A DNA stretch of 64,000 nt from a virus: IMG/VR virus record IMGVR_UViG_3300025853_000053, positions 1 through 64,000 of that record; one strand, written 5' to 3'. Both the position numbers and the translations under genes were made by a program. Below the pieces are notes generated by a model that saw nothing but the letters and a program-made list of their open reading frames with translations, searched no databases and was not told the DNA's origin. Every line of letters begins with the position of its first letter. Position 1 is the stretch's first letter. This document shows, piece by piece, positions 1 through 64,000 of this stretch.

Positions 1-988
1 TCGACTTTAAATCACCCTTCAGTATTTGAATCTCTGGGTTAGCAGAGAAAGTTACAAAAGAGTCCTTAAACGCTCCCTCGTTTCTTTCAGAAATGTACAT
101 CCCTAAAGAGATTGCAACATCCAAGCAGTTAACATTAGAATTTCCACCAGCTGGTGTCACCATAGAACCTGAGGTGTCAACTACTGGAAGAATTCTTTCC
201 TCGCTCCCCTCCGTGTAATCAGGAAGTGCTTTCCATTGCTCAGAGGCAAAGTCTGCATCTCCGTGTTTGAGAGTTTTGGTCACATCATAAGGATAGACTG
301 CAGCAGCATTTACTTTCTCCTCACCAGACCTTAGTTTCTCAAGATACAAATTATATCTCTCTGAATCATTTTTGTGAAATGCCTTGGTGTATCTTGCAGC
401 TGCTACTGAAGGAAGCTTACCATATTCAATAGATTCCCAATCTTTAGCACACATAGCCTGCTCGACAACATTTGTGAGGCCGACCAGTGTCTTTCTATAT
501 TGCTTAGGCGTGAATCCTAAGAAATTTCTTAGCCTGTTTGCTACCGGACCCTTTCTAGGCATCCATTTAGCACAAAGCCCATTTTCGCTTTCGAGACCAC
601 TCTTTATTAGATCTAATGCAGGTGCTTCGAGCTTGGTGCCAATTAAAGTAAGCAAATCGTCCCACCTTCCATATTCTGGGATGAGATGTAGGTTTTTTCC
701 TAGTATCTCTGGGTTGTCGCTTGCTAAATATGTAATAATATCCTTGAAGATCTGTCTTTCTCCTGCTCCGCCTCTGATGTCTCTTACCCAAAAAAGAATT
801 CTCATGGCTGTAAGTGGATCCTCGTGAAACGCAAGTGAGAAGTTTGCAATAAGTCTTTGCTTATCCTGCCCTCTCATAGCACCAATCATGAAGAATAAAT
901 CTACACAAGCATTCAAAGAAGATGAATTGGTTGTCATCCCATTTTCTGTGGTGGTGTTCTTGGTTCTAAGTGCGTCTACAAGTTTCAT
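1..988 (-). CDS. vWA-domain protein, DUF2828/TROVE-like (partial)
   Basis: The frame is open from an ATG at 988 down to the window edge, giving about 329 residues with the C-terminus missing. The N-terminal part contains RDIRGGAGERQIF, typical of DUF2828/TROVE-like helical-repeat proteins. Near the visible end PVVDTSGSMV is a von Willebrand A MIDAS signature (DxSGS), so metal-dependent protein binding is likely. Relatives of the TROVE/Ro60 type bind structured RNA, but whether this one does is inference. A TATATAA-type box lies 17 bases upstream of the start. It is the last minus-strand gene visible at the left edge. Confidence 0.75.
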   Translation of the reverse strand, partial: MKLVDALRTKNTTTENGMTTNSSSLNACVDLFFMIGAMRGQDKQRLIANFSLAFHEDPLTAMRILFWVRDIRGGAGERQIFKDIITYLASDNPEILGKNLHLIPEYGRWDDLLTLIGTKLEAPALDLIKSGLESENGLCAKWMPRKGPVANRLRNFLGFTPKQYRKTLVGLTNVVEQAMCAKDWESIEYGKLPSVAAARYTKAFHKNDSERYNLYLEKLRSGEEKVNAAAVYPYDVTKTLKHGDADFASEQWKALPDYTEGSEERILPVVDTSGSMVTPAGGNSNVNCLDVAISLGMYISERNEGAFKDSFVTFSANPEIQILKGDLKS

Positions 989-1005
989 ATTACCGATTTT
1001 GGACT

Positions 1006-1014
1006 TTATATACC
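1006..1014 (-). promoter_or_regulatory. Candidate late-type promoter box (GGTATATAA)
   Basis: AT-rich box 17 bases upstream of the ATG at 988, matching the box and spacing seen before many minus-strand genes here. No -35 element is evident. Confidence 0.45.
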
Positions 1015-1101
1015 TCTAAATGTTAGTTGTTTCTTATTTTTTGTAATGACAGCGCAAGATTAATTGGATATCCCGAGCTAAAAAAATATTTCCGAAAAAT
1101 T

Positions 1102-2544
1102 CTAAAACCTTTTCAGTACATAAAGCTTTTTACTTGCTCTAGTGTAAGCTGTATACTTGATTCTGTTTCTTTCTATGACATCCCAATTCATCTCAATATC
1201 ATCCTCCATTACAAAGGATGTTTCGTAGGTACTACCCTGGGACTTGTGTGCGGTTATACAATAAGCATAGGAAACATCAGCGAATTCTCTGAGAAAATCA
1301 TAGTAAGCAAGCCATGACTTGTCCTTTCCTTTCTTCTGGATTGCTATATTCTTAAGAATGTTTGCTACTCTTTTAAAATCATATTCACTATCCTCGTGCA
1401 GAATCTCAATTGTGTCTTCATGTCTTGAATTGTTGTCATCCAAAAACCAAACACGAGTTTCATAGTATTTAAGATCCACCTCCAAATCTTCAACCTTAGC
1501 TTTCTGAGTTTTAATTTCAAATGAATCAACAGTGAATTCATCGTTGGTGTTGAAAACCACCATTCCATTCACAATATAGGGGCTATTGATAATCAGTTTT
1601 TCTCCAACCAATATCTTTTCTCCTATTTGCTCCTCCCCGTAGATCACTCTTCTAACTAAGGTGTTCATGGTTGACACCGTTTTATTCCTCCAAGCTATTA
1701 CCTTAGCATATTCGGAGTCTTCCTCGAAGCTTTTGGTTTTGAAATACTTTTCCATGTAAGAGGAAATGTTTTTCCTTACCCCAGGATCTCCAAGATTTAG
1801 AAATTCAATACCTTCCCCCGATTTATTAGTTATGGTCTGTGGTAGAATACCAGAATCTGGCTCGTTAATATTTTCACGGATCTTTACAGAAGAACTAATA
1901 ATCGGGTTGTCAAGCTTTTGTCTCATGATGGTCTTCAGATCCAAAGTCTTAATTTCATATTCCTCTGCAAGCTCTTCTCTAAAAGGTATACAATCTGGTT
2001 TCCCAACAGGTGGGATCTGTGCAGGATCACCCATGCATATTACCTTTATATTTTCCCTGTGCTTAATTATTTTTTCAAAGAGATCATCATTCAACATGGA
2101 GACCTCATCGATTATTAGAAGCTTAATTTTCGATATCTTCGGCTGAAATCCAGGATCCTTGACAAACTCCTGCTTCCCGTCAAGTGTTATCTTCTCCTTT
2201 AATCCAAGTAGCTTGTGAATGGTTTGGAAAGAGACCCGAGTGTCGTGTATATCAGACGATCTACGAATGACCCTGACTGATTTATTAGTTGGACCAGTAA
2301 CGGCAATTCTATACCACCCCTTATCCCGATAAAGCTCCGTTAAAAGGTAGTTCACTAAAAGACTTACGCAAAATGTTTTACCAGTCCCAGCCCAACCTCT
2401 AAGCACATAGATGGATCTGTCAGTTGGGTTCCTAACATAATTTACAAGCTTCCCAAATGCCAGCCTTTGGTCGCCATTTAATATCGAGGTATCTACTGTT
2501 TTTGTTTTAGTGCCCAAACTTTCAAATTTATTATGGGAGGTCAA
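1102..2544 (-). CDS. dda: Dda-like SF1B DNA helicase
   Basis: 480 residues, close to T4 Dda (439). Walker A GWAGTGKT is at about 50-57 and Walker B IIDEVSML near 145-151. MGDPAQIPPVG is motif III, and the C-terminal TAHKSQGSTYE is the motif V/VI region of RecD/Dda-type 5'-3' helicases. In T4, Dda unwinds origins, restarts replication and removes roadblocks. No ATG exists before the essential N-terminal region. The likely start is TTG at 2544, preceded by AAGG nine bases upstream; a later TTG at residue 10 lacks such a site. Family assignment is firm, start less so. Confidence 0.92.
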   Translation of the reverse strand: MTSHNKFESLGTKTKTVDTSILNGDQRLAFGKLVNYVRNPTDRSIYVLRGWAGTGKTFCVSLLVNYLLTELYRDKGWYRIAVTGPTNKSVRVIRRSSDIHDTRVSFQTIHKLLGLKEKITLDGKQEFVKDPGFQPKISKIKLLIIDEVSMLNDDLFEKIIKHRENIKVICMGDPAQIPPVGKPDCIPFREELAEEYEIKTLDLKTIMRQKLDNPIISSSVKIRENINEPDSGILPQTITNKSGEGIEFLNLGDPGVRKNISSYMEKYFKTKSFEEDSEYAKVIAWRNKTVSTMNTLVRRVIYGEEQIGEKILVGEKLIINSPYIVNGMVVFNTNDEFTVDSFEIKTQKAKVEDLEVDLKYYETRVWFLDDNNSRHEDTIEILHEDSEYDFKRVANILKNIAIQKKGKDKSWLAYYDFLREFADVSYAYCITAHKSQGSTYETSFVMEDDIEMNWDVIERNRIKYTAYTRASKKLYVLKRF

Positions 2545-2571
2545 TTAAAAATACCTTACAGAATTTCTCAC

Positions 2572-2874
2572 CTACCATTTTGATTCTCCGTTTTTACAAA
2601 CCATTTCATCTACTACTGTTTCTTTACGACTATCCCTTGGTATTTCTGGACAGAGTACATTTCTCACAAAGTCTTGTGCCTCTTTAAGAGTCTTAAAAGT
2701 AGTTCTCACTTTATAACAGTCACCATATCCGCAAGTCTCATGCTTTATATCTTTCCAATAGGACCACCATAAGAACTTTTTCCATTCTTGGATGTAGTAA
2801 TACTCATTGGAGAGATTTCCCTTCTCGTCAAAGTATTCGTAGTGTTTGATTAAGAAATTGGCTTGTGCTTTCAT
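2572..2874 (-). CDS. Hypothetical protein (100 aa)
   Basis: I do not recognise this protein. It is rich in Tyr, Trp and Lys, with four Cys, two of them in a CGYGDC group near residue 50. It has no signal peptide or membrane segment. Its ATG is at 2874, just after the stop of the upstream 164-residue gene (2 bases), so the two are probably co-translated and lie between the oxygenase/ClpP group and the helicase. Confidence 0.6.
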   Translation of the reverse strand: MKAQANFLIKHYEYFDEKGNLSNEYYYIQEWKKFLWWSYWKDIKHETCGYGDCYKVRTTFKTLKEAQDFVRNVLCPEIPRDSRKETVVDEMVCKNGESKW

Positions 2875-2876
2875 AT

Positions 2877-3371
2877 TTAACTAAAATCAGTTGAACTACA
2901 CACTCTTAGGCCATCAATCTCACGATCATAATATCTAGGATCGTTAAACAGGGAACTCCTTTCGTTGTTTTTATAATATTCAGCATCAACAGTCAAACCA
3001 TTAGGCCCTCCCCACTCAAATGCCATATCTAAGAATGCTTGAGGTTCCTCCTCTGCACCGTACTCATCAACTACCCGACCACTCTTGACAAAATCGATTA
3101 ATTGTTGCTTATTGGAATAATACTTATTGTCGTGGAAGTTCCAGCAGAATTTCCACCCCATACTACGTTTTCCAAGGTGAATATTAGATCCTTCGATAAA
3201 CTCATCCCATGGGTTCATTGGACTCCACTCGTCTTCTGGGTCGTCAATGTACCTAAACCTGTCAGCTATAAGATCTGGTGTCATCTTGAGACCGATAAGC
3301 CTTGTCCGGAGTCTGTCCCTGCGCTCCTCCATTTCTGATTCAGTCGGAATTCTATAATAGTTTGTTCCCAT
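2877..3371 (-). CDS. Conserved phage protein, MGTNYY family
   Basis: 164 residues starting MGTNYYRIP, with IHLGKRSMGWKFCW in the middle. I recall small phage proteins that begin MGTNYY and carry a HIGKSSxGW motif, often with a Cys pair; their function is unknown to me. The sequence is acidic, soluble and Trp/Tyr-rich. It is separated by 2 bases from the next gene downstream, suggesting one transcript with it. Confidence 0.7.
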   Translation of the reverse strand: MGTNYYRIPTESEMEERRDRLRTRLIGLKMTPDLIADRFRYIDDPEDEWSPMNPWDEFIEGSNIHLGKRSMGWKFCWNFHDNKYYSNKQQLIDFVKSGRVVDEYGAEEEPQAFLDMAFEWGGPNGLTVDAEYYKNNERSSLFNDPRYYDREIDGLRVCSSTDFS

Positions 3372-3402
3372 ATTTTACCTTACTGTTCTATTTCGATGCT
3401 TA

Positions 3403-4164
3403 TCAAATCTCGAATATATTTTTATCTGGATCTTTATCTTCGTTTTTTTCTGGGTGTTTCCAAATAGCAGCGTGTTGGCTACTCTTTTCATCATCCGGTC
3501 TGTCTTTAGTAAAATAATAAAGAGCAAGAGAAATTCTTGATTCCTCCGATGGACAAGCTAATGGCTCTGGGTGTCCATGGAAAGCGTCATCTGTTATGTT
3601 GAAAATAACAGCCCTGTTAAAAACTGGAGGAATTGATTTTACACAATTTTTCAAGTCCTTATCCCAAAGCTCGAGGTTGCCGCCCCAAGATTTATCCCAA
3701 TTTTCATTTAGATAGAGGAGTAAATTTATTCTCCTGTGTAATCCAGTATCTGGATGGATGTTATAATCAGCGTGAATGGAAAGTTTTCCTTCACGCATTA
3801 TTTTGTGAACCCCACCACCGATGAAATTAGGATCTGGGATTAAGCCTTTTATGCCAGTTAGATCCTCTAGGAACCTCAGGGTCGTATCAGAGTTAAGAAA
3901 GCTTAGGATTTCATAAGTTGCTGGGGCATATAATTTTATATCCTGGATATTATCCTCACACCAAGGGGTAAAAAACTTATTAACCTGATTTCCCTCAGAA
4001 TACTTTGAGGGATCATAGCCCCAATATTGATATTTTCCCATCTCATTAGCAGATTGCCTTAACTTCACCCCATCAACAACAAAATTGTCGATAACTGTGT
4101 GTGGAAAGGGATAAGCTATTGAATACCCAAAACTAATACTTTGGGTCAATTGGGAATCTATCAT
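3403..4164 (-). CDS. 2OG-Fe(II) oxygenase (prolyl 4-hydroxylase-like)
   Basis: 253 residues. The double-stranded beta-helix signature is complete: the HxD pair in LSIHADYNIHPDTG, the distal His in DAFHGHPEPL, and the 2-oxoglutarate-binding Arg in ESRISLALYYF. Such enzymes hydroxylate protein side chains or, in some phages, modified bases; the substrate here is unknown. Its start overlaps the ClpP stop by 4 bases (ATGA), and a second oxygenase-like gene lies on the other side of ClpP, so the three are probably one translational unit. Confidence 0.88.
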   Translation of the reverse strand: MIDSQLTQSISFGYSIAYPFPHTVIDNFVVDGVKLRQSANEMGKYQYWGYDPSKYSEGNQVNKFFTPWCEDNIQDIKLYAPATYEILSFLNSDTTLRFLEDLTGIKGLIPDPNFIGGGVHKIMREGKLSIHADYNIHPDTGLHRRINLLLYLNENWDKSWGGNLELWDKDLKNCVKSIPPVFNRAVIFNITDDAFHGHPEPLACPSEESRISLALYYFTKDRPDDEKSSQHAAIWKHPEKNEDKDPDKNIFEI

Positions 4165-4835
4165 TTATTTTTTGGTTTGTTCTTAATCACATCATCTATG
4201 ATTCCATATTTAACAGCTTCTTTAGCATCCATCCAAAAATCCCTACTTGCGTCTTCAGCAACTTGCTTTGGGTCCTTGTCGCAATAATCACCTAGCAATT
4301 CGAATAGAATCTTATTATATTTCTCCCATTCTTCAAAATCAATCTTCGCATCCTGGATGTTACCACTAAAGCCGCCAGAGGATTGATGGAGCATTACTTT
4401 GGAGAACCTCAAAGAATATCTTTTACCTTTTGTGCCAGCACCAAGAAGAATAGATCCCATTGAAGCAGCCATACCGGTATTAACAGTAATAATATCAGAT
4501 TTGATGTAATCCATAACATCTACCATAGAAAGTCCAGATTTAACAGACCCTCCAGGTGAATCGATGTGCATAGTAATGTCCTTACTGTCTATGGAATCTA
4601 AAAACATTAGTTGTGCTTGGACTATTGTTGACATTTTATCATTAACTGGACCGGCAACCCAAAGAAGCCTATCCATCATTAATCTTGAGAAAATATCCAT
4701 TTGGGTAGCCCTCAGTTCCCTCTCTTCTAAAATGTATGGGGTTAAAGAACCCTCGACAAATCTCGAATAATTGTGTACATCGAGTGAACCAATGTTATGT
4801 TCACTCATCGCATATTTTTCAAATTCTTTTCTCAT
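4161..4835 (-). CDS. clpP: ClpP-like serine protease
   Basis: 224 residues with the ClpP fold landmarks: DSPGGSV near 92-98, nucleophile Ser125 in GMAASMGS, His150 in VMLHQSSGG, and an Asp (about 195) in AEDASRDFW followed by A-x-x-YGIIDD. Triad and oxyanion loop look intact, so it should be active. Host ClpP works with ClpX/A; a phage copy could retarget host proteolysis or act on phage proteins. Because ClpP-fold proteases also mature proheads in some phages, a role in cutting tagged head proteins is possible but unproven; T4 uses an unrelated-in-detail protease, gp21. Confidence 0.93.
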   Translation of the reverse strand: MRKEFEKYAMSEHNIGSLDVHNYSRFVEGSLTPYILEERELRATQMDIFSRLMMDRLLWVAGPVNDKMSTIVQAQLMFLDSIDSKDITMHIDSPGGSVKSGLSMVDVMDYIKSDIITVNTGMAASMGSILLGAGTKGKRYSLRFSKVMLHQSSGGFSGNIQDAKIDFEEWEKYNKILFELLGDYCDKDPKQVAEDASRDFWMDAKEAVKYGIIDDVIKNKPKNK

Positions 4836-5410
4836 ATTTCTTTTTTAAGCTTTCCTGTTGTTTGACTGTGAGGGATAAACTCCCAAAGATTTATTGCTAT
4901 TGCTTTACGTGTTCCCGCAGTTACCTGAGACACCCCATGTGGAACTGTACCAGCATCAAATATTACAAGTCTATTTGATTTCGCATAAATCCTTTCCGGT
5001 TCTTTATCAAGACCCTCTGAAAAGATTTCCAACATTCCACCGTCAAATTCTTGCTGTGGTGGATAATACACTGTTCCAATTTGGGCAAATTGGATTTCTC
5101 TAGTCTCTGAGAACAGCTCTTCATCTTTATCAAAGTGAACATCTAGTTTGTCTTGATAATTATTCTCTGGATCTGCTGAAAGAATACCAGTCCAATACTC
5201 AAAACCAGCAACATTGAATACTTTACTAATTGGACAGCTATCGCCCCAGATGTATTTTATCAGTCTTTTTTTTAGTGTATCTGGCGGAGAACTCCACCAT
5301 CCTTCCCAAAAGAAATAATTTTCACCCGCATCTTTGAAGAAATCCTTGTCTGATGCAATTTCTGCCAATAGATCCTCGTCCTTAATATAGTTGTCAATAA
5401 CTACTATCAC
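4832..5410 (-). CDS. Second 2OG-Fe(II) oxygenase-like protein
   Basis: 192 residues. VHFDKDEEL provides a candidate HxD metal pair, FDGGMLEIF matches the GG(x)L strand usual in phage PKHD-type hydroxylases, and VPHGVSQV with TRKAIAINLW supplies the distal His and 2OG-binding Arg. It begins with GTG directly on the upstream stop (TAAGTG) and its own stop overlaps the ClpP start by 4 bases, so translation appears coupled. It differs clearly from the oxygenase at 3403-4164, so this is not a simple duplication. Confidence 0.82.
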   Translation of the reverse strand: MIVVIDNYIKDEDLLAEIASDKDFFKDAGENYFFWEGWWSSPPDTLKKRLIKYIWGDSCPISKVFNVAGFEYWTGILSADPENNYQDKLDVHFDKDEELFSETREIQFAQIGTVYYPPQQEFDGGMLEIFSEGLDKEPERIYAKSNRLVIFDAGTVPHGVSQVTAGTRKAIAINLWEFIPHSQTTGKLKKEI

Positions 5411-5650
5411 TTAATATTCTAGTTTGAAAGGCTCTTTTATCCCGGTTTCCCTGTTGATAAAATAGCGATCGTTTCCGCTATTAATATTACCCTGTAAGTG
5501 ATAAATTATTTCCCTTGCTGCCTTTAATTCTTCTAAAACATCAAGGATATTTACCTTATGATTTTTGGATATTGTTAAATCCTCAATATCACCAATAGCT
5601 GAATTTACCTTTGCCCCTGCTTCTTGGAGCATATATTTTACGTTTTCCAT
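5411..5650 (-). CDS. Hypothetical protein (79 aa)
   Basis: Starts MENVKYMLQEAG at the ATG at 5650; a longer TTG start at 5677 is possible but less likely. It is mainly helical by composition. I do not recognise it. Its stop overlaps the GTG start of the oxygenase-like gene downstream, placing it at the head of the oxygenase-ClpP-oxygenase unit. Confidence 0.55.
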   Translation of the reverse strand: MENVKYMLQEAGAKVNSAIGDIEDLTISKNHKVNILDVLEELKAAREIIYHLQGNINSGNDRYFINRETGIKEPFKLEY

Positions 5651-5707
5651 TTTATACAGTTTTGGATTATACCTCAAAACTACCAGGAAGTAACGAAGAA
5701 AAAAAAT

Positions 5708-6031
5708 TTAAATGAGGGAATTGTTAACAGATCTGTGAGCTACCCCGCCCACACCAGCAATTCCGCTATATAAAGAATACACATTCTTTATTGTGCTATC
5801 CCACGGAAATTGGGATTCAGAGAGTCTGAGCATGGGCTTTACAGATACAAGATGATTTTCACCCATTACATCAGAGAACTTACACCTCAGTGTGCATTTG
5901 CCGTGTACTGGACAAACACAATGTATGTAAACAACACCATCCCCAGATGGCTTTTGAAAAAAATCGGAGAAGTGGGTATCAAAACCCTCCTTCTCCTTTA
6001 AATATGATTGTAATTCTTCTAAGAACTTCAT
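5708..6031 (-). CDS. Hypothetical Cys-rich small protein (107 aa)
   Basis: Contains a cluster CVCPVHGKCTLRC (about residues 38-50), with four Cys and one His in 13 residues, plausible for a zinc-binding knuckle. The rest is unremarkable and I do not recognise the family. It follows thioredoxin by 5 bases on the same strand. Confidence 0.6.
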   Translation of the reverse strand: MKFLEELQSYLKEKEGFDTHFSDFFQKPSGDGVVYIHCVCPVHGKCTLRCKFSDVMGENHLVSVKPMLRLSESQFPWDSTIKNVYSLYSGIAGVGGVAHRSVNNSLI

Positions 6032-6036
6032 TAGGA

Positions 6037-6339
6037 TTAAACCATATATTCATTGACCCATTCTTGGACCTTAGCCTGTGGCATTGCCCCAGTTTTCATA
6101 GAAACCTCTTTTCCGTCTTTGAAAATAGTCATAGTTGGGATGCTCCTGATTCCTCTTTCAGCAGTAATCTCTCTGGATTCATCAACATTTACCTTGACAA
6201 CTTTAAGGTTTGGGTTTGCCTCGTCAATCCTTTCCAAAACTGGACCTAACATTTTACAGGGTCCGCACCAAGGTGCCCAAAAATCAACTAGGATGTTTCC
6301 TCCTGCTTCAAGCTCCTGATTAAATTCTTCTATCGTCAT
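6037..6339 (-). CDS. trxA: Thioredoxin
   Basis: 100 residues with the classic active site FWAPWCGPCKM (Cys25 and Cys28) and cis-proline region RSIPTM. The length is normal for thioredoxin. In this phage it most likely reduces the phage ribonucleotide reductase, whose large subunit has C-terminal redox cysteines; it could also serve as a polymerase processivity factor as in T7, though a clamp-like gene argues against that. Confidence 0.95.
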   Translation of the reverse strand: MTIEEFNQELEAGGNILVDFWAPWCGPCKMLGPVLERIDEANPNLKVVKVNVDESREITAERGIRSIPTMTIFKDGKEVSMKTGAMPQAKVQEWVNEYMV

Positions 6340-6384
6340 AATTTATATTTATTACTTATAGTTGTTCTTTGTTGGATTATTCCA

Positions 6385-6705
6385 CTAAATTAAAATGGTC
6401 TGTACCATATCTGGTTGTGTCCGGTATGTAATTTGGGGATTTGGAGACATAATAACAGATATCCCATCTGAGAGGTTATGAAGGCTAGATATGTAATTCA
6501 TTACGTCGTCCCTTTTCTCTGGTGGAAACTTGTATGTTGACATTACATCATCAACTATCTTATCCAATGAATTTTCAAATTCTGCAGGATCGTGGAACTT
6601 AAAATACTTCTCATATTTCTTAACAAAATCCCTAATCATAGCCTGCTCTGGTTGGGTTAAGGATAGGTCAGACATAAAGTCGTCAAACTCTCTAATTAAT
6701 CTCAT
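6385..6705 (-). CDS. Hypothetical protein with capsid-targeting-like N-terminus
   Basis: 106 residues, beginning MRLIREFDDFMSDLSL. The R-x-F-x-x-F pattern matches the N-terminal tag shared by many proteins in this window. The body is helical and charged with no recognised domain. It diverges from the plus-strand gene at 6765 across a 59-base region that holds an AT-rich promoter-like box readable on both strands. Confidence 0.6.
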   Translation of the reverse strand: MRLIREFDDFMSDLSLTQPEQAMIRDFVKKYEKYFKFHDPAEFENSLDKIVDDVMSTYKFPPEKRDDVMNYISSLHNLSDGISVIMSPNPQITYRTQPDMVQTILI

Positions 6706-6730
6706 AGCCGAAACACTTATTGTTTTACCT

Positions 6731-6740
6731 GATATATATT
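6731..6740. promoter_or_regulatory. Shared divergent promoter-like box
   Basis: GATATATATT on plus, AATATATATC on minus. It lies 25 bases from the minus start at 6705 and 25 bases from the plus ATG at 6765, so the same near-palindromic box could serve both genes. Confidence 0.4.
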
Positions 6741-6764
6741 CAATAACACTAATTGATAATCGAA

Positions 6765-7112
6765 ATGTCTACAGAAGAAAGAGATACACAAATTGAGGAT
6801 CAAGTTGATTTCACACAAGAACAATCACCCGAACAGGAAGAACTTACACCAGAGGTAAATGATTTTGATGAAACTGGCGGAGAGGAAACAGGATCTGAAA
6901 TGCCTGAAATTCCTACAGATTCTACAGAAACTTCGGAGCTACCACAAATAGACCAGGCAGATTCTATTGAACAGACGGAGGAACCACATACACCACCAGT
7001 CCAAGAAACCCCAATTGAAATCAGTCCGGAACAGCCAATTCAGCAATCACAAGAAACCTCATCACCCGGTAGAGTAATGAGGTTTGAGGATTTCGTTAAT
7101 AACAGGGATTAA
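6765..7112 (+). CDS. Acidic low-complexity protein with C-terminal tag-like motif
   Basis: 115 residues from the ATG at 6765 (MSTEERDTQIEDQ). It is almost entirely Glu, Gln, Pro, Thr and Ser, hence disordered and very acidic. The last 15 residues change character: GRVMRFEDFVNNRD, a match to the F-x-x-F tag otherwise seen at N-termini here. This recalls scaffold/core proteins, which are acidic and carry a terminal interaction motif, but that role is inference. Rare plus-strand gene; its end overlaps the minus-strand gene at 7109 by 4 bases. Confidence 0.7.
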   Translation: MSTEERDTQIEDQVDFTQEQSPEQEELTPEVNDFDETGGEETGSEMPEIPTDSTETSELPQIDQADSIEQTEEPHTPPVQETPIEISPEQPIQQSQETSSPGRVMRFEDFVNNRD

Positions 7113-7288
7113 TCTTTTTCAGACCTACCTAGGTCTCTTCTTATTAAACCCCTCACGTAATGTGATATTGAAACCGGAGGTTCTCCGGAGGTTAAAGCTT
7201 TCTTAGAAATCTTTTTACTAAGTTCTTCCAGGTCTTCTGTTGATAACAGGACCTGGATTTTTTCTGTTTTATCTTCTCCTTTTGCCAT
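7109..7288 (-). CDS. Small ribbon-helix-helix-like protein
   Basis: 59 residues from the ATG at 7288. A strand-like segment EKIQVLLSTEDLEEL is followed by SISHYVRGLIRRDL, which resembles the strand plus R-x-L-I-R helix of MetJ/Arc/CopG DNA-binding proteins. If right, it would be a dimeric regulator. The box ending at 7317 lies 20 bases upstream. The assignment is tentative because of the small size. Confidence 0.6.
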   Translation of the reverse strand: MAKGEDKTEKIQVLLSTEDLEELSKKISKKALTSGEPPVSISHYVRGLIRRDLGRSEKD

Positions 7289-7308
7289 AGTTGGAATTTA
7301 TTTCTACT

Positions 7309-7317
7309 TTATATATT
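7309..7317 (-). promoter_or_regulatory. Candidate late-type promoter box (AATATATAA)
   Basis: 20 bases upstream of the ATG at 7288 and overlapping the stop of the upstream ATP-grasp gene; same core as the other boxes. Confidence 0.4.
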
Positions 7318-8807
7318 TAATCCTCTTGATCGGAAATCTCCATAAATTCAATTCCGCCGTAAGGATCTCCTTTAGCTGCCATTGGTGAATAGTCATTTAT
7401 ACTGTCAGAAACTACAAATGCTTTATGAGGGTTAACCATTACACCAAGTTTTTTCATAAGGGGTCTATTTGCTAAGAAAGGGGTACTTTTTGAAATCCTG
7501 TCGCTTGGAGCAACCTTAACTCCAGGAATCTTAACCCCGTTAAAAACAATATCCATTTTTACAATAGGTCTTACCTCTGTATCCCTGCCGATCTCGGTTT
7601 TGGTACGTCCAACAATTTTACCGCCCATTACGCTATCACCAATCTTCCAGGTGAGGTTATCACCATCCTCGGTTATTTCATCAGCATGAATTGACGAAGC
7701 AGACGATCCGTTACCCGTATCGAATTTAGCTACCATCTTACCGACCTGCGGGATCTCAATGGTTTCTAAGTAACCGACTTCGAGTTTAGCTTGGGACCAA
7801 TTATCTTTTTTCAAAATGTAATTAATAACATCATCAACAATAGGTTTTCCTATTGCTTGTGAAATACCGTCTGTTCCAGGAGACGAGTTTACTTCTAAGA
7901 TGTATGGTTTGTTGGTTTTAGAATCTATCATAATATCAACGCCACACCAGTGACACGAAACAGCATTTGCAGCTTCGCAAGCTATTTTTTCAATCTCCTC
8001 TGTTAATTCATATGAAGAAACTTCACCGCCTAAAGTATAATTAGTTCTGAAGTCCTTCTCAACTGCTTCTCTTTTCATTGCCCCAAGTACCTCACAGTTT
8101 TCAGCACCAGGATTTAAGGGATCAAATTTCTTTACGATTACTTGAACCCTAACATCAAAGTTCGAATCTATCTTCTCCTGTAAAAGGATTTCTCCATCAG
8201 GATCAAGCTTCTCGATAGTTTGGTAAACTGATTTAAGAGAAGCATATGAATCAACAATAGAAACCCCAATTCCTTGTGCTCCAGAAAGAAGTTTCATAAC
8301 AACCGGGAATTCACCCCCGACTTCTTCTAATGCCCTATCAAGACCTTCTATTCCATTAACCAGAGAATATCTTGGGATTGGAAGTCCTTCTTCCTCCAGA
8401 ACCTTTGAGGTAAGGTATTTACTTTCACAAATTTCAATGGATTCCAAAGTGTTGACACAAAAGTATCTAGCAGCTTCTAGATCTCTCATTATCTGCTTAG
8501 TGTAAGAGTTTGTAATTACCCCTCTTCTAGGAATTATAGCAGTAGTCTCAGGTTTAATTAAGATCTCTTTAGTCTCGTCACCATCAGAAAATTTAACAAT
8601 GTGTCCGTTGTATATTTTTTCCAACACCACATTGTTGACATTTACCACGTTACACGGTATGCCCATTTTTCCACATTCTTCAAGAAAAGATTTTGCAGTT
8701 TTGCTGGGCTTAGTCTCCCCGCTTAAAATAAGGATGTCAACCGTCCCGTTATCATTAGCTTCGTTAAGAAAAGATTCGAAATTAAGAGCAGGGGTTACCT
8801 TCTTCAT
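7317..8807 (-). CDS. RimK-type ATP-grasp ligase fused to RimB-like aspartyl protease, tagged
   Basis: 496 residues from the ATG at 8807. The first 16 carry the tag (NFESFLNE, then Ala). An ATP-grasp ligase follows at about 120-330, with VMKLLSGAQGIGVS and the metal-binding YILEVNSSPG. The C-terminal 140 residues match the RimK-associated retropepsin-like domain (PF05618 type), with KFDTGNGSSASS as the D-T-G site and NRPLMKKLGV. RimK adds glutamates to ribosomal protein S6 in some bacteria; RimB-type proteases trim such tails. A fused, head-delivered pair could edit host ribosomes, but the substrate is inference. Confidence 0.9.
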   Translation of the reverse strand: MKKVTPALNFESFLNEANDNGTVDILILSGETKPSKTAKSFLEECGKMGIPCNVVNVNNVVLEKIYNGHIVKFSDGDETKEILIKPETTAIIPRRGVITNSYTKQIMRDLEAARYFCVNTLESIEICESKYLTSKVLEEEGLPIPRYSLVNGIEGLDRALEEVGGEFPVVMKLLSGAQGIGVSIVDSYASLKSVYQTIEKLDPDGEILLQEKIDSNFDVRVQVIVKKFDPLNPGAENCEVLGAMKREAVEKDFRTNYTLGGEVSSYELTEEIEKIACEAANAVSCHWCGVDIMIDSKTNKPYILEVNSSPGTDGISQAIGKPIVDDVINYILKKDNWSQAKLEVGYLETIEIPQVGKMVAKFDTGNGSSASSIHADEITEDGDNLTWKIGDSVMGGKIVGRTKTEIGRDTEVRPIVKMDIVFNGVKIPGVKVAPSDRISKSTPFLANRPLMKKLGVMVNPHKAFVVSDSINDYSPMAAKGDPYGGIEFMEISDQED

Positions 8808-8825
8808 CAAGACAAATAATTTATC

Positions 8826-8834
8826 CTATATATC
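8826..8834 (-). promoter_or_regulatory. Candidate late-type promoter box (GATATATAG)
   Basis: 18 bases before the ATG at 8807, overlapping the end of the mutase gene. The spacing supports the ATG at 8807 as the start. Confidence 0.5.
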
Positions 8835-9941
8835 CTCAGAGATCTTTCTTATTTCCCTCTTGGATCTTGCTAATGCACTACCTATAACATGGTGCATATC
8901 ATAGTACTTATACTCTGCTAAACGCCCTCCAAAAATATATTTGTCTGAAATCTGTTCAGCAAGTTTTTTATACCTACCATATATCTCCTTGTTTTTGTCG
9001 TCAGAGACTGGATAGAATCTTTCCTTACCAACCTCCCACTCTGCTGGATATTCCTTAGTAATAACAGTTTTATCTGTCTTAGTCCAATCAAAGTGCTTGT
9101 GCTCACATATTCTAGTCCAAGGTATTTCAGCCTCCGTATAGTTCACAATTGCATTGCCCTGATAATCCTCTATATCCAACACCGATGTTTCAAAGTCTAG
9201 ACTTCTGTATTCTAGCACCCCCTCGGAGAATTCAAAAAATTCATCTATGGGGCCGGTAAAAACTATCTTATGTGCCTGGGATTCCCAGTATTCTCTTTCC
9301 TGGAGGAAATCCACACCAAACCTTACTTCAACGTCTCCTTGAATGTTCTCTATCATCTTGGTATATCCACCTATAGGAATTCCCTGATATCGATCAAAGA
9401 AATAATTCTCGTCGTAGGTTAATCTGATTGGAAGTCTCCTGATTATAAATGATGGAAGTTCCTTAGGATCCCTGCCCCATTGCTTTGTTGTATATCCTTT
9501 TATGAATGTTTCATAAATTTCCTCACCAACCTCATTTAAAACCCATTCTTCAAGATTGGATGGGTTCTTGATTTTTACCTTTACCTCATCGAGTTTTTTT
9601 CTGGCTTCCTCTGGGGTTGATACACCAAATAGCTGGTGAAGTGTCATTAGGTTTATTGGGAATGAATACATTCTATTCCCATGCCTTACCTTGGGTTTGT
9701 TTACGTAATTGTTGAACTCTGCAAATCTGTTTACGTATTCCCAAATACCCTTGTCCGAGGTATGAAAAATGTGTGGGCCGTATTTGTGGACCTCTATTCC
9801 CTCAACATTCTCTGTGTAGCAATTTCCACCATTGTGGTCTCTCCTTTCGAGGATAATGCATTTCTTGCCTGCCTCAGTTGCTTGTTGTGCAAATACACTA
9901 CCGAAGAGACCTGATCCAACAATAATATAATCGAAGGTCAT
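8826..9941 (-). CDS. glf: UDP-galactopyranose mutase
   Basis: 371 residues. N-terminal FAD-binding VGSGLFGSVFAQQA, then ERRDHNGGNCYTEN and HKYGPHIFHTSD, all hallmarks of bacterial UGM, which converts UDP-galactopyranose to UDP-galactofuranose. Later GGRLAEYKYYDMH matches the C-terminal FAD contact. Downstream on the same strand are a methyltransferase and a glycosyltransferase, so the phage seems to make and attach a galactofuranose-type sugar to a surface, virion or nucleic acid target. Confidence 0.95.
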   Translation of the reverse strand: MTFDYIIVGSGLFGSVFAQQATEAGKKCIILERRDHNGGNCYTENVEGIEVHKYGPHIFHTSDKGIWEYVNRFAEFNNYVNKPKVRHGNRMYSFPINLMTLHQLFGVSTPEEARKKLDEVKVKIKNPSNLEEWVLNEVGEEIYETFIKGYTTKQWGRDPKELPSFIIRRLPIRLTYDENYFFDRYQGIPIGGYTKMIENIQGDVEVRFGVDFLQEREYWESQAHKIVFTGPIDEFFEFSEGVLEYRSLDFETSVLDIEDYQGNAIVNYTEAEIPWTRICEHKHFDWTKTDKTVITKEYPAEWEVGKERFYPVSDDKNKEIYGRYKKLAEQISDKYIFGGRLAEYKYYDMHHVIGSALARSKREIRKISEDI

Positions 9942-9942
9942 A

Positions 9943-10476
9943 TTAAATTTCCTCGTCGCTTCTTATCCCCCAAAAATAGAGATCGTTTGGGTCCTCGTTT
10001 GTTGAAAACCCAAATTGGGAAAACATCCTACTCAGGGGTAGATGATTGGTAAAATCATTTACGTTTAAATTCCGATAATAATCAGTAGTAAATGGACTAT
10101 CCCAAGGGTTAGACCTATTAGTCCCATGCTCTGGTCTGCCGTCCCGGGCACAGCTAAACGTAACCAAACCACCAGGCTTAGTTAGCCTTACCATTTGGGT
10201 AAAAGTCAAAGACCAAAACTCGTCGTGCTCAAAACACTCACTTGAAATTGAAACATCAAACTTTTTACCAGGATTAAATAGATGTCCCTTTGATACAACA
10301 TCCACGTTGTTACCCTCTCCGATATCAACGCCTATATAATTGGAATTGCTGAAAAGGTATCTATTATTTCCGTTTAGATCCATAGATCCGATATCAACTA
10401 CATCAACATTATCAAATTTATCGGGGAAGTTCTTTCTTACACCAATAAAAAAATCAATTTGTTCTTTATGAGCCAT
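9943..10476 (-). CDS. SAM-dependent methyltransferase
   Basis: 177 residues. VVDIGSMDLNGNNRYLF and YIGVDIGEG fit motifs I and II of class I methyltransferases, followed by FDVSISSECFEH and LTKPGGLVTFSC (motifs IV-VI of small-molecule and sugar methylases). It lies 1 base from glf and 3 bases from the next gene, so sugar or glycan methylation is likely. Confidence 0.82.
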   Translation of the reverse strand: MAHKEQIDFFIGVRKNFPDKFDNVDVVDIGSMDLNGNNRYLFSNSNYIGVDIGEGNNVDVVSKGHLFNPGKKFDVSISSECFEHDEFWSLTFTQMVRLTKPGGLVTFSCARDGRPEHGTNRSNPWDSPFTTDYYRNLNVNDFTNHLPLSRMFSQFGFSTNEDPNDLYFWGIRSDEEI

Positions 10477-10479
10477 TCT

Positions 10480-11241
10480 TTAATTTTTTCTATAGAAGGT
10501 TAGTGCCAATAAATCCTCAATATCATTTTTATTGGCATTATCAAATTCATCCCAGGTACGGTAATACTCTGGGCTTCCCTGCTGTAAATCTGATCTTCCT
10601 CTATCGATCTTTTTCCGATATTCATCCCGGGTCTTAGAGAAATAGTGATTTATCTGTGCTATTTCAGTATCCCCCCTTTGATTATAAGGACCTTCAGTTC
10701 TTAATCCCTCTGGTGAAATACCATCATAATAATAAAAGTGAGGATTAACAAAATATCCCGGTGATATCCCCGGGCTCATCTTTACTATAGATTTGATTGT
10801 GTTCTCACACCCAATCTGCCTCTTTGTGAATCTTTCTAACACCCCGGTAGTTCCCTCTGGAAATTCAGATATCCCGTTATCACCAAAGAAAACCCAGTTT
10901 ATTCCAATTTGATTTGTCTCGAATTGGTTAGATATATCAAATACAAAATCCTTAACACCCTGATGCTTTTTGAGAACCAAAAATTCATCAACATCAAAAA
11001 AAGCTGCCCAATCGTATTGGTCTGAATGATTTTCTAGGAAATGCCGATAGGACTTCATGTGCATCCCATCTCCGTTAATTTCTATAGTTTTTACCCTCTC
11101 GTTGTTACTGGAATATTCCCAGTCGTTTAGATAAAGATGTATCTGGTCAAACCCAAGCTTGAGGTTGTATTCTATCCATTCCCCTATATAGGGATCTTCG
11201 TCCTTTGCCATCGCGACAAGAGCTATTCTCATTCCAGCCAT
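10480..11241 (-). CDS. Glycosyltransferase, GT92/GT2-like
   Basis: 253 residues from the ATG at 11241 (MAGMRIALVAM); a GTG start at 11259 and an ATG at 11232 are alternatives. MAKDEDPYIGEWIEYN is the N-terminal nucleotide-sugar region, and FFDVDEFLVLKKH carries the DxD metal site of GT92/DUF23-like transferases. It belongs to the glf cassette and probably uses the sugar made there. Confidence 0.85.
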   Translation of the reverse strand: MAGMRIALVAMAKDEDPYIGEWIEYNLKLGFDQIHLYLNDWEYSSNNERVKTIEINGDGMHMKSYRHFLENHSDQYDWAAFFDVDEFLVLKKHQGVKDFVFDISNQFETNQIGINWVFFGDNGISEFPEGTTGVLERFTKRQIGCENTIKSIVKMSPGISPGYFVNPHFYYYDGISPEGLRTEGPYNQRGDTEIAQINHYFSKTRDEYRKKIDRGRSDLQQGSPEYYRTWDEFDNANKNDIEDLLALTFYRKN

Positions 11242-11245
11242 TCTT

Positions 11246-11527
11246 CTAATTTTTAACACTCATGCTTGGAGGAATCCCTGAAGAAAGATGATCAACTTCC
11301 AAAGCGTCGTAGATTGACTTTAGACTTTTACATTTTTCAAACTCGTCTTCTAGTTCCAAGAAATCAATTAATTCACGTATTCTTTCGCACTTAAATGCTG
11401 TTGAGAAATATTTATCCATAATAAAGGCAACTCTGTGCTTCATTATCATAGAATAATTCTCATACATGAATTCTCGATACTCTTCAAACCCCTCGTCAAA
11501 GAGATGCTCTGTTAAGGGATCTATCAT
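11246..11527 (-). CDS. Hypothetical protein (93 aa)
   Basis: Acidic, largely helical, not recognised. It overlaps the upstream membrane-protein gene by 4 bases (ATGA) and ends 4 bases before the preferred glycosyltransferase start, so it is probably translated with the sugar cassette. Confidence 0.55.
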   Translation of the reverse strand: MIDPLTEHLFDEGFEEYREFMYENYSMIMKHRVAFIMDKYFSTAFKCERIRELIDFLELEDEFEKCKSLKSIYDALEVDHLSSGIPPSMSVKN

Positions 11528-11925
11528 TCCTTATCGATATTTCTAAGTCTTAACCAGTTCTTGATACTCAATATAGCGGTGGTTAGAATAACCATACCTC
11601 CAATAAAGAATAAACCGTCGAATTCATTATAATCAGACATAAGATATGTGAGTTCGACCAAACCAATCATATAGCCAAACCACATTATCAACCATATAAT
11701 ATCAGGGATTCTTTTAACTTTCTTTTCGACCTTTTCTACTTTTTCATCATGAACCACTCTTGATAGGGCATCCTGTAGGTCCTTACCATAGGCAGGTACC
11801 TTACTTATTTTGCCATCTTCTGATAATATGGTTACCTCATATTTAAGCCACTCTGGAAAGGACTCTGAGGTTTTTCTATATTCTGCGTGAATTGCTTTCT
11901 TTTTATTTTTCTTTTTCTTTTTCAT
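11524..11925 (-). CDS. Small membrane protein with lysine-rich start
   Basis: 133 residues. The first ten are nearly all Lys; two hydrophobic segments at about 75-98 and 106-120 should span the inner membrane. I do not recognise the family. Its start overlaps the preceding 62-residue gene by 23 bases. Confidence 0.6.
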   Translation of the reverse strand: MKKKKKNKKKAIHAEYRKTSESFPEWLKYEVTILSEDGKISKVPAYGKDLQDALSRVVHDEKVEKVEKKVKRIPDIIWLIMWFGYMIGLVELTYLMSDYNEFDGLFFIGGMVILTTAILSIKNWLRLRNIDKE

Positions 11926-12091
11926 GGTATTTTTGGTCTAATGATTTGAGATATTCGAGAGATTCTGATGAACCTATAAGTGCATCCGGTGAATAAAGGT
12001 AAACACGTAGGAACGTTCGATCATCCTCATATCTTTCTCTAATTGCTTTTAGAGAGGAGAGGTCCGGTAAAAATTTCTTATTAAATCCCAT
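11903..12091 (-). CDS. Hypothetical protein (62 aa)
   Basis: Charged, helical and unrecognised. ATG at 12091 directly abuts the polymerase C-terminal gene, and its end overlaps the next gene; gene packing rather than homology is the main support. Confidence 0.5.
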   Translation of the reverse strand: MGFNKKFLPDLSSLKAIRERYEDDRTFLRVYLYSPDALIGSSESLEYLKSLDQKYHEKEKEK

Positions 12092-13237
12092 TTAGAATAG
12101 TGTGTTAATCATAAAGAGGTTGGGTGATATTGGATTGTGCCCCATCACCTCTATGAATCGGTTGATTGGGTCTAAGATTGTTTTGGTAAACTGCTGATCA
12201 AAATCTATAGGGGGTGCAAATTCATAAGGGTGTGTTCCTTGAGAATAAGCAAAAACGTTATTGTCACCTGGATTTTTAACCTTAACAAAATAAAATCTTA
12301 CTTTTTCTCCTCCTCCAATAAGTGGATACTTGTCCTTGTACTTAGTTGAATTTAGCAAGAAGTTGTGATAAGCAGATGCTCTAACATGAATTGGGCAGCC
12401 TTTGGCAACCTCGAGTGCAGTAGTATCGTTTAAAACAAACTTTTGGTAATTGTTGACGTTCACGGCAACCGAGATGTTTTCAGGTTCCTGTGCTTTGAAG
12501 TCTTTTTTGATAGCCTTTAATTCCTGAACAAACTCCCTAAGTTCAAACCCACCACCTTTGCTAAAAATAAACTTAGTCAAGTAAATAAGCTTTTCCCTTA
12601 CAAAAGATGGGGTTCCACCTTTTACCATCTCAACCCCAGTGGTTTTAATTGAGCTTAGAGGCTCTGAATGTACACCATCAGAATAAACAATGTTCGTAAC
12701 ATACTTTTTCTTACCAAGGAAAATACCGTTGATCGAAAGGGTTTCCATCTCAAAATCTTGATAATTATCTGTGCCCCATTTTTCAGCATAGATATCAAAA
12801 CACTTTTTGAGATATCCAACCAACCGGTGTTCGTTAATTGCAAGAATTAAATCCTTATCATTACCCTTCCAGCCTTCACAGGAAGCAACTACCTCCTGGA
12901 AAGTAACATAGTTAGAATCTGTATCCCCATACACCACCATTGGTTTGTGTATCTTTTTGACGTTAGTAAGACCGAGCTTGTCGTGTAACTCTTTGTCTTT
13001 GTGCCAAAATTCGTGGAAGTACTTATGCAAAATTTTCTCTGAGTGCTTGATCAAATCCTGCCCCTGCAAAGTCACAGCCTCAGCAACCTCAGGATTGAAG
13101 CAGACGAACCAACTATTACCAATCGCTCCGTAGATGGAGTTCATAGTTAACTTAATAGCTTGTTCTTCGTTTTTGAGCTCGTTTTTTAAAGCAGTGAGCT
13201 TTTCAATTTTTTCCTTAAGGTCTTGTACTTCAGACAT
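12092..13237 (-). CDS. Family B DNA polymerase, C-terminal half (split gp43)
   Basis: 381 residues. KLTMNSIYGAIGNSW is polymerase motif B and VYGDTDSNYV is motif C with the catalytic Asp pair; both lie in the first third, and a thumb-like region follows. Exonuclease and motif A are absent; they are in the separate gene at 31087-32499, about 18 kb away. Before motif B there are about 25 helical, heptad-like residues (VQDLKEKIEKLTALKNELKN) that would be half of the fingers. The gene abuts the clamp-like gene, so the replisome role is clear. Confidence 0.93.
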   Translation of the reverse strand: MSEVQDLKEKIEKLTALKNELKNEEQAIKLTMNSIYGAIGNSWFVCFNPEVAEAVTLQGQDLIKHSEKILHKYFHEFWHKDKELHDKLGLTNVKKIHKPMVVYGDTDSNYVTFQEVVASCEGWKGNDKDLILAINEHRLVGYLKKCFDIYAEKWGTDNYQDFEMETLSINGIFLGKKKYVTNIVYSDGVHSEPLSSIKTTGVEMVKGGTPSFVREKLIYLTKFIFSKGGGFELREFVQELKAIKKDFKAQEPENISVAVNVNNYQKFVLNDTTALEVAKGCPIHVRASAYHNFLLNSTKYKDKYPLIGGGEKVRFYFVKVKNPGDNNVFAYSQGTHPYEFAPPIDFDQQFTKTILDPINRFIEVMGHNPISPNLFMINTLF

Positions 13238-13239
13238 TT

Positions 13240-14001
13240 TTATTTTTCTATAATTCCTACTGCAGTTGAAGTGTCTGTTTGCTCAGAGAAGAAAACAATT
13301 CTATTTTCGTGAACATAACAGGAGGAGGACTCAGCATCTACGTAATTAAGATGAGATTTATAGATAGAAGACTCGAGTGGATCTTGGACCTCAATCTCGG
13401 ATGGGCCTATGTTTAATTTATAATCGAATGAATCCCCGTTAATTTTTACCTGCTCTTTATTAACTCGATACACAAGCAATTCTTCGGAATTAGATTCCAA
13501 TCCACAAAGAGACATTACGGACGAAAAATCGGAATTATAAATCTTGAAGTTAGATAATGCATCTTCTTGGGAATGAACCATGCTCAAAATAGTATCTTCT
13601 ACATAAGAAAGCAAGGATAGGTCTGCACATCTTATTTTGATTTTCAAGGAAGGAGAAACGACTTGCATTTCAGAGGCAACACATTCACCATCTACCTCAT
13701 TAATATTTAGATCCAAATGTATATCTTCTTCAGGGCGGAAGTGCTTGAAGCAATCCATCAGTTTGGTAACATCAATTAAACCAATCTTAATACGATCACA
13801 TCCTAGATCATCAAACCCAGGTACATCTTCGAAAACTTGACTGATATCAACAGACGAGTATTTCATTACTGATTTATCAGGAGTGTGGACCTTACAGAAC
13901 AACTTTTCCTCATTTAGCTCTAAAAGAACACTCTTATCAACAACCTTTAGCTTCTTGAGGAAAGCTATTAGATTATTCGTGCTTGTAACCCTAATCTTCA
14001 T
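13240..14001 (-). CDS. Probable sliding clamp (gp45-like)
   Basis: 253 residues, slightly longer than T4 gp45 (228). The acidic, beta-rich sequence with a basic N-terminus (MKIRVTSTNNLIAFLKKL) fits a processivity clamp, and the position directly upstream of the polymerase C-terminal half supports this. No single diagnostic motif is decisive, so this rests partly on context; a different replication accessory protein remains possible. Confidence 0.55.
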   Translation of the reverse strand: MKIRVTSTNNLIAFLKKLKVVDKSVLLELNEEKLFCKVHTPDKSVMKYSSVDISQVFEDVPGFDDLGCDRIKIGLIDVTKLMDCFKHFRPEEDIHLDLNINEVDGECVASEMQVVSPSLKIKIRCADLSLLSYVEDTILSMVHSQEDALSNFKIYNSDFSSVMSLCGLESNSEELLVYRVNKEQVKINGDSFDYKLNIGPSEIEVQDPLESSIYKSHLNYVDAESSSCYVHENRIVFFSEQTDTSTAVGIIEK

Positions 14002-14066
14002 TTCTTACGTTTTAACTTTATTCTTCTATAGAGATAAAACGAATTGTTTTCGTCTATCACAAAAAA

Positions 14067-14090
14067 AATCCTAGCGTTTAGCTAGGATTT
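14067..14090 (-). terminator. Intrinsic terminator
   Basis: AAATCCTAGC and GCTAGGATTT pair round a 5-base loop, followed on the minus strand by eight T. It ends the transcript of the tagged gene at 14113-15093 and insulates it from the clamp-polymerase pair. Confidence 0.85.
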
Positions 14091-14112
14091 CTAAATGTCT
14101 ATCTAGAATAAC

Positions 14113-15093
14113 CTACATGGTAGATTTTATTGTATCTATGATAATTCTCTTGTCCACCGGATTAAGGGTTTTAGCCCATTTTCTAACGCTTTGTACATCG
14201 GTTGGGTAAGTTTGGGAATCTCCGCTAAAGTCTGATTTTCCCTCTTTATCATCACTATCAGATTGGCTTAAGGAGCCACTCTGTTTGGATTTTTCAGCGT
14301 CAAAAGCTTTATCGGCAAAAGAATTAAGGTCCTTAACCACCCTATCTACGCCTTGTTTAGCTTCTTTAGAAATATCCTTGGTGGGGATTTTATCTAAATT
14401 CCCCTTAATGTCCTCTTTCTTACCAATACCAAAATCGATTTTAGATCCATTAATATTGCTATTAAGGTCACTTGCCAAAGCAAGTATTAGATCATTATTT
14501 AGGGTTACCTTTTCGTTGTTGAATAGTTGGGAAAATCCATTACCAATCATTTCATAAAAAAGCTTAACCTGATCTCCAATGTCTTTTTTATACCCAGCAT
14601 ACGAGCTAGAGTCTGAAAGGGTATCTCCCAGACCCGACATAACTTCATCATAAGTTGTGTCTTGATCTAGGATAGTAAATTTTGATATTAAACCTCTTTC
14701 AATCTTACTAAATTCGTTCCATACTTGAGGCCAAGCTTCTTTCCAGAATGACTCTGGAGAAGCACTTTTATTTTCTATTACATTTTTACCTTCGAACTCA
14801 ACAGTAGGTAAAATATATGCTATTAGGGTTGGTAAAACCTTTTTTGAAATTCGATTGAAAGCCGCGTTAAAAATCGCACGGTCAGATTTTTTTTCGATAT
14901 TTCCTGAAGAAATCTCTTTAATGTTTTCAAGCCATGCATCAACTAAAGAAATAGCAATATCATACGGTTTGATGGATTCACCATTAATCTCAATCTCCTT
15001 ATCTAAGGGTAAGCCAGATCCGGACCAATTAACATTTAATGCTTCGTCAAGGGAAAGAAAGTACCTTTTAGAAAAGCTATGTATGTTTTCCAT
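14113..15093 (-). CDS. Tagged internal-protein candidate (326 aa)
   Basis: Begins MENIHSFSKRYFLSLDEAL, a variant of the tag with a possible cleavage after Glu17. The body is acidic and Ser/Lys-rich with a disordered stretch at about 260-300. I do not recognise a domain. It has its own box 16 bases upstream and a strong terminator just past the stop, so it is likely a single-gene late transcript. Confidence 0.65.
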   Translation of the reverse strand: MENIHSFSKRYFLSLDEALNVNWSGSGLPLDKEIEINGESIKPYDIAISLVDAWLENIKEISSGNIEKKSDRAIFNAAFNRISKKVLPTLIAYILPTVEFEGKNVIENKSASPESFWKEAWPQVWNEFSKIERGLISKFTILDQDTTYDEVMSGLGDTLSDSSSYAGYKKDIGDQVKLFYEMIGNGFSQLFNNEKVTLNNDLILALASDLNSNINGSKIDFGIGKKEDIKGNLDKIPTKDISKEAKQGVDRVVKDLNSFADKAFDAEKSKQSGSLSQSDSDDKEGKSDFSGDSQTYPTDVQSVRKWAKTLNPVDKRIIIDTIKSTM

Positions 15094-15109
15094 TAGGAAG
15101 ATTTTTAGC

Positions 15110-15118
15110 TTATATATC
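15110..15118 (-). promoter_or_regulatory. Candidate late-type promoter box (GATATATAA)
   Basis: Exact form of the consensus, 16 bases before the ATG at 15093; overlaps the end of the topoisomerase gene. Confidence 0.55.
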
Positions 15119-16486
15119 TTCCTCGTCCTCCTCTTCTAGATCAAAAATCTCAATCTCGGGGTCAATAGAAATGCTCTTAGGTACTATTGATTTAGGAATA
15201 AGTGATGCAGATTTGTTTTTCTTTAAGGCATCAGTAACCTTTTTAACAATCTGTTTCTGCTTTGTGATTGCTTTTTTAGTTTCTTGGATACGCTTTTTGA
15301 TGTCCTTAATCATATTTTCGGTTTCCTTAATATGATCAGATGAAAGCTTCACTATCTGTATTTGAGAAAGTCTGGATGATATCCATTTAGCAAATTTATT
15401 GAGAAATTCTACAATCTCCTTATTTTGCCTTTTCTTTTGACTCATGAAGATAAGGAACTTAAGTTTTGCCTCGAGAAATTCCAGATCAAGCTTAAGGTCT
15501 ACCTCATCCTTCATTAACCTCTTAAGTCGAACATTTTCTAAATGGACCTTAAAAGAATCTAGATATGACTTTACAGAATCGAACTGAGCTACAGAGCCAT
15601 CTTTAATGAACACAACATTTTCCCTGACAACTATTTGGGTCTGTTTCTTAATGACATCCACTGCATCTTTAAATTCCTTTGGAGAAACCTTTTTTAGTGA
15701 TATGCCAATGTCACACTTACTTTGCGAGTTGTTTTGCATATAGTATTCATACCCATATGCTTCGAGTTTAGTCAGAAGTTTTTTCATGAAAGACTCGTAC
15801 CTCATAATTGGAGGAAGATCGAATATCCTGATCGTCTTTTTCCTTTCATTTATTTCAAATCCACTCTCTATGATCCAGGAATCATCGGAATCTAGTTTAT
15901 AGATTTTACCAGAAAAGTCTTTAAAATATGGTTTAAGAAGTTTGTTTTTCCCCTCCAAATATTCTACAATATCCTCAACCTTACGTGGCAAGATGTTGCT
16001 TCGATATCCTACAGCAATCCCTACTATGTGAGTTAAGAGACCAATTGGTATTTCCAAATGAAGCCAATCGTGACCACCTTCCTCATTTTTTTCATTAAGG
16101 TCTTTGTGCTTTTCTACAATATCCTTAATGTTCCTATTAATCTTAACTGCAGTGTATCTCGGGGCAGAAGGGTTAGGGTTAACAGGGGAACCGAAGAATC
16201 CATCACCCTCTAAAATTTCAAAGGAACAACCAAAGGGTCTAGCTAATTTGGAAATTGCACCAGCTAAAGAAGAATCTCCGTGATGGTATAGACCAGTACG
16301 GATAACTTCCCCAACAAGCCCAATTGTCTTATTAAAAGAATTTGGACTGTTTTCAATAATGATCCTTTGTACTGGAGTTAAGGAATCATAAAAGTTAGGA
16401 ATTCCTCTTGATTGTAAGACATAAAGGGCATAATCCCTATATTTCTCATTTATCTGTTCTGTAATAGTTAATGTATTCGCCACCAA
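15110..16486 (-). CDS. 52: Type II topoisomerase, GyrA/gp52-like subunit
   Basis: 458 residues, near T4 gp52 (442). GIPNFYDSLTPVQR, GLYHHGDSS and EGDGFFGSP are conserved GyrA/gp52 motifs, and Tyr111 in PSAPRYTAV is the DNA-cleaving tyrosine. The middle has a long coiled coil, and the tail (about 440-458) is strongly acidic. It pairs with the ATPase subunit at 20608-22386. There is no ATG; TTG at 16486 or GTG at 16483 begins the protein. Confidence 0.93.
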   Translation of the reverse strand: MVANTLTITEQINEKYRDYALYVLQSRGIPNFYDSLTPVQRIIIENSPNSFNKTIGLVGEVIRTGLYHHGDSSLAGAISKLARPFGCSFEILEGDGFFGSPVNPNPSAPRYTAVKINRNIKDIVEKHKDLNEKNEEGGHDWLHLEIPIGLLTHIVGIAVGYRSNILPRKVEDIVEYLEGKNKLLKPYFKDFSGKIYKLDSDDSWIIESGFEINERKKTIRIFDLPPIMRYESFMKKLLTKLEAYGYEYYMQNNSQSKCDIGISLKKVSPKEFKDAVDVIKKQTQIVVRENVVFIKDGSVAQFDSVKSYLDSFKVHLENVRLKRLMKDEVDLKLDLEFLEAKLKFLIFMSQKKRQNKEIVEFLNKFAKWISSRLSQIQIVKLSSDHIKETENMIKDIKKRIQETKKAITKQKQIVKKVTDALKKNKSASLIPKSIVPKSISIDPEIEIFDLEEEDEEDI

Positions 16487-16538
16487 TAATTGATTTACGG
16501 TAGTTCTATAATACTGAGGAAAGTTTGTTTCTAATTAT

Positions 16539-17618
16539 TTAAACATCATCTAGCTGGACAACGGCTAACTTAATAGATCTTTGCCCCTCGCTTTTAAGCT
16601 TATCTATTACCTCCTTGAGATCCCCAGAATTAGCAAAAACGATACAGCCAGCAGAATATGTGTTTACATTCCGTGAGGTTCCTCTTGAACTAGCTCTGTG
16701 TATATTGATGCCGAATTTCCCGGTTTCTGTGTTACCAGGGGAAAAAGTTTTAAAGTCAATTTCTCCAGGCCCATTGACAGGTTCGTAGCGGTCAACAGTA
16801 ATGTTACCGTTCTGTACAAAAGCTGGATATCCGTTGTGCTTTCCTATTTTGTAATCATAGACACCAGGTTGTACAATTGCTAACCCCTTAGGGTTAATAA
16901 TATCTTTTTTGCCGTGTGTCATATACCAGTTCCTAAACTGTTGGACCATAAACATTGGCCCGGGTACAGTGGTTGCCTTGAAAGCCCACACTTTATTATC
17001 CGACTCTGGAGACATTAGTACCAAAGCGTCAATAAAGTGGTTGTGAGATCTTTTCTTTTGGCTCAACTTATTCCTTAGGGCAACTAGTGTATATTTGTCC
17101 TTGTCGATCTTATTCCATTCTCCAGAAGATTCTAAAAATCCCTTGACCTTATTCCAAGTTAAACTATTAATTCCTCTATAGGTGTATGGAGAACTTGGCG
17201 GAAGTAAGGAAGCATTTGGTTCTATTGCTTCAAATGAGTTATCATTACTTCTAGCAATCTCTACGTTTCTTTCAACTCTTTCCCTTTCGGATCTGTTACC
17301 CCTGATATAAGATGCTATTTCATCAGATGTTTGTGGGGAATCTGAAACATTACCAGTCTCTATGTCAGTATTAGCTAATAGCCAATCCTCTAGCCCCCGT
17401 CCAACTTTAGTTGCCATTAAGAGGTCTAATCCGCTTATCTTACCTTTACCAAAAATTGTTCTCTTCTTTTGAGTTCCACCAGAATTTGTGGATTTGGAGG
17501 AAGATGAGGTTGGGGAATAAGCCTGATTAGTAGCTTGTTGTATAAACTCCCCAGCAGTTGAAGCTTCAGCCTCGTCTAATTTTTTCCTGAATTCACCAAA
17601 AGACTTTATCCTTCCCAT
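16539..17618 (-). CDS. L,D-transpeptidase-like protein with tag
   Basis: 359 residues. N-terminal MGRIKSFGEFRKKLDEAEA fits the tag with a cut after Glu16. The C-terminal part has INIHRASSRGTS followed by NTYSAGCIVFAN, i.e. the H...S-x-G-C pattern of the YkuD fold, whose Cys is the nucleophile in peptidoglycan cross-linking or cutting. A cell-wall role at entry or exit is plausible. The Ser/Thr-rich segment at about 25-50 looks like a linker. Confidence 0.8.
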   Translation of the reverse strand: MGRIKSFGEFRKKLDEAEASTAGEFIQQATNQAYSPTSSSSKSTNSGGTQKKRTIFGKGKISGLDLLMATKVGRGLEDWLLANTDIETGNVSDSPQTSDEIASYIRGNRSERERVERNVEIARSNDNSFEAIEPNASLLPPSSPYTYRGINSLTWNKVKGFLESSGEWNKIDKDKYTLVALRNKLSQKKRSHNHFIDALVLMSPESDNKVWAFKATTVPGPMFMVQQFRNWYMTHGKKDIINPKGLAIVQPGVYDYKIGKHNGYPAFVQNGNITVDRYEPVNGPGEIDFKTFSPGNTETGKFGINIHRASSRGTSRNVNTYSAGCIVFANSGDLKEVIDKLKSEGQRSIKLAVVQLDDV

Positions 17619-17636
17619 AGATTGGAAATATTTATC

Positions 17637-17645
17637 TTATATATC
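17637..17645 (-). promoter_or_regulatory. Candidate late-type promoter box (GATATATAA)
   Basis: 18 bases upstream of the ATG at 17618; the following bases GATAAATA resemble a second overlapping box. Confidence 0.55.
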
Positions 17646-17655
17646 CTATGGAGTG

Positions 17656-18000
17656 TTATTCTTTACCGCTGAAAGAATAAAAGAATACAACCAGACTATT
17701 CAATAGCACACTAACCCCGCTTGAAAGAAATCCATATGCAATGGTAGTAAGAGGATAGGATATCCAAAAATTGTGGGGCTGGGACGAAAGGTCACCCAGA
17801 GGATTATAAATAATTTCGCCGGTTGCTAAAATCCCCAGAATTATGCCAACCCAGAAACCACTACACTGCATACAGGAAAAAAGCTTATGTAATGTAGGAG
17901 CTTTAATAAGAAGGTAGACTCTTAATCGGTCAAAAATAGTTCCATTTACTAGGATGGAGGTGATTGACCAGGCAATTAGTATAAAATATAAATCTTTCAT
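17656..18000 (-). CDS. DUF1360-like membrane protein
   Basis: 114 residues with three to four hydrophobic segments. KLFSCMQCSGFWVGI carries the C-x-x-C-x-G-F-W motif that I associate with DUF1360 membrane proteins found in bacteria and phages. Function unknown. Its start overlaps the dnaJ stop by 1 base (TAATG), indicating coupled translation. Confidence 0.78.
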   Translation of the reverse strand: MKDLYFILIAWSITSILVNGTIFDRLRVYLLIKAPTLHKLFSCMQCSGFWVGIILGILATGEIIYNPLGDLSSQPHNFWISYPLTTIAYGFLSSGVSVLLNSLVVFFYSFSGKE

Positions 18001-19019
18001 TAGAAATGATCCTTGTAGTTTTCTATAAATTCTTGCTGATTGGGGGATAAATTTTTAGGTACTTTTATACCAATCTTAACCAATATATCTCCTCGGTAAG
18101 TCGAGTTAAATTCAGGAACCCCCTTACCAGCTAATCTAAAAATCTTTCCGGGTGGTGTTCCAGGTGGAATTGTAATTTTATATTCTCCTCCGGAAACTAG
18201 ATTAGGAATATGGACCTCCTTACCAAGGCATGCTTCTGGGAAAGAAAGATCTACATCACATATCAAATTATACCCATCTCTTCTGAAAAATTCGTGTTTT
18301 TTGTCATAGACATTAACAACAAGATCACCAGGGTCTGATGGGGATTTAGCATGATCTCCTTTTTGAGGAACTCTAAATGTTATACCAGTAACAGATCCCT
18401 TTGGAATCTGAATTTCAATCTGGTCTGGCTTTCTAACAACCCCTGCTCCTCCACAGGTTTTACACATTGACTTTGGAATCTTTCCTGTGCCTTCACATGC
18501 ATAACAGGTTTCATCCATTGCCATTTGGCCAAAATTGGTATTTACTATTCGTCTTTTAACACCCATTCCAGCACAGACATGGCAGGTATCAAGTTCCGAG
18601 TTATGTGCACCAGTTCCTTTACAATCAGAACATTGCATCTTCCTGTAAAGGTTAGCGTTCTTCTTAGTCCCATTGAGAACCTCTTCTAAGGTAATTTCAA
18701 CTTTTGCGTTGATGTTGTTACCTTTTTTGATAACATCACCCTCATAGAAATTACTACCTCTAAAACCCCCGAAATCACCACCAAAGGGATTTCTACCAAA
18801 ACCTCCAAAGGGATTTGGATTATCATATTTAGATTTCTTTTCGGGATTACTGAGTGTATCGTAAGCCTCAGCTATTTCTTTGAACTTTTTCTCAGATTCC
18901 GGATCACCACCTGATTTATCTGGGTGATATTTCAGGGCTAATTTTCGATAAGCCTTCTTTATCTCCTCAGGAGTAGAATTCCTATTTACTCCAAGTATAT
19001 TGTAATAATCTGGCTTCAT
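18000..19019 (-). CDS. dnaJ: DnaJ co-chaperone
   Basis: 339 residues. J domain with HPD at 32-34, Gly/Phe-rich linker at about 70-90, then four C-x-x-C-x-G-x-G zinc repeats at Cys130, 146, 172 and 186, and two substrate-binding beta domains. All features of type I DnaJ are intact. It would recruit host DnaK, perhaps for head or tail assembly or to redirect host folding. Confidence 0.96.
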
Positions 19020-19028
19020 GTATTATCC

Positions 19029-19376
19029 TTAGAAAGAGGATTTAAGCCATTCTCGAATTACCATTTCTTTCCCTCTGTCTAATGGGGGAATATCAAACCA
19101 TTTTTTCTTTAGTTGCTTCCTCAGCGAAACTATCTCACCACAAATTTCGTAGTCTTCTTCTGATTCCCAATATGAAATCATCCTGCTACAAAAATCATCT
19201 ATCTTTTCCTCGTCATCGAAAATATAAACGAAATCCTCTGGTTGTAATCTCAAAGCATTTAGAAACAAGTCCTGTACTGCTCTTTCCACATGGCACTTCA
19301 AGATAGCATATTGTGGATGATCGTCAAACGAAGATCCCCAATCAAAAAAGTGATAGCTTCCAGGTCCTATATTCAT
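19029..19376 (-). CDS. Hypothetical protein (115 aa)
   Basis: Acidic, Trp-containing, not recognised (starts MNIGPGSYHFFDWG). Sits 9 bases before dnaJ and 7 bases after the next small gene, so presumably in the same transcript. Confidence 0.55.
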   Translation of the reverse strand: MNIGPGSYHFFDWGSSFDDHPQYAILKCHVERAVQDLFLNALRLQPEDFVYIFDDEEKIDDFCSRMISYWESEEDYEICGEIVSLRKQLKKKWFDIPPLDRGKEMVIREWLKSSF

Positions 19377-19383
19377 TGGTTTG

Positions 19384-19635
19384 TTATGAGTCTAAAAATC
19401 TATATATCTCTATATAAACCTTTTGGTCGACTAAATCGCTAAAATTAACTTTAAGTTTATCCAAAACGAGATCTACCTTATCCTTACCAAAGTTTGAATA
19501 TAATACATCCCTTTTTATTTGCATTTCCATTTCATCGTCCCTTTTATATCTTACGGGAGAATCTTTTAGGTTAAGAATCGTTTTTTCAAATTCTTCAAAT
19601 TTTTTTAGATCTTCTTTTGTTAACTCTTCAGGCAT
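19384..19635 (-). CDS. Hypothetical protein (83 aa)
   Basis: Charged helical protein beginning MPEELTKEDLKKFEEF. Overlaps the end of the UV endonuclease gene by 16 bases. No family recognised. Confidence 0.55.
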   Translation of the reverse strand: MPEELTKEDLKKFEEFEKTILNLKDSPVRYKRDDEMEMQIKRDVLYSNFGKDKVDLVLDKLKVNFSDLVDQKVYIEIYRFLDS

Positions 19636-20567
19636 AGGATTTGTTCGATATTATTGTGGTAATCTAAAAGGGCTTTATCTTTCTGTTTTACCTCCAATTC
19701 TATATCAAATTCAAATCCATATGTTTCGATCTTTTCGTGTATCCAGTCTGAGTGTGCTAGTTCCTTAGCAGAGGCATCTTCAAACAGTGCTCTGGATTCT
19801 GAAAAGTGAGCTAAAGGGGTTATTCCATCTGGCCATGTATCTATACAAACCTTAAGTGATTGCTTTTCAGAAAGTCCTTGTGGTGGATTACAACGATTAT
19901 GCAGGTAATCGAATGTTATTGGGATACCTATCTGATCATGTACCATATTTTTCAAATCGACTGAGGTGTACTGGGAAGTCTTGTCATCAACCTCAACAAC
20001 CAGTCTTGACTTGACAGATTCAGGGAGCAGATTAAAGTTCTCACAGAATCTTTTTGCAGCTTCCGGTTTCGTGGGTTGTGTTGTATTAACATGTATGTTA
20101 ATCGGATAATAGTGGTTCCTAGGTAAACCCATCAGATCCATAATTTCGCCGTGCTGCCTAAGCTCCTTAATTGCGTTTTCAACAACGTCATTTCTCAGCG
20201 AAGCTAAAACAGAATATGGTGAAGGATGGAAGGTGATTCTTTGTCCGGTTGATAAAGCTACTTCTCCTGCTTCTTTAAGGGAAGCTTTTATATCACTTAT
20301 ATGTGGCAGATCATCAAGCTCATATTCTGAACACCAAGGAAACATGTCGGAACTCATCCTATACATAAGGATTTCATTTTCATGATTCCATTCAAGAATT
20401 CTCTTAAGATCCTTCACGTTTTGCAAAGAAAGTTCAGAAGCATACTCGATGCCCTTTGTTAAAAAGGTCTTTTTGGTCATAGACCTATTTGTTGTAATTC
20501 TATCCTTCTTTTTGACTCCATCGTTTAGAGAAAGATTGATACAACAATATCCGAATTTCCTTTGCAT
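19620..20567 (-). CDS. uvsE: UV damage endonuclease (UvsE/UVDE-like)
   Basis: 315 residues from the ATG at 20567 (MQRKFGYCCINLSL), which matches the usual UVDE start; an upstream in-frame extension into the topoisomerase gene is less likely. The TIM-barrel landmarks are present: RMSSDMFPW, RITFHPSPY, INIHVNTT, LVVEVDDK and IPITFDYLHNR, supplying His, Glu and Asp metal ligands. The enzyme nicks 5' to UV photoproducts and fits a phage exposed to sunlight. Confidence 0.92.
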   Translation of the reverse strand: MQRKFGYCCINLSLNDGVKKKDRITTNRSMTKKTFLTKGIEYASELSLQNVKDLKRILEWNHENEILMYRMSSDMFPWCSEYELDDLPHISDIKASLKEAGEVALSTGQRITFHPSPYSVLASLRNDVVENAIKELRQHGEIMDLMGLPRNHYYPINIHVNTTQPTKPEAAKRFCENFNLLPESVKSRLVVEVDDKTSQYTSVDLKNMVHDQIGIPITFDYLHNRCNPPQGLSEKQSLKVCIDTWPDGITPLAHFSESRALFEDASAKELAHSDWIHEKIETYGFEFDIELEVKQKDKALLDYHNNIEQILCLKS

Positions 20568-20607
20568 AGGGTAATTATAATGCTTTATCCGTTTGATAAA
20601 AAATGAA

Positions 20608-22386
20608 TCAGGAAAAATTTGATAACCAAACCTTTCTAGCATCAGAAGATTTACCAAAAGCCATCTCAAGCATAGAATTGGATTTCCGGTCCTTTACAAT
20701 CTTTGTAATTTTTTTATTCTTCATTACATAGTCCCAATCATCGAGGGAAAGAGAGCCTAACCCCTTTAAATATCGAACATTTGAAATTCTTTTACCCTGG
20801 CTCTTTGTTTTGAATTCATCCAGTGAATAGTAATAGGTTTTGCTCCTATCACCAACTGAAACCAGAGGGGTTTCTAAAAAGCTTAATCTTTTATTTTCCA
20901 CAATCCATGGGAACCATTTGAAGAAAAGATTAATTAAAAGGGAAGTAATGTGAGCACCGTCAGGATCTTGGTCGGTAGCAATAACTATATTATCATAGGG
21001 ACAAGACAGATCCGGTCTTTCGGGCTCCAAGTTTAGTATTTGCATCAACTCCAGGATCTCTTTGTTGTCAGCAAGATCAGATAAGCTCCTTGCATTTTTT
21101 ATTTTACCCTTGAGAGCATAAACACCATCTCTATTTGGATTTCTTTTTTGCAAAATCGATCCCATTGCACTTAACCCTTCAACTATAAAAAGGTTCTCTG
21201 CATTTCTTGAGGTTGGTGGAAAATATTTGTTGGAAAATTTTACCCTAGTATTCTTTTTCTCTTTCCGTATTCTTTTAAGACTTGCATCTCTTTTTCTTGC
21301 CTCAACCTCTTTCCTAATTTTCTTAAAAAGGGGTGTGCTGTAAAATTTCTTCAGCGAAGAGGAAAAAGTGTTTACAATTATGTTCTCTATATCTTCTCTC
21401 CTGGTGACAAATTTGGTCTTATTCTGATCACCGAATTTTACCAAAGCTGGGGGTAAGTTAATTATTAGACAAAAGTCATAAAAGTGGTGCGCAAGGGAAT
21501 CGTCTAAAGCATTATTAATTTGATCTGCTATTATCTTCTGGTGAATTCCAGTACATATAGCAGAGTTTACGAATGAAAAAGATCCGGAGTTAGGTGTTTT
21601 TTCCCAAATTAGAAGCTCTCCTATTTTTGTTTTATATGAAAGCTGCTTAAATACTGACGTGTCAACCGGAATTGTCTTTCCATCCCAGATGAAATTCAAT
21701 TTAATATCCTTCGTATTTGATTCAGTCTCAAGTACCCTTTTCTTTAACAATAGTTGGGAGAGAAGGACATCCTTGTTCCATTTACACTTATCAAAAATAT
21801 TGGGAAGGGGTGTGAAGCTTACTGTTGTTCCCAATTTATTTCTTCCTTTCTTTAAGATTTTGGGTTTTTGTGCCTTAAAGTTTTTCCACTCCTGATAATA
21901 GTATTCCTTTGCATTAGTGGTCTCAATGGAAAAAAAGCTGGACATAGCATTCACAAGGCTTACCCCCATCCCGTTTGTCCCAATTAGGGTTTCAGAGACG
22001 TTTTCGTTATCAAAATTTGATCCCGCTCTTAACATCGAAACCGCAGTTGCAATATTTGTTAAGCCACTTTTTTTATTAATTGAGGATCCATTTGTAAATC
22101 CCTCACCAGTGTCTGTAATTTTAATTGTGTTGGTTTTGGAATCCACCTCAATTGTAATAGATCCCATGTTCTTTTTCATTCTTTTAGCTTCATCAACACA
22201 ATTGGAAAAAACCTCATCAAACAGCTTATACATTCCAACTGAAAGAGAATATCCCACTGAATCTATCCTATCACTTTTGACCGCGGGGACTACCTCCTCA
22301 CTTAACTTAACAGAGCCAACATAAATAGTAGGCCTTTTTAAAATGTGTTCAAAATCGGTTAATACCTGTATATCTTTTGTAGCCAT
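20608..22386 (-). CDS. 39: Type II topoisomerase, GyrB-like subunit (gp39/gp60 type)
   Basis: 592 residues. GHKL ATPase: NCVDEAKR, ITDTGEGFTNGS and IGTNGMGVSLVN; TOPRIM: LFIVEGLSAMGS and ATDQDPDGAHITSL. In T4 this protein is split between genes 39 and 60; here it is one reading frame. With the gp52-like subunit it forms the phage topoisomerase. Box GACATATAA lies 19 bases before the ATG. Confidence 0.95.
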   Translation of the reverse strand: MATKDIQVLTDFEHILKRPTIYVGSVKLSEEVVPAVKSDRIDSVGYSLSVGMYKLFDEVFSNCVDEAKRMKKNMGSITIEVDSKTNTIKITDTGEGFTNGSSINKKSGLTNIATAVSMLRAGSNFDNENVSETLIGTNGMGVSLVNAMSSFFSIETTNAKEYYYQEWKNFKAQKPKILKKGRNKLGTTVSFTPLPNIFDKCKWNKDVLLSQLLLKKRVLETESNTKDIKLNFIWDGKTIPVDTSVFKQLSYKTKIGELLIWEKTPNSGSFSFVNSAICTGIHQKIIADQINNALDDSLAHHFYDFCLIINLPPALVKFGDQNKTKFVTRREDIENIIVNTFSSSLKKFYSTPLFKKIRKEVEARKRDASLKRIRKEKKNTRVKFSNKYFPPTSRNAENLFIVEGLSAMGSILQKRNPNRDGVYALKGKIKNARSLSDLADNKEILELMQILNLEPERPDLSCPYDNIVIATDQDPDGAHITSLLINLFFKWFPWIVENKRLSFLETPLVSVGDRSKTYYYSLDEFKTKSQGKRISNVRYLKGLGSLSLDDWDYVMKNKKITKIVKDRKSNSMLEMAFGKSSDARKVWLSNFS

Positions 22387-22405
22387 TAGCTATAATTGTT
22401 TGAGT

Positions 22406-22414
22406 TTATATGTC
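22406..22414 (-). promoter_or_regulatory. Candidate promoter box, one-base variant
   Basis: GACATATAA, 19 bases before the topoisomerase ATG at 22386. Weaker match than most. Confidence 0.35.
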
Positions 22415-22435
22415 AAGCGCTTGATTTAATTTCAC

Positions 22436-22460
22436 AAAAAAAGCGGGAAGACCCGCTTTT
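22436..22460 (-). terminator. Intrinsic terminator
   Basis: AAAGCGGG and CCCGCTTT pair round AAGA/TCTT, followed on the minus strand by a T run. Ends the transcript of the tagged gene at 22482-23012. Confidence 0.85.
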
Positions 22461-22481
22461 GTAAAAGTTTATTCATGATGA

Positions 22482-23012
22482 TTACTCACCTGCTGGCTCA
22501 AAATAGATCTCCTCAATCTTGATTGGTAAAATCTTCGCCTCGTATCCCTTATCCTTAAGAGAAACTGGGATTCCTATAACATAATCCTTGCCCTCAATTG
22601 TTTCTACTCGATCAACAATGAATTCAGAATCAAAGAAAATTGTTCTTTTATCACCAAATCTGTTTAGATCAAAATCAAACTCTTCAGCATCTACATCTTT
22701 ATCAATAGATTTTCCGATAGTAGATTTATATTGTCTTGCAAGTCTTTCCCTTTCTTGGTTAATTATATCCTTTACGTAGTCTGGTGCCCCTTTACCCTGT
22801 GTGGGTACTTCTGCAATTGCTGTGATAGATTCAATCTGACCAGCCTCTTTTTGAGCCAAAAGGTCTCTTAATGTAGGGATTACCTCAGAATATTTAAGCT
22901 CCATTTCAGGCCTAACGTTTACGTTTTTTCTGAACTTGGACTCGTCATAAACAGGAGTTACTCCTTCGTAAATAGAATTAGCAAAATCCTCATATAGTTT
23001 TAAATTGTTCAT
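22482..23012 (-). CDS. Tagged internal-protein candidate (176 aa)
   Basis: Begins MNNLKLYEDFANSIYEGVT: L-Y-x-x-F then Glu16-Gly17, fitting the tag. The rest is acidic and soluble and I do not recognise a domain. Own promoter-like box 18 bases upstream and terminator 20 bases downstream. Confidence 0.65.
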   Translation of the reverse strand: MNNLKLYEDFANSIYEGVTPVYDESKFRKNVNVRPEMELKYSEVIPTLRDLLAQKEAGQIESITAIAEVPTQGKGAPDYVKDIINQERERLARQYKSTIGKSIDKDVDAEEFDFDLNRFGDKRTIFFDSEFIVDRVETIEGKDYVIGIPVSLKDKGYEAKILPIKIEEIYFEPAGE

Positions 23013-23030
23013 CTCGAAAAATTTGTTTTT

Positions 23031-23039
23031 TTATATATC
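23031..23039 (-). promoter_or_regulatory. Candidate late-type promoter box (GATATATAA)
   Basis: 18 bases before the ATG at 23012, followed by a run of A on the minus strand. Confidence 0.55.
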
Positions 23040-23312
23040 TTCAAGGGTTGGGTGTTTAGTAATCTTTACCTTTAATGTACCACTGCCCTTAATTATTCTA
23101 TGCCAGGTACCAGCTTTAATAGATATTTCACCATTACATTTAATTGGAAGCTGGTTATCAAACTGAAACATCCAATCATTGGGTTCAAAAAATTGTATAG
23201 TTCTGTCCTCCCAATCCTGATGCCACTTTAATTCAACCGGATCTATCCCAGAGTCAAAGCATCGGATATACTCTGTGCTTGAAATCTTTTCCTCTGAAAA
23301 TGGCCTTACCAA
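23031..23312 (-). CDS. Small cupin-like protein
   Basis: 93 residues. The C-terminal part, SIKAGTWHRIIKGSGTLKVK, has the look of a small cupin strand (A-G-T-x-H-R). No ATG is available; a TTG at 23312 overlaps the stop of the upstream gene, which suggests reinitiation. Substrate unknown; the call is tentative. Confidence 0.5.
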   Translation of the reverse strand: MVRPFSEEKISSTEYIRCFDSGIDPVELKWHQDWEDRTIQFFEPNDWMFQFDNQLPIKCNGEISIKAGTWHRIIKGSGTLKVKITKHPTLEDI

Positions 23313-23863
23313 GGGTTAGAAGATTTAAGTCCCAAAAGTTTGTGATATCTATGAACATTACAAGACCAATATCTCGGTTTCCATTTTGGCCCAGGTTCAG
23401 TACAGCGGTGTCTTGCTCTAAATGACTTTGAAGCTTTTTTATCATCGTTTTTTATCCTTTGGCCAGGTTGTCCAAATCTTACCTTTACAACTCTTCCCTC
23501 ACCGTTTTTTGTGTAAACTGCAAATTTTCGAGTTTCCCCTGGAGTTCTAAAAGGCTTATTTAACTTTACCTTTCTTCCTTGGTACTCTTCCTCATTGATC
23601 TCAAATGGAACATCAAGAATAACCTCTTGACCCCTATAATTAGCTTTCTCACCAGCATCTGTGCTGATGAGGAAAACATCATCAAGTCCAAGATCAATCT
23701 CTTCGTTCAACCAAAGTATCCTAGATTCGTTTATTAGATCCAGCCAAGAATCTGATTCAATCCGGTAAACGCTTTCCATTAAGGAAAGGCCTTCGTCTAA
23801 ATGGTACTTAAGAGACTCGCTTATATTGTGGGATGTGTATGATGTAAAGCTCCTTAATTTCAT
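23306..23863 (-). CDS. Tag-like N-terminus, C-terminal RHxC/YWSC phage domain
   Basis: 185 residues starting MKLRSFTSYTSHN, a loose version of the tag, with LDEG at 22-25 as a possible cut site. The C-terminal part KSFRARHRCTEP...PRYWSC resembles a motif I recall in many large-phage proteins tied to head assembly or prohead proteases, possibly DUF5872-type. Two Cys and two His could bind zinc. The promoter-like box ends only 3 bases before the ATG, much closer than elsewhere. Confidence 0.65.
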   Translation of the reverse strand: MKLRSFTSYTSHNISESLKYHLDEGLSLMESVYRIESDSWLDLINESRILWLNEEIDLGLDDVFLISTDAGEKANYRGQEVILDVPFEINEEEYQGRKVKLNKPFRTPGETRKFAVYTKNGEGRVVKVRFGQPGQRIKNDDKKASKSFRARHRCTEPGPKWKPRYWSCNVHRYHKLLGLKSSNPW

Positions 23864-23866
23864 ACT

Positions 23867-23875
23867 TTATATATC
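23867..23875 (-). promoter_or_regulatory. GATATATAA box unusually close to a start
   Basis: Same box as elsewhere but 3 bases from the ATG at 23863 rather than 16-20. Either the message is nearly leaderless or the true start is not this ATG. Confidence 0.4.
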
Positions 23876-23909
23876 GATTAGGTATCGAATAAGGTAGAAA
23901 TTATAGGGT

Positions 23910-25196
23910 TTATTGAGCAACCGCCTCCTTAGAATTCATCACCTCAGCTTTCTTTGCAGCTGCTTGTCTATAATGGTCTAAGTTTTTAAGCATCCTTTCT
24001 TTCTCGTTAGGAGGCAAATGATTGAAGAAATCCATACGAACTACAGCATCCATCTTTTCGAAGGCCAATTCAGGATTACCTGTATGGAAAGCCGCTAGGG
24101 CATACTCATCTAAAAGTCTCCATTGCCAAACCTCAGGCTCAACAAAAAGAATATCTGAGGTCCCAGGGTTTTTTACAGCCATATTTCCATAGGTAAATGA
24201 AAGTACCCACCTACCTCTTTCCCTTAGCTTTCTCATGCAATGGAAAACTGCTTCAAGTCTTTCCGGTCTATATTCCCAAGCTCTAGAGTAAGCTTGGATT
24301 ACCTCATCTGGATGTCTTCCTAATTGTTCCTTGATTTTACCAATCATATACATTGAGTAGTATACTTCTTCCTCCCATCCACCAGCTTCGATTCTTCTCT
24401 CATAAGCTTCGATAGCTTTGACCTTTTGGTTAGAATCTCTATAGCTTTGGGCAAGATAGAACATATACCGTGTGTTTGCAGGCTCATCTTCTAATGCTTT
24501 CTCTAGAATTTCTGCATCTTTAGCATATTTCTCCTCAAGTGTATTTGCTCTCTTTAGTGGACTAATGTCAGCATTAACGAAACATTTATCTGCAGGTATT
24601 TGGTACTGGACTAGAGGTTCCTTTCCAGGTAAATCTAAATACTCGTGTAGTACACCTTTGTATACCCAATCCTGATCGGACCTGACTATTTGTGCCCTAT
24701 GGTACTGGAGGTTATTTAGCTTATATAGTATTTGGAAACAATCAACTTTTTCTTTTGGCAAATTGCTAAATGGATTAACGCTAGGATTTGCTACCTGGAA
24801 TGTATCATCAGCATCAATAATCCACCTGTAATCACATTTTCCTTTTGCAAGCTCAAGACTTTCTGTACGATTGACCTCAAAGTTTACCCATGGTCTTTCG
24901 TGGACTTCCCCATCGATACCAAGGTCTTTCATGGTAGAATTAATTTCTTCGATAGTATTATCAGAAGAACCTGTATCAACTATAACGTAGTATGAAATGT
25001 AAGGAGCAACCTGTGTAAGACATCTTCTAATTGTATCCCCTTCATCCTTTACAATCATAACAAGACAGAGAGATATATCCTGCTTAGTTAAATCTAGAGA
25101 CATCTGTGCAGCATCTTGACTGCTTAGGGTATTGATTTTTTGTGGTTTTTTAGAAGAAGTGTTTTTAACCTTTTTCTTTTTGCTCTTTGAAGCCAT
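23910..25196 (-). CDS. Family 2 glycosyltransferase with TPR-like region
   Basis: 428 residues. After a Lys/Ser-rich start, CLVMIVKDEGDTIRRC and YYVIVDTGSSDNTIEEI are the GT2 nucleotide-binding motifs and IDADDTF the metal-binding DxD. Residues about 230-400 hold helical repeats (FYLAQSYRDSNQKVKAIEAY) like TPRs. Likely glycosylates a protein or surface polymer. An exact T4-type TATAAATA box lies 23 bases upstream. Confidence 0.88.
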   Translation of the reverse strand: MASKSKKKKVKNTSSKKPQKINTLSSQDAAQMSLDLTKQDISLCLVMIVKDEGDTIRRCLTQVAPYISYYVIVDTGSSDNTIEEINSTMKDLGIDGEVHERPWVNFEVNRTESLELAKGKCDYRWIIDADDTFQVANPSVNPFSNLPKEKVDCFQILYKLNNLQYHRAQIVRSDQDWVYKGVLHEYLDLPGKEPLVQYQIPADKCFVNADISPLKRANTLEEKYAKDAEILEKALEDEPANTRYMFYLAQSYRDSNQKVKAIEAYERRIEAGGWEEEVYYSMYMIGKIKEQLGRHPDEVIQAYSRAWEYRPERLEAVFHCMRKLRERGRWVLSFTYGNMAVKNPGTSDILFVEPEVWQWRLLDEYALAAFHTGNPELAFEKMDAVVRMDFFNHLPPNEKERMLKNLDHYRQAAAKKAEVMNSKEAVAQ

Positions 25197-25219
25197 AGAA
25201 ACTAAATAATTGTCGTTTC

Positions 25220-25227
25220 TATTTATA
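25220..25227 (-). promoter_or_regulatory. TATAAATA, T4-type late promoter box
   Basis: Exact match to the T4 late -10 consensus, 23 bases before the ATG at 25196. Confidence 0.55.
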
Positions 25228-25252
25228 CCCCAAATGTTAGAAAAATTTCACC

Positions 25253-25954
25253 TTATCCCCGGGCCAATGAGGTAATTCTTTCTAATATTAGTTCGTCATT
25301 TAGAGTCAAAGAAAAGTCTCCGACAGCTTTAAGGTTCTTTTCCTTTTTTCTAGCAACCAAATCAAGGGTAACAAATCCAGTTTGGTCATCGGGATATTCT
25401 ATTGCTTTCTTTTTTTCATCTTCGCAAACAGGATCAAAAGCCATTCTGCTCATTCCCTTCCCGTTCCAATAAACAAGGGTTAAGTTATCCAATTTACCAT
25501 CAAGAATCTTAACAACCTGATTTTCCCTTAGACATTCAATTCTTATTGTTGATCCACCTCTTTTAAATTTAGTAGAAGGAGTTACCAAAAAATAACCTCT
25601 CCCATAAACAAGTCCAGGTACAGTATTATTTTTTGAAGAAAGCAAAGGTAGAGAGCCTTGGAATCTGTGTCTTTTAAATCTAATTCCAAGTTCCATAAAA
25701 AGCTTTTCTATAATGGGAATTAAATCCTCTACATCGGTCTGTGGTGCATCCAAAATTAGATGTGGGTGCTTACCTCCAATAACTTTGGGCTCTTTAACTT
25801 CTATATCAGCAAAATACCTTAGATAATTCAATACTACATCAAGTATGGTTTCAAGTTGTTCAATCTCCGATAGATTGACTTTCTTCTTGTACTCTAGCTC
25901 AGATTCAACCTTGGCTAAGAAATCATCTACCAATTTCTCGTGATGCTTACTCAT
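25253..25954 (-). CDS. Hypothetical protein (233 aa)
   Basis: Soluble, charged, unrecognised. The first half is helical (about 1-50) and the second half is beta-rich with several basic patches. It is 4 bases from the next small gene. Position after the nucleotide block gives no clear hint. Confidence 0.55.
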   Translation of the reverse strand: MSKHHEKLVDDFLAKVESELEYKKKVNLSEIEQLETILDVVLNYLRYFADIEVKEPKVIGGKHPHLILDAPQTDVEDLIPIIEKLFMELGIRFKRHRFQGSLPLLSSKNNTVPGLVYGRGYFLVTPSTKFKRGGSTIRIECLRENQVVKILDGKLDNLTLVYWNGKGMSRMAFDPVCEDEKKKAIEYPDDQTGFVTLDLVARKKEKNLKAVGDFSLTLNDELILERITSLARG

Positions 25955-25958
25955 TTTA

Positions 25959-26375
25959 CTATTTTATTCTTTTCCAGGAGAAATCTGTATCTAGCCTAAA
26001 GTGCCCAAAGTAGTGGAACTTGTTATTCCACTCTTCAGGAGAAATTAGGCTTGCAAAAGTTTCTCCCTTTGAATTTTCATATAGATATATCTCTGATCCA
26101 ATATGTGCCTCAAAAGACATATTTGAATTCCATACTAGCTCATTATCCTCAAATTCCTGTAGAAGCTCAGAAATCTGATCCTTGATCTCCCCTGCTCTTT
26201 TGCCAAATTTATGGTTTGAGTGAACTGCAGCACGCTGTTTAAAAAGTGCTAAACCAGAAACATCTATCTTGGGGGATGATACTGATGTTGCATATGGCTT
26301 TAAAAAAGCATCATACTTTTCAGTATCTTCGTTGTATACAATGCTATCAGGAAGTTTTTTCTTTCCCTTCTTCAT
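25959..26375 (-). CDS. Hypothetical protein (138 aa)
   Basis: Starts MKKGKKKLPDSIVYNE, unrecognised. Its first 29 bases overlap the end of the adenylate kinase gene, so it is probably the next gene on that transcript. Confidence 0.55.
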   Translation of the reverse strand: MKKGKKKLPDSIVYNEDTEKYDAFLKPYATSVSSPKIDVSGLALFKQRAAVHSNHKFGKRAGEIKDQISELLQEFEDNELVWNSNMSFEAHIGSEIYLYENSKGETFASLISPEEWNNKFHYFGHFRLDTDFSWKRIK

Positions 26376-27006
26376 TCTCAGATTTATAAGGAATTCCTAT
26401 TTTGTCCAGCAACTGTTTATAAACTCTTTCAATTTTTTTAGATGCATCGACTTTTACAAGTTTCCTACTCTTTTTGTATTTTTTAACCAGAGGAAGTGTT
26501 TTTTCTTTGTATTCATTAAATCTTTTGGATATAATCTCTGGATCCTTATCATCGGCCCTATTTTCCTTTTCAGCCCTTTTCATAATCCTTTGTTTTGCCT
26601 TGTCCTCATCAAGTTCCAAATAGATCACGTGGCTAAGACCAACTCCTAACTTTCCTAGGAGTGAATCTAGCAATTTTATTTGCTTTATATTCCGTGGGAA
26701 TCCATCAATTATAACACCTCTTTCCAGATCAGCTTTGCCTAATGCTTTCCTAAGCATTCTTACCATTACCCTATCTGGAATAAACTCTCCCCTTTCAACT
26801 GTTTTCTTAAGCTCCTTATCCTTGGAGTTCCTAATTAATTCACCAGTAGAAATATGAGTGAAATCGTTTCTATCAACAAGCTTCTTTGAAATAGTCCCCT
26901 TTCCAGATCCCGGAGGTCCCAGAATAACAAGGATCTCTCCTTGTTTATCTGGGATTTCTCTTTCGTTTATAGAGATGAAATTTTCAAAGCTACGTACCTT
27001 ATCCAT
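26347..27006 (-). CDS. adk: Adenylate kinase with capsid-targeting-like extension
   Basis: 219 residues. P-loop GPPGSGKGT at 30-38, NMP site with IDGFPRN, and a lid arginine segment; all conserved in adenylate kinase, which interconverts ATP, AMP and ADP. The core would normally begin about 6 residues before the P-loop; here 22 extra residues include VRSFENFISINE followed by Arg, the tag with a cut possible after Glu15. It follows nrdA by 16 bases and lacks the late-type box, so it may be made with the nucleotide genes and also packaged. Confidence 0.9.
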   Translation of the reverse strand: MDKVRSFENFISINEREIPDKQGEILVILGPPGSGKGTISKKLVDRNDFTHISTGELIRNSKDKELKKTVERGEFIPDRVMVRMLRKALGKADLERGVIIDGFPRNIKQIKLLDSLLGKLGVGLSHVIYLELDEDKAKQRIMKRAEKENRADDKDPEIISKRFNEYKEKTLPLVKKYKKSRKLVKVDASKKIERVYKQLLDKIGIPYKSENEEGKEKTS

Positions 27007-27022
27007 TATAAAATTTAATTAT

Positions 27023-29494
27023 TTATGAACCACAGGATAAACAATCATCCGGGTTGTCCAAGCTACATGTGAGATCGTTCATAGTTTGCTCAGCTAGAGC
27101 TTTTAGATCTTCGTTTGCAGCTGTACTCTTCTGCTCAACCATAGCTGGTTTGGCTGCAGGAGTTTCTTCTACTTTTTTATACTTACTCGTATCAATACCA
27201 AGTCCAGAAAGTGCATCTACTGCAGATTTTGTTCTTAGGTAATACATACCGGTTTTAAGACCCAATTTCCAAGAATGGAAGTGAGCTGCAGTAAGTTTAG
27301 CAGCATTTACTCCTTCTATAAATAGATTTAATGATTGGGATTGACAAATGAACTTACCACGATCAGCAGACATTTCAATTAAGTCTTTTTGCTTAATCTC
27401 CCAAACTGTTTTATAAATTTCTTTTATGTCGTCTGGAATATTGGGAATGTTTTGAACCGATCCCTTGTGGATGATAATCAGATTCTTCATATCTTCGTTC
27501 CAAAGACCCAAAGAGATTAAATCAGTAACAAGGTGCTTGTTAATAATCACATATTCCCCACTTAGTGTTCTTCTTGTATAAATATTAGACGTAAATGGTT
27601 CAAAGGCTTCGTTATTACCCATAATTTGGGCTGTTGAAGCTGTTGGCATAGGAGCAAGTAGCAATGAGTTTCTTACACCATTCTTCATCACATCCTTTCT
27701 TAGCTTTTTCCAATCCCATCTTCCAGAAAGATCTTCGTCATTTACCTGCCAAAGATTAAATTGGAATTTACCCTCGCTCAATGGTGATCCCTCAAAAGTT
27801 TCATAAGCTCCAAATTTCTTAGCAAGATCTTTAGAAGCTGTCATTGCTGCGAAGTAAATTGTCTCAAACAATTCAGAGTTAATCTTTCTAGCTTCATCAG
27901 ACGTAAATGGTATACCCATTGTTGCATAAAGATCAGCTAAGCCCTGAATTCCAATACCAATTGGGCGGTGTCTCATATTTGATCTTTTAGTCTCTGCCGT
28001 AGGATAGAAGTTTACGTCAATTACCCTGTTGAGATTGACAGCAGTTTGATATGAAACCTCGTATAGGTAATCGTGGTCAACCTCACACTTTCCTCTAGTT
28101 ATTTTTGATGTTCTTGCATCTGTCGACTTTAAGAACTTATTAACTGGTATGGAGGCCAGGTTACAAACTGCTTGTTCGTCCTTATCTGTGTATTCGATAA
28201 TCTCACAACATAAGTTAGAAGATTTGATGGTCCCTAAATTCTGCTGATTTGACTTTCTGTTAGCGGAATCTTTGTAAAGAATATAGGGTGTTCCAGTTTC
28301 AATCTGGGATTCTATAATCTTTCCCCAAAGTTCCCTAGCTTTAATAGTTTTCTTTGCCTTTCCAGCCTCTTCAGCTGCTATGTACATTTCATTAAATTCC
28401 TGACCATAAACTTCATGAAGTCCTGGTACCTCGGAAGGAGAAAATAAAGACCACGTTTCATCTTTTTCTACCCTTTCCATAAATAAGTCAGAAACCCAGA
28501 GAGCAAGGAACAAATCTCTAGCTCTTCTCTCTTCTTTTCCTGTGTTCTTTCTTAGATCCAAAAAGTCCTCAACGTCAGCGTGCCATGGCTCTAGGTAAAT
28601 AGCGAAAGATCCTTTCCTTTTACCACCACCTTGATCAACGTATCTAGCAGTTTCATTGAATACTTTAAGCATAGGTACAATACCATTGGATTTACCGTTT
28701 GTACCCCTGATATAAGAGCCAGTTGATCTTACGTTGTGGATAGCAAGCCCAATACCACCAGCATTCTGAGAAATCATTGCAACATCAGAAAGAGTCTTGT
28801 AGATTCCAGGAATCGAATCTTCCTGCATAGTTAAAAGAAAACAGGAAGATAGCTGTGGTTTTTTAGTACCAGAGTTAAATAGGGTTGGGGTTGCATGTGT
28901 CATCATATGAGTTGAGAGAAGCTCGTATGTTTTCAATGCATTTTTGATATCGTCTCCCCAAATACCTACCGCAACACGCATGTACATATGCTGAGGGGTT
29001 TCTGCTGGAATACCGTGCATTTTAAGGAGATAACTTTTTTCAAGAGTTTTGAACCCAAAATATTCAAAGTTGAAATCCCTATCGTGGATAATTGCAGAAT
29101 CAAACTTTTTCTTATTCTTCATTATCACCTCGTAGGTTTCATCACCAATAAGACCAGCAGGCTTATTCGTCTCTGGATCGATATAAGAATGTAAATCCTC
29201 AATCGTTTCAGAAAATTTCTTCTTTGTAGACTTATGCAATCTTGAAATAGCAATTCTTGCTGCTAGAATAGAATGGTCTGGGTGACTAGGGATGAGTGAA
29301 GCTGCAGTTTCAGCAGCTAGATTATCCAACTCTCCAGTCGAAATTCCATCATATATTCCAGCGATTACTTTTTGTGAAATGCCCATCCAATCAACAAAGT
29401 CGTTGTTAAGGCCATAAGTCATCTTTTTTACGCGGTTAGAAATCTTATCAAATCTAACCGCTTCTTTGGATCCGTCTCTCTTAGTTACGTACAT
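27023..29494 (-). CDS. nrdA: Ribonucleotide reductase large subunit, class Ia
   Basis: 823 residues. N-terminal ATP-cone region, SSCFLLTMQEDSIPG with an active-site Cys, NLCCEIIEYTD, and the C-terminal CLSCGS redox pair that takes electrons from thioredoxin. Order on the strand is dUTPase, nrdB, nrdA, adk. The length and motifs are complete. Confidence 0.97.
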   Translation of the reverse strand: MYVTKRDGSKEAVRFDKISNRVKKMTYGLNNDFVDWMGISQKVIAGIYDGISTGELDNLAAETAASLIPSHPDHSILAARIAISRLHKSTKKKFSETIEDLHSYIDPETNKPAGLIGDETYEVIMKNKKKFDSAIIHDRDFNFEYFGFKTLEKSYLLKMHGIPAETPQHMYMRVAVGIWGDDIKNALKTYELLSTHMMTHATPTLFNSGTKKPQLSSCFLLTMQEDSIPGIYKTLSDVAMISQNAGGIGLAIHNVRSTGSYIRGTNGKSNGIVPMLKVFNETARYVDQGGGKRKGSFAIYLEPWHADVEDFLDLRKNTGKEERRARDLFLALWVSDLFMERVEKDETWSLFSPSEVPGLHEVYGQEFNEMYIAAEEAGKAKKTIKARELWGKIIESQIETGTPYILYKDSANRKSNQQNLGTIKSSNLCCEIIEYTDKDEQAVCNLASIPVNKFLKSTDARTSKITRGKCEVDHDYLYEVSYQTAVNLNRVIDVNFYPTAETKRSNMRHRPIGIGIQGLADLYATMGIPFTSDEARKINSELFETIYFAAMTASKDLAKKFGAYETFEGSPLSEGKFQFNLWQVNDEDLSGRWDWKKLRKDVMKNGVRNSLLLAPMPTASTAQIMGNNEAFEPFTSNIYTRRTLSGEYVIINKHLVTDLISLGLWNEDMKNLIIIHKGSVQNIPNIPDDIKEIYKTVWEIKQKDLIEMSADRGKFICQSQSLNLFIEGVNAAKLTAAHFHSWKLGLKTGMYYLRTKSAVDALSGLGIDTSKYKKVEETPAAKPAMVEQKSTAANEDLKALAEQTMNDLTCSLDNPDDCLSCGS

Positions 29495-29512
29495 GCTTGG
29501 TTTATATTTTTT

Positions 29513-30496
29513 TTAGAAGTCTACGTCCATATCGAACGCATTTTCGGAGGAATTTTTCACTCCAGCTTTTTGGTATTCACCAACTCTCTTTTCAAAGAAG
29601 TTAGTCTTACCCTGCAAAGAAATATTTGCCATGAAATCAAATGGGTTTTCTGTATTGAAAACTTTTGAACATCCAAGATCTACAAGTAATCTATCAGCAA
29701 CAAACTCTAAGTATTGTTTCATAAGATCTTGATTCATACCAATTAGCTTAACAGGCAAAGATTCTGTAATAAATTCTTTCTCGATTTCAAGTGCGCTAAG
29801 GATAATTTCCTTGATTCTCTCCTCAGGTACTTTATTAGATAAGTATTTGTTGTGTAGGAGTACTGCAAAATCACAGTGCATACCTTCGTCTCTCGAAATA
29901 AGCTCGTTTGAGAAGCTTAAACCTGGCATTAGCCCACGCTTTTTAAGCCAGAAGATCGAGCAGAAAGAACCAGAGAAGAATATACCTTCAACTGCTGCGA
30001 AAGCAACAAGTCTTTCTTGGAAATGGTCTGATTCAACCCACTTTAAAGCCCATTCGGCTTTTTTCTTAACTGCTGGTATTGTTTCAATTGCATTGAACAA
30101 CATTTTCTTCTCAGCAGGATCAGAAATGTAAGTATCTATCAGGAGGGAATAAGTCTCAGAGTGGATGTTTTCCATCATAATCTGAAAACCGTAAAAGAAT
30201 TTTGCCTCTGAATATTGAACCTCCCTAACGAAGTTCTCCGCTAAATTCTCGTTTACGATACCATCCGATGCAGCAAAGAATGCCAAAACATGCTTGATAA
30301 AGTGCCTTTCGTTATCATTCAATTTGTTTCTCCAATCGTCAATATCTGCCGAAAGGTCAATTTCTTCTGCTGTCCAGATACAAGCTTCCTGGTTCTTATA
30401 CATCTCCCAAATTTCCTGGTGTTGGATAGGGAAAATAACAAATCTATTAGGATTTTCTTGTAAAATCGGTTCCGGTAGCGAATAGTCCTCCTTCAT
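29513..30496 (-). CDS. nrdB: Ribonucleotide reductase small subunit, class Ia
   Basis: 327 residues. Diiron ligands Asp47 (EEIDLSAD), Glu109 and His112 in MENIHSETY, with the radical Tyr116, then the second Glu/His set in [13 protein letters not shown]. All ligands and the tyrosine are present, so a normal tyrosyl-radical enzyme. 18 bases separate it from nrdA. Confidence 0.97.
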
Positions 30497-30521
30497 AATT
30501 TAACACTTTGTTTTTTTTAAT

Positions 30522-30989
30522 TTAGTAATTGTTTGCCTGTCTTCGACGGTTTTCCTCGTTCTTGCTCATGTACATGTTGTACATTTCTTGAGCACTCATT
30601 CCAATAGAGGCTGCGTAGTTCATAAAAAAATGGAGCATGTCTACGATCTCGAATTTACATTCGATTTTATCAGATTCTGATAAATCCGAAAATCTTTTTT
30701 CAGAGTAAGAAGAGTAAGCACTTTTCCATTTTTTCCAGATTGCATTCCCATTACCATCTTTGATACCACCAAGGGCATCCGTTGCCTCGTGTATCTCGTC
30801 GATTAGAGCGTGATTGTTCATATGCCAAAACTCCATAAGTTCTCTCAAAGTCATCTCTTTGAAGTTATAGCCATAAACGTTCTCCTGGGTTTCTGCCTGA
30901 AGATTTAAAATGTCACCTAGAGTATCTTTAGATTCGGGATAAAGATTTTTGATCTGTAGGTCTGCACATTGATTATCTGTATTTGCCAT
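30522..30989 (-). CDS. All-alpha NTP pyrophosphatase, dUTPase-like
   Basis: 155 residues. DEIHEATDALGG and FEIVDMLHFFMN give the E-x-x-x-x-D and E-x-x-D metal motifs of dimeric dUTPase/MazG-like enzymes. In this place it likely removes dUTP and provides dUMP. Dimeric dUTPase seems more probable than MazG from the helical pattern, but that is not certain. Confidence 0.8.
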   Translation of the reverse strand: MANTDNQCADLQIKNLYPESKDTLGDILNLQAETQENVYGYNFKEMTLRELMEFWHMNNHALIDEIHEATDALGGIKDGNGNAIWKKWKSAYSSYSEKRFSDLSESDKIECKFEIVDMLHFFMNYAASIGMSAQEMYNMYMSKNEENRRRQANNY

Positions 30990-31039
30990 ATTTGTCTTTT
31001 TGCAATAGTTTTTTAAAATCCCTTCCCGTCTCTAGGTTT

Positions 31040-31049
31040 TTTATATATC
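31040..31049 (-). promoter_or_regulatory. Candidate promoter box (GATATATAAA)
   Basis: 50 bases before the ATG at 30989, so farther than the usual 16-20; could drive the dUTPase-nrdB-nrdA-adk group. Confidence 0.4.
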
Positions 31050-31086
31050 AAGTGGGTCCCTAAAGTGCGGTGATTTTAGGAAAATT

Positions 31087-32499
31087 CTATGTTAATTTTT
31101 TTAATTGTTTCTCCAATCCGTCAATTTCTATCTGTAACTCAAGCATTCTCTTTTTTGTTGCCTTTCTTTTCGAGTATAAGTCCTTAATTATGGTCTTTAA
31201 AATCGGGTTTTCGTCATCCCCACCGAAAAGGGCAGTGGAGGATGTTTTTACCCATCCCTCCTTGGCTTCAGATATATCTTTCCCGAGCTTACCTTTATAA
31301 ACCTCAGGAGAAATTCCCCACTGCACAATTGTATTTGGATACAGGGAAGCAAAGTCATAACAAGCAACCCATTCATGTAGTCCCTTGATAGGCTCTTTCA
31401 CATATCCACCAATAAACTTGACATGACTTTCTTCTTTCCTTTCATTCACAAAGACCTGATTCCTCTCCAAGAACTTTTTGAGCATCATAACCTCCGTCGC
31501 CCAAACGGGGGAAAGAGCCCTGCTTATTTCAACGCGGTTCAGATTAGCTATTTTGAAGTAGGTTAAAAGGGTTTTTAACTTTACATCTATATAGTGAACC
31601 AGCGCACAGTCAATTACGTTGTAGAGAATAAATTTAGGGAAGTCAGACTGGTAGAGGTCCCTTAGGGATCCATCATATACTATCTTCTTTAATCCTGTAG
31701 CCTTCTCAGCAACATAATCTAATCTATTGCTCTCCTTGATCTTAATTGTCCGATCCCATTTTTTATAGATCTCAAGATAATCGACCATTAGCAAATGCAT
31801 AGGAAGATTGTTCTTTCCAATAAGCCAGTTAGCTGGCGAAATTACCTTTGGATCGATACCAAGTCTCTTAGCTCTATTCACCAAATATGGCCAGTCATAC
31901 CCAAACCAGTTCCACCCAGTTATCAATGGCATTTTAGGAGCCAGCTTCTTAAAGAAGGTATAAAGCATATCGTACTCGGATTCGAACTGATGATATTTAA
32001 AAGACCATTCATCACCCATTGGCTCAAGATACTCGTTGGTCTTTTTGTAAATGTCCGCTTGCTCCTCAGCTGAAAGTGGATCAAGTCCTAGAATTATTGA
32101 TTTACATCTATCTGTTGCAATACCAATTGAAAGTACCTTATTCTTAGCATTTGCGGTATCCAAAGAATCTCCCATCTCGTCGGTCATTTCAACCTCAATA
32201 TCCACAAAGTACTTTTTTGGGATCTGAAAATCCCAAAGAGACTTAGTTAAATCTGGGTCTGCCTCTTCTAGGATTTGAACCATCCTATATTTGTCATACT
32301 TCTGTGTTTTTACCTTCCTTACAGACATTCCATCCCAGGACTCCCAATCAGCTTCTCTTCTCCTATCATTGGGTGAGCATTTTTCCCATATAAACCTCTC
32401 ATCCTCCGGAACTGGAACATCAACAAAAATTAAATCACCTTCCTCAGAGAAAGATGATACCTTTAAATAAGTTCCCTTGTTTTCAATATCTACTATCAT
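31087..32499 (-). CDS. Family B DNA polymerase, N-terminal half (split gp43)
   Basis: 470 residues. Exonuclease I FVDIEVEMTD, Exo II ITGWNWFGYDWPYL and polymerase motif A CYDFASLYPNTI are present, but motifs B and C are not: they are in the gene at 12092-13237. The C-terminus ends in a charged helix (KATKKRMLELQIEIDGLEK), which should pair with the helix that starts the other half. T4 gp43 is about 900 residues; the two pieces total 851. The break falls at the tip of the fingers. Confidence 0.95.
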   Translation of the reverse strand: MIVDIENKGTYLKVSSFSEEGDLIFVDVPVPEDERFIWEKCSPNDRRREADWESWDGMSVRKVKTQKYDKYRMVQILEEADPDLTKSLWDFQIPKKYFVDIEVEMTDEMGDSLDTANAKNKVLSIGIATDRCKSIILGLDPLSAEEQADIYKKTNEYLEPMGDEWSFKYHQFESEYDMLYTFFKKLAPKMPLITGWNWFGYDWPYLVNRAKRLGIDPKVISPANWLIGKNNLPMHLLMVDYLEIYKKWDRTIKIKESNRLDYVAEKATGLKKIVYDGSLRDLYQSDFPKFILYNVIDCALVHYIDVKLKTLLTYFKIANLNRVEISRALSPVWATEVMMLKKFLERNQVFVNERKEESHVKFIGGYVKEPIKGLHEWVACYDFASLYPNTIVQWGISPEVYKGKLGKDISEAKEGWVKTSSTALFGGDDENPILKTIIKDLYSKRKATKKRMLELQIEIDGLEKQLKKLT

Positions 32500-32541
32500 G
32501 GAATAAAATTTGAGAGTATAACTTTGACGTAAATCGCAAAA

Positions 32542-32550
32542 GATATATAC
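32542..32550 (+). promoter_or_regulatory. Candidate promoter box on plus strand (GATATATAC)
   Basis: 9 bases before the plus-strand ATG at 32560, in the short divergent region facing the polymerase gene. One-base difference from the consensus. Confidence 0.4.
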
Positions 32551-32559
32551 AACATACTT

Positions 32560-32886
32560 ATGGATAGCAGGATCAAAAGTTTCGAGAATTTCCTTAATGA
32601 ATATTACATTTCAGCAGCCCCTGGAAGCGTGGTTGTTCCGGGTGAATGGTACAAGGATAACGTTAACTCAAGAAACTACAGACCTGCATATACACAAACA
32701 CCGCAGGTTGTTGATTCAATGTTCCAAAGTACCGACCTATACAACTACCTAGATACTTTAGCCGAGGAGGAAGAATTTACCAACATGGTGAAGAAAGGAG
32801 AGGCACCTAAGGACGTGATCAAGTATTTGAAAAAGAGGATACACGAGGAACTTTCACCAAACGCTCGTACTTCCGAAGAAAAATAA
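32560..32886 (+). CDS. Tagged protein preceding amidase-like frame
   Basis: 108 residues, beginning MDSRIKSFENFLNEYYISA, one of the clearest tags (cut possible after Glu14). The C-terminal half is acidic, helical, ending TSEEK before TAA at 32884. The next reading frame on this strand is open through the overlap region and starts without an ATG; slipping back one base at the A run before this stop would join them. See finding on a possible frameshift. Confidence 0.7.
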   Translation: MDSRIKSFENFLNEYYISAAPGSVVVPGEWYKDNVNSRNYRPAYTQTPQVVDSMFQSTDLYNYLDTLAEEEEFTNMVKKGEAPKDVIKYLKKRIHEELSPNARTSEEK

Positions 32887-32897
32887 GTACCAAAGAT

Positions 32898-33590
32898 TTG
32901 GAGCACATTGATTATCCACTTGCAGAAAGTGCCTATTACCAACAACCACATCCAAAAGATGCTATATTCTTGAGGGATTCAACTGGACATTATAGACCAG
33001 ATTGGCTAATCGATTATTGGGGAAGAGATCGTAAAAATTCTACCAATAGGATAAGATCATCCAGCGCATTTGTAATTGGTGGATTATCACCGGATGGTAA
33101 GGATAAAAAATATGACGGAACAATTTACAGGGCTTTTGATGAGTCTATGTGGTCGCATCACTTATTCATAAAAGCCAAAAACAACACATTCCTAAATCAG
33201 AAAAGCATAGGAATTGACATATGTAATTATGGACCTTTGACAAAAACCGAAAATGGAGGATTCTACACATCTAGCCATGTTAAAATAAACAAAAGCCAGG
33301 TTACAGAGTTAGAGTCCACGTTTAGAGGATCTAAGTATTTTCACAGTTATACAAAAGCACAAATACAATCTTTAAAGTCACTTCTTGAGGAATTGAGTGA
33401 AAAATATGAAATCAACCTTAAGAGGGGATTACAGAAGGAAATATCTAAATTTGGCATTTACGGAGGATTCGAACTTTCAGAAGAAGCTTTGATGGGGGGT
33501 CAAGGTCTTTGGTCTCACAGTAATGTTAGAATTGATAGATTGAGCTGTCCACCACACCCGGATCTAGTTAAGGTTATTCAATCCTTCTAA
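32898..33590 (+). CDS. N-acetylmuramoyl-L-alanine amidase-like domain
   Basis: 230 residues from a TTG at 32898. HIDYPLAESAYYQQ, GTIYRAFDESMWSHH and QKSIGIDICNYGPL follow the layout of Amidase_2 domains; the late LWSHSNVR and LSCPPHP supply a His and Cys ligand. The usual first LHHT ligand is replaced by FLRDST, so zinc binding and activity are doubtful. No ATG start is available, and no clear ribosome site precedes the TTG. The end overlaps a minus-strand glycosylase gene by 27 bases. Confidence 0.7.
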   Translation: MEHIDYPLAESAYYQQPHPKDAIFLRDSTGHYRPDWLIDYWGRDRKNSTNRIRSSSAFVIGGLSPDGKDKKYDGTIYRAFDESMWSHHLFIKAKNNTFLNQKSIGIDICNYGPLTKTENGGFYTSSHVKINKSQVTELESTFRGSKYFHSYTKAQIQSLKSLLEELSEKYEINLKRGLQKEISKFGIYGGFELSEEALMGGQGLWSHSNVRIDRLSCPPHPDLVKVIQSF

Positions 33591-33953
33591 ATACATTCTT
33601 AGCTTTTTGTCATTAGGAACAAAATCTGTTTTGTTGTTTACAAAAATTTCCCAGGATTCTTTTGCATATTTACCAACACCTGGCAACTCCTCAACTTCAA
33701 CAAATCCATCCATCCATTTTTGACTCATGGATATTATCCTTTTGGCTTTTATATTTCCAAAACCAGTTCCTTTAATAATTGGATAAATCTCATCCGTAGA
33801 CAGGTTTGAGCACCTTTCCGGGGACTGTATCAGATTAAATAGAGGGTCTAATACTTTTCTTACCTGCTGATTAGTGGTTTGGTTTAACAGTATACAGATC
33901 ACAGTCATCTTCCAAGGATTGTCTAAGTAATCTTCCTGTATAAGCCTTTCCAC
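33564..33953 (-). CDS. HhH-GPD DNA glycosylase (MBD4/EndoIII-like)
   Basis: 129 residues. CILLNQTTNQQVRKVL is the N-terminal helical part, VEELPGVGKYAKESWEIF is the helix-hairpin-helix, and FVPNDKKLRMYLEG carries the catalytic Asp region as in MBD4-type glycosylases, which remove mismatched T or U. It is shorter than EndoIII, with no iron-sulfur cysteines. GTG start overlaps the upstream stop (TAGTG). Confidence 0.82.
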   Translation of the reverse strand: MERLIQEDYLDNPWKMTVICILLNQTTNQQVRKVLDPLFNLIQSPERCSNLSTDEIYPIIKGTGFGNIKAKRIISMSQKWMDGFVEVEELPGVGKYAKESWEIFVNNKTDFVPNDKKLRMYLEGLNNLN

Positions 33954-34165
33954 TACCGATTTCTTAACTTCTTGAGGTGCTCGTTTATTCTTTTGTCAAA
34001 TTTAGAAGCAGTCTCGGGATAATCTAAACCCATAATCGAAGAAAGCTTATCTATAATCGACCTTCTGTCCAGGATGACATCATAATCTGGATTTCTCTCC
34101 TTTTGAATAATTTCCTGCGCAATCTCTTTTGCAAATCTTTCAAATATTTCTTTCTCCCTTGACAT
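33953..34165 (-). CDS. Hypothetical protein (70 aa)
   Basis: From the ATG at 34165 (MSREKEIFERFAK). Charged, helical, Ile/Leu-rich; unrecognised. Shares its stop with the GTG start of the glycosylase, so the two are coupled. Confidence 0.55.
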   Translation of the reverse strand: MSREKEIFERFAKEIAQEIIQKERNPDYDVILDRRSIIDKLSSIMGLDYPETASKFDKRINEHLKKLRNR

Positions 34166-34172
34166 AATAAAA

Positions 34173-34198
34173 AAGCTCAATCTTTAATAATCGAGCTT
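34173..34198 (-). terminator. Intrinsic terminator
   Basis: AAGCTC and GAGCTT pair, followed by a T run on the minus strand. Ends the HSP20 transcript; the T run runs into the start region of the next gene. Confidence 0.65.
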
Positions 34199-34230
34199 TA
34201 TTATTTCTAAATGTAAGAAAAATTTCGGAA

Positions 34231-34587
34231 TTAAGCGATTTTAATTTTCTTAGGCATGGATTCTTTCTTCTTACCTATAGAAACTTTTAAAACCCCATCC
34301 TCAATTTTTGCTTTAACTGAATCAGTATCAGCTTCATTGGGTAACTTGAACTTCTTTGTAAAATCGTCCGTCCAATACGATTCGTTATCCTCACCAGTGA
34401 TAACTAAGAAAATTCCCTCGACATCAACCGAAATATCATTTTTAGAGAATCCAGAAACGGGTATTTCTAAAACATACTCGCTATCTTTTTCATCAACAAA
34501 GTAATTGCGGCTTTGGATAACCGGATTGGTGTTGTTAAAAATCTTTTCCATCATCTCCAAAGGGCTGTAGATAGTTGTTCTGTTCAT
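34231..34587 (-). CDS. Small heat-shock protein, HSP20/alpha-crystallin
   Basis: 118 residues from the ATG at 34587 (MNRTTIYSPLEMM). YVLEIPVSGFSKNDISVDVE and KFKLPNEAD with GVLKVSIGKKKE fit the alpha-crystallin domain, and the C-terminal KKIKI is the I-x-I anchor. HSP20 proteins occur in many T4-like phages. Holdase of unfolded proteins. Confidence 0.93.
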   Translation of the reverse strand: MNRTTIYSPLEMMEKIFNNTNPVIQSRNYFVDEKDSEYVLEIPVSGFSKNDISVDVEGIFLVITGEDNESYWTDDFTKKFKLPNEADTDSVKAKIEDGVLKVSIGKKKESMPKKIKIA

Positions 34588-34644
34588 AGTTTGTTTTTTT
34601 ACTATTAATAGTTCAAATCCTATTCCAATACTAAAAAACAAAGA

Positions 34645-34669
34645 AAAAGGTGCCTTTTTGGCACCTTTT
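34645..34669 (-). terminator. Intrinsic terminator
   Basis: A 10-base stem AAAAGGTGCC/GGCACCTTTT round a 5-base loop; on the minus strand it ends in T-rich sequence. Ends transcription of the gene at 34694-35185. Confidence 0.85.
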
Positions 34670-34693
34670 AGCAATCTTGTATGACTTTTCGTC

Positions 34694-35185
34694 TTATTTC
34701 TGCAAAGACTTCATCATCTCTTTGAAATCATCAAAGCTTTTAATAACACGATCTTTCTTTTTCTTCTTTTTGCCAGCCCCTTTTGCTGCTGGGGTTCCTA
34801 CTGTAAGAGAAGGGAACTTATCCCCAGATCCAACTGCTCCGTTGTAGAAATCTGCATTGGTACCACCAGATGATGGAGCTTCAACATTTCCCATTCCCTG
34901 TGTAGTACCTAGAGTAGCGAATGCTCCACCGCCGTCTCCAGCTGGTGCAGGTGCTCCACCGTCCATTTCTTTGAGTTCGTAGCCTTCACAACCACAACTT
35001 TTCATTTCTTCGTCCATTTGCCATTTTTCAACACAATAGTCGTTTTCGTCCAACCATTCCTTGATTTTAAGTTCCATAGCATCTGGAGTTTCCTGGTCTT
35101 CCATTACCGGAACATCTTCACAGCACAAACAAACTAGTGTTCGACCATTTGTAGAATTTCCAGTTGGATAATACATTGAATCCAT
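34694..35185 (-). CDS. Low-complexity protein with C-terminal tag-like motif
   Basis: 163 residues. N-terminal half has several Cys (CLCCED, SCGCEG), possibly metal-binding; then Gly/Ala/Pro/Ser-rich linker, a run of Lys (about 137-143), and a tail VIKSFDDFKEMMKSLQK that matches the tag of other proteins but at the C-terminus. I do not recognise the fold. It is expected to bind a head or scaffold component. Confidence 0.65.
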   Translation of the reverse strand: MDSMYYPTGNSTNGRTLVCLCCEDVPVMEDQETPDAMELKIKEWLDENDYCVEKWQMDEEMKSCGCEGYELKEMDGGAPAPAGDGGGAFATLGTTQGMGNVEAPSSGGTNADFYNGAVGSGDKFPSLTVGTPAAKGAGKKKKKKDRVIKSFDDFKEMMKSLQK

Positions 35186-35187
35186 TT

Positions 35188-35415
35188 TTAATCTAATATT
35201 TTTTGAACATTCTTGGCAAATATTCTAAGAGAATTACCCTGCTCGTCCTTTACTGTGTAACCAACGATGTCTTTATAAGCATCATAGATTGGAGAAATTA
35301 CGAGTAATTTATTTCCGTTGGTGTCAAGAATAAACTTACCAGACAAATCATCATGCTGCTTAGTAGTTTGAGTTGTTGTAGCATTCCTTGATCCCTTATT
35401 ACATCCACATCCCAT
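35188..35415 (-). CDS. Small protein with Cys-rich start (75 aa)
   Basis: MGCGCNKGSRN then a short beta-rich body (GKFILDTNGNKLLVISP). Widespread small phage proteins begin in a similar way, but I cannot name a function. 2 bases before the next gene downstream. Confidence 0.6.
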   Translation of the reverse strand: MGCGCNKGSRNATTTQTTKQHDDLSGKFILDTNGNKLLVISPIYDAYKDIVGYTVKDEQGNSLRIFAKNVQKILD

Positions 35416-35442
35416 TTTATGTTCTTTAAGTTGTTTCTATAT

Positions 35443-35853
35443 TTATCTGTAGTCCTTCCTTAATTCCTTTCTCCGTAGATAATTAAAGAGGTATCTTAAT
35501 GCCTTTTTATATTCCTTACCGTTTCTGAAAGGTGATGGATAAGTCCTAATAGTATTTCCTTGTCCCTCTGGGGTTTCATTTGATTTGATTGGGTTATAGC
35601 GACGAACTACACCTGTTGGGTGTATAGTGTAAAATACCTCACCATATCCCCTTACCTCAGGCTGATTCTTTCTTTTGAATTTGAGTGTATTGTTGAGCTC
35701 TTGTTGGTCTGAGGTCTCATCAGAAAAGCCAAGCTCTAAGATATCCCTATATGCATCAGATTTTCTTATCTTGTCTAGGTCTATGCTTCTCCTTTCATCC
35801 TCAAGATATTCAGATTTAGGATCATACTTTTCAAATTCAAAAAGATTAATCAT
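35443..35853 (-). CDS. Hypothetical protein with weak tag-like start
   Basis: 136 residues; begins MINLFEFEKYDPKSEYLEDE, where F-x-F-x-x-Y recalls the tag less clearly. A middle segment FYTIHPTGVVRRYNP resembles a conserved phage segment that I recall without a function. Its ATG overlaps the upstream stop by 1 base. Confidence 0.6.
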   Translation of the reverse strand: MINLFEFEKYDPKSEYLEDERRSIDLDKIRKSDAYRDILELGFSDETSDQQELNNTLKFKRKNQPEVRGYGEVFYTIHPTGVVRRYNPIKSNETPEGQGNTIRTYPSPFRNGKEYKKALRYLFNYLRRKELRKDYR

Positions 35854-36287
35854 TACTTCTTTATATCCTTTATCCAGTCTCTATAATCCTTAAGATTCTC
35901 GAGATTTCTCTTACCTGCTTTACTCTTTTTAGCATCAGGATTTAAGTAAGGGATGATAGGTTTTATTCCGTCCCCAAAATTCATCTTAGGAGAGAATGAA
36001 GGCATATCTTTAGAATCAATGACCCCGAGGGAAGCACCCTCTTCATTAACAGGTTGTCCGTCCTTGACGTTTTCCGGTAAATCCTTAGATTTTGTCTTTG
36101 CAAACTTTTTTAGCTCCTTGTCAGTCATAGGTGCAATGAATTTCCCATCTTTATCCTTATACCCAAAGGCAATCTTTTCAATCTCCTTTCGATATCTTGG
36201 GCTGATGTCCTTGAGCTTCAGCTCGTTTTGTCTTAGAGCCCAAGCTTGACCCATTATTGCCTGCTGTGCTTTACTTACTGATGGCAT
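35853..36287 (-). CDS. MPSVSKAQQ-type phage protein
   Basis: 144 residues. The start MPSVSKAQQAIMGQAWALR matches a family of small phage proteins (DUF3008-like in my memory). The middle is basic; the C-terminus helical. Function unknown. Belongs to the 35443-37031 chain of abutting genes. Confidence 0.6.
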   Translation of the reverse strand: MPSVSKAQQAIMGQAWALRQNELKLKDISPRYRKEIEKIAFGYKDKDGKFIAPMTDKELKKFAKTKSKDLPENVKDGQPVNEEGASLGVIDSKDMPSFSPKMNFGDGIKPIIPYLNPDAKKSKAGKRNLENLKDYRDWIKDIKK

Positions 36288-36288
36288 C

Positions 36289-36825
36289 TCAAATCTTATA
36301 TTTTTCGAAGGGAATAATAATTTTCAAACCCTCTTCTACTTTTTGCAGTTTAGTGTAGTAGTCAGGATCTTCTACCAAATGATCCTTAGCTATCTCTGAA
36401 GCTAGATTCTCATCATCGGTATGTTCCATTTCTACCTTAATCCCCATCTGAAGTTGTTTTTCTAAGTGCGATAGCATCTTTTCTATAGCATCCCGATCAA
36501 CATGGTCCATAGAGTCATCATATGTGTGAAGGATAGCGATGTCCCTCAGGTTCTTATCTGAGGAAACACCACCTTCAATTTTTTCGTCAGAATCCTCCTG
36601 CAAATAAAGACCCTTCATCTTTTTCTTTATCTCTGCAGGGCTCATTGGCTTGGCGTTTAATTCCCAATTAGCTGCGGGGTTAATGATCTTCTTCTTTCCC
36701 TTCTTCCAATCGGGAAACGTCCAAAGCCATCTATTGTAACCCTTCCCAACTATCTCAAACCCCTTGTCTCCTGGTTGGATAGCAATGGGCGATTGAGGGG
36801 GAATATAACTACCTGTATTTGCCAT
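36289..36825 (-). CDS. DUF5661-like phage protein
   Basis: 178 residues. GIKVEMEHTDDENLASEIA followed by AKDHLVEDPDYY is the EHT...A-x-x-I-A-x-D-H-L signature I recall for DUF5661. Unknown role; its stop overlaps nothing and its start follows a 68-residue gene by 1 base. Confidence 0.7.
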   Translation of the reverse strand: MANTGSYIPPQSPIAIQPGDKGFEIVGKGYNRWLWTFPDWKKGKKKIINPAANWELNAKPMSPAEIKKKMKGLYLQEDSDEKIEGGVSSDKNLRDIAILHTYDDSMDHVDRDAIEKMLSHLEKQLQMGIKVEMEHTDDENLASEIAKDHLVEDPDYYTKLQKVEEGLKIIIPFEKYKI

Positions 36826-37031
36826 TATTCTATAACTGCTTCGATTTTGGATTTTGAAATTTGTGTGGTTTCAAAAAATCCTGTTGTTCCATCAAGGAAC
36901 TCTGCTACCTTTGTTTCAACCTCTAGCACAGACTCAGCTGCGATAAGAAATTCTGATTTGTGAATTACTGGATCACCATTTCTTTTGGTTTCAGTTGATT
37001 CAAAGCTAACTTTTGCTACGTAATATCCCAT
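36825..37031 (-). CDS. DUF4494-like protein
   Basis: 68 residues: MGYYVAKVSFES then VIHKSEFLIAAESVLEVETK, like DUF4494 proteins that I know from Bacteroidota and their phages. Function unknown, but the family supports the host guess. Box 18 bases upstream. Confidence 0.65.
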   Translation of the reverse strand: MGYYVAKVSFESTETKRNGDPVIHKSEFLIAAESVLEVETKVAEFLDGTTGFFETTQISKSKIEAVIE

Positions 37032-37049
37032 ATGTATAAAATTTACATC

Positions 37050-37058
37050 TTATATATC
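37050..37058 (-). promoter_or_regulatory. Candidate late-type promoter box (GATATATAA)
   Basis: Exact box, 18 bases before the ATG at 37031; would drive the chain of genes 37031 down to 35443 and perhaps farther. Confidence 0.55.
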
Positions 37059-37097
37059 ATAAAGGTAGTTTTATTCCATTTCAGTGTACACAGAAAA

Positions 37098-37116
37098 GGC
37101 AGCCGAATAGGCTGCC
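37098..37116 (-). terminator. Probable intrinsic terminator
   Basis: GGCAGCC and GGCTGCC pair round GAATA, followed by TTTT on the minus strand. Ends the histone H1-like transcript. Confidence 0.7.
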
Positions 37117-37140
37117 TAATATCTGTTTGTAATTGGTTTC

Positions 37141-37317
37141 TTAAGAGTTGTTTTTCATCTCTTGAACGTCCAACCTTACTTGTTGAGCAAGCTTCTTAAC
37201 TTCTTGCATGGCTTGGCGAACTCTTGTTCCAGCTGCCTTATTGCCTTTTTCAACAAACTTTGCTACGTCAGCTTCTGCAGCTTCCATAACTTCTTTGATT
37301 CGATCGAAATTTTCCAT
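37141..37317 (-). CDS. Histone H1-like protein (Bacteroidota type)
   Basis: 58 residues from the ATG at 37317: MENFDRIKEVMEAAEADV, then KGNKAAGTRVRQAMQEVKK and an alternating acidic/basic helix. This is the core of the small histone H1-like (Hc1) proteins of Bacteroidota, with the GNKAAGTR signature. It likely binds DNA. The phage may use it for genome compaction or host chromosome control. Own TATAAATA box and terminator, so a single-gene unit. Confidence 0.88.
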   Translation of the reverse strand: MENFDRIKEVMEAAEADVAKFVEKGNKAAGTRVRQAMQEVKKLAQQVRLDVQEMKNNS

Positions 37318-37335
37318 AATTGTTTAAATTTTCCT

Positions 37336-37343
37336 TATTTATA
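37336..37343 (-). promoter_or_regulatory. TATAAATA, T4-type late promoter box
   Basis: Exact T4 late consensus, 18 bases before the ATG at 37317. Confidence 0.6.
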
Positions 37344-37374
37344 GAATTGTTAAAAGTAAATGTTTCGATTTAGG

Positions 37375-37914
37375 TTATCTACTGATTATGAACGTTCCCT
37401 TGTGGGATCCTTCTTGCATAGACCATTCTGGCCCTAAGAAAGAAAGCAAAACGGATTTTACCATCTCTTCATAGTTTTCAATATCCATATTATCCTGCAT
37501 TTCGTCAAATATACGAATTACTTTTGGATTTTTCTCAAGATAATTTAGTAAAGCTTTGGATACCTGCTCCAAGAATCTGCTTAAATCGTTATCTTTAAGA
37601 GTGAACTTAGCATCGTTCAGGTCAGGAATCTCTGATTTCTTAATAGCAATGTCCTCTATGATTTCAGGGGCAATCTCATTTACATTGAGAATTGCATAGG
37701 AATTTTTAGGTCCCTCCATTGTCTCATACTGTGAATATTTACCAACTACCAGCATAAATCCTTTTTGGGATCCATTCTCAAGTTCTAATTGAAAAAGGTA
37801 GTTATAAATATCACCATCCTTCACTAGCAAAAAAGGGAAGGTTCCAAACCCATCTCCTTCGTTGACAGAGCTAGATTTTAGGAAGTCTGAGAAATTCTGT
37901 ATTCTTTTTTCCAC
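37375..37914 (-). CDS. Tagged internal-protein candidate (179 aa)
   Basis: GTG start at 37914, then RIQNFSDFLKSSSVNEGDG: clear tag with Glu-Gly near 18-19. The body is acidic with alternating beta strands; unrecognised. The GTG is supported by a box 18 bases upstream and by the fit of the tag. Confidence 0.65.
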   Translation of the reverse strand: MEKRIQNFSDFLKSSSVNEGDGFGTFPFLLVKDGDIYNYLFQLELENGSQKGFMLVVGKYSQYETMEGPKNSYAILNVNEIAPEIIEDIAIKKSEIPDLNDAKFTLKDNDLSRFLEQVSKALLNYLEKNPKVIRIFDEMQDNMDIENYEEMVKSVLLSFLGPEWSMQEGSHKGTFIISR

Positions 37915-37932
37915 TGGTTTATTTATATTTTT

Positions 37933-37941
37933 TTATATATC
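37933..37941 (-). promoter_or_regulatory. Candidate late-type promoter box (GATATATAA)
   Basis: 18 bases before the GTG at 37914; a second TATAAATA-like run lies between box and start. Confidence 0.55.
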
Positions 37942-39853
37942 ATCCCCTGACGCTTGTAATAAGGTCGTTGTAAAGATTAGATACCTCTTTTGGAACCATC
38001 TTTTTGAACTTAGAAAAGTCTTGGTCCTTCATAGCTTGTCTAACCTCAGTACCGCTCGTTACCCTTGGTGTTTCTACAATACCAAGGTCATCACTTATTT
38101 TGTCCTTAATATCAGACATCTTAACATAGTCTATCTGCTTAGTGTAGTCATCAATTCGGTCGGGGCCTGCACCAATTAACTTGGGATCATATCCCATGTC
38201 TACTAGTCTTGCAATAGCAGACCCAAGAAGACCTCTTGTAGCAAGGACATATCCTTCAATCTCCTCGTTATTAGCAACTATTGCATCCATATATCTTTTG
38301 ATTGCCTCCTCATCAAATGGGGATTTTCCAGACTTGTTGTGTCCAGGATAAACCACAACAACAAAAGATGGGAGATCGTTTTTCTCCATGAGATCCTTCG
38401 CCATCTTAAGATGTCCCTGGTGGAAAGGCTGGAATCTACCCATTATGACATTAACTGGTTTTCTTTCCTCCGTATCTTTCTCCTTGAGCATTTCTACCTC
38501 AGCCGGGATCTCCTCGTTATCAATGGTTTCTAACTTGCTGATAAATTCCTGATATGAGAAAAAAGGGTCTTCGCTGGAATCCGTATCGTCCTCTTCTTGC
38601 AGATATTCTACTGAAGGTAGGTTTTCCTTTCTAAATTCTCCAAAGCTAATAAATTTAGATTCGTTTACTTTCTTCTCTGGTTTTTTGATGTAGTCCTTAA
38701 TATCTTTAATCAAAATATTCATCTGATCCTTCATACCAGAAGTTATGATACCACCTGCTCTAGTTTTTATCTTCCTAAAGGAATTAAGAATGAGTTTAAA
38801 TAAAGACTCAAATGAGTCATCCTTCTCAACATATTTAAGAACTCTTCTGTCTTTAATCTTTTCCTTATTCAGTCTGAATTCATCCCTCTTTAAGTAATCA
38901 GGCTCCTCAAAATCAGTACCCTTATACTTCTCCTCATATTCATCCAGGAATTTAACAAATACGTCTCCCATAAAGGAAATGTATCTCTCGTCTTCAGACT
39001 CACCTTCAACTTCAAATTCAGAAAGATCTTTTTCCAAAATGAAATTCATCACATCAAGCAATGTGATTCCAAGAAAATCCGAAGGCTTTTTACTCTTTTT
39101 GTCAGCAAACTTTTGCTTAGCTATTTCAGTGAATATAGGATCCACCATTTTGGCTAATACAGTATCACTATCTCCATCGAGCTCTCCAAATCTAAAAACT
39201 ATACCCTCGACATCCTTATCTAGGTCGTCGTTAAGAGCAGTTTTAGTTAAATCCGGGTTTAGGGTCTTAATAACAAACCTAACAAAAGATTGTGTTTTGA
39301 ACCTTTCAACAAGATCTTTGAACGGCGTGTTCAAAAAATCCATAAGCTCAGATTTCTGATCTTCGTCCAACACCCCCTGGAAAACGATTGGTGGTCTTTC
39401 AACTCCAATCAGATCTGCCCAATTATCCAATTCTTCCTTATCCTGGATAGTACTTTCTATCTTACCGCCAGTACCCATTTTATGGATATAAGAGAGAATT
39501 AGATTATTCTTTGGTAATCTATCATACGAGATCTCTACAGGTTTGGTGTTTGAAAAATACTCAAGACCAAATCTCCATCCCCTAGGTATTTTTTCCAATA
39601 TGTTTGGTGGGAGTGATTCAATATACTGGATTGGCTTCTCATAATACTTCATGAGTGTTCTGTCCACAAGAGTTATAGGATTTCTTTGATCCCTCCTATA
39701 AAACCTAAAATTACCAGATTCTTTATCTCTCTCAAAAGAGAAAGCTGATCCGTCCATCTTTTCATTGATCGTTACGTAACGATTAAAAAGCTGGTTGACA
39801 AAATCAGATCCCTTCTTATTATAAATGTCATATAAGTGATTTATTCCCGCCAT
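37940..39853 (-). CDS. RNA/DNA ligase domain fused to NMN-adenylyltransferase-like domain
   Basis: 637 residues. Ligase part: motif I EKMDGS (Lys32), motif III FGLEYF near 95-100, motif IV EGIVFR at 216-221, motif V AKMVDPIF. Then, after about residue 465, a nucleotidylyltransferase: IMGRFQPFHQGHLKM and SGTEVRQAM, the NMNAT/NadM-type HxGH and ISxxxR motifs. Between them the linker has two tag-like motifs, KFISFGEF (400-407) and FSYQEFISKLE (432-442). The pair suggests nick sealing and NAD or nucleotide synthesis in one protein; the linker suggests head packaging or a cut site. Confidence 0.88.
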   Translation of the reverse strand: MAGINHLYDIYNKKGSDFVNQLFNRYVTINEKMDGSAFSFERDKESGNFRFYRRDQRNPITLVDRTLMKYYEKPIQYIESLPPNILEKIPRGWRFGLEYFSNTKPVEISYDRLPKNNLILSYIHKMGTGGKIESTIQDKEELDNWADLIGVERPPIVFQGVLDEDQKSELMDFLNTPFKDLVERFKTQSFVRFVIKTLNPDLTKTALNDDLDKDVEGIVFRFGELDGDSDTVLAKMVDPIFTEIAKQKFADKKSKKPSDFLGITLLDVMNFILEKDLSEFEVEGESEDERYISFMGDVFVKFLDEYEEKYKGTDFEEPDYLKRDEFRLNKEKIKDRRVLKYVEKDDSFESLFKLILNSFRKIKTRAGGIITSGMKDQMNILIKDIKDYIKKPEKKVNESKFISFGEFRKENLPSVEYLQEEDDTDSSEDPFFSYQEFISKLETIDNEEIPAEVEMLKEKDTEERKPVNVIMGRFQPFHQGHLKMAKDLMEKNDLPSFVVVVYPGHNKSGKSPFDEEAIKRYMDAIVANNEEIEGYVLATRGLLGSAIARLVDMGYDPKLIGAGPDRIDDYTKQIDYVKMSDIKDKISDDLGIVETPRVTSGTEVRQAMKDQDFSKFKKMVPKEVSNLYNDLITSVRG

Positions 39854-39857
39854 CCTC

Positions 39858-40310
39858 TTAGTTCAATAGAATTTTTACGTTCCCCATGTCATCTGTGTTC
39901 TTAATAAGTACAGGCCCAAGTTGAATATCAACTCCAACAGTTACTTTTTGGTCCACTATAAGTTTTGCTAAACCTCTTATGATCGTTTCTATAAGAATTT
40001 TCGATCTTTCTTGTAATTCCATCTGATGTATTATAGCCAACTCTTCCAATAAAGATTCAACCTCGGGGGCTTCGTTTCGATTCTCCAATAGATGAAAAAC
40101 CTCTTTCTCAATTTCATAGTACTTTTGACCCTCCAGAAATACATTAGCACTTCCATCTTCCTCCCTCTCAATTACACCATTTAGACCAAGTACAGTGGAA
40201 AAAGAAATAAGTCCATCTTCTTCCCTAGCTACAAGTGATGGCGAATCCTTTTCCAGAAAAACCTCAAGTGCTCCGTAGATTAAATCATTATGTCTTTGAG
40301 TAAATTCCAT
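39858..40310 (-). CDS. Hypothetical protein (150 aa)
   Basis: Acidic, with a central helical stretch and beta ends; unrecognised. 4 bases from the ligase-fusion gene and 1-base overlap with the upstream nucleotidyltransferase, so part of the same operon. Confidence 0.55.
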   Translation of the reverse strand: MEFTQRHNDLIYGALEVFLEKDSPSLVAREEDGLISFSTVLGLNGVIEREEDGSANVFLEGQKYYEIEKEVFHLLENRNEAPEVESLLEELAIIHQMELQERSKILIETIIRGLAKLIVDQKVTVGVDIQLGPVLIKNTDDMGNVKILLN

Positions 40311-41221
40311 TATTTGATCTCTGTGGGGATTTCAAATCCTCCGTTTATTAAGTACCTTTCTAGATCATCCCGGATCTCATCCTTCTTGTCTGCATGAACA
40401 AAGTTTGGTGAAGAAACTATTTTCCAAGCATCCTCAAAAGATTTAAGATCTTCCTTCCTAATTCCGCTACCAAACATCATCTCAACAAACTCATCTGGAT
40501 CCCTAGTTACCAAAGTACTTTCACCTTTAACTGTTTTAGGGCTTTTGAGTCTTTTTGTAGCTCCTTTGAAGGACTTTCTATTTTTGAAAATACCGTCACT
40601 CAATCTTAGGGCATAAGAATAGAAATCTTCAAGTTCGCCATTCTCGTCCTTAGATATCACTTCCTTCAAAGCAGAAAGGATCGCTTGGAAAAGCCAGTTT
40701 CTGTGAGCTGATTTGTATTTACTTTCGTTCTTTCTGTAATCTGGGGAATAGAAAATAAACTTAGCCCAGTCCATATCAGAAATTGGAATTAGATCCAATT
40801 GAACTATACCATTTTCAGCATCACCCTCTATAGGCCAGCCAATTGAAAGAACGTTGATTCCCCTCATTAATTTCATATCGGGTACAAACCCAAGTTTGTT
40901 ATGTAGTGTCTCTGAAAGGTTCTTATATAAAGCTCCAAGAACATCATCCTCGGAAACACCTAATCTTTTCGAAAGAAACTTTTTATCTATCCCGAGGTCA
41001 ATATCTCCAGATGTGTCGTTTTGATCTTTCTTCTTACCGATGCTACCAATGATAAGGTATTCCTTGTCTACCTCACCACCACCAAGCAAAGGGAAAAGGA
41101 TTTCTTTGATAGACTCCATAGTTTTTGGAACCTCACTCTCCTTTATCCTTCTGGATTCTTTTATCGCCGCTCCGCCTTCAAATAACGAAACGTAATCCCC
41201 AAATTTTAGCACGTTTCTCAT
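40310..41221 (-). CDS. Tagged nucleotidyltransferase-fold protein
   Basis: 303 residues. MRNVLKFGDYVSLFEGGAA is a tag with cut possible after Glu15. The NTase core has IIGSIGKKK and SGDIDLGID (G-S, D-x-D) and a third Asp in VQLDLIPI. Nucleotide or other moiety transfer is likely; the substrate is unknown. Its ATG overlaps the upstream tagged gene's stop by 4 bases. Confidence 0.78.
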   Translation of the reverse strand: MRNVLKFGDYVSLFEGGAAIKESRRIKESEVPKTMESIKEILFPLLGGGEVDKEYLIIGSIGKKKDQNDTSGDIDLGIDKKFLSKRLGVSEDDVLGALYKNLSETLHNKLGFVPDMKLMRGINVLSIGWPIEGDAENGIVQLDLIPISDMDWAKFIFYSPDYRKNESKYKSAHRNWLFQAILSALKEVISKDENGELEDFYSYALRLSDGIFKNRKSFKGATKRLKSPKTVKGESTLVTRDPDEFVEMMFGSGIRKEDLKSFEDAWKIVSSPNFVHADKKDEIRDDLERYLINGGFEIPTEIK

Positions 41222-41706
41222 TTTTCTAAATCAAAATAGTCTGTGGCAGAAAAGACGTAATCCTTGTAAAGCTGTTGATCTCTTCCTTGTGGGTTGTTTA
41301 TATCAAAGTCTTTACCAAAAGTCGACTTACCCTTTCGGATAGCATCCCTATAGAAAGTCTCATATTCACCCCTTTTGTTTTTTCCAGAGGCTTTAATTGA
41401 ATCTCCCCATCTGGATAACACCTGGTCTTTGTTTTTACTTAGATCCTCAACATCCATGCTTGCTGCCTTACCAGAATCAAATAGATCAGCAATTCCCTGA
41501 CCCAATTTTTGCAGTCCCTCTACAGCACCTCTTACAAGTCTCTGTAAAGCCCCGCCTTCATCATAAGTCATTTGATAGATTTTCTCAGCGCCGGTTTCTG
41601 CCTCTATGCTTCTCCTTTTCTGCTTAATCCACTCAGTAGCAGAATATGGTTCTCTTCTTTCAACATTCTCGTTGAGAAAACTTTGAAAATCTTTTATGTT
41701 ATCCAT
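41218..41706 (-). CDS. Tagged internal-protein candidate (162 aa)
   Basis: ATG at 41706 gives MDNIKDFQSFLNENVERRE, the cleanest version of the tag (cut after Glu12). A longer ATG at 41718 is in frame, but GAGG six bases before the shorter start and the box 17 bases upstream favour 41706. Helical and basic; a disordered mid-section; unrecognised. Confidence 0.7.
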   Translation of the reverse strand: MDNIKDFQSFLNENVERREPYSATEWIKQKRRSIEAETGAEKIYQMTYDEGGALQRLVRGAVEGLQKLGQGIADLFDSGKAASMDVEDLSKNKDQVLSRWGDSIKASGKNKRGEYETFYRDAIRKGKSTFGKDFDINNPQGRDQQLYKDYVFSATDYFDLEK

Positions 41707-41723
41707 TATCTTCCTCATTTATC

Positions 41724-41732
41724 CTATATATC
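41724..41732 (-). promoter_or_regulatory. Candidate late-type promoter box (GATATATAG)
   Basis: 17 bases before the preferred ATG at 41706; drives the tagged gene, the NTase, the small protein and the ligase fusion. Confidence 0.5.
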
Positions 41733-41742
41733 GGACAAATGA

Positions 41743-43266
41743 TTAGAGATTAACATTAAAGATCTTGTACTTGAACTTTTCGTTCTTGTAGATCTCGATC
41801 CTTGCTTCGCTGTGTTTGAGGAGGTAATTCTTATATCTTGGGGAAGAAAAATCGTCAACAAAGTCAATCACATTAACCTTGTCCTTTCCATCCATTTTTC
41901 TCATTCCCCTACCAAGACTCTGCTTAATCAGGACCTCGCTCTTATAAGATTCAACTAAGAAAATGTTGTGAAGGTTGTTGATTGAGATACCGGTAGAGAA
42001 AGTACCGTATGTTGCAACCAGGATTTTATTCTCGCCATTGGCCATCCTAGATTTATATTCCTCCCTGAGGGATTCGTCGGTATCACCATCAACATAAAAG
42101 ACCTCTTTATCGTTGGTTATCTCTCTGAGCATATTCCAGATTTGCTTACCGTATTCGTCTTTTACGGATTGGAATAGCACTAAGGAATTCTTAGATGTTT
42201 TAGATATGAATTCAACGACATAGTTAAGCCTCTTCTCACTTTCTATTACAAGCTTTCTTTCAAGGTTATAAAGTTCATTGCCCTCAAGATTTTGTGAATT
42301 AGCTTTTAAATCTGCTAGCTTTCCCTTAATCTCATCATCCAGCCAATTCATCCGTACTACCTTGATGTGAACTGGTGTTGCATGTTTATTTTTGAAAAGG
42401 AAATCTGGGGAAATTTCAACGACAACAGGGCCCAAGAATTGCTGTATGGTTAAATGGTCAGCTGATCCCCTTTTAGTAAGAGTCCCAGTTAAACCAAATC
42501 TCCACTTACTGTGCATACATTTAGCAACAATCTTCTTAATCGACATTGAGTTGGTGTGATGAGCCTCGTCAACAAAAACTGCATCAATCTCCTCAAAGAA
42601 ATCTTCGTCTTTCTTAACCAATGATTGGAAAGTACCTATAATAAGGTCACACCCATCTCTAAGTTTACTACCCCCTCCGATTTGTTGAATTCTTACCCCC
42701 AGTTCACCAATACCATAGTCTATAAAGTCATCATTTCCTTGGAAGACTAGGTTAGTGTTTGGTACAATCATTAAGAACTTTCTAATAAGTCCCCTCTGCT
42801 TAAGAAAAGCAAAAATCATGAAAGATATAAGGGTCTTACCAGAAGATGTAGCAATCTCAGATACCGAATATCTGTATTTTACAATTTTCCATGCAGCTTC
42901 AACCTGATAATCACGCGGGGTAATTTCTTTGTCGTCAAAAAATCCATCCACCCATTCCTGGAATTCCTCCAGAGTTAAGTCACTGAGTATTATCTTATCA
43001 AGGCCCTCAATGTCAATTTCTATATTAAACTCTTTTCCTATTTCTAGGACCTCCCTCCAGAGACCAATAGGAACCTTCCAAAAGGCACCTTTCTTTTCTA
43101 TAAAGCAAATATTACCGTCCCAGATCTTCTTCTTAACCAATGGGTGAAAATACCAGTTGTGTATTTTCTTGGTTAGAGAGATCTCAATTTGCCTTTTTTC
43201 TATCTCATCATTAGATTGAGCAAGTATTAGCCATTGTTGATCTTCGGATACATTAAACTTAATCAT
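41743..43266 (-). CDS. uvsW: UvsW-like SF2 helicase
   Basis: 507 residues. N-terminal UvsW-type domain (1-100), then ATSSGKTLIS (Walker A variant), FVDEAHHTN (DEAH), GLTGTL (motif III) and the C-terminal QSLGRGMRKMDG (motif VI). UvsW unwinds R-loops and branched DNA and closes the origin-dependent phase in T4. It is next to a UvsY-like gene, as in T4. Confidence 0.94.
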   Translation of the reverse strand: MIKFNVSEDQQWLILAQSNDEIEKRQIEISLTKKIHNWYFHPLVKKKIWDGNICFIEKKGAFWKVPIGLWREVLEIGKEFNIEIDIEGLDKIILSDLTLEEFQEWVDGFFDDKEITPRDYQVEAAWKIVKYRYSVSEIATSSGKTLISFMIFAFLKQRGLIRKFLMIVPNTNLVFQGNDDFIDYGIGELGVRIQQIGGGSKLRDGCDLIIGTFQSLVKKDEDFFEEIDAVFVDEAHHTNSMSIKKIVAKCMHSKWRFGLTGTLTKRGSADHLTIQQFLGPVVVEISPDFLFKNKHATPVHIKVVRMNWLDDEIKGKLADLKANSQNLEGNELYNLERKLVIESEKRLNYVVEFISKTSKNSLVLFQSVKDEYGKQIWNMLREITNDKEVFYVDGDTDESLREEYKSRMANGENKILVATYGTFSTGISINNLHNIFLVESYKSEVLIKQSLGRGMRKMDGKDKVNVIDFVDDFSSPRYKNYLLKHSEARIEIYKNEKFKYKIFNVNL

Positions 43267-43275
43267 CCACCTATT

Positions 43276-43722
43276 TTATTTTATCGTGCTCGCCCTCAAA
43301 TATTCTTCAAGCGCAATCCTAGATTTTATACCATAGAGCATATGATCAACAGTCTGAATTGTTTGGTCGATGAATTTGCGGTGTCCCTCAACTAGCTGTA
43401 TTTTTTCCACAACGTCTGCAACATCTCCCTCTATAAGTAATTTGGTCTCGTTTGATCCGTATCTCACATCACTGTTTACAGTATAATCTCTTAGTTTTGA
43501 AGCCCTCAACTTTCTTTCCTTTGTAGCAAGTTTGCTGACAATCTGAGCTAGTTTGTAGCTATATTCTAACAGTATTTGTCTATTAGAAAAAAGCTCTACC
43601 TGTGCTTCAGCAACGGTCCTAATGCTTTTTAAGCTCAGTGATATTACTTGGATTTTTTCTTTCCATTCAGCTCTTTCACTTTCAAAAAGCTTACCGTAAT
43701 CAGTTTTTTGTTGCTCTGACAT
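43276..43722 (-). CDS. UvsY-like recombination mediator (probable)
   Basis: 148 residues, close to T4 UvsY (137). All-helical, charged; the middle RDYTVNSDVRYGSNETK and the C-terminal QTIQTVDHMLYGIKSRI resemble the helical oligomer region of UvsY, and adjacency to uvsW matches T4 synteny. It would load recombinase on gp32-covered DNA. I rate homology as moderate. Confidence 0.55.
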   Translation of the reverse strand: MSEQQKTDYGKLFESERAEWKEKIQVISLSLKSIRTVAEAQVELFSNRQILLEYSYKLAQIVSKLATKERKLRASKLRDYTVNSDVRYGSNETKLLIEGDVADVVEKIQLVEGHRKFIDQTIQTVDHMLYGIKSRIALEEYLRASTIK

Positions 43723-43723
43723 A

Positions 43724-43942
43724 TTAGAATAATTCGTTGCCTTTGTTTTTAGTCTTTTTACCTAGCTTTATTTCCTTTACCGAGGATTTCTTAAGTCTTG
43801 GGGTTCCTATATCAATATTAGAGGCTTCTACCTTAATATCTTCCTCATTAAATCTATCAAGAAAAGATACTGGAAATTTTACGTCTCCCTCTTCTGAATT
43901 TAAGCTCTCCTCCCATTCATGGGTTTGGTCTATAGTTGGCAT
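43724..43942 (-). CDS. Hypothetical small acidic protein (72 aa)
   Basis: Start chosen at ATG 43942 (MPTIDQTHEWEE), just after the primase stop; longer in-frame starts at 43951 (ATG) and 43972 (TTG) are possible. The acidic first half and basic C-terminus (LKKSSVKEIKLGKKTK) are all that can be said. Confidence 0.5.
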   Translation of the reverse strand: MPTIDQTHEWEESLNSEEGDVKFPVSFLDRFNEEDIKVEASNIDIGTPRLKKSSVKEIKLGKKTKNKGNELF

Positions 43943-43943
43943 C

Positions 43944-45005
43944 TCAAGCATATATGAAATCGGATAAATCAAGTATTTCCTCCGTAAAGTAGTTATCCAA
44001 TCTCCTTATTTTTATTCTCTTCGCTCGAAGAAAATTTACAAGGTCATTTAAGTCCCATTTCTTATTTATCGGAAGTTCGTGATCCACCAAAAACTTCTTC
44101 CAATTGAACACCCTTTTACCTGCAGATAGAAGTTCAGAATGTTTTTGTCTTCCTGCATTATCCCAGTCATACCAGTATTGTACATTTTCAACATCAAACG
44201 GAAATTTGTTTTCTATAGAACAAAGTGCAACCGAATTTTTCCAGAGCCATGAATCCATTGGACCCTCGAAGATTGTGATGGTTCGGTCAAAAGAAATCCG
44301 CCCCACATTAAAAACAAATGATACTGGATCTATCTTTTTTGCCTCTTCTATCAAATTTTGATCGTCCGTCTTAAGAAGCTTTTCCCATATTCCACTTAGT
44401 TTATATGTGTAATATTTGGAACCATATGTGGAATCCATATTTCTAAATTGCAAACCCAATATCTCATTATCCTTAGATAGATTGAAGAGATATAGTTTAC
44501 CAGTTTCAGGATCCCAGGCAAACTTGTCATCGGATTGCTGGTTTCTACGTATCAAATAGTTTTCCATCTTAGAGCCCTTAACCTCCTGGAGTCCCATTTC
44601 TTGCATGAATCTTTCCCTTGGAATAACTACGGATTTGAAATCAGTATCGAAAAACAAAGAAATATCTACGTCGCCATAAGTGGTTTGTCTCTTTTCCTTA
44701 CCCTTCTTGATCAGGTCAATTATATCCCTTTTTTCATCTCCATCAAGTTTTGATACAACCTGAAAATCACGAAACATAGAGAAAGCATCCTTGTAAATCC
44801 CACAACCACCATTATAGCATTTATAGGTGAGGGTATCAACGTAGAAATTTCCCCTCTTCTTTCTTGGATTTGAAGAATCCCCACAATATGGACAAGAAAT
44901 ATTTAATCTATTACCAGCCTCATATATCTTTTGTTTGCCAGCATTTCCAGCAAACTCTTTTCTTAAAATGTCATCTAAAAGTTCCCTAATTCTACCCAAA
45001 TCCAT
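43944..45005 (-). CDS. 61: DNA primase, gp61/DnaG-like
   Basis: 353 residues. N-terminal zinc ribbon SCPYCGDSSNPRKKRGN with a later CYNGGC, then the TOPRIM motifs TIFEGPMDSWLW and YDWDNAGRQK. T4 gp61 is 342 residues. It would make RNA primers together with a replicative helicase not seen in this window. Confidence 0.92.
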   Translation of the reverse strand: MDLGRIRELLDDILRKEFAGNAGKQKIYEAGNRLNISCPYCGDSSNPRKKRGNFYVDTLTYKCYNGGCGIYKDAFSMFRDFQVVSKLDGDEKRDIIDLIKKGKEKRQTTYGDVDISLFFDTDFKSVVIPRERFMQEMGLQEVKGSKMENYLIRRNQQSDDKFAWDPETGKLYLFNLSKDNEILGLQFRNMDSTYGSKYYTYKLSGIWEKLLKTDDQNLIEEAKKIDPVSFVFNVGRISFDRTITIFEGPMDSWLWKNSVALCSIENKFPFDVENVQYWYDWDNAGRQKHSELLSAGKRVFNWKKFLVDHELPINKKWDLNDLVNFLRAKRIKIRRLDNYFTEEILDLSDFIYA

Positions 45006-45035
45006 ATTAATCCTAGTTTACAGTTAAAAAAGAAA

Positions 45036-45065
45036 GGGGGCAGCAATTCTCATTGCCAAGCCCCC
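45036..45065 (-). terminator. Strong intrinsic terminator
   Basis: GGGGGC pairs with GCCCCC, with an inner GCAAT/ATTGC stem round GAGA; a T run follows on the minus strand. Ends the gp32 transcript and isolates it from the primase. Confidence 0.92.
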
Positions 45066-45078
45066 ATTCAAGATAGAT

Positions 45079-46032
45079 TTAGAGATCTGCGTATAGGTCG
45101 TCTAGGGACGATGAAGTTTCTGGTGCTGAAGGTTGGCTGATGCCCTTATCCTCTTTTGCAGGTTCGGATCCTACCTTTGTTGAAGAAGCTTCATTATAGA
45201 AATCGTTCGTTGAACTAGAAGATGAAGTTGTAGTAGAAGATTGGTTTACACCTCCTAAAACCTCATTAACTAATCTTCCGTCAGGAACTGAATTCTTAAT
45301 AACATTCATCACACGGTCGGTAGTATTTTGATCCCAATCCTTGTATTCAAATTGTGTGAGGTTATCAGGACCTGTTTTAAGGTATTCCATGATTGCATTC
45401 ATGTCATCCTGATTCTTAGCCATCTTCTTGCCGTTGATCTCGATAGCGGTTCTATCACCAACGAATGAGCAAAGATCGTAGTTGTTCCACTCACCAACTT
45501 TTCTTGTATGTACTGAGAAAAGTTTACCTTCAAAAAGATCGTAAGGGTTGCAAGAATCTCCATATTCAGGCTTGAGCTGTGCTTCGAGCATATCGTTTAG
45601 CTTACGTCCAAATTTGAAGATCATAATTTTTCCCTCAAGCTCAGGATTGTGTTTATCCTGTACGATTTGAATGAGTGAGTAGTAGTCTTCCTTTCTAGAA
45701 AAACTTCTTGATAATTCTTGGTCTGCTGCTGAATGTGAATTTTTCAGCTTCCAGAACATGTCCTTAAGTACTGATTTTTTTCCTACCGTTGACGGACAGT
45801 CAACTGGAAATCCATCACCTGTTGTTGGATCGTTTAGATAAACGTAGTACTTGTGGATTTTTGATTTCGTCGGATCGACGTGGTTAGGAAGAAAACGGAT
45901 CAGCGATTTGTAAACTCCATCCTTTCCGTTTTCCGGATATGGTTTGTAAAATTCTGTTCCTTCTGAATTCTCCTTTTTTGCTTTCGTTACGAATGCTTCC
46001 GCATCCAAATTGAAAATGTCTAAATTACTCAT
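45079..46032 (-). CDS. 32: Single-stranded DNA-binding protein, gp32-like
   Basis: 317 residues (T4 gp32 has 301). N-terminal basic patch for cooperativity, OB-fold core with KYYVYLNDPTTGDGFPV, SLIQIVQDK and IMIFKFGRKLND, then a Ser/Thr-rich linker and the acidic C-terminus SLDDLYADL that recruits partners. Of the T4 zinc ligands only one Cys (VDCPSTVG) remains, so the zinc knuckle seems lost. Confidence 0.93.
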   Translation of the reverse strand: MSNLDIFNLDAEAFVTKAKKENSEGTEFYKPYPENGKDGVYKSLIRFLPNHVDPTKSKIHKYYVYLNDPTTGDGFPVDCPSTVGKKSVLKDMFWKLKNSHSAADQELSRSFSRKEDYYSLIQIVQDKHNPELEGKIMIFKFGRKLNDMLEAQLKPEYGDSCNPYDLFEGKLFSVHTRKVGEWNNYDLCSFVGDRTAIEINGKKMAKNQDDMNAIMEYLKTGPDNLTQFEYKDWDQNTTDRVMNVIKNSVPDGRLVNEVLGGVNQSSTTTSSSSSTNDFYNEASSTKVGSEPAKEDKGISQPSAPETSSSLDDLYADL

Positions 46033-46073
46033 GATTTTCTCTTAATTATTTTTTAAAATCCTTTATTTAATCT

Positions 46074-46856
46074 CTAAGTGTCCCAAATGTTTCCCCTAGA
46101 CATTATATATCCAAAACTTTTTTCATCTATTTCGTTTTCTGATACTTCGGTCTCCCAAACATTCTTACCTCGGAGTGAAACTTTGACAAACGGCCTAGAT
46201 AAACCAAATTCAGAACTTTCTATGTGATATCTTAGTAAAGTTTCAGGGTGGAAGTAAATATCGGATAGAATATACTCCTCCAGATAGTCGAACATTTTGC
46301 AGTAATGCTCCATTGCATCTCTACCTCCCCAAGCCAATATATCATTTACCCCACCTTTCCAATCAAACCCAGGAGGAACATTGATCTTATCCAAGTCCTG
46401 TCCTAAATTCAATTCATTGTGAATCTTAATATCCATTCTTCCCTTGATGACGCAATCGTACTTTTGACCTACCTGGATTTCATATTCTTCCATCAAGGAG
46501 TAAGCTTGTCTAATTTTATACCACATCAAAAAAACAGACACTGGATTGATCTCACCAGTCTGTGGACCAAACCCCTCATAAGACCAAGCCCTGTCAATAA
46601 ACTTTCTAATCGCATCAGAACCAAAATCGTCGGTCTTCAAGTGCTTGGGTGAATACATCTTTATAAGATCGTCAATGGTTAAGGAGTCCACTAGATCTTT
46701 AGTTTCAGCATGTAGAGATTGGTTGATTTCACCCGAGGGATTCCAAGTTGATATGAAAACATCAGTATCATACTTATCTAAAATTTCTGACTTGATAAAC
46801 GGGAAGGAATCCTGAGCTTCCCTTATTTGACCAGGAAGTAGCAAGGCAACCCTCAT
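46074..46856 (-). CDS. Probable glycosyltransferase (RuBisCO-like cassette)
   Basis: 260 residues beginning MRVALLLPGQIREAQDSFPF. KYDTDVFISTWNP and CVIKGRMDIKIHN give the x-R-x-D-x-x sugar-transferase look seen in phage and bacterial surface-glycan enzymes; the exact family is unsure. It overlaps the next gene upstream by 4 bases and is the last of five coupled genes. Confidence 0.65.
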   Translation of the reverse strand: MRVALLLPGQIREAQDSFPFIKSEILDKYDTDVFISTWNPSGEINQSLHAETKDLVDSLTIDDLIKMYSPKHLKTDDFGSDAIRKFIDRAWSYEGFGPQTGEINPVSVFLMWYKIRQAYSLMEEYEIQVGQKYDCVIKGRMDIKIHNELNLGQDLDKINVPPGFDWKGGVNDILAWGGRDAMEHYCKMFDYLEEYILSDIYFHPETLLRYHIESSEFGLSRPFVKVSLRGKNVWETEVSENEIDEKSFGYIMSRGNIWDT

Positions 46857-47287
46857 GAATAATTCACAATATAATCAGAACATACACCACAACAACTATC
46901 AACTTTCTCCTCGTACATCTCAGGTAAAACCGCAATGCTTTTGCTAATTGGTTGCATCCCAGGAAAAGCCCAAATGAAAGATTTAGAGGTAAGGGTTACC
47001 TTGTCGTTTTCGTGCCAAAAAACATTGAGATCTCCATATTCCTTCAGATAAACCATAGCTGATATGTTTTTACAATGTATCCATAACTTATCCCCTCTTT
47101 CTAAAAGCCAAGCAAGATGTATTTTGGTTTCTGGAGAATCGTGTCCCAAATAGATTGATGCTCCGGAGATCCAAACGTCGATCTCCACATCATACCCCAG
47201 ATCAAGAGCTTCCTGTATATAGTCAATCGTATTTTCTCTATCCGGATTTGGACCTTTTAAATTACCTCTATGTGATATTAGCTTCAT
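46853..47287 (-). CDS. GDPD/PLC-like phosphodiesterase (small)
   Basis: 144 residues. LISHRGNL (His-Arg), ENTIDY, VEIDVWISG (E-x-D) and YLGHDSP (His-Asp) are the catalytic set of glycerophosphodiester phosphodiesterases, though the length is about half the usual. I recall related short proteins in marine bacterial and phage surface-polysaccharide clusters. Likely cleaves or transfers a phosphodiester. One base from the RuBisCO-like gene. Confidence 0.78.
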   Translation of the reverse strand: MKLISHRGNLKGPNPDRENTIDYIQEALDLGYDVEIDVWISGASIYLGHDSPETKIHLAWLLERGDKLWIHCKNISAMVYLKEYGDLNVFWHENDKVTLTSKSFIWAFPGMQPISKSIAVLPEMYEEKVDSCCGVCSDYIVNYS

Positions 47288-47288
47288 A

Positions 47289-48524
47289 TCAGAATATTCG
47301 ATAGTCTAGATCTTCCGAGAAACATTTATTACCCCACTTTTCTATTGCTGCTTTATATTCAGGCTCATCATGATCTCCATCGATAGACTGTCTCATTGCC
47401 AAGGCACCAGCTCTAGTTCCCTGTGGGTGTCCATGCATAGCACCGCCAACGTTTGCCATCCAATCGAAGCTTCCTATTGTTGTATTAATATACTCAACAA
47501 GCCCTGGATGCATACCACAGCTTAAAGCAGGAACAATGTTATAATTCCAAAGGGTTTGTAAGGTATCTTTTATTTCCTGCTCATCTTGGCTCATATAACC
47601 GCCGATCATTCCTGCATGGATCGAATCGACTCCAGACCACCCAGCGATCTTGCACAAAACCGGCCAGTAAATGTGGTTTGGCGCCCTACGGTCAGTAAAG
47701 AATTTATCTCCGCTCTTTTGGAAATGTATCCAGAGATTTGGATTTTGCTTTCTAATAGCACGATAAATTCCCAGGCCGCTCCACACGTTTATGTGTATTC
47801 CGTTCCCACCGTTATCTGCTACAAATTTTGCCCTTTCTAAGGCATATGGACTATCACCATTTATGCAAAAGCAATAAATTACGTCGGGCGCATTCTCTTT
47901 TAACCAAGATGAAATCAAAGGTACTCTTTCTTCAAGAGGGCAGTGGGAAGGGTTAGCAAGTAATTCATCCTCTTTGATGAAATTCACACCACCATAAACC
48001 ATTTCCTTCACAGCTTCGAGAAGAACAGAGGGAGACATACCAACCTTAGGTTTAACTATTCCACCTAAGAAAGGTCTTTGTTTTATACCATTAAATTTCC
48101 TCCATCCATCAATACCATAGGCCGGATTTAAAGAAAATGATCTCTCAGCATCCTCAGGCAAAGAAATGTCCAAGACATGACATTGTCTTACTTCCTCTAT
48201 GTCAACCTGACCACCAGCTATATGACAAAGTATTTGAGAGATCCCATCTTCTTCCAAATTAAGATTTGCTAGAGGAAAAGCTATCTCGATCTCGCCCTCT
48301 TTTAGCTGGGTAAGATCTTCTTCGTTTGCAAGAATAAAGCAACTGTGATTTTCAAACATCTCATCGGTTTCCCACTCGCTCCTATTATTCGGGTTACCTA
48401 TACTTTGACCTATAGCCAAATTCCAGGAAGCTTCCCTCAAAGAAGTTTTAGCTTCCAAAAAGTATTTGACTATAAAATACTGGGATGTATCAAAATCCGC
48501 CTTATTTTTAAAAATGCTTATCAT
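47289..48524 (-). CDS. RuBisCO-like protein (form IV type)
   Basis: 411 residues of the RuBisCO large subunit fold: GGIVKPKVGMSP (Lys158, Lys160), GGVNFIKEDELL with the carbamylated Lys184 and Asp186/Glu187 metal ligands, SIHAG, SCGMHPG and ANVGGAMHGHPQGT for phosphate binding. But loop 6 reads HAGMIGGYMSQ without the CO2-directing Lys, the E60 position is Gln40, and the N123 region is HIAGG. So not a carboxylase; a RuBisCO-like enolase, isomerase, epimerase or aldolase on a sugar phosphate is expected. Overlaps the cupin gene by 4 bases. Confidence 0.93.
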   Translation of the reverse strand: MISIFKNKADFDTSQYFIVKYFLEAKTSLREASWNLAIGQSIGNPNNRSEWETDEMFENHSCFILANEEDLTQLKEGEIEIAFPLANLNLEEDGISQILCHIAGGQVDIEEVRQCHVLDISLPEDAERSFSLNPAYGIDGWRKFNGIKQRPFLGGIVKPKVGMSPSVLLEAVKEMVYGGVNFIKEDELLANPSHCPLEERVPLISSWLKENAPDVIYCFCINGDSPYALERAKFVADNGGNGIHINVWSGLGIYRAIRKQNPNLWIHFQKSGDKFFTDRRAPNHIYWPVLCKIAGWSGVDSIHAGMIGGYMSQDEQEIKDTLQTLWNYNIVPALSCGMHPGLVEYINTTIGSFDWMANVGGAMHGHPQGTRAGALAMRQSIDGDHDEPEYKAAIEKWGNKCFSEDLDYRIF

Positions 48525-48844
48525 TCAATTACAAATTTATCACCAGGAACCGAGGGGGTCTTAACTATAAAAACTTCACAGTCTTCCAAAAATACGGGGT
48601 CAGCAATTTCATCTTTCCTTAGAATAAACACATCCCCCGAATTTAATTCCCGTCCTTGTATAATCATTTTACCCGATCTGAGGAAGTTTATTTCATCCGC
48701 TTCCTTATGGTAATGTTTTGGCCACTCTTCGCCCTTGAAGTGCTTTTTATAACAAATCTCAAAATCACTAGTTTGGTAAGCTACTGGGGAGAAATCTCCA
48801 GCATACCAACCTCCCTTCATATCTTCAATTCTATAAACTTCCAT
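48521..48844 (-). CDS. Cupin, sugar-isomerase-like
   Basis: 107 residues. KHYHKEADEINFLRSG is cupin motif 1 (His, His, Glu) and GDVFILRKDEIADPVF motif 2. Single-domain cupins of this sort act as sugar isomerases or epimerases or as sensors. Tightly placed between the nucleotidyltransferase (3 bases) and the RuBisCO-like gene (4-base overlap). Confidence 0.82.
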   Translation of the reverse strand: MEVYRIEDMKGGWYAGDFSPVAYQTSDFEICYKKHFKGEEWPKHYHKEADEINFLRSGKMIIQGRELNSGDVFILRKDEIADPVFLEDCEVFIVKTPSVPGDKFVIE

Positions 48845-48847
48845 AAA

Positions 48848-49579
48848 CTAAACCAACTTTAAAAATTTATCCAGGTCCTCTGGGGTACCTATCGGAAAGT
48901 GAAGGTTATAGAAGAAGGGCAATATTTTCTTTCCACTTTTTATCATGTAATTGTAGGTAGGTGCAACATAGAACTCATTATTGTACCGATCGTTTGCTGC
49001 TATCATTTGTTCCGCACTTTCCACAAAGTATTTACCATGCTTCCAAAAATGTAACCCGTTAGTAGCAATGTTGGAAATCACAATTTTTTCCTTCACATCA
49101 CAGACCTCTCCGTTTGGATCTAACTTAACATAGCTGTTCTTTTTAGAAGAGGAAAGAAAACATCCCAACAATCCATCACACCCCGTAGTTCTTGCAAAAT
49201 CTAAAATGAAGTCCAGATTGAAATCCAGAATAATCTGATCACAGTTAACAACAATGAGAGGCAGATCGTTATTGATCGACTGACTTGCAAAGAGAACCGT
49301 TGAAGCTGGTCCTTGTGTTAATGTTGGGGTTGAGAAAATCTCATACGATATTCCCATGTCTGATATATGGGAGTCAAATTCTGTAGGAGAAATATATTCC
49401 TCGTTTATCACAAATACAAAGTGTGCATCTTGATGATTTAGGTTTTTAATCACTGACCTAATCATCGTTTCTCCGCTGACGTCTATAAATGGTTTTATCT
49501 GTAGGTATCCAGCGTCGCTGAATCTCCTTCCAGCACCTCCGAGAGGAATAAGAATGTTAACCTTCTTTGATTGAGTCAT
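48848..49579 (-). CDS. Sugar-phosphate nucleotidyltransferase
   Basis: 243 residues. IPLGGAGRRFSDAGY is the G-G-x-G-x-R nucleotide loop, PFIDVSGETMI the following conserved region and VVNCDQIILD the metal Asp. It should join an NTP to a sugar-1-phosphate. First gene of the RuBisCO-like cassette; overlaps the RuvC-like gene by 23 bases. Confidence 0.88.
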   Translation of the reverse strand: MTQSKKVNILIPLGGAGRRFSDAGYLQIKPFIDVSGETMIRSVIKNLNHQDAHFVFVINEEYISPTEFDSHISDMGISYEIFSTPTLTQGPASTVLFASQSINNDLPLIVVNCDQIILDFNLDFILDFARTTGCDGLLGCFLSSSKKNSYVKLDPNGEVCDVKEKIVISNIATNGLHFWKHGKYFVESAEQMIAANDRYNNEFYVAPTYNYMIKSGKKILPFFYNLHFPIGTPEDLDKFLKLV

Positions 49580-50228
49580 ATAAAAATAAACATATCCAGG
49601 TCGAATCTATAATATCATCCAATGGCTTGTTTACATTACCGGAGGGAGTTATCCATTCGTCCTTATTTTCTTCTAAAATACTAGTGAAAGACCCTAAATT
49701 AGTTTCTGGAAATTTGTGATCAATAAGAGAATTATAAAGTTCGTGTTTTTTTGCATTTCCCTTAAAAGCGAACTTCTTGATAGAGGTGGGTGAATAAACA
49801 TAGAAATTATCGCTACCTGTATGATCAACTATTTTCTTACGGAGTAGAGCTGTGGCCATAGAGATATCAATCAAAGCATTACCATTAGAGGCAAAACTTA
49901 GTCCTTCCATAGCTACAACAATATCATCACCTGCACAGATATTTTCTACTTCAGACCAAAATTCATCAACGAGCTCCTGAAAATAATCTATCTTTATCCT
50001 TTCCCTTTCCGAGTAGTCTTCTGGCATTTTATCCTTTGACATAAACATAAGAACATAGTCTTCCGTTTTGTCTTCAGATAAAACATAGTAAGGTTTTTTA
50101 GCATTTTTCTTAAGTGATTCTGCAGTCCGGTCACTTCTTGTTAAAGACCCCCAAGTGAATTGATTATCCCTTAGAATACAGAATGCGGGTGAATTAAGGG
50201 AAAAGTCTATCCCAACTAATGTTTTCAA
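49557..50228 (-). CDS. RuvC-like Holliday junction resolvase
   Basis: 223 residues, TTG start at 50228. VGIDFSLNSPAFCIL (first Asp), VVAMEGLSFAS (Glu) and later YVYSPTSIKKFAF follow the RNase H fold of phage RuvC-like nucleases. The role would be junction resolution before packaging. Box 24 bases upstream. It leads into the sugar cassette on the same transcript. Confidence 0.8.
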   Translation of the reverse strand: MKTLVGIDFSLNSPAFCILRDNQFTWGSLTRSDRTAESLKKNAKKPYYVLSEDKTEDYVLMFMSKDKMPEDYSERERIKIDYFQELVDEFWSEVENICAGDDIVVAMEGLSFASNGNALIDISMATALLRKKIVDHTGSDNFYVYSPTSIKKFAFKGNAKKHELYNSLIDHKFPETNLGSFTSILEENKDEWITPSGNVNKPLDDIIDSTWICLFLYDSIKEG

Positions 50229-50252
50229 AATGTATGTGTTTTAGAATACAAG

Positions 50253-50261
50253 TTATATATC
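50253..50261 (-). promoter_or_regulatory. Candidate late-type promoter box (GATATATAA)
   Basis: 24 bases before the TTG at 50228 and just after a terminator, so it starts a new transcript for RuvC plus the RuBisCO-like cassette. Confidence 0.55.
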
Positions 50262-50271
50262 AACACAAAAA

Positions 50272-50293
50272 AGCTCCCCGTTTCCAGGGAGCT
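50272..50293 (-). terminator. Intrinsic terminator, last of three hairpins
   Basis: AGCTCCC and GGGAGCT pair round an 8-base loop, then a T run on the minus strand. Two more hairpins lie upstream on that strand (50298-50309, 50312-50332). Confidence 0.88.
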
Positions 50294-50311
50294 GAAACTC
50301 TTATGAGTCGG

Positions 50312-50332
50312 TCCTTGGATACTATCCAAGGA
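50312..50332 (-). other. Extra hairpin in 3' untranslated region
   Basis: A 9-base perfect stem TCCTTGGAT/ATCCAAGGA round 3 bases, right after the stop of the tagged gene at 50341 and before the terminator. No T run of its own. Confidence 0.7.
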
Positions 50333-50340
50333 GAAGTGGG

Positions 50341-50586
50341 TTACATATTAGGCTTTACAACCTCGCCTTTCTTTCCAGTATAGTTGTAATCATTAATGAG
50401 CTTGTCATAACACTTTTTCATCTGATCGTCAGTCAAGCAATCAACAATATCATTTAGCACCCTCTGATCGTTGCCGGATGCAGCTACTAAAAGATCTTTC
50501 ATATGTTGCTTTAGGTCATCCTCGCCGTACATTGGCTGACCATATTTCATTTCATTAATTTTGGTTAAATCTGAGAACTTCTTCAT
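50341..50586 (-). CDS. Small tagged protein (81 aa)
   Basis: MKKFSDLTKINEMKYGQ: a shorter tag with cut possible after Glu12. Remainder is helical, acidic; unrecognised. Box 20 bases upstream; 3' end followed by three hairpins. Confidence 0.65.
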   Translation of the reverse strand: MKKFSDLTKINEMKYGQPMYGEDDLKQHMKDLLVAASGNDQRVLNDIVDCLTDDQMKKCYDKLINDYNYTGKKGEVVKPNM

Positions 50587-50606
50587 ACCTTAGTATTTTT
50601 TGTATT

Positions 50607-50615
50607 TTATATATC
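50607..50615 (-). promoter_or_regulatory. Candidate late-type promoter box (GATATATAA)
   Basis: 20 bases before the ATG at 50586, adjoining the stop of the tail gene at 50616. Confidence 0.55.
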
Positions 50616-51176
50616 TTACCTTTCCCTTCCAATTTCAAGATCAAGACCCAAATAGTTGCATTTGAAGCCCACATTGAAAGTGTAAACAGATGGTGTGTTT
50701 TGTGTGTAGTTCAAGTTTAGTTCGGAGAAAGAGGTTAACGTCACCTCTTTAAACATAACGGTCGTAAGTATATTTCCCTCGTTGTCCAAGGTCCTTAGTG
50801 GCAGATTCTGAATATAGATTCCAGGGTTTTTGAAATCCAGGTAATCCAAAACAGTTTCTAACATAATAAAATAGTTTACAAATCCCTCCGCTATTCTGAA
50901 AGATATCTGGAATTCCCTATTAAACAAATCCTGGACTGGGGTTGCACTTTGATAGTTTACCCTTTTACCAAGTTGTCTTACCTGTTCCGACAAGTCCATA
51001 CTCATAGACGGGAACGTTACACTTTGTATTGTACTATTCATGTAAGAAGTTAAAGTGTCGTAGGGTGTTGGCTGCTTCTTTAAATAATCAATATACTTTT
51101 GATGAACCTCCTCTGGGAAAAAACCCTTAGGGAACACAAAATAAAAACTATTTGCTCTTGCGTTTAATATAGCCAT
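50616..51176 (-). CDS. Tail tube-like/baseplate structural protein (probable)
   Basis: 186 residues. SVTFPSMSMDLSEQVRQLGK followed by an alternating strand pattern (NREFQISFRIAEGFVNYF) and C-terminal FSELNLNYTQNTPSVYTFNV has the layout of gp19/gp54-type tail tube folds. The position at the start of a tail gene block agrees. No firm motif. Confidence 0.55.
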   Translation of the reverse strand: MAILNARANSFYFVFPKGFFPEEVHQKYIDYLKKQPTPYDTLTSYMNSTIQSVTFPSMSMDLSEQVRQLGKRVNYQSATPVQDLFNREFQISFRIAEGFVNYFIMLETVLDYLDFKNPGIYIQNLPLRTLDNEGNILTTVMFKEVTLTSFSELNLNYTQNTPSVYTFNVGFKCNYLGLDLEIGRER

Positions 51177-51707
51177 CTATGCAATTTTTTTAAAGGGGAC
51201 AGTATATTCTCTCTCGTTGAACTTATTCACTGCAGAACTAACATCATAATCCCTAAAGTGGTAAAGATCCTCATCCAACGGAGTAACTATCCCGCTCATA
51301 GTATATACTCTTCCTTTGCCATTCTCCTCAATATCTTCAACATCAAGATATGTAATTATCTTTTCCTGACCCAGAAGTTCTTTACCTAGGGCTAGGGTTT
51401 TGTTTTTCCAGGAAATATCAATAAGGAGATCGTACTTTTTACCAATCTCAAATCCACTTATTAATCCTTTTTTAAGGTTCTTTAAATCAGTTACCCCACC
51501 AGATAAGATAATATCAACATCGAGGGTATCATATCTTTTCCCGCTTGTCCCAAAAATATTCTCACAAAACGCACCAGCTAAATACACATCATACTTTAAA
51601 TCCCTGTTATGGTCAACATAGTCTTTCAGCCATAACCTGAACAGTTCCCAAGTGGGGTTTTTAAAGGGTTGATTAGAAAATTGATTTCCTCTCCTATGAA
51701 GATACAT
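51177..51707 (-). CDS. Nucleotidyltransferase-like protein in tail block
   Basis: 176 residues. VYLAGAFCENIFG then LDVDIILSGG (D-x-D) and LLIDISW fit a minimal NTase core, as in phage proteins close to tail genes. May be inactive or have an assembly role. It abuts the tail tube-like gene. Confidence 0.6.
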   Translation of the reverse strand: MYLHRRGNQFSNQPFKNPTWELFRLWLKDYVDHNRDLKYDVYLAGAFCENIFGTSGKRYDTLDVDIILSGGVTDLKNLKKGLISGFEIGKKYDLLIDISWKNKTLALGKELLGQEKIITYLDVEDIEENGKGRVYTMSGIVTPLDEDLYHFRDYDVSSAVNKFNEREYTVPFKKIA

Positions 51708-51718
51708 TTATGACTTAC

Positions 51719-54190
51719 TTAAGATGGATCAGTTGGAAATTGAGGTCCACTGTTTGGACTACCATTGTCGCTTCCCGTTTGATTCTTATTTGATCCTTTT
51801 TGGGATCCACTTCCCCCGTTTGTTCTTCCAGAAGAAGTGTTACCATAATTAAGGAGAAGGCTTAGATCCGCTCTGCTAAATATACCAGTTACTGCTTGTT
51901 CAAAAACTTCTTTACTAATTCCACCATAAAGCTTATACCCAGTTCCAGAAGGGTCTAAGAAATATGAAAGTATATCTGGTGTGCTCCATCCTAGTTCCAT
52001 TTTTCCTTGGACGTCTGATGCAATAGCATTTCGTAGCTGAGCAGGGCTTAGGTTACTTAAATTGCTATTACTGGTTCCTGAAGTTCCCTGGGAAGATGTA
52101 TTTGCCTGAGAATTAACGGATATAGATCCAAACTTTTGCCAAGAAGATTTACCTGTTATTTCCCTTTGTATTGAGGTTGAGGCTGGTGTATTAGCTGATG
52201 TTGCAGAGATGCTACTTAATCCAGTATCTGCAACTACAGTTGTCTGTGGTGCGGTTTCGTCTTCGCTTATCCAATTACCCCAATAAAGAACAGAAGATGA
52301 CTTAGAAGAGATTCTAGCGGTATCCATCTTTACTGACGTATTTTGCTCTGATGCCTTAATACTTTCAGCCCTTAGCTCCGTTATCGAATCATTCAAAGAA
52401 ACCGACCTTGCTGCTAACTTAGCTGATACATTACTGAGCCTAGATACCTTGCTATTTGTATTGCCTGTATTTGCTTCAACCCTAGGTCTATTTGAGATGT
52501 AGAATTTCTTGTTGGTGAACTGTAATATCTGAGTTGCTAATGTTTCATCTATTTTGAAAGCAAGTTCACCCTTAGCTGGTTTAGCAATATTATTATCAAC
52601 TATTGATGGAGCACTAACCTTTTTGTTTTGGTTATTTATAAATACCATAGAATATTCACCAGAAGAAGAGAGATCTATATTTTTTGTAGTTCCATCATTA
52701 GCCTTCTGGAAAAAAGTAAACTTATAATAATTATCAAATGGGGAAATGGTAATATAAGCTTGACCAACACCATAAGAAATTGCTGCTGTTGCAGTTGTAT
52801 CGTTTGACGTATCTTCCCTTAGAGTAGTTCCATTTACAACCAAATTGGTAAGTGAGGTATTCACCAAAGTCCTATCTACAAAAACATTAGAATATTTAGT
52901 TATTTGCTTTGGTGTATTCCTATTACCAGAGATTGAAATATTTGCTCCCCCAGCAACCTTATTGTAAATCTTTTGCTGTTGTGGCAAAACTTGAAGTTGC
53001 AATGGTTGGATTTCAGCACCATATCTACTAACATCAGTTGAAGTATATGTTGCAACCCTTATTAACCTTGATTGGTCCTTATTGTTTACCAGAGTCATTG
53101 TATATCTCAAAGTAAAGGAAGAAGCAACCTGTGGATATCTAACAATTGGTCTTAAAAGATTGGGTACGTCATAGGCAGTTGTCTGTATATTGCTGAAGTT
53201 TGATGTATTCAATAAAGCACCGCCAACTTGCTCCAATGTTTCTATTGTGTGGTTAAGGTAGTAACTATTTCCAATTGAGTTTTGGAAAAGTATAAAATCC
53301 TCAGGGAAGCCTCCATTGTCAGTTGCAAAATATTCGAAATAATCACCCTGGTCAGATGGAGCAATATAAGCACCAATATTTTTAAAAGGATCTGTTGACT
53401 CTAAGGATAAAGAGGCTAAAAGATCGGTTCCGTAAGTATCATAACCGTTTGTGGTAGTAGTGCTTAAAATCTCATAAGCCTTTATCCTTATAGGAGCAGC
53501 AGTTTGATATCCTTTACCACTCTTGCTGGTAAGACCGGCTAAAGTATTAGGCTTATTCGGAGAAGTAGCTGCACCATACTTGTTGTTCATATCAACAAGA
53601 CTTGGTATCTTAACCTCGTAATACTTATCAAAAATATTAGATCCTATAGTAAGTGGATTAGGACTCAAAGTATATGTTTGAGAGGAACCCTTGGATAACT
53701 TTATTTGCGAGAAAGTAACATATGATCCATCCACATCTAAATATTGTATTTGCAATACCAGACCATCAACATTATCAAGATTGTATCCTGCTAATATGTG
53801 ATATCTAACTGAGTCATATACAACTTGAATATTAGAGGTAAATGTTATTTCTAAATTTGCAGTGTTGGTTAGATTCGAATTAAAGTCATTGTAAGGGACT
53901 ATTAAGCTCGGATCTAAAGTTACGAATGTGTTTTGATTAGTCTGTACAACACTATTGTTTCTAGTGTTTTGTGTTACTGACTGATCTTGGTCCAAATTCA
54001 TTATTTGGATGTCATCAGATGGCTGTCCATTATCATCCTCAAGAACACCATTTACCAATTTGTTGAACCCGACAGCAGGAGATCCAGTGTTGACAAAATA
54101 TGTTTCTGGATTAGGCTGATCAGCATACCGATATTCCATAACCAAATATGGGGTTAGTTGAACAAATTTTGATGTAGTTGAAAATGCCAT
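51719..54190 (-). CDS. Large tail/baseplate structural protein
   Basis: 823 residues rich in Ser, Thr, Asn and Gln with many beta strands and long low-complexity stretches, especially after residue 590. The Gly/Ser/Asn-rich C-terminus (about 795-823) is typical of structural proteins. Sequence gives no named family. The position in the late tail block supports a virion role. Confidence 0.65.
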   Translation of the reverse strand: MAFSTTSKFVQLTPYLVMEYRYADQPNPETYFVNTGSPAVGFNKLVNGVLEDDNGQPSDDIQIMNLDQDQSVTQNTRNNSVVQTNQNTFVTLDPSLIVPYNDFNSNLTNTANLEITFTSNIQVVYDSVRYHILAGYNLDNVDGLVLQIQYLDVDGSYVTFSQIKLSKGSSQTYTLSPNPLTIGSNIFDKYYEVKIPSLVDMNNKYGAATSPNKPNTLAGLTSKSGKGYQTAAPIRIKAYEILSTTTTNGYDTYGTDLLASLSLESTDPFKNIGAYIAPSDQGDYFEYFATDNGGFPEDFILFQNSIGNSYYLNHTIETLEQVGGALLNTSNFSNIQTTAYDVPNLLRPIVRYPQVASSFTLRYTMTLVNNKDQSRLIRVATYTSTDVSRYGAEIQPLQLQVLPQQQKIYNKVAGGANISISGNRNTPKQITKYSNVFVDRTLVNTSLTNLVVNGTTLREDTSNDTTATAAISYGVGQAYITISPFDNYYKFTFFQKANDGTTKNIDLSSSGEYSMVFINNQNKKVSAPSIVDNNIAKPAKGELAFKIDETLATQILQFTNKKFYISNRPRVEANTGNTNSKVSRLSNVSAKLAARSVSLNDSITELRAESIKASEQNTSVKMDTARISSKSSSVLYWGNWISEDETAPQTTVVADTGLSSISATSANTPASTSIQREITGKSSWQKFGSISVNSQANTSSQGTSGTSNSNLSNLSPAQLRNAIASDVQGKMELGWSTPDILSYFLDPSGTGYKLYGGISKEVFEQAVTGIFSRADLSLLLNYGNTSSGRTNGGSGSQKGSNKNQTGSDNGSPNSGPQFPTDPS

Positions 54191-54201
54191 TTTATCTTTC
54201 T

Positions 54202-55017
54202 TTATTTACCAAATTGCAAGAATTTTGGAGAGTAGTGTAAGCCTATACCAATAACAGGACCTGCTTGGTAACCGTTAGTCGTGAAAACCATACCATATCC
54301 TACATTAACACCAATACCGAAGGGCTTTCTGGCCCCTCTTAGAGCTTTTCGAGTTCCCGGATCATCTACCATATCTAAAGCATTTATATCATTAAAAGAT
54401 ATTCCTGGAAATGTAGTAGATGCTCTAACAAAAAGTCTACCGGTTTTCGGATCCCTATATAAACCTGTCACAAGATCTATCCTTTGCTCAATAGAAAGGT
54501 TAGCATAACCAGGTACAATTAAGATCCTTTCATCACCGTTGAAAATGGTGTCCTTTGTTGTGTAAGGTAATATTCCATTAACAGCCAATCTGTTATTACC
54601 AGGAAGGTCTGGGTCATACGAGAATTTAAGCAAATTTGTGCTATCACCAATTTCACTTTGAACTGGGACTAGAATAGTGGTATCCCTGTAAACAATACGT
54701 GTCTCTATAACTACACCAGGTTTTCTATTCCTAGCAAGCTCTAGTTGCTTAATTAATTCTTCTTGGTCCTTAGAGAGTTCGTTGTACTTAAGTTGAAAAG
54801 AAGCCTTTTCTGCTAATGCATTACCTAGTTTGGAGGAAATTTTTCGAACAGTATCTTGTTCAGCCAGAAGATTGTTCATGTTCCTTTCAGCCTCCCTTTT
54901 AGCATCCTGAGCTACGTTACACTGCCTTAGAAGCATAAAAGATAAAACGACTATAGCAACTACAGGGAAATATCTGTTGTTTAATAGGGCCAATATTTTA
55001 CCTATTGCTGGTGTCAT
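54202..55017 (-). CDS. Membrane-anchored coiled-coil protein, spanin-like
   Basis: 271 residues. One transmembrane segment at about 15-32, then a long coiled coil (35-100), the stretch VVIETRIVYRDTTIL, and a C-terminal beta-rich region with GIGVNVGYG and GPVIGIGLHYSPK. I recall similar proteins in Bacteroidota phages that may act as spanins or inner-membrane anchors for lysis; function is inference. Overlaps the neighbouring coiled-coil gene by 4 bases. Confidence 0.7.
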   Translation of the reverse strand: MTPAIGKILALLNNRYFPVVAIVVLSFMLLRQCNVAQDAKREAERNMNNLLAEQDTVRKISSKLGNALAEKASFQLKYNELSKDQEELIKQLELARNRKPGVVIETRIVYRDTTILVPVQSEIGDSTNLLKFSYDPDLPGNNRLAVNGILPYTTKDTIFNGDERILIVPGYANLSIEQRIDLVTGLYRDPKTGRLFVRASTTFPGISFNDINALDMVDDPGTRKALRGARKPFGIGVNVGYGMVFTTNGYQAGPVIGIGLHYSPKFLQFGK

Positions 55018-55250
55018 TGCATATAAATTAGTTTAAATGGATCGAGTGTTCCCTCCCCATATTTTTCTTTCAGGTTGCCAATAAATTTGGATTCCTGGTC
55101 TCTTAATTCCTCTAATTCCCTAATTAGTGTACCTGCCTTTGTATTTAAAATATCCATCTCGGACTGTACAGATTCAATCTCTGCCCTAACCGAAGAAAAT
55201 CTATCCTTCAGAAGACTGGCTTTTTCTTTCTCTTTTCTTGTTAATTCCAT
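55014..55250 (-). CDS. Small coiled-coil protein (78 aa)
   Basis: Almost entirely one heptad coiled coil (KASLLKDRFSSVRAEIESVQ and on). ATGA overlap with the spanin-like gene suggests a partner in the same complex. Confidence 0.65.
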   Translation of the reverse strand: MELTRKEKEKASLLKDRFSSVRAEIESVQSEMDILNTKAGTLIRELEELRDQESKFIGNLKEKYGEGTLDPFKLIYMQ

Positions 55251-55304
55251 CTTAGTTATATTTATCCGACATCTTTATTAGTTAAAAACATTAAGGACCC
55301 AACC

Positions 55305-56891
55305 CTATAACCCTAGGAAGCCGCCGCCGGGGCCGGGGCCAACATCAGTAGCCGCCGCAACTGTATATGTAATCTGGCCACATTTATAATTGTCATCAGA
55401 AAATGCTTCGTAATGAAATTTCTCAGTGACGCTCGAGGGGAAGAATGTAATTCTAATATGCTGGCATCCTGCTTCTCCAGCAGCGTTATCGTCTATATAA
55501 ACTCTGGTTGTAGAACCAAATCCAGAATCAGGAAGAACCCTTATTCCGCCAAAGGAATATGCAGAGCTATTTATAAAGAAGTCAAACGTTCTGCTCTGTC
55601 CGGCATTTACTAGGCCGCTAGCCCAAGAAAAGTTACTACCTAAGGACAGCATTATTCGATTAGTCTTTCCATTAGCAGTTGGAATGGATGCTATTAAAAG
55701 AGGAGGAATAATAACACACACATCATTTGTAGGGTTACCACAATTTACGTAAGAGTCCGTCCCATCGGACAAGAAGCTTTGAGAAGTAGTGGTAATTCCT
55801 TTGACCTTTTTAAGTCCTGTTGCTCCGACAGAGCCAAATACAAATTTATTTGTTCTTTCAGATTTAATTAAATCCTGGTCCGTAGTGTTTAATATCTGCA
55901 GAAGCTCATCGGAGGTTTCAGAGGATGCAGTAACATTTATTCCAGATCCAGATCCAGAGATACTTACCAACGGAATATATGGGGTAACTGGAGCTGCAAT
56001 ATATCCAGTCCCCCCAGGATTTGAAAGGGTAGCAGAAAATGACGAAGATGACAAATTAACCAGCGACGAGGAAAGGCTTAAAACACCAGGGGTTGAAAGA
56101 GAATAAGCACCACTTGTTCCAGTTGCCGCAGTAAAGTTAACAAAGCTTTGTGACGAACCCACCACGTTTTGGTTGGAAGTTGACAGAGTCATATTACCTC
56201 CAGTAGCAGAATAGTTGGAGGAAATTCCACTTTGCATCCTTATTTCGTTAGGAAATGTCCATCGATGATTGTAAGAACCTCCAGTTGCTGCCCATTTCAT
56301 CGAAACTATCTTTCCTGGCGATTGGGTTAAAAACGTTTTTGCAAAGCCCAAAACTGGAAAGTCAGCAGTTTGTGATGTATCAGTTGAAACCAAAACTTTA
56401 GCAAAGTTTGGATTCATTGAAGATGTTGCTCCAGTAGAATCTGACAGCACCAAAGTTTTATCTCCCTGGCTACCATTAATGTAAATGGCATTACTCGAGG
56501 TTGAATTACCAGGTCCAGATATTCCAGTAATTGTAGAAAATACACCGGAAGAAAGAAGTGTTTGTCCACTATTGACCCAAGCTCCTGAAGTATAAATGTA
56601 AACCTGTTGGCCTCCAGTAACCCCTATATTAATCCAGATATCTCCATTCTGAGATACAGAATCACTTGGCTCGGTAGAGGAGAAAAACCAATCAGCAGCT
56701 CTTTCGCCAGTTGCACCTGCTTCACCATCTCTCCCAGCTTGACCTCTAATACCAGTAGTACCAACATAGCCAACAGGACCCTTTTCACCGACACCATTGA
56801 AAAATACCTGATAAAAATTGTGATTTATCTTATTGATGATGGTATCCTTGTCATCTCCAGGTAATATGTATTTTGTATTAAAATCTGCCAT
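55305..56891 (-). CDS. Collagen-like tail fibre protein A
   Basis: 528 residues. N-terminal KYILPGDDKDTIINKINHNF, then a Gly-x-y stretch (about 35-64, e.g. GVGEKGPVGYVGTTGIRG), then a beta-rich shaft full of Ser, Gly, Thr and a glycine-rich end. Similar to the following gene in layout (N-terminal region, collagen run, then a W-F...SGW..TGQ segment), so they are paralogues. Likely a receptor-binding or fibrous tail part. Confidence 0.78.
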   Translation of the reverse strand: MADFNTKYILPGDDKDTIINKINHNFYQVFFNGVGEKGPVGYVGTTGIRGQAGRDGEAGATGERAADWFFSSTEPSDSVSQNGDIWINIGVTGGQQVYIYTSGAWVNSGQTLLSSGVFSTITGISGPGNSTSSNAIYINGSQGDKTLVLSDSTGATSSMNPNFAKVLVSTDTSQTADFPVLGFAKTFLTQSPGKIVSMKWAATGGSYNHRWTFPNEIRMQSGISSNYSATGGNMTLSTSNQNVVGSSQSFVNFTAATGTSGAYSLSTPGVLSLSSSLVNLSSSSFSATLSNPGGTGYIAAPVTPYIPLVSISGSGSGINVTASSETSDELLQILNTTDQDLIKSERTNKFVFGSVGATGLKKVKGITTTSQSFLSDGTDSYVNCGNPTNDVCVIIPPLLIASIPTANGKTNRIMLSLGSNFSWASGLVNAGQSRTFDFFINSSAYSFGGIRVLPDSGFGSTTRVYIDDNAAGEAGCQHIRITFFPSSVTEKFHYEAFSDDNYKCGQITYTVAAATDVGPGPGGGFLGL

Positions 56892-56899
56892 CTCCTATA

Positions 56900-58432
56900 T
56901 TAGAATAAAACTCCACATTCTCCAGCACATGTAGACCAATAACATTTATAAGTTGAACCGACATTCATATGAGTAACCTCTACCCGGCTAGCAGAGGTTG
57001 AGAACTCAGTAAACGAACTTGGAGGACTACCGGCAAAATATGTTATACCATTGAAAAGCTTTCCACTGGCAGCATAATAAACCAAGGTAATAGACTCGTT
57101 ATTTGAAAGCCACTCTCCCCAATTGGTTGGGTTGTTATTAACATTATCTACGTATATTACACGCTTGTTAGATGTCGTCCAATTAGCATACATATTATTC
57201 CCAGGACCAAAATCATATATTGTAACAAATGAGCTGTGAGTACCAGAAACCGGTCCATAACACCAAAGATCACAATCAACTCCCAAGGGGGATAAAGTGG
57301 ACGTTAAACTACGACCAGTTCCAGTCGGACCATCATCTGATGGTGTGCTGCTAGCAGTATTATTAGTAGCATTAACTTGTCTTTGGAATGTTACTTTACC
57401 ATCATTTCTAACACTAAATCTTTCAGTATTAGCACTTAATAGCCTTAGAAGATAGTACGAAGAAGAAGAGGAAGTAGACTGAATTTTTAGAGTGTCCCCA
57501 GAACCACTACTAAGAAGACTAAGGAGTGGGGATTGGGATGTCACGCCGCTTATGGTCATAGGAACATTAAGAGCCAACAATGACGATGTTAAATTAAATT
57601 TCTGAGAAGAAAAAGTCATTAAGGATGTTCCAGAAGAGAATGACATTGCACCAGTTGAGGTGAAAGTCATTTGAGAACCCGATGTGATATTTAATCCACC
57701 ATTACCAGAGATGTTAAGGGTAGAAGAAGTCGACTGCAAAAGCATACTTCCTCCAGAGGTTACTGTAAAATCATCTTGTGGTACAGAGAAAAGAAGGTCA
57801 TAATTACTACCAGAAGGGTCTAACCACCTAAATTGCGGGTGCCTATTATAATCAGCTGGAGTACCAATTCCACCAACGTTAGTTTTGGAGAATTCCAAAA
57901 TTGGATAATCGTTGCTTCCGTTGGATGAAATCAGAAACTTAGCATAAGTTGGGTTTATAGTTGAAGTTGCAGCTGCAGAATCGCTAATTACCAGTGTATT
58001 AAGTTCTGGGAAAGGACTGCTTATAACTATTGCATCCTTTCCACCAGTTGGACCAGAAATACCGGATACAACCTCAAATACCTCAGAAGCTTTTAGGTTT
58101 TGTCCAGTATCGATCCATCCGGAATCGGTATATTCATAAATAGAGTTATTAGAAAGTGTTTGAACCCAATAATCTCCAACTCTAATGGGATCACTTGGAC
58201 CCCCAATAGGTTCTGCTCCTTGAACAAACCATTTAGTTCCTCTTATCCCTTCTTGCCCAGGGTCTCCCTTGGGTCCAGCCGGACCAATAGGACCTTGCTT
58301 TCCCTGGTCACCTTGCTGTCCCTGAGGTCCACCACCAGCCGCCACTACCGAGTCAAAGTTTGAGTTTACCTTTTCCCTAATAGACTCCTGTGTATCACCA
58401 GCATTTAAAGCTTTTATGTTCAGATTCGGCAT
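56900..58432 (-). CDS. Collagen-like tail fibre protein B
   Basis: 510 residues. LNAGDTQESIREKVNSNF then a Gly-x-y run (GPQGQQGDQGKQGPIGPAG) over about 34-64, followed by a Ser/Gly-rich shaft and a C-terminal end with several Cys (CYWSTCAGECG). Paralogue of the fibre gene next to it. Box 19 bases upstream. Confidence 0.78.
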   Translation of the reverse strand: MPNLNIKALNAGDTQESIREKVNSNFDSVVAAGGGPQGQQGDQGKQGPIGPAGPKGDPGQEGIRGTKWFVQGAEPIGGPSDPIRVGDYWVQTLSNNSIYEYTDSGWIDTGQNLKASEVFEVVSGISGPTGGKDAIVISSPFPELNTLVISDSAAATSTINPTYAKFLISSNGSNDYPILEFSKTNVGGIGTPADYNRHPQFRWLDPSGSNYDLLFSVPQDDFTVTSGGSMLLQSTSSTLNISGNGGLNITSGSQMTFTSTGAMSFSSGTSLMTFSSQKFNLTSSLLALNVPMTISGVTSQSPLLSLLSSGSGDTLKIQSTSSSSSYYLLRLLSANTERFSVRNDGKVTFQRQVNATNNTASSTPSDDGPTGTGRSLTSTLSPLGVDCDLWCYGPVSGTHSSFVTIYDFGPGNNMYANWTTSNKRVIYVDNVNNNPTNWGEWLSNNESITLVYYAASGKLFNGITYFAGSPPSSFTEFSTSASRVEVTHMNVGSTYKCYWSTCAGECGVLF

Positions 58433-58451
58433 TTTTTTCTTTTATCTTTGT

Positions 58452-58460
58452 TTATATATT
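58452..58460 (-). promoter_or_regulatory. Candidate late-type promoter box (AATATATAA)
   Basis: 19 bases before the ATG at 58432, variant first base. Confidence 0.45.
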
Positions 58461-58477
58461 ACAATATCTCTAATCCC

Positions 58478-61400
58478 CTATATTTTTTCAATCTGGAAAG
58501 TGAAGGTTGTTGAATAGTTTTTACCACTTTCTAATGGAAGCTCAAAAGAATAAGAAAGGGCATTTCTTTTTGTAAGCTTATAGTTAGGCTCCGAGTAATA
58601 TGAATATCTAATTCTATCAGGGCTAGTTAAGTCACCTCTTAACAATAATTCAGTAGAGGTTAGGTCTGTTCCTGTCTTTTTGACAAATAGGTCAAAAGTT
58701 ATACCTTGATAAATAGGAACTATATTTTTATCTATATAAGTTTTGATGTCATCGTTGATACTCTCTGGGTCTCCAACACCAAATTCACTTATAATATTGT
58801 CTACAAACACCTTACTAATCCCAGCATTTAGCAAATATCTTCTAAGGATTCTGTCTAATCTAATAGATCCATAAAGGGTATTAGTTCTAGTATCTTTTTG
58901 CCAGAAAACTTCCACATCTGGATAAATCCCCTCGTCAAAAACTTGAAGGTCGACGTTTGAAAATACTGTCCCTAGCTGACCAATTCCAGTATTAGATGTT
59001 TGTGGGGTTATATTTTGGATTTCACTTAAAGCCTGCTTTGCCTCAAGGTTAATCTTTTGCACATCAGTTTCACCAGTGGTTCTATTAACCTCCAATGTTA
59101 TAAAGGTATAAGTAGTAATGGTATAAGGGGTTTGCATCATTTTAGAACCAAGGAATGATTTATTCTCCCTCATAGATCTGGTTCCAGCAACCGGGGAATT
59201 TTGTGTAGCAGAAGTGTAAAGATTAAAATACCCAGGATCCCATGTTGACAAAAATATAGAAAAGTTCTTCTTTGCAACTGGTGTTTCACCAACAAGAGGA
59301 TATACTGGACCAAGCGGAAGATTTGCTGATTTTTCAAGTATATTCTTGCCAAGAGAAACCTTACTATAATTTAGATTCTTTACAGTACCGAAATCTATTT
59401 TTTCGGGGGCAAATGTACAGTTTCGGTAACTCAAGTCAGCAGAAGAATAACCAGAAATAGTATCAGTTTTATCATTCTTATACCTAATAACCTTATTAAA
59501 AAGTGGTTCGTATTTACCAGCATATCTTAAAATGTCAGCAGCATAATTAGGACCAGCATTTATTTGGTACCCGGTAGGCTGGTTCTGTCCCAAAGTTTGT
59601 GGGCCAGAGTAATCAGCAACAGGGTAGGTTCCAGTTGATCTATGAAGAGCTGTTGGCTGCTGCATATAGATCTGGAAATAATCGCTTCGTACCTCAGTTG
59701 TCTGCGTATCCGCATTCCATGAATATGTACGGTATTTAATATAAGGGCTTTCGTTATTTACACGATCTGAGATCTGGGAAAGCGAAATTCTTCTAATTAG
59801 AAAATCAAAGTATTTTTCGCCACCCTCTTCCTGGAAAACCGGATAATCAGCATAAGCACTTCTAGGTCCTACTGGAATAGTAACCGGGGATCCGAATGCG
59901 AAAGGAATATCAAAAGTGTAATTAGTTCCAACCGGACCGAATGATGCTAAATTCTTAGATCTACCAACCGGCCAAGGATATGTTGAGTTAATCGAAGGAA
60001 CCCTAAAACTTCCCTTTCCTGTTGGAGATAAAGATCCGGTACCACCTACAGGATAGATTGTATTGATCTCCTCTCTCAGGTCAGTGTCATAATCTGGATT
60101 TGGTATTGTGTAAATAAAACCAGGATTTGTAAACTGAGTAACAGAACTTTCAGATGTGATAGAAAGATCCAAGGCGGAACTTAGCTTTATATCATCTATC
60201 TCATATAAAGGAATTCCAGTTGCTCCTGTAGTACCTGTTACACCAACACCAGAATCCTTCTTTTTGTCGCTCAAGCTATAAAGCAATAGATAATCAACTG
60301 AAGGATTTCCTCCGGTTCCTCCAGTATAGCCAAGGGGTAAAGCACGATAGTCTTTTACTACTATCTGACAAACAAATAAGACAGACTTTTGTTGGGTATT
60401 CTCAACAATCTCATAACTTACAGGAGACTGGATAGTGTTACCCGTTTCTGGAACCACCCTTAACACGGAAGCAAATTTATAGTCTTCAAACCCCCTAAAA
60501 TTGGGTACATATTTTTCAAGATCCGTTTTCGGATTAGTAACTGTGCTTCTTCTTCTCAAAGAAATCTTTGCCCCCCTAAATACAGTATCATAAAATCCAG
60601 TAGATCTATTGTACGTAAACGGGGTAAATAATTCTTTAGTAGTATTACTAGCTATATTATAAGGACTTGAATAATCAGCAGGTTCTACAGTGAAGAATGA
60701 AGAAAAATATAAACTGTCATCCGGGTCTGCACTTCTTACCTTTGATAAATCAATCTTTGCTGGAAGATAGCTATTTTGACTTTCTATCTTATCACTAGGA
60801 TATCCGTCTGGAACACCTTCCAATAGCATCCACTCATGAGTTAAATACATTGGATCTGGAGTTTCCTTCTCGAAGCTAGGAGAAAAATTGGTTGGGCTGA
60901 AAGCTGCAGAAGCATTCAATCTGTAGCCGTGGCCTCTTGAATCGGTTCCGCCAAAGTATCCCCACTTATTAATAAAAGGAACTATCTTAGATCGGTTAGC
61001 CCTGGAAGTGGTATAGTTTTCTTCCAGGTAATCATATTCAGTTTCAAGCTTACCGTAATTGAAAATAAACCCCTTAGTGTTTGATTGTGTTACAGCCTGT
61101 GTTTCACTAATAGATTGAATTCCGAAGAAACCATCGAAAGAATCTAAATTCTTTTCAAAATTTATTAGCTTTGAATTATAAGAAGCTGAAGGATCTTTCC
61201 ATTGTATTTGTGTAAAAATAGCTGGAACAACTATCGATTCAACACCAGTGTTTGTAAACCCGCTATCTATAAAGAAATCTACAGTGGACCCTACGAAAGC
61301 CCTTCCCGCAGGCAGGGTTCTTTCATTCACAGTACCAACATCCACTACAACTTCACCAGACTTAACCAGGTATTTTACACCATCCTTAATTTGTCCTTTG

Positions 61401-64000
61401 ATTTCAGGTATAAGCTGAAAATATCTATGGAACTCTGGAGTAGGTGTTTCACCATAAGAGGAAGACCAAAAATCAAAGTCAAAGTCTTTAATATCAAAGA
61501 AGGAGAATACCCCAGTTTTGATCTTTGGCATTTCAAATAAGTTGAAAGATTGGCTTGTTCCCAAATCAATTACCGCCTTCCGATCCCTCAGATTTGCAAT
61601 TAATAACTCATTATATCCCTTAAAACCATCAACCCTTCCATTAGAATCTAATACAGGATCTTCAACATATTTGGTTACGCTTTCAATCATAGAAGCTCCA
61701 CCTGTTATACCGCTTCCCGATGTTACCTGAATATAATTTCCAGCCACCACTTTATTAATTTCCTTAATATCAAAAGCCACCCTACAAAGGGGGTAATCAG
61801 TTCCCCCACTAAATGAGATAGGCCCATTCAAAGAAGAGGCATCAGTTCCAGCTATCTTAACAAATCCACTCTGGGAAAAGGTTGAGTATAATTGCCAGTT
61901 AGATGAATCTAACGAAGGATCTGTATTTTGAGATCCGGGTATTGCAGAAGGAATATTATTCTTCGCTTGGTAGTATATGTTAGAACTTAGAACAACATCA
62001 CCGGTTGAATATGAACTTGTGTTATTCCAAACTCCAATATACAAGGACTTAAAAGTTGTATAGTCATCATAAGCTACAACCCTATATTCTTTATTGACCT
62101 TAGACCCGAAAGCTTTTGTTCTAATAACTGAAGTTGAAGAACTAGGAGCAGAATCCCATACAACGTCACTTATAGACGATACACACTCACAAAAAGCAGC
62201 AGCGATTTCTTCTGTCGTTCCATCAGTGGCGTTAAAGAAATGTTCTGTCCCTATATTATAAGAAGATCCAGATTTCCACCCCACAAGGGTTCCACCAAAT
62301 TCTCCAGTCTTAATCAGATCATATCTTCCAGCAGGCTCAGATTTAGATCCATTTGGCCAGAAAATCTTAAAAACGGCTTCATTTCCGGAAGATTCATTTC
62401 CAGTAAATTCTATACCAATATTGGGTCTCCCCTTAGTTCCAGGTAAAATCCCTTTTATAGAACCTATCTTATCCCCGTACCCAGTGAAGTTTTGTAGATT
62501 TACTGATGTGTTACTAACCACCAATGATCCGGTTGTTAGATTGGGGTTTCCAGTTACACCAAAAGTGCTTCCGTCGTAAGGACCATATTTAGCATATTGT
62601 GGAGTATTGTCAATCCAAGTTTTATTAGACGTGTTATAGTTTTCAAACCTTTTTAAGGAATAGAACCTATCAGATTTGTCGGTAATATAATATAGTTTCT
62701 GCGGGTCGTTTACATTTGTATCATAAGATCCTGGTATCCATCCAGAAGATCCCTCATAATAAAGTCTGACCCCACCTGTGCTACTCTGAAAATTCGGTCT
62801 ATTGTCTTCATAATGACCGATATTGTTTCTTGAAGGCTTAGGTAAATTTAGATTGCCGTTGGAGTTCTTAAAATCGTAAAAGTAATCTCCATTTAAGAAA
62901 AACTCACCAAGGTCATTTTTCGAAACATAAAATCCAAAATACCTATTTATAGTGTATAAATCAGAGTCCGAATCGTTAAACAAGAATTCCATATTCAACA
63001 CATTAGGACATATCACACCATTTCTTTGGAATCCGTCAGTTACATAGTTTTCGAAATCTGATTGTATAGAAGATTGTGGGTTTATCAGATAATCATAAAG
63101 TAGCTCTCCCCTTTCTGTAAAAACACCGTCTTTTATACTAACACCATTATAATAGGTGTAGGTGTTCTGCTGAAAAGAAAAATCTATTGGAGATTGCTTG
63201 TAACCCTTATTATTTACAATGCTTCTTATATAGTCACCAATCTTAGTTCCAGCCCTCAAATCAAAAGTAGCAACAACACTAGCGTTTGGTAATATTTTTG
63301 AGTTGAAGAAAGATTCAACATCATCGACATTTGATTGAAATTTTAGCTCATTCATCTCAACAACTTTACCAGATCCTGAAACCACTGAATATGAGCTGTA
63401 CAAGTCTACACCCTCGAAAATTTCATTTGCCTTATATACAATTTCCTGCCCAGCATTATCCTTTCCGTATGTAATGGAAAAGGTCTCAGAAGAATCTGGG
63501 TCCTGAATTAGCTTATAGCTTACCGAGGTTTGAATGTTAGTTACATTGGTAGTATATGGATAGCTTACTGGATTTGGTAACTTAAAAACAACGAAAAACT
63601 CAGGTAATTCATTGCGTAGCCAAAGGGGTTGGAAATATCTAAAATTCTCAGTGTAGTTTTTGTCAATTAATGTGGAAGCACCACTACCATAAAAGAAGTC
63701 GTACTGGAATTCAAAATCCTCTTGAGCTTTTGAACTCCCGTCTGTGAATTCTCCTACCTGGAAAATAAGATCATTTGCAACAGATCCCTTATCGAAAAAA
63801 TTGTATAAATCAGTAGCGTAAGAATCCTTTCCTGTTACCTGGAACTTTTTAAATTTCTCTGTGCTAAGTGTTGGATTTGCATTAAAGGAGTTTAACCAAA
63901 CACCGCCAGAGGAATCTAATGACACCTTCACATTGCCGGTAAGTTTGGGGTTTGTCCTTAATAGTCCAAATGATGAATTATAATCAAATAATTTTGGTGA
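58478..64000 (-). CDS. Very large tail/baseplate structural protein (5' end outside window)
   Basis: The frame stays open through the right edge; a GTG at 63931 is not the start, because upstream codons read SPKLFDYNSSFGLLRTNP and LTGNVKVSLDSSGGVWLNSF, a natural N-terminal region. At least 1,840 residues are visible. It is beta-rich with many Ser, Tyr, Asn and Gly, and no known enzyme motif. The size and position suggest a baseplate or tail-fibre-anchor protein of a large myovirus. The function is inferred. Confidence 0.75.
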   Translation of the reverse strand, partial: SPKLFDYNSSFGLLRTNPKLTGNVKVSLDSSGGVWLNSFNANPTLSTEKFKKFQVTGKDSYATDLYNFFDKGSVANDLIFQVGEFTDGSSKAQEDFEFQYDFFYGSGASTLIDKNYTENFRYFQPLWLRNELPEFFVVFKLPNPVSYPYTTNVTNIQTSVSYKLIQDPDSSETFSITYGKDNAGQEIVYKANEIFEGVDLYSSYSVVSGSGKVVEMNELKFQSNVDDVESFFNSKILPNASVVATFDLRAGTKIGDYIRSIVNNKGYKQSPIDFSFQQNTYTYYNGVSIKDGVFTERGELLYDYLINPQSSIQSDFENYVTDGFQRNGVICPNVLNMEFLFNDSDSDLYTINRYFGFYVSKNDLGEFFLNGDYFYDFKNSNGNLNLPKPSRNNIGHYEDNRPNFQSSTGGVRLYYEGSSGWIPGSYDTNVNDPQKLYYITDKSDRFYSLKRFENYNTSNKTWIDNTPQYAKYGPYDGSTFGVTGNPNLTTGSLVVSNTSVNLQNFTGYGDKIGSIKGILPGTKGRPNIGIEFTGNESSGNEAVFKIFWPNGSKSEPAGRYDLIKTGEFGGTLVGWKSGSSYNIGTEHFFNATDGTTEEIAAAFCECVSSISDVVWDSAPSSSTSVIRTKAFGSKVNKEYRVVAYDDYTTFKSLYIGVWNNTSSYSTGDVVLSSNIYYQAKNNIPSAIPGSQNTDPSLDSSNWQLYSTFSQSGFVKIAGTDASSLNGPISFSGGTDYPLCRVAFDIKEINKVVAGNYIQVTSGSGITGGASMIESVTKYVEDPVLDSNGRVDGFKGYNELLIANLRDRKAVIDLGTSQSFNLFEMPKIKTGVFSFFDIKDFDFDFWSSSYGETPTPEFHRYFQLIPEIKGQIKDGVKYLVKSGEVVVDVGTVNERTLPAGRAFVGSTVDFFIDSGFTNTGVESIVVPAIFTQIQWKDPSASYNSKLINFEKNLDSFDGFFGIQSISETQAVTQSNTKGFIFNYGKLETEYDYLEENYTTSRANRSKIVPFINKWGYFGGTDSRGHGYRLNASAAFSPTNFSPSFEKETPDPMYLTHEWMLLEGVPDGYPSDKIESQNSYLPAKIDLSKVRSADPDDSLYFSSFFTVEPADYSSPYNIASNTTKELFTPFTYNRSTGFYDTVFRGAKISLRRRSTVTNPKTDLEKYVPNFRGFEDYKFASVLRVVPETGNTIQSPVSYEIVENTQQKSVLFVCQIVVKDYRALPLGYTGGTGGNPSVDYLLLYSLSDKKKDSGVGVTGTTGATGIPLYEIDDIKLSSALDLSITSESSVTQFTNPGFIYTIPNPDYDTDLREEINTIYPVGGTGSLSPTGKGSFRVPSINSTYPWPVGRSKNLASFGPVGTNYTFDIPFAFGSPVTIPVGPRSAYADYPVFQEEGGEKYFDFLIRRISLSQISDRVNNESPYIKYRTYSWNADTQTTEVRSDYFQIYMQQPTALHRSTGTYPVADYSGPQTLGQNQPTGYQINAGPNYAADILRYAGKYEPLFNKVIRYKNDKTDTISGYSSADLSYRNCTFAPEKIDFGTVKNLNYSKVSLGKNILEKSANLPLGPVYPLVGETPVAKKNFSIFLSTWDPGYFNLYTSATQNSPVAGTRSMRENKSFLGSKMMQTPYTITTYTFITLEVNRTTGETDVQKINLEAKQALSEIQNITPQTSNTGIGQLGTVFSNVDLQVFDEGIYPDVEVFWQKDTRTNTLYGSIRLDRILRRYLLNAGISKVFVDNIISEFGVGDPESINDDIKTYIDKNIVPIYQGITFDLFVKKTGTDLTSTELLLRGDLTSPDRIRYSYYSEPNYKLTKRNALSYSFELPLESGKNYSTTFTFQIEKI

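Follow-up and report, generated by a model that had tools for sequence, protein, structure and literature searches.

The proteins that phages inject are usually unknown without cultivation. Mullaney and Black reportedly described in 1996 a capsid targeting sequence carried by the T4 internal proteins IPI, IPII, and IPIII. According to the accessible part of PMC9026906, mutagenesis of IPIII showed that residues 4 and 7 serve targeting and residues 8 and 10 processing. The portion of PMC3012670 at hand gives a mature IPI of 76 residues; because the 288-base gene encodes 95 amino acids, IPI would be cut after residue 19. In the T-even phages at large, many ip genes have been found by way of the signal sequence, at least 10 according to Repoila 1994 as cited in an excerpt of PMC12373910, and the three of T4 are described there as blocking GmrSD restriction. 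Two further systems are comparable. Phage P1 DarB also has an N-terminal signal by which both DarB and a reporter reach the capsid, but this signal has been described for one protein and lies within the first 30 residues, a comparison by description that follows the available text of PMC9024508. SPN3US and other phiKZ-like giant phages likewise package many proteins in the head, several of them cut by the prohead protease, although several have propeptides longer than 100 residues and only that of gp45 (20 residues) has the T4 length, as far as the consulted sections of PMC5694885 state.

We analyzed a 64,000-nucleotide stretch of viral DNA (the window), which forms part of a 78.8-kb record and in which genes are named here by the position of their start. 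An earlier note had proposed a T4-like capsid targeting tag on at least twelve of its proteins (Table 1). All twelve starts belong to open frames with N-termini as described; for 23863 and 41221 the gene caller chose starts that lie more downstream, and tagged homologues back the upstream ones. The aromatic pattern [FY]xx[FY] is present in ten of the twelve (FESF, FGEF, YEDF, FTSY, FENF, FENF, FSDF, FGDY, FQSF, and FDDF); 15093 with FSKRYF and 50586 with FSDL are variants that match it weakly. The Glu said to come soon behind the aromatics was found as [LIV]xE by residue 19 in every case except 6705. Within residues 9-20, [LIV]xE occurs in 11/12 tagged proteins versus 9/66 of the record's remaining genes (p=2.3e-7), an enrichment that is partly circular because the choice of starts had partly used the Glu. 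The bodies from residue 26 on are unrelated, again as claimed, with a best blastp E of 0.15 and no phmmer match among the twelve at 0.1. A start shared by at least ten unrelated proteins of this uncultivated T4-like bacterial virus is a real tag.

Table 1. Tag and octamer positions in the window (a slash marks the predicted cut)
Feature	Gene	Positions	Strand	Remarks
Tag MKKVTPALNFESFLNE/	7317-8807, RimK-like ATP-grasp ligase	8760..8807	-	Pfam RimK 1.7e-32
Variant tag MENIHSFSKRYFLSLDE/	14113-15093, no family	15043..15093	-	homologue in 230-kb relative starts MNSIIKFSDYILEE
Tag MGRIKSFGEFRKKLDE/	16539-17618, L,D-transpeptidase-fold protein	17571..17618	-	structure model
Tag MNNLKLYEDFANSIYE/	22482-23012, no family	22965..23012	-	homologue MKHLLEFDSYSPMDEAE
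Tag MKLRSFTSYTSHNISE/	23306-23863, phrog_7595	23816..23863	-	homologue MKILNFGEFRDQISEN in G009
Tag MDKVRSFENFISINE/	26347-27006, adenylate kinase	26962..27006	-	Pfam ADK 4e-36 from residue 28
Tag MDSRIKSFENFLNE/	32560-32886	32560..32601	+	homologue MTPRIKSFKKFLSES
Tag VEKRIQNFSDFLKSSSVNE/, GTG start	37375-37914	37858..37914	-	homologue MTKIATFGQFVSNMNES
Tag MRNVLKFGDYVSLFE/	40310-41221, nucleotidyltransferase-fold protein	41177..41221	-	fold and homologues
Tag MDNIKDFQSFLNE/	41218-41706	41668..41706	-	homologues MIMKSFTEFTNNVSEAS, MTPRLKNFSMFSEAI
Variant tag MKKFSDLTKINE/, FxxL for FxxF	50341-50586	50551..50586	-	
Docking half only, MRLIREFDDFM, without clear cut site	6385-6705	6673..6705	-	homologues MKKILEFEDFLENDLELDEAQ, MYKKKILEFDDFVSNLSLSEV
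Capsid N-arm-like protein, tag-like core RVIKSFDDF near C-terminus		34694..35185	-	
Octamer GATATATA	27 b before 8807	8827..8834	-	
Octamer GATATATA	25 b before 15093	15111..15118	-	
Octamer GATATATA	27 b before 17618	17638..17645	-	
Octamer GATATATA	27 b before 23012	23032..23039	-	
Octamer GATATATA	12 b before 23863	23868..23875	-	
Octamer GATATATA	18 b before 32560	32542..32549	+	
Octamer GATATATA	27 b before 37914	37934..37941	-	
Octamer GATATATA	26 b before 41706	41725..41732	-	
Octamer GATATATA	29 b before 50586	50608..50615	-	

The layout closely follows that of the T4 internal proteins, which likewise have a short N-terminal propeptide, two aromatics three apart, an aliphatic-x-Glu, and divergent mature bodies; the variable spacer also has a counterpart in T4 IPI, where a long one precedes the cut at residue 19. 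Unlike in T4, most of the tags have [ILV] three residues before the first aromatic, the residue before the Glu is often Asn, several of the cargo proteins are recognizable enzymes, and a C-terminal form of the tag may exist. The last point concerns the protein at 34694..35185, one stretch of which resembles the mature capsid-protein N-arm of relatives.

The tag is well kept among homologues. The RimK-like proteins retain [FY]xx[FY][LI]NE/[AS] in 38/38 viral-contig loci, some of them near copies. All 12 loci homologous to the adenylate kinase have [FY]xx[FY] and INE with a spacer of 0, 2, or 5 residues, and all 21 homologous to the nucleotidyltransferase-fold protein have [FY]xx[FY] and L[FN]E/GG. 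The homologue of the 23863 protein in a 373-kb relative (G016) keeps SISE/G and not the aromatic pair. The transpeptidase-fold model has its tag within a low-confidence start (pLDDT under 50 for residues 1-95), and the nucleotidyltransferase-fold model is confident from about residue 17 on. Foldseek matches to these two models are weak (best E 1.7e-3 and 9.8e-3), and the best VIA-align Z scores are 8.6 and 10.0, values at which two proteins may have no more than a similar arrangement in common. Many residues are invariant within both families.

It is conceivable that such starts reflect a translation-start or codon bias of A/T-rich starts that mostly lack a Shine-Dalgarno sequence, rather than a protein signal. 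Many called genes of the window do lack one by a simple score. However, most of the signal is gone when the same residues are shuffled or when internal windows are used, the spacers differ among homologues by whole codons while the aromatic residues stay, and one family carries the core near its C-terminus. We therefore regard this explanation as hardly credible. Within the record, enrichment over shuffled controls is modest for a loose pattern ([FYW]xx[FYW][LIVMAF] in residues 3-18), which matches 9/78 genes, versus a mean of 3.4 and a maximum of 10 for shuffled starts and a mean of 2.2 and a maximum of 7 for internal windows. This regular expression was dropped for that reason in favor of a matrix, which gives a clear excess in relatives. 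The discriminating tests are the matrix on other genomes and an independent association with promoters.

The matrix was trained on ten window tags, excluding 15093 and 50586, and was used with a threshold of 8 bits. Among genes non-orthologous to the tagged window proteins, 26/417 score in G016, versus 3.1 expected from internal windows and 2.6 from shuffles; a 230-kb relative (G009) gives 11/220, versus 2.0 and 2.1. In LR756500, a 462-kb phage sampled over 150 kb, 15/145 genes score against 0.53 expected, with orthologues included and no shuffles. The bodies are again diverse, with no relation at E 0.01 among the 15 tagged in LR756500 and one related pair among the 32 tagged in G016. An aliphatic- or aromatic-x-Glu follows the match far more often than in other called genes of G016 (24/32 versus 95/395, p=1e-8) and also in G009 (10/18 versus 53/214, p=0.010), where the narrower NE[..] is not significantly enriched (2/18 versus 10/214, p=0.24). 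Whereas T4 has three internal proteins and Alt, 32/427 of all called genes in G016 reach 8 bits or more, with about 3/417 expected.

Other genomes limit the case for a T4-like tag. In T4, the matrix places ipIII, ipII, and ipI no higher than 13-15 among 225 called genes, with T4 50001-61999 and alt outside the scoring, and gp24, 67, 23, 68, 22, and 21 rank from 36 to 217 of the same 225. In a sample of phage Mosig, a tagged RimK is sixth of 67 by the matrix, without a control. A Lak-C1 sample has no tags at that threshold (0/39 versus 0.7 expected), and for it the idea that every relative with such a capsid type has them did not hold. Nor did the G016 cargo have the basic charge of T4 internal proteins (median pI 5.39 tagged, 5.31 untagged). 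In favor of the tag, the same enzymes occur untagged elsewhere.

A second association comes from upstream DNA. The late-promoter-like octamer GATATATA stands before 9/12 tagged genes of the window versus 3/59 others (p=5.7e-7), its exact form being missing before the other three tagged genes. The link recurs in G016 (17/37 versus 33/380, p=4e-8, or 1.6e-7 when the two members of a related pair are taken as one). In G009 it first appears as 7/19 versus 20/201 (p=0.0035) and falls to 4/16 (p=0.084) with four paralogues counted once, so we do not use it as support. Across 19 records, 223 places have the octamer 15-25 bases upstream of an ATG and T as the middle base of codon 4; the reversed pattern gives 23. 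It also precedes the head protease gene in two relatives. Ten further octamer-bearing genes of G016, among 24 listed, comprise one head-closure-like, three tail-fibre-like, and one HNH-type endonuclease gene and five without a family. From these positions we infer that tagged genes would be expressed late, from GATATATA promoters.

The gp21-like protease that the earlier note suggested looking for elsewhere in the genome is found in relatives, where an S77 (T4 gp21-type) match lies above the Pfam cut-off in 14/38 records, but the fragmentary record that contains the window has none. A full-length capsid protein occurs in exactly those 14 protease-bearing records, among 20 searched, and all 14 have a predicted propeptide site SLNE/SAG of the same kind as the tag sites. 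The G016 protease, encoded at about 50.9-52.9 kb and identified through Pfam S77 and phrog_207 (a PDB sequence search with it gave no match at E 0.01), itself has 5/41 [LIV]NE[AGS] sites, more than any other called protein, and within the first 30 residues of G016 proteins the density of these sites is four times that of the remainder. Capsid and tag sites appear to look alike within each phage: SFLTE/A and FIAE/A in T4, AFLSE/A and NYLEE/A in Mosig (both predicted), and ELYE/N and FLLE/N or A in LR756500 (predicted). The capsid site here is a predicted one, as sequence alignment to T4 gp23 did not place residue 43 on T4 residue 65.

Taken with the IPIII mutagenesis and the unrelated bodies, these findings make a portable T4-type capsid targeting sequence, as first suggested, the best explanation and a highly probable one. 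The first half of the tag, [ILV]xx[FY]xx[FY], would dock the protein on the scaffold core while the head is growing. The second half is an aliphatic-x-Glu a few residues further on at variable distance. The gp21-type head protease that the phage itself encodes would then cut behind this Glu, and presumably also cuts the major capsid protein at SLNE/SAG. Because the tag and capsid sites are alike, the claim is directly testable.

Perhaps the tag instead docks proteins on another late structure, such as a replication or assembly site, with the Glu being incidental. Some of the cargo are metabolic enzymes such as adenylate kinase, one family has the aromatic core near its C-terminus without a cut site behind it, and 6705 has no cut site either. 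Yet the right kind of x-x-Glu is far commoner behind the tag than in other genes, the tag site resembles the capsid site predicted in these phages, and the promoter octamer of the tagged genes also stands upstream of the head protease gene and of some genes for head and tail, so we consider this alternative improbable. Adenylate kinase would be an unexpected head cargo, and it counts against capsid targeting.

Packaging and cleavage are likely, and the freed proteins would remain in the head. Delivery with the DNA is probable but less certain than either, being argued by analogy with T4; the earlier description of these proteins as a head-packaged, injected set went beyond the evidence in its second term. 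The proteins might enter the prohead and then be degraded or leave, which bears on the injection step only. Tagged genes do lie also directly behind the capsid gene, the place expected for core proteins, and T4 gp22, gp67, and gp68 are cut into short fragments according to the part of PMC5694885 at hand. Against this, several of the cargo are conserved enzymes, and the many invariant residues of the transpeptidase and nucleotidyltransferase families would be odd for a scaffold. Such a fate seems unlikely to us, though less so than docking elsewhere.

If the tag holds, the proteins that uncultivated large phages package could be read from sequence, and specific enzymes would be pointed to in the first minutes of infection. 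Tagged enzymes in the head would mean that the virus may carry a ready-made enzyme kit into the next cell. There is perhaps an even chance that, in this large or giant T4-like branch, the T4 tag has become a general loading code, with promoter, tag, and cut site given in each genome to dozens of proteins that are otherwise unrelated. Its cargo would include a protein-modifying RimK-like ligase, which would take the role of Alt in T4, as well as adenylate kinase, an L,D-transpeptidase, and a nucleotidyltransferase, and the uncut C-terminal form may keep another protein in the head. The T-even ip repertoires differ, since this is a far T4-like branch with several enzyme bodies. Such a tag set in this branch was not found in the open-licence PMC literature at hand, and may have been published elsewhere; a 2026 jumbo-phage review contains neither 'capsid targeting' nor 'internal protein'.

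Phage YerA41 has a relative of the window RimK (35.9% over 77%) that is annotated 'structural protein' and has no aromatic tag, so the expectation of the same tag in YerA41 failed for this relative. Its g112, a 'ribosomal protein modification protein', was found in particles together with many replication and transcription proteins, according to the sections of PMC7354516 at hand, and is taken from gene order to be the RimK relative.

Spread of the tag at the DNA level in LR756500 is suggestive only, because equal residues would give agreement at all codons with probability 0.03 under codon usage. In two nearby genes there, whose bodies are unrelated, all 39 bases as far as the Glu codon are identical, and in a third gene one of them is changed; similarity before and behind the shared 39 bases is chance-like.

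The N-termini of the twelve genes for which a T4-like capsid targeting tag had been proposed are all present as described (see table), and the claim that the bodies behind them are unrelated holds as well, in that no kinship was seen when the twelve were compared. The shared pattern is somewhat less uniform than had been stated. An aromatic pair ([FY]xx[FY]) is found in 10 of the 12 starts and aliphatic-x-Glu in 11, but two starts lack the pair and the gene at 6705 lacks the site.

Tagged gene starts in the window, with the predicted cut
Gene start	Strand	Start to predicted cut	Next residue
8807	-	MKKVTPALNFESFLNE	A
15093	-	MENIHSFSKRYFLSLDE	A
17618	-	MGRIKSFGEFRKKLDE	A
23012	-	MNNLKLYEDFANSIYE	G
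23863	-	MKLRSFTSYTSHNISE	S
27006	-	MDKVRSFENFISINE	R
32560	+	MDSRIKSFENFLNE	Y
37914	-	VEKRIQNFSDFLKSSSVNE	G
41221	-	MRNVLKFGDYVSLFE	G
41706	-	MDNIKDFQSFLNE	N
50586	-	MKKFSDLTKINE	M
6705	-	MRLIREFDDFM (no cut site)	

A possible extra tagged gene lies at 35443-35853 (-), and its start (MINLFEFEKYD) looks by eye like that of a tagged gene (L062 13774; MRNIKSFKDYN) in G016, a 373-kb relative. Separately, a family of about 160 residues (window 34694-35185 (-); L110, L111, L112, L114 and L117 in relatives) resembles the N-arm of the mature capsid protein (..GSGDKFPSL..) and carries a tag-like core at its C-terminal end, behind a Lys-rich stretch. This core reads RVIKSFDDF in the window copy and IQSFSDFI, IQNFSDFV, LKSYLEF, IVSYLDFI and VGSYLDFL in the five other distinct homologues counted.

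The window derives from a virus record of 78,835 bases. A branch of large T4-like phages is its probable home: phage profiles recognize a helicase and a primase among its genes, viral contigs with record lengths of 15 to 430 kb contain 38 loci homologous to its RimK-like gene, and its helicase is nearest (44%) to that of LR756500, a 462-kb uncultured phage.

The earlier note had called for a test of enrichment against shuffled controls, and enrichment was borne out in relatives by a nine-column matrix built from ten window tags, with orthologues of tagged window proteins removed first. At 8 bits or more, G016 yields 26 of 417 genes, where internal windows predict 3.1 and shuffled starts 2.6, and G009, a 230-kb relative, yields 11 of 220, where these controls predict 2.0 and 2.1, respectively. 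At 10 bits, the counts are 17 (versus 1.2 and 0.5) and 5 (versus 0.8 and 0.5). A 150-kb sample of LR756500, with internal windows as the sole control and orthologues kept in, gives 15 of 145 at 8 bits or more versus 0.53 expected. No pair among these 15 bodies is related at E 0.01, and in G016 one related pair occurs among the 32 bodies that reach 8 bits. The T4 internal proteins are only moderately recognized (ranks 13-15 of 225), and other T4 head proteins rank from 36 to 217. Tags are absent from 39 genes of Lak-C1, and in G009 the excess of NE after the tag falls short of significance. Three adjacent tagged paralogues occur in G009 (L082 7039-9936; starts MKHLQSFSLFEARKTS), with a fourth relative at L082 18793. 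In LR756500 (L177 23383-26694), the stretch from the ATG to the Glu codon of the predicted cut site is identical over up to 39 bases between nearby genes whose bodies are unrelated, and past it similarity is chance-like.

The tag is also linked to a promoter-like octamer. The T4 late promoter is TATAAATA, which GATATATA resembles. Nine of the 12 tagged genes have GATATATA in the 50 bases upstream, versus 3 of the 59 other window genes (p=5.7e-7), and in seven cases it lies 25-29 bases before the start. In G016, which is outside the training set, it precedes 17 of 37 tagged genes (6-bit cut) versus 33 of 380 others, with p=1.6e-7 after the related pair is collapsed to one. G009 was dropped as support for this link (7 of 19 versus 20 of 201) because four of its seven octamer-bearing tagged genes are paralogues, and counting these once leaves 4 of 16 (p=0.084). 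The octamer lies upstream of the head protease gene in both genomes. At least 24 octamer-bearing G016 genes score below 6 bits, and the ten of these scanned comprise one head-closure-like, three tail-fibre-like and one HNH-type endonuclease gene and five without a family. In ten G016 cases, five G009 cases and at window gene 23863, the octamer is placed exactly 12 bases ahead of the called start, so that four bases separate it from the start codon; if these starts are right, the late messages would be leaderless or nearly so.

Within families, the tag is well kept (a slash marks the predicted cut). The RimK-like proteins retain [FY]xx[FY][LI]NE/[AS] at 38 of 38 loci, 31 of which have GATATATA in the 50 upstream bases, and the nucleotidyltransferases retain the pair plus L[FN]E/GG in 21 of 21. 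The adenylate kinases keep the pair and INE at 12 of 12 homologous loci, with a spacer of 0, 2 or 5 residues (SFENFINE, SFENFISINE and NFESFVNKDDINE). The adenylate kinases of phage pT24 and LR756504 are enzyme from their first residues, in other phages seven homologues of the L,D-transpeptidase lack a tag where their frame has its first Met, and G009 has one tagged and one untagged L,D-transpeptidase. Thus, one kind of enzyme can occur both with the tag and without it.

A Pfam scan of ten tagged proteins (all except 50586 and 6705) gave clear matches to RimK ATP-grasp (1.7e-32) and adenylate kinase (4e-36), a single match below the cut-off for 32560, and none for seven. Judged by its residues His307, Ser322, Gly324 and Cys325, invariant in 13 sequences, and by its modelled fold (best Z 8.6, rmsd 3.4, 124 aligned), 17618 is an L,D-transpeptidase. 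The 50 fold matches listed are L,D-transpeptidases or their fold relatives (Csd6, Pgp2, YcbB and DpaA). 41221 is modelled with a nucleotidyltransferase fold of the polymerase-beta type (best Z 10.0, rmsd 4.1, 189 aligned). In both models the tag is drawn as a helix inside a low-confidence start, and in 41221 the stretch with pLDDT <50 stops at residue 16, just past the predicted cut.

The gp21-like protease that the earlier note proposed to look for elsewhere in the genome was found in relatives, with a Peptidase S77 domain above the Pfam cut-off in 14 of 38 records. Nothing in the 78,835-base record of the window itself matches S77. The same 14 records, among 20 searched, hold a full-length homologue of the G016 capsid protein, and all 14 carry the predicted site SLNE/SAGAY (residues 40-48 in G016), several of them being near copies. 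In T4, gp23 is shortened from 521 to 456 residues by removal of a 65-residue N-terminal part that ends in SFLTE. The capsid propeptide start aligns with that of gp23, but because the alignment fails to superpose the two cut sites, the capsid cut stays a prediction. Profiles identify the G016 portal (phrog_213, 2.5e-56), protease (phrog_207, 4.6e-37) and capsid protein (phrog_138, 3.4e-34). The protease chain has the most [LIV]NE[AGS] sites of any called protein (5 of 41), as would be expected of a self-processing core. Tag-like starts read by eye directly behind the capsid gene are MTLKFKEWNELNE/A and MLNFKDFKMNE/I. The S77 protease at L058 10884-12854 has 656 residues, and its second half reads by eye as a run of YSxYLAENxD-like repeats, as if it were a protease-scaffold fusion.

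In T4, packaging of IPIII is directed by residues 4 and 7 and processing by residues 8 and 10, and Asp at position 10 blocks processing while targeting stays intact (PMC9026906). The window tags share these two halves, with a spacer like that of IPI. Probably the tagged genes are expressed late, the aromatic half docks each protein to the core, the capsid then assembles, the protease cuts behind the tag Glu, the head fills with DNA, and the cargo is delivered. What is seen here is the sequence side of this course, and the other steps are likely by analogy with T4; injection of the tagged proteins, which the earlier note had proposed, is less certain. A RimK relative in phage YerA41, annotated as a structural protein, is reported in particles (PMC7354516). 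This supports a RimK-like enzyme as cargo, but many non-structural proteins were reported in the particles too, and this relative, unlike the window RimK, has no tag.
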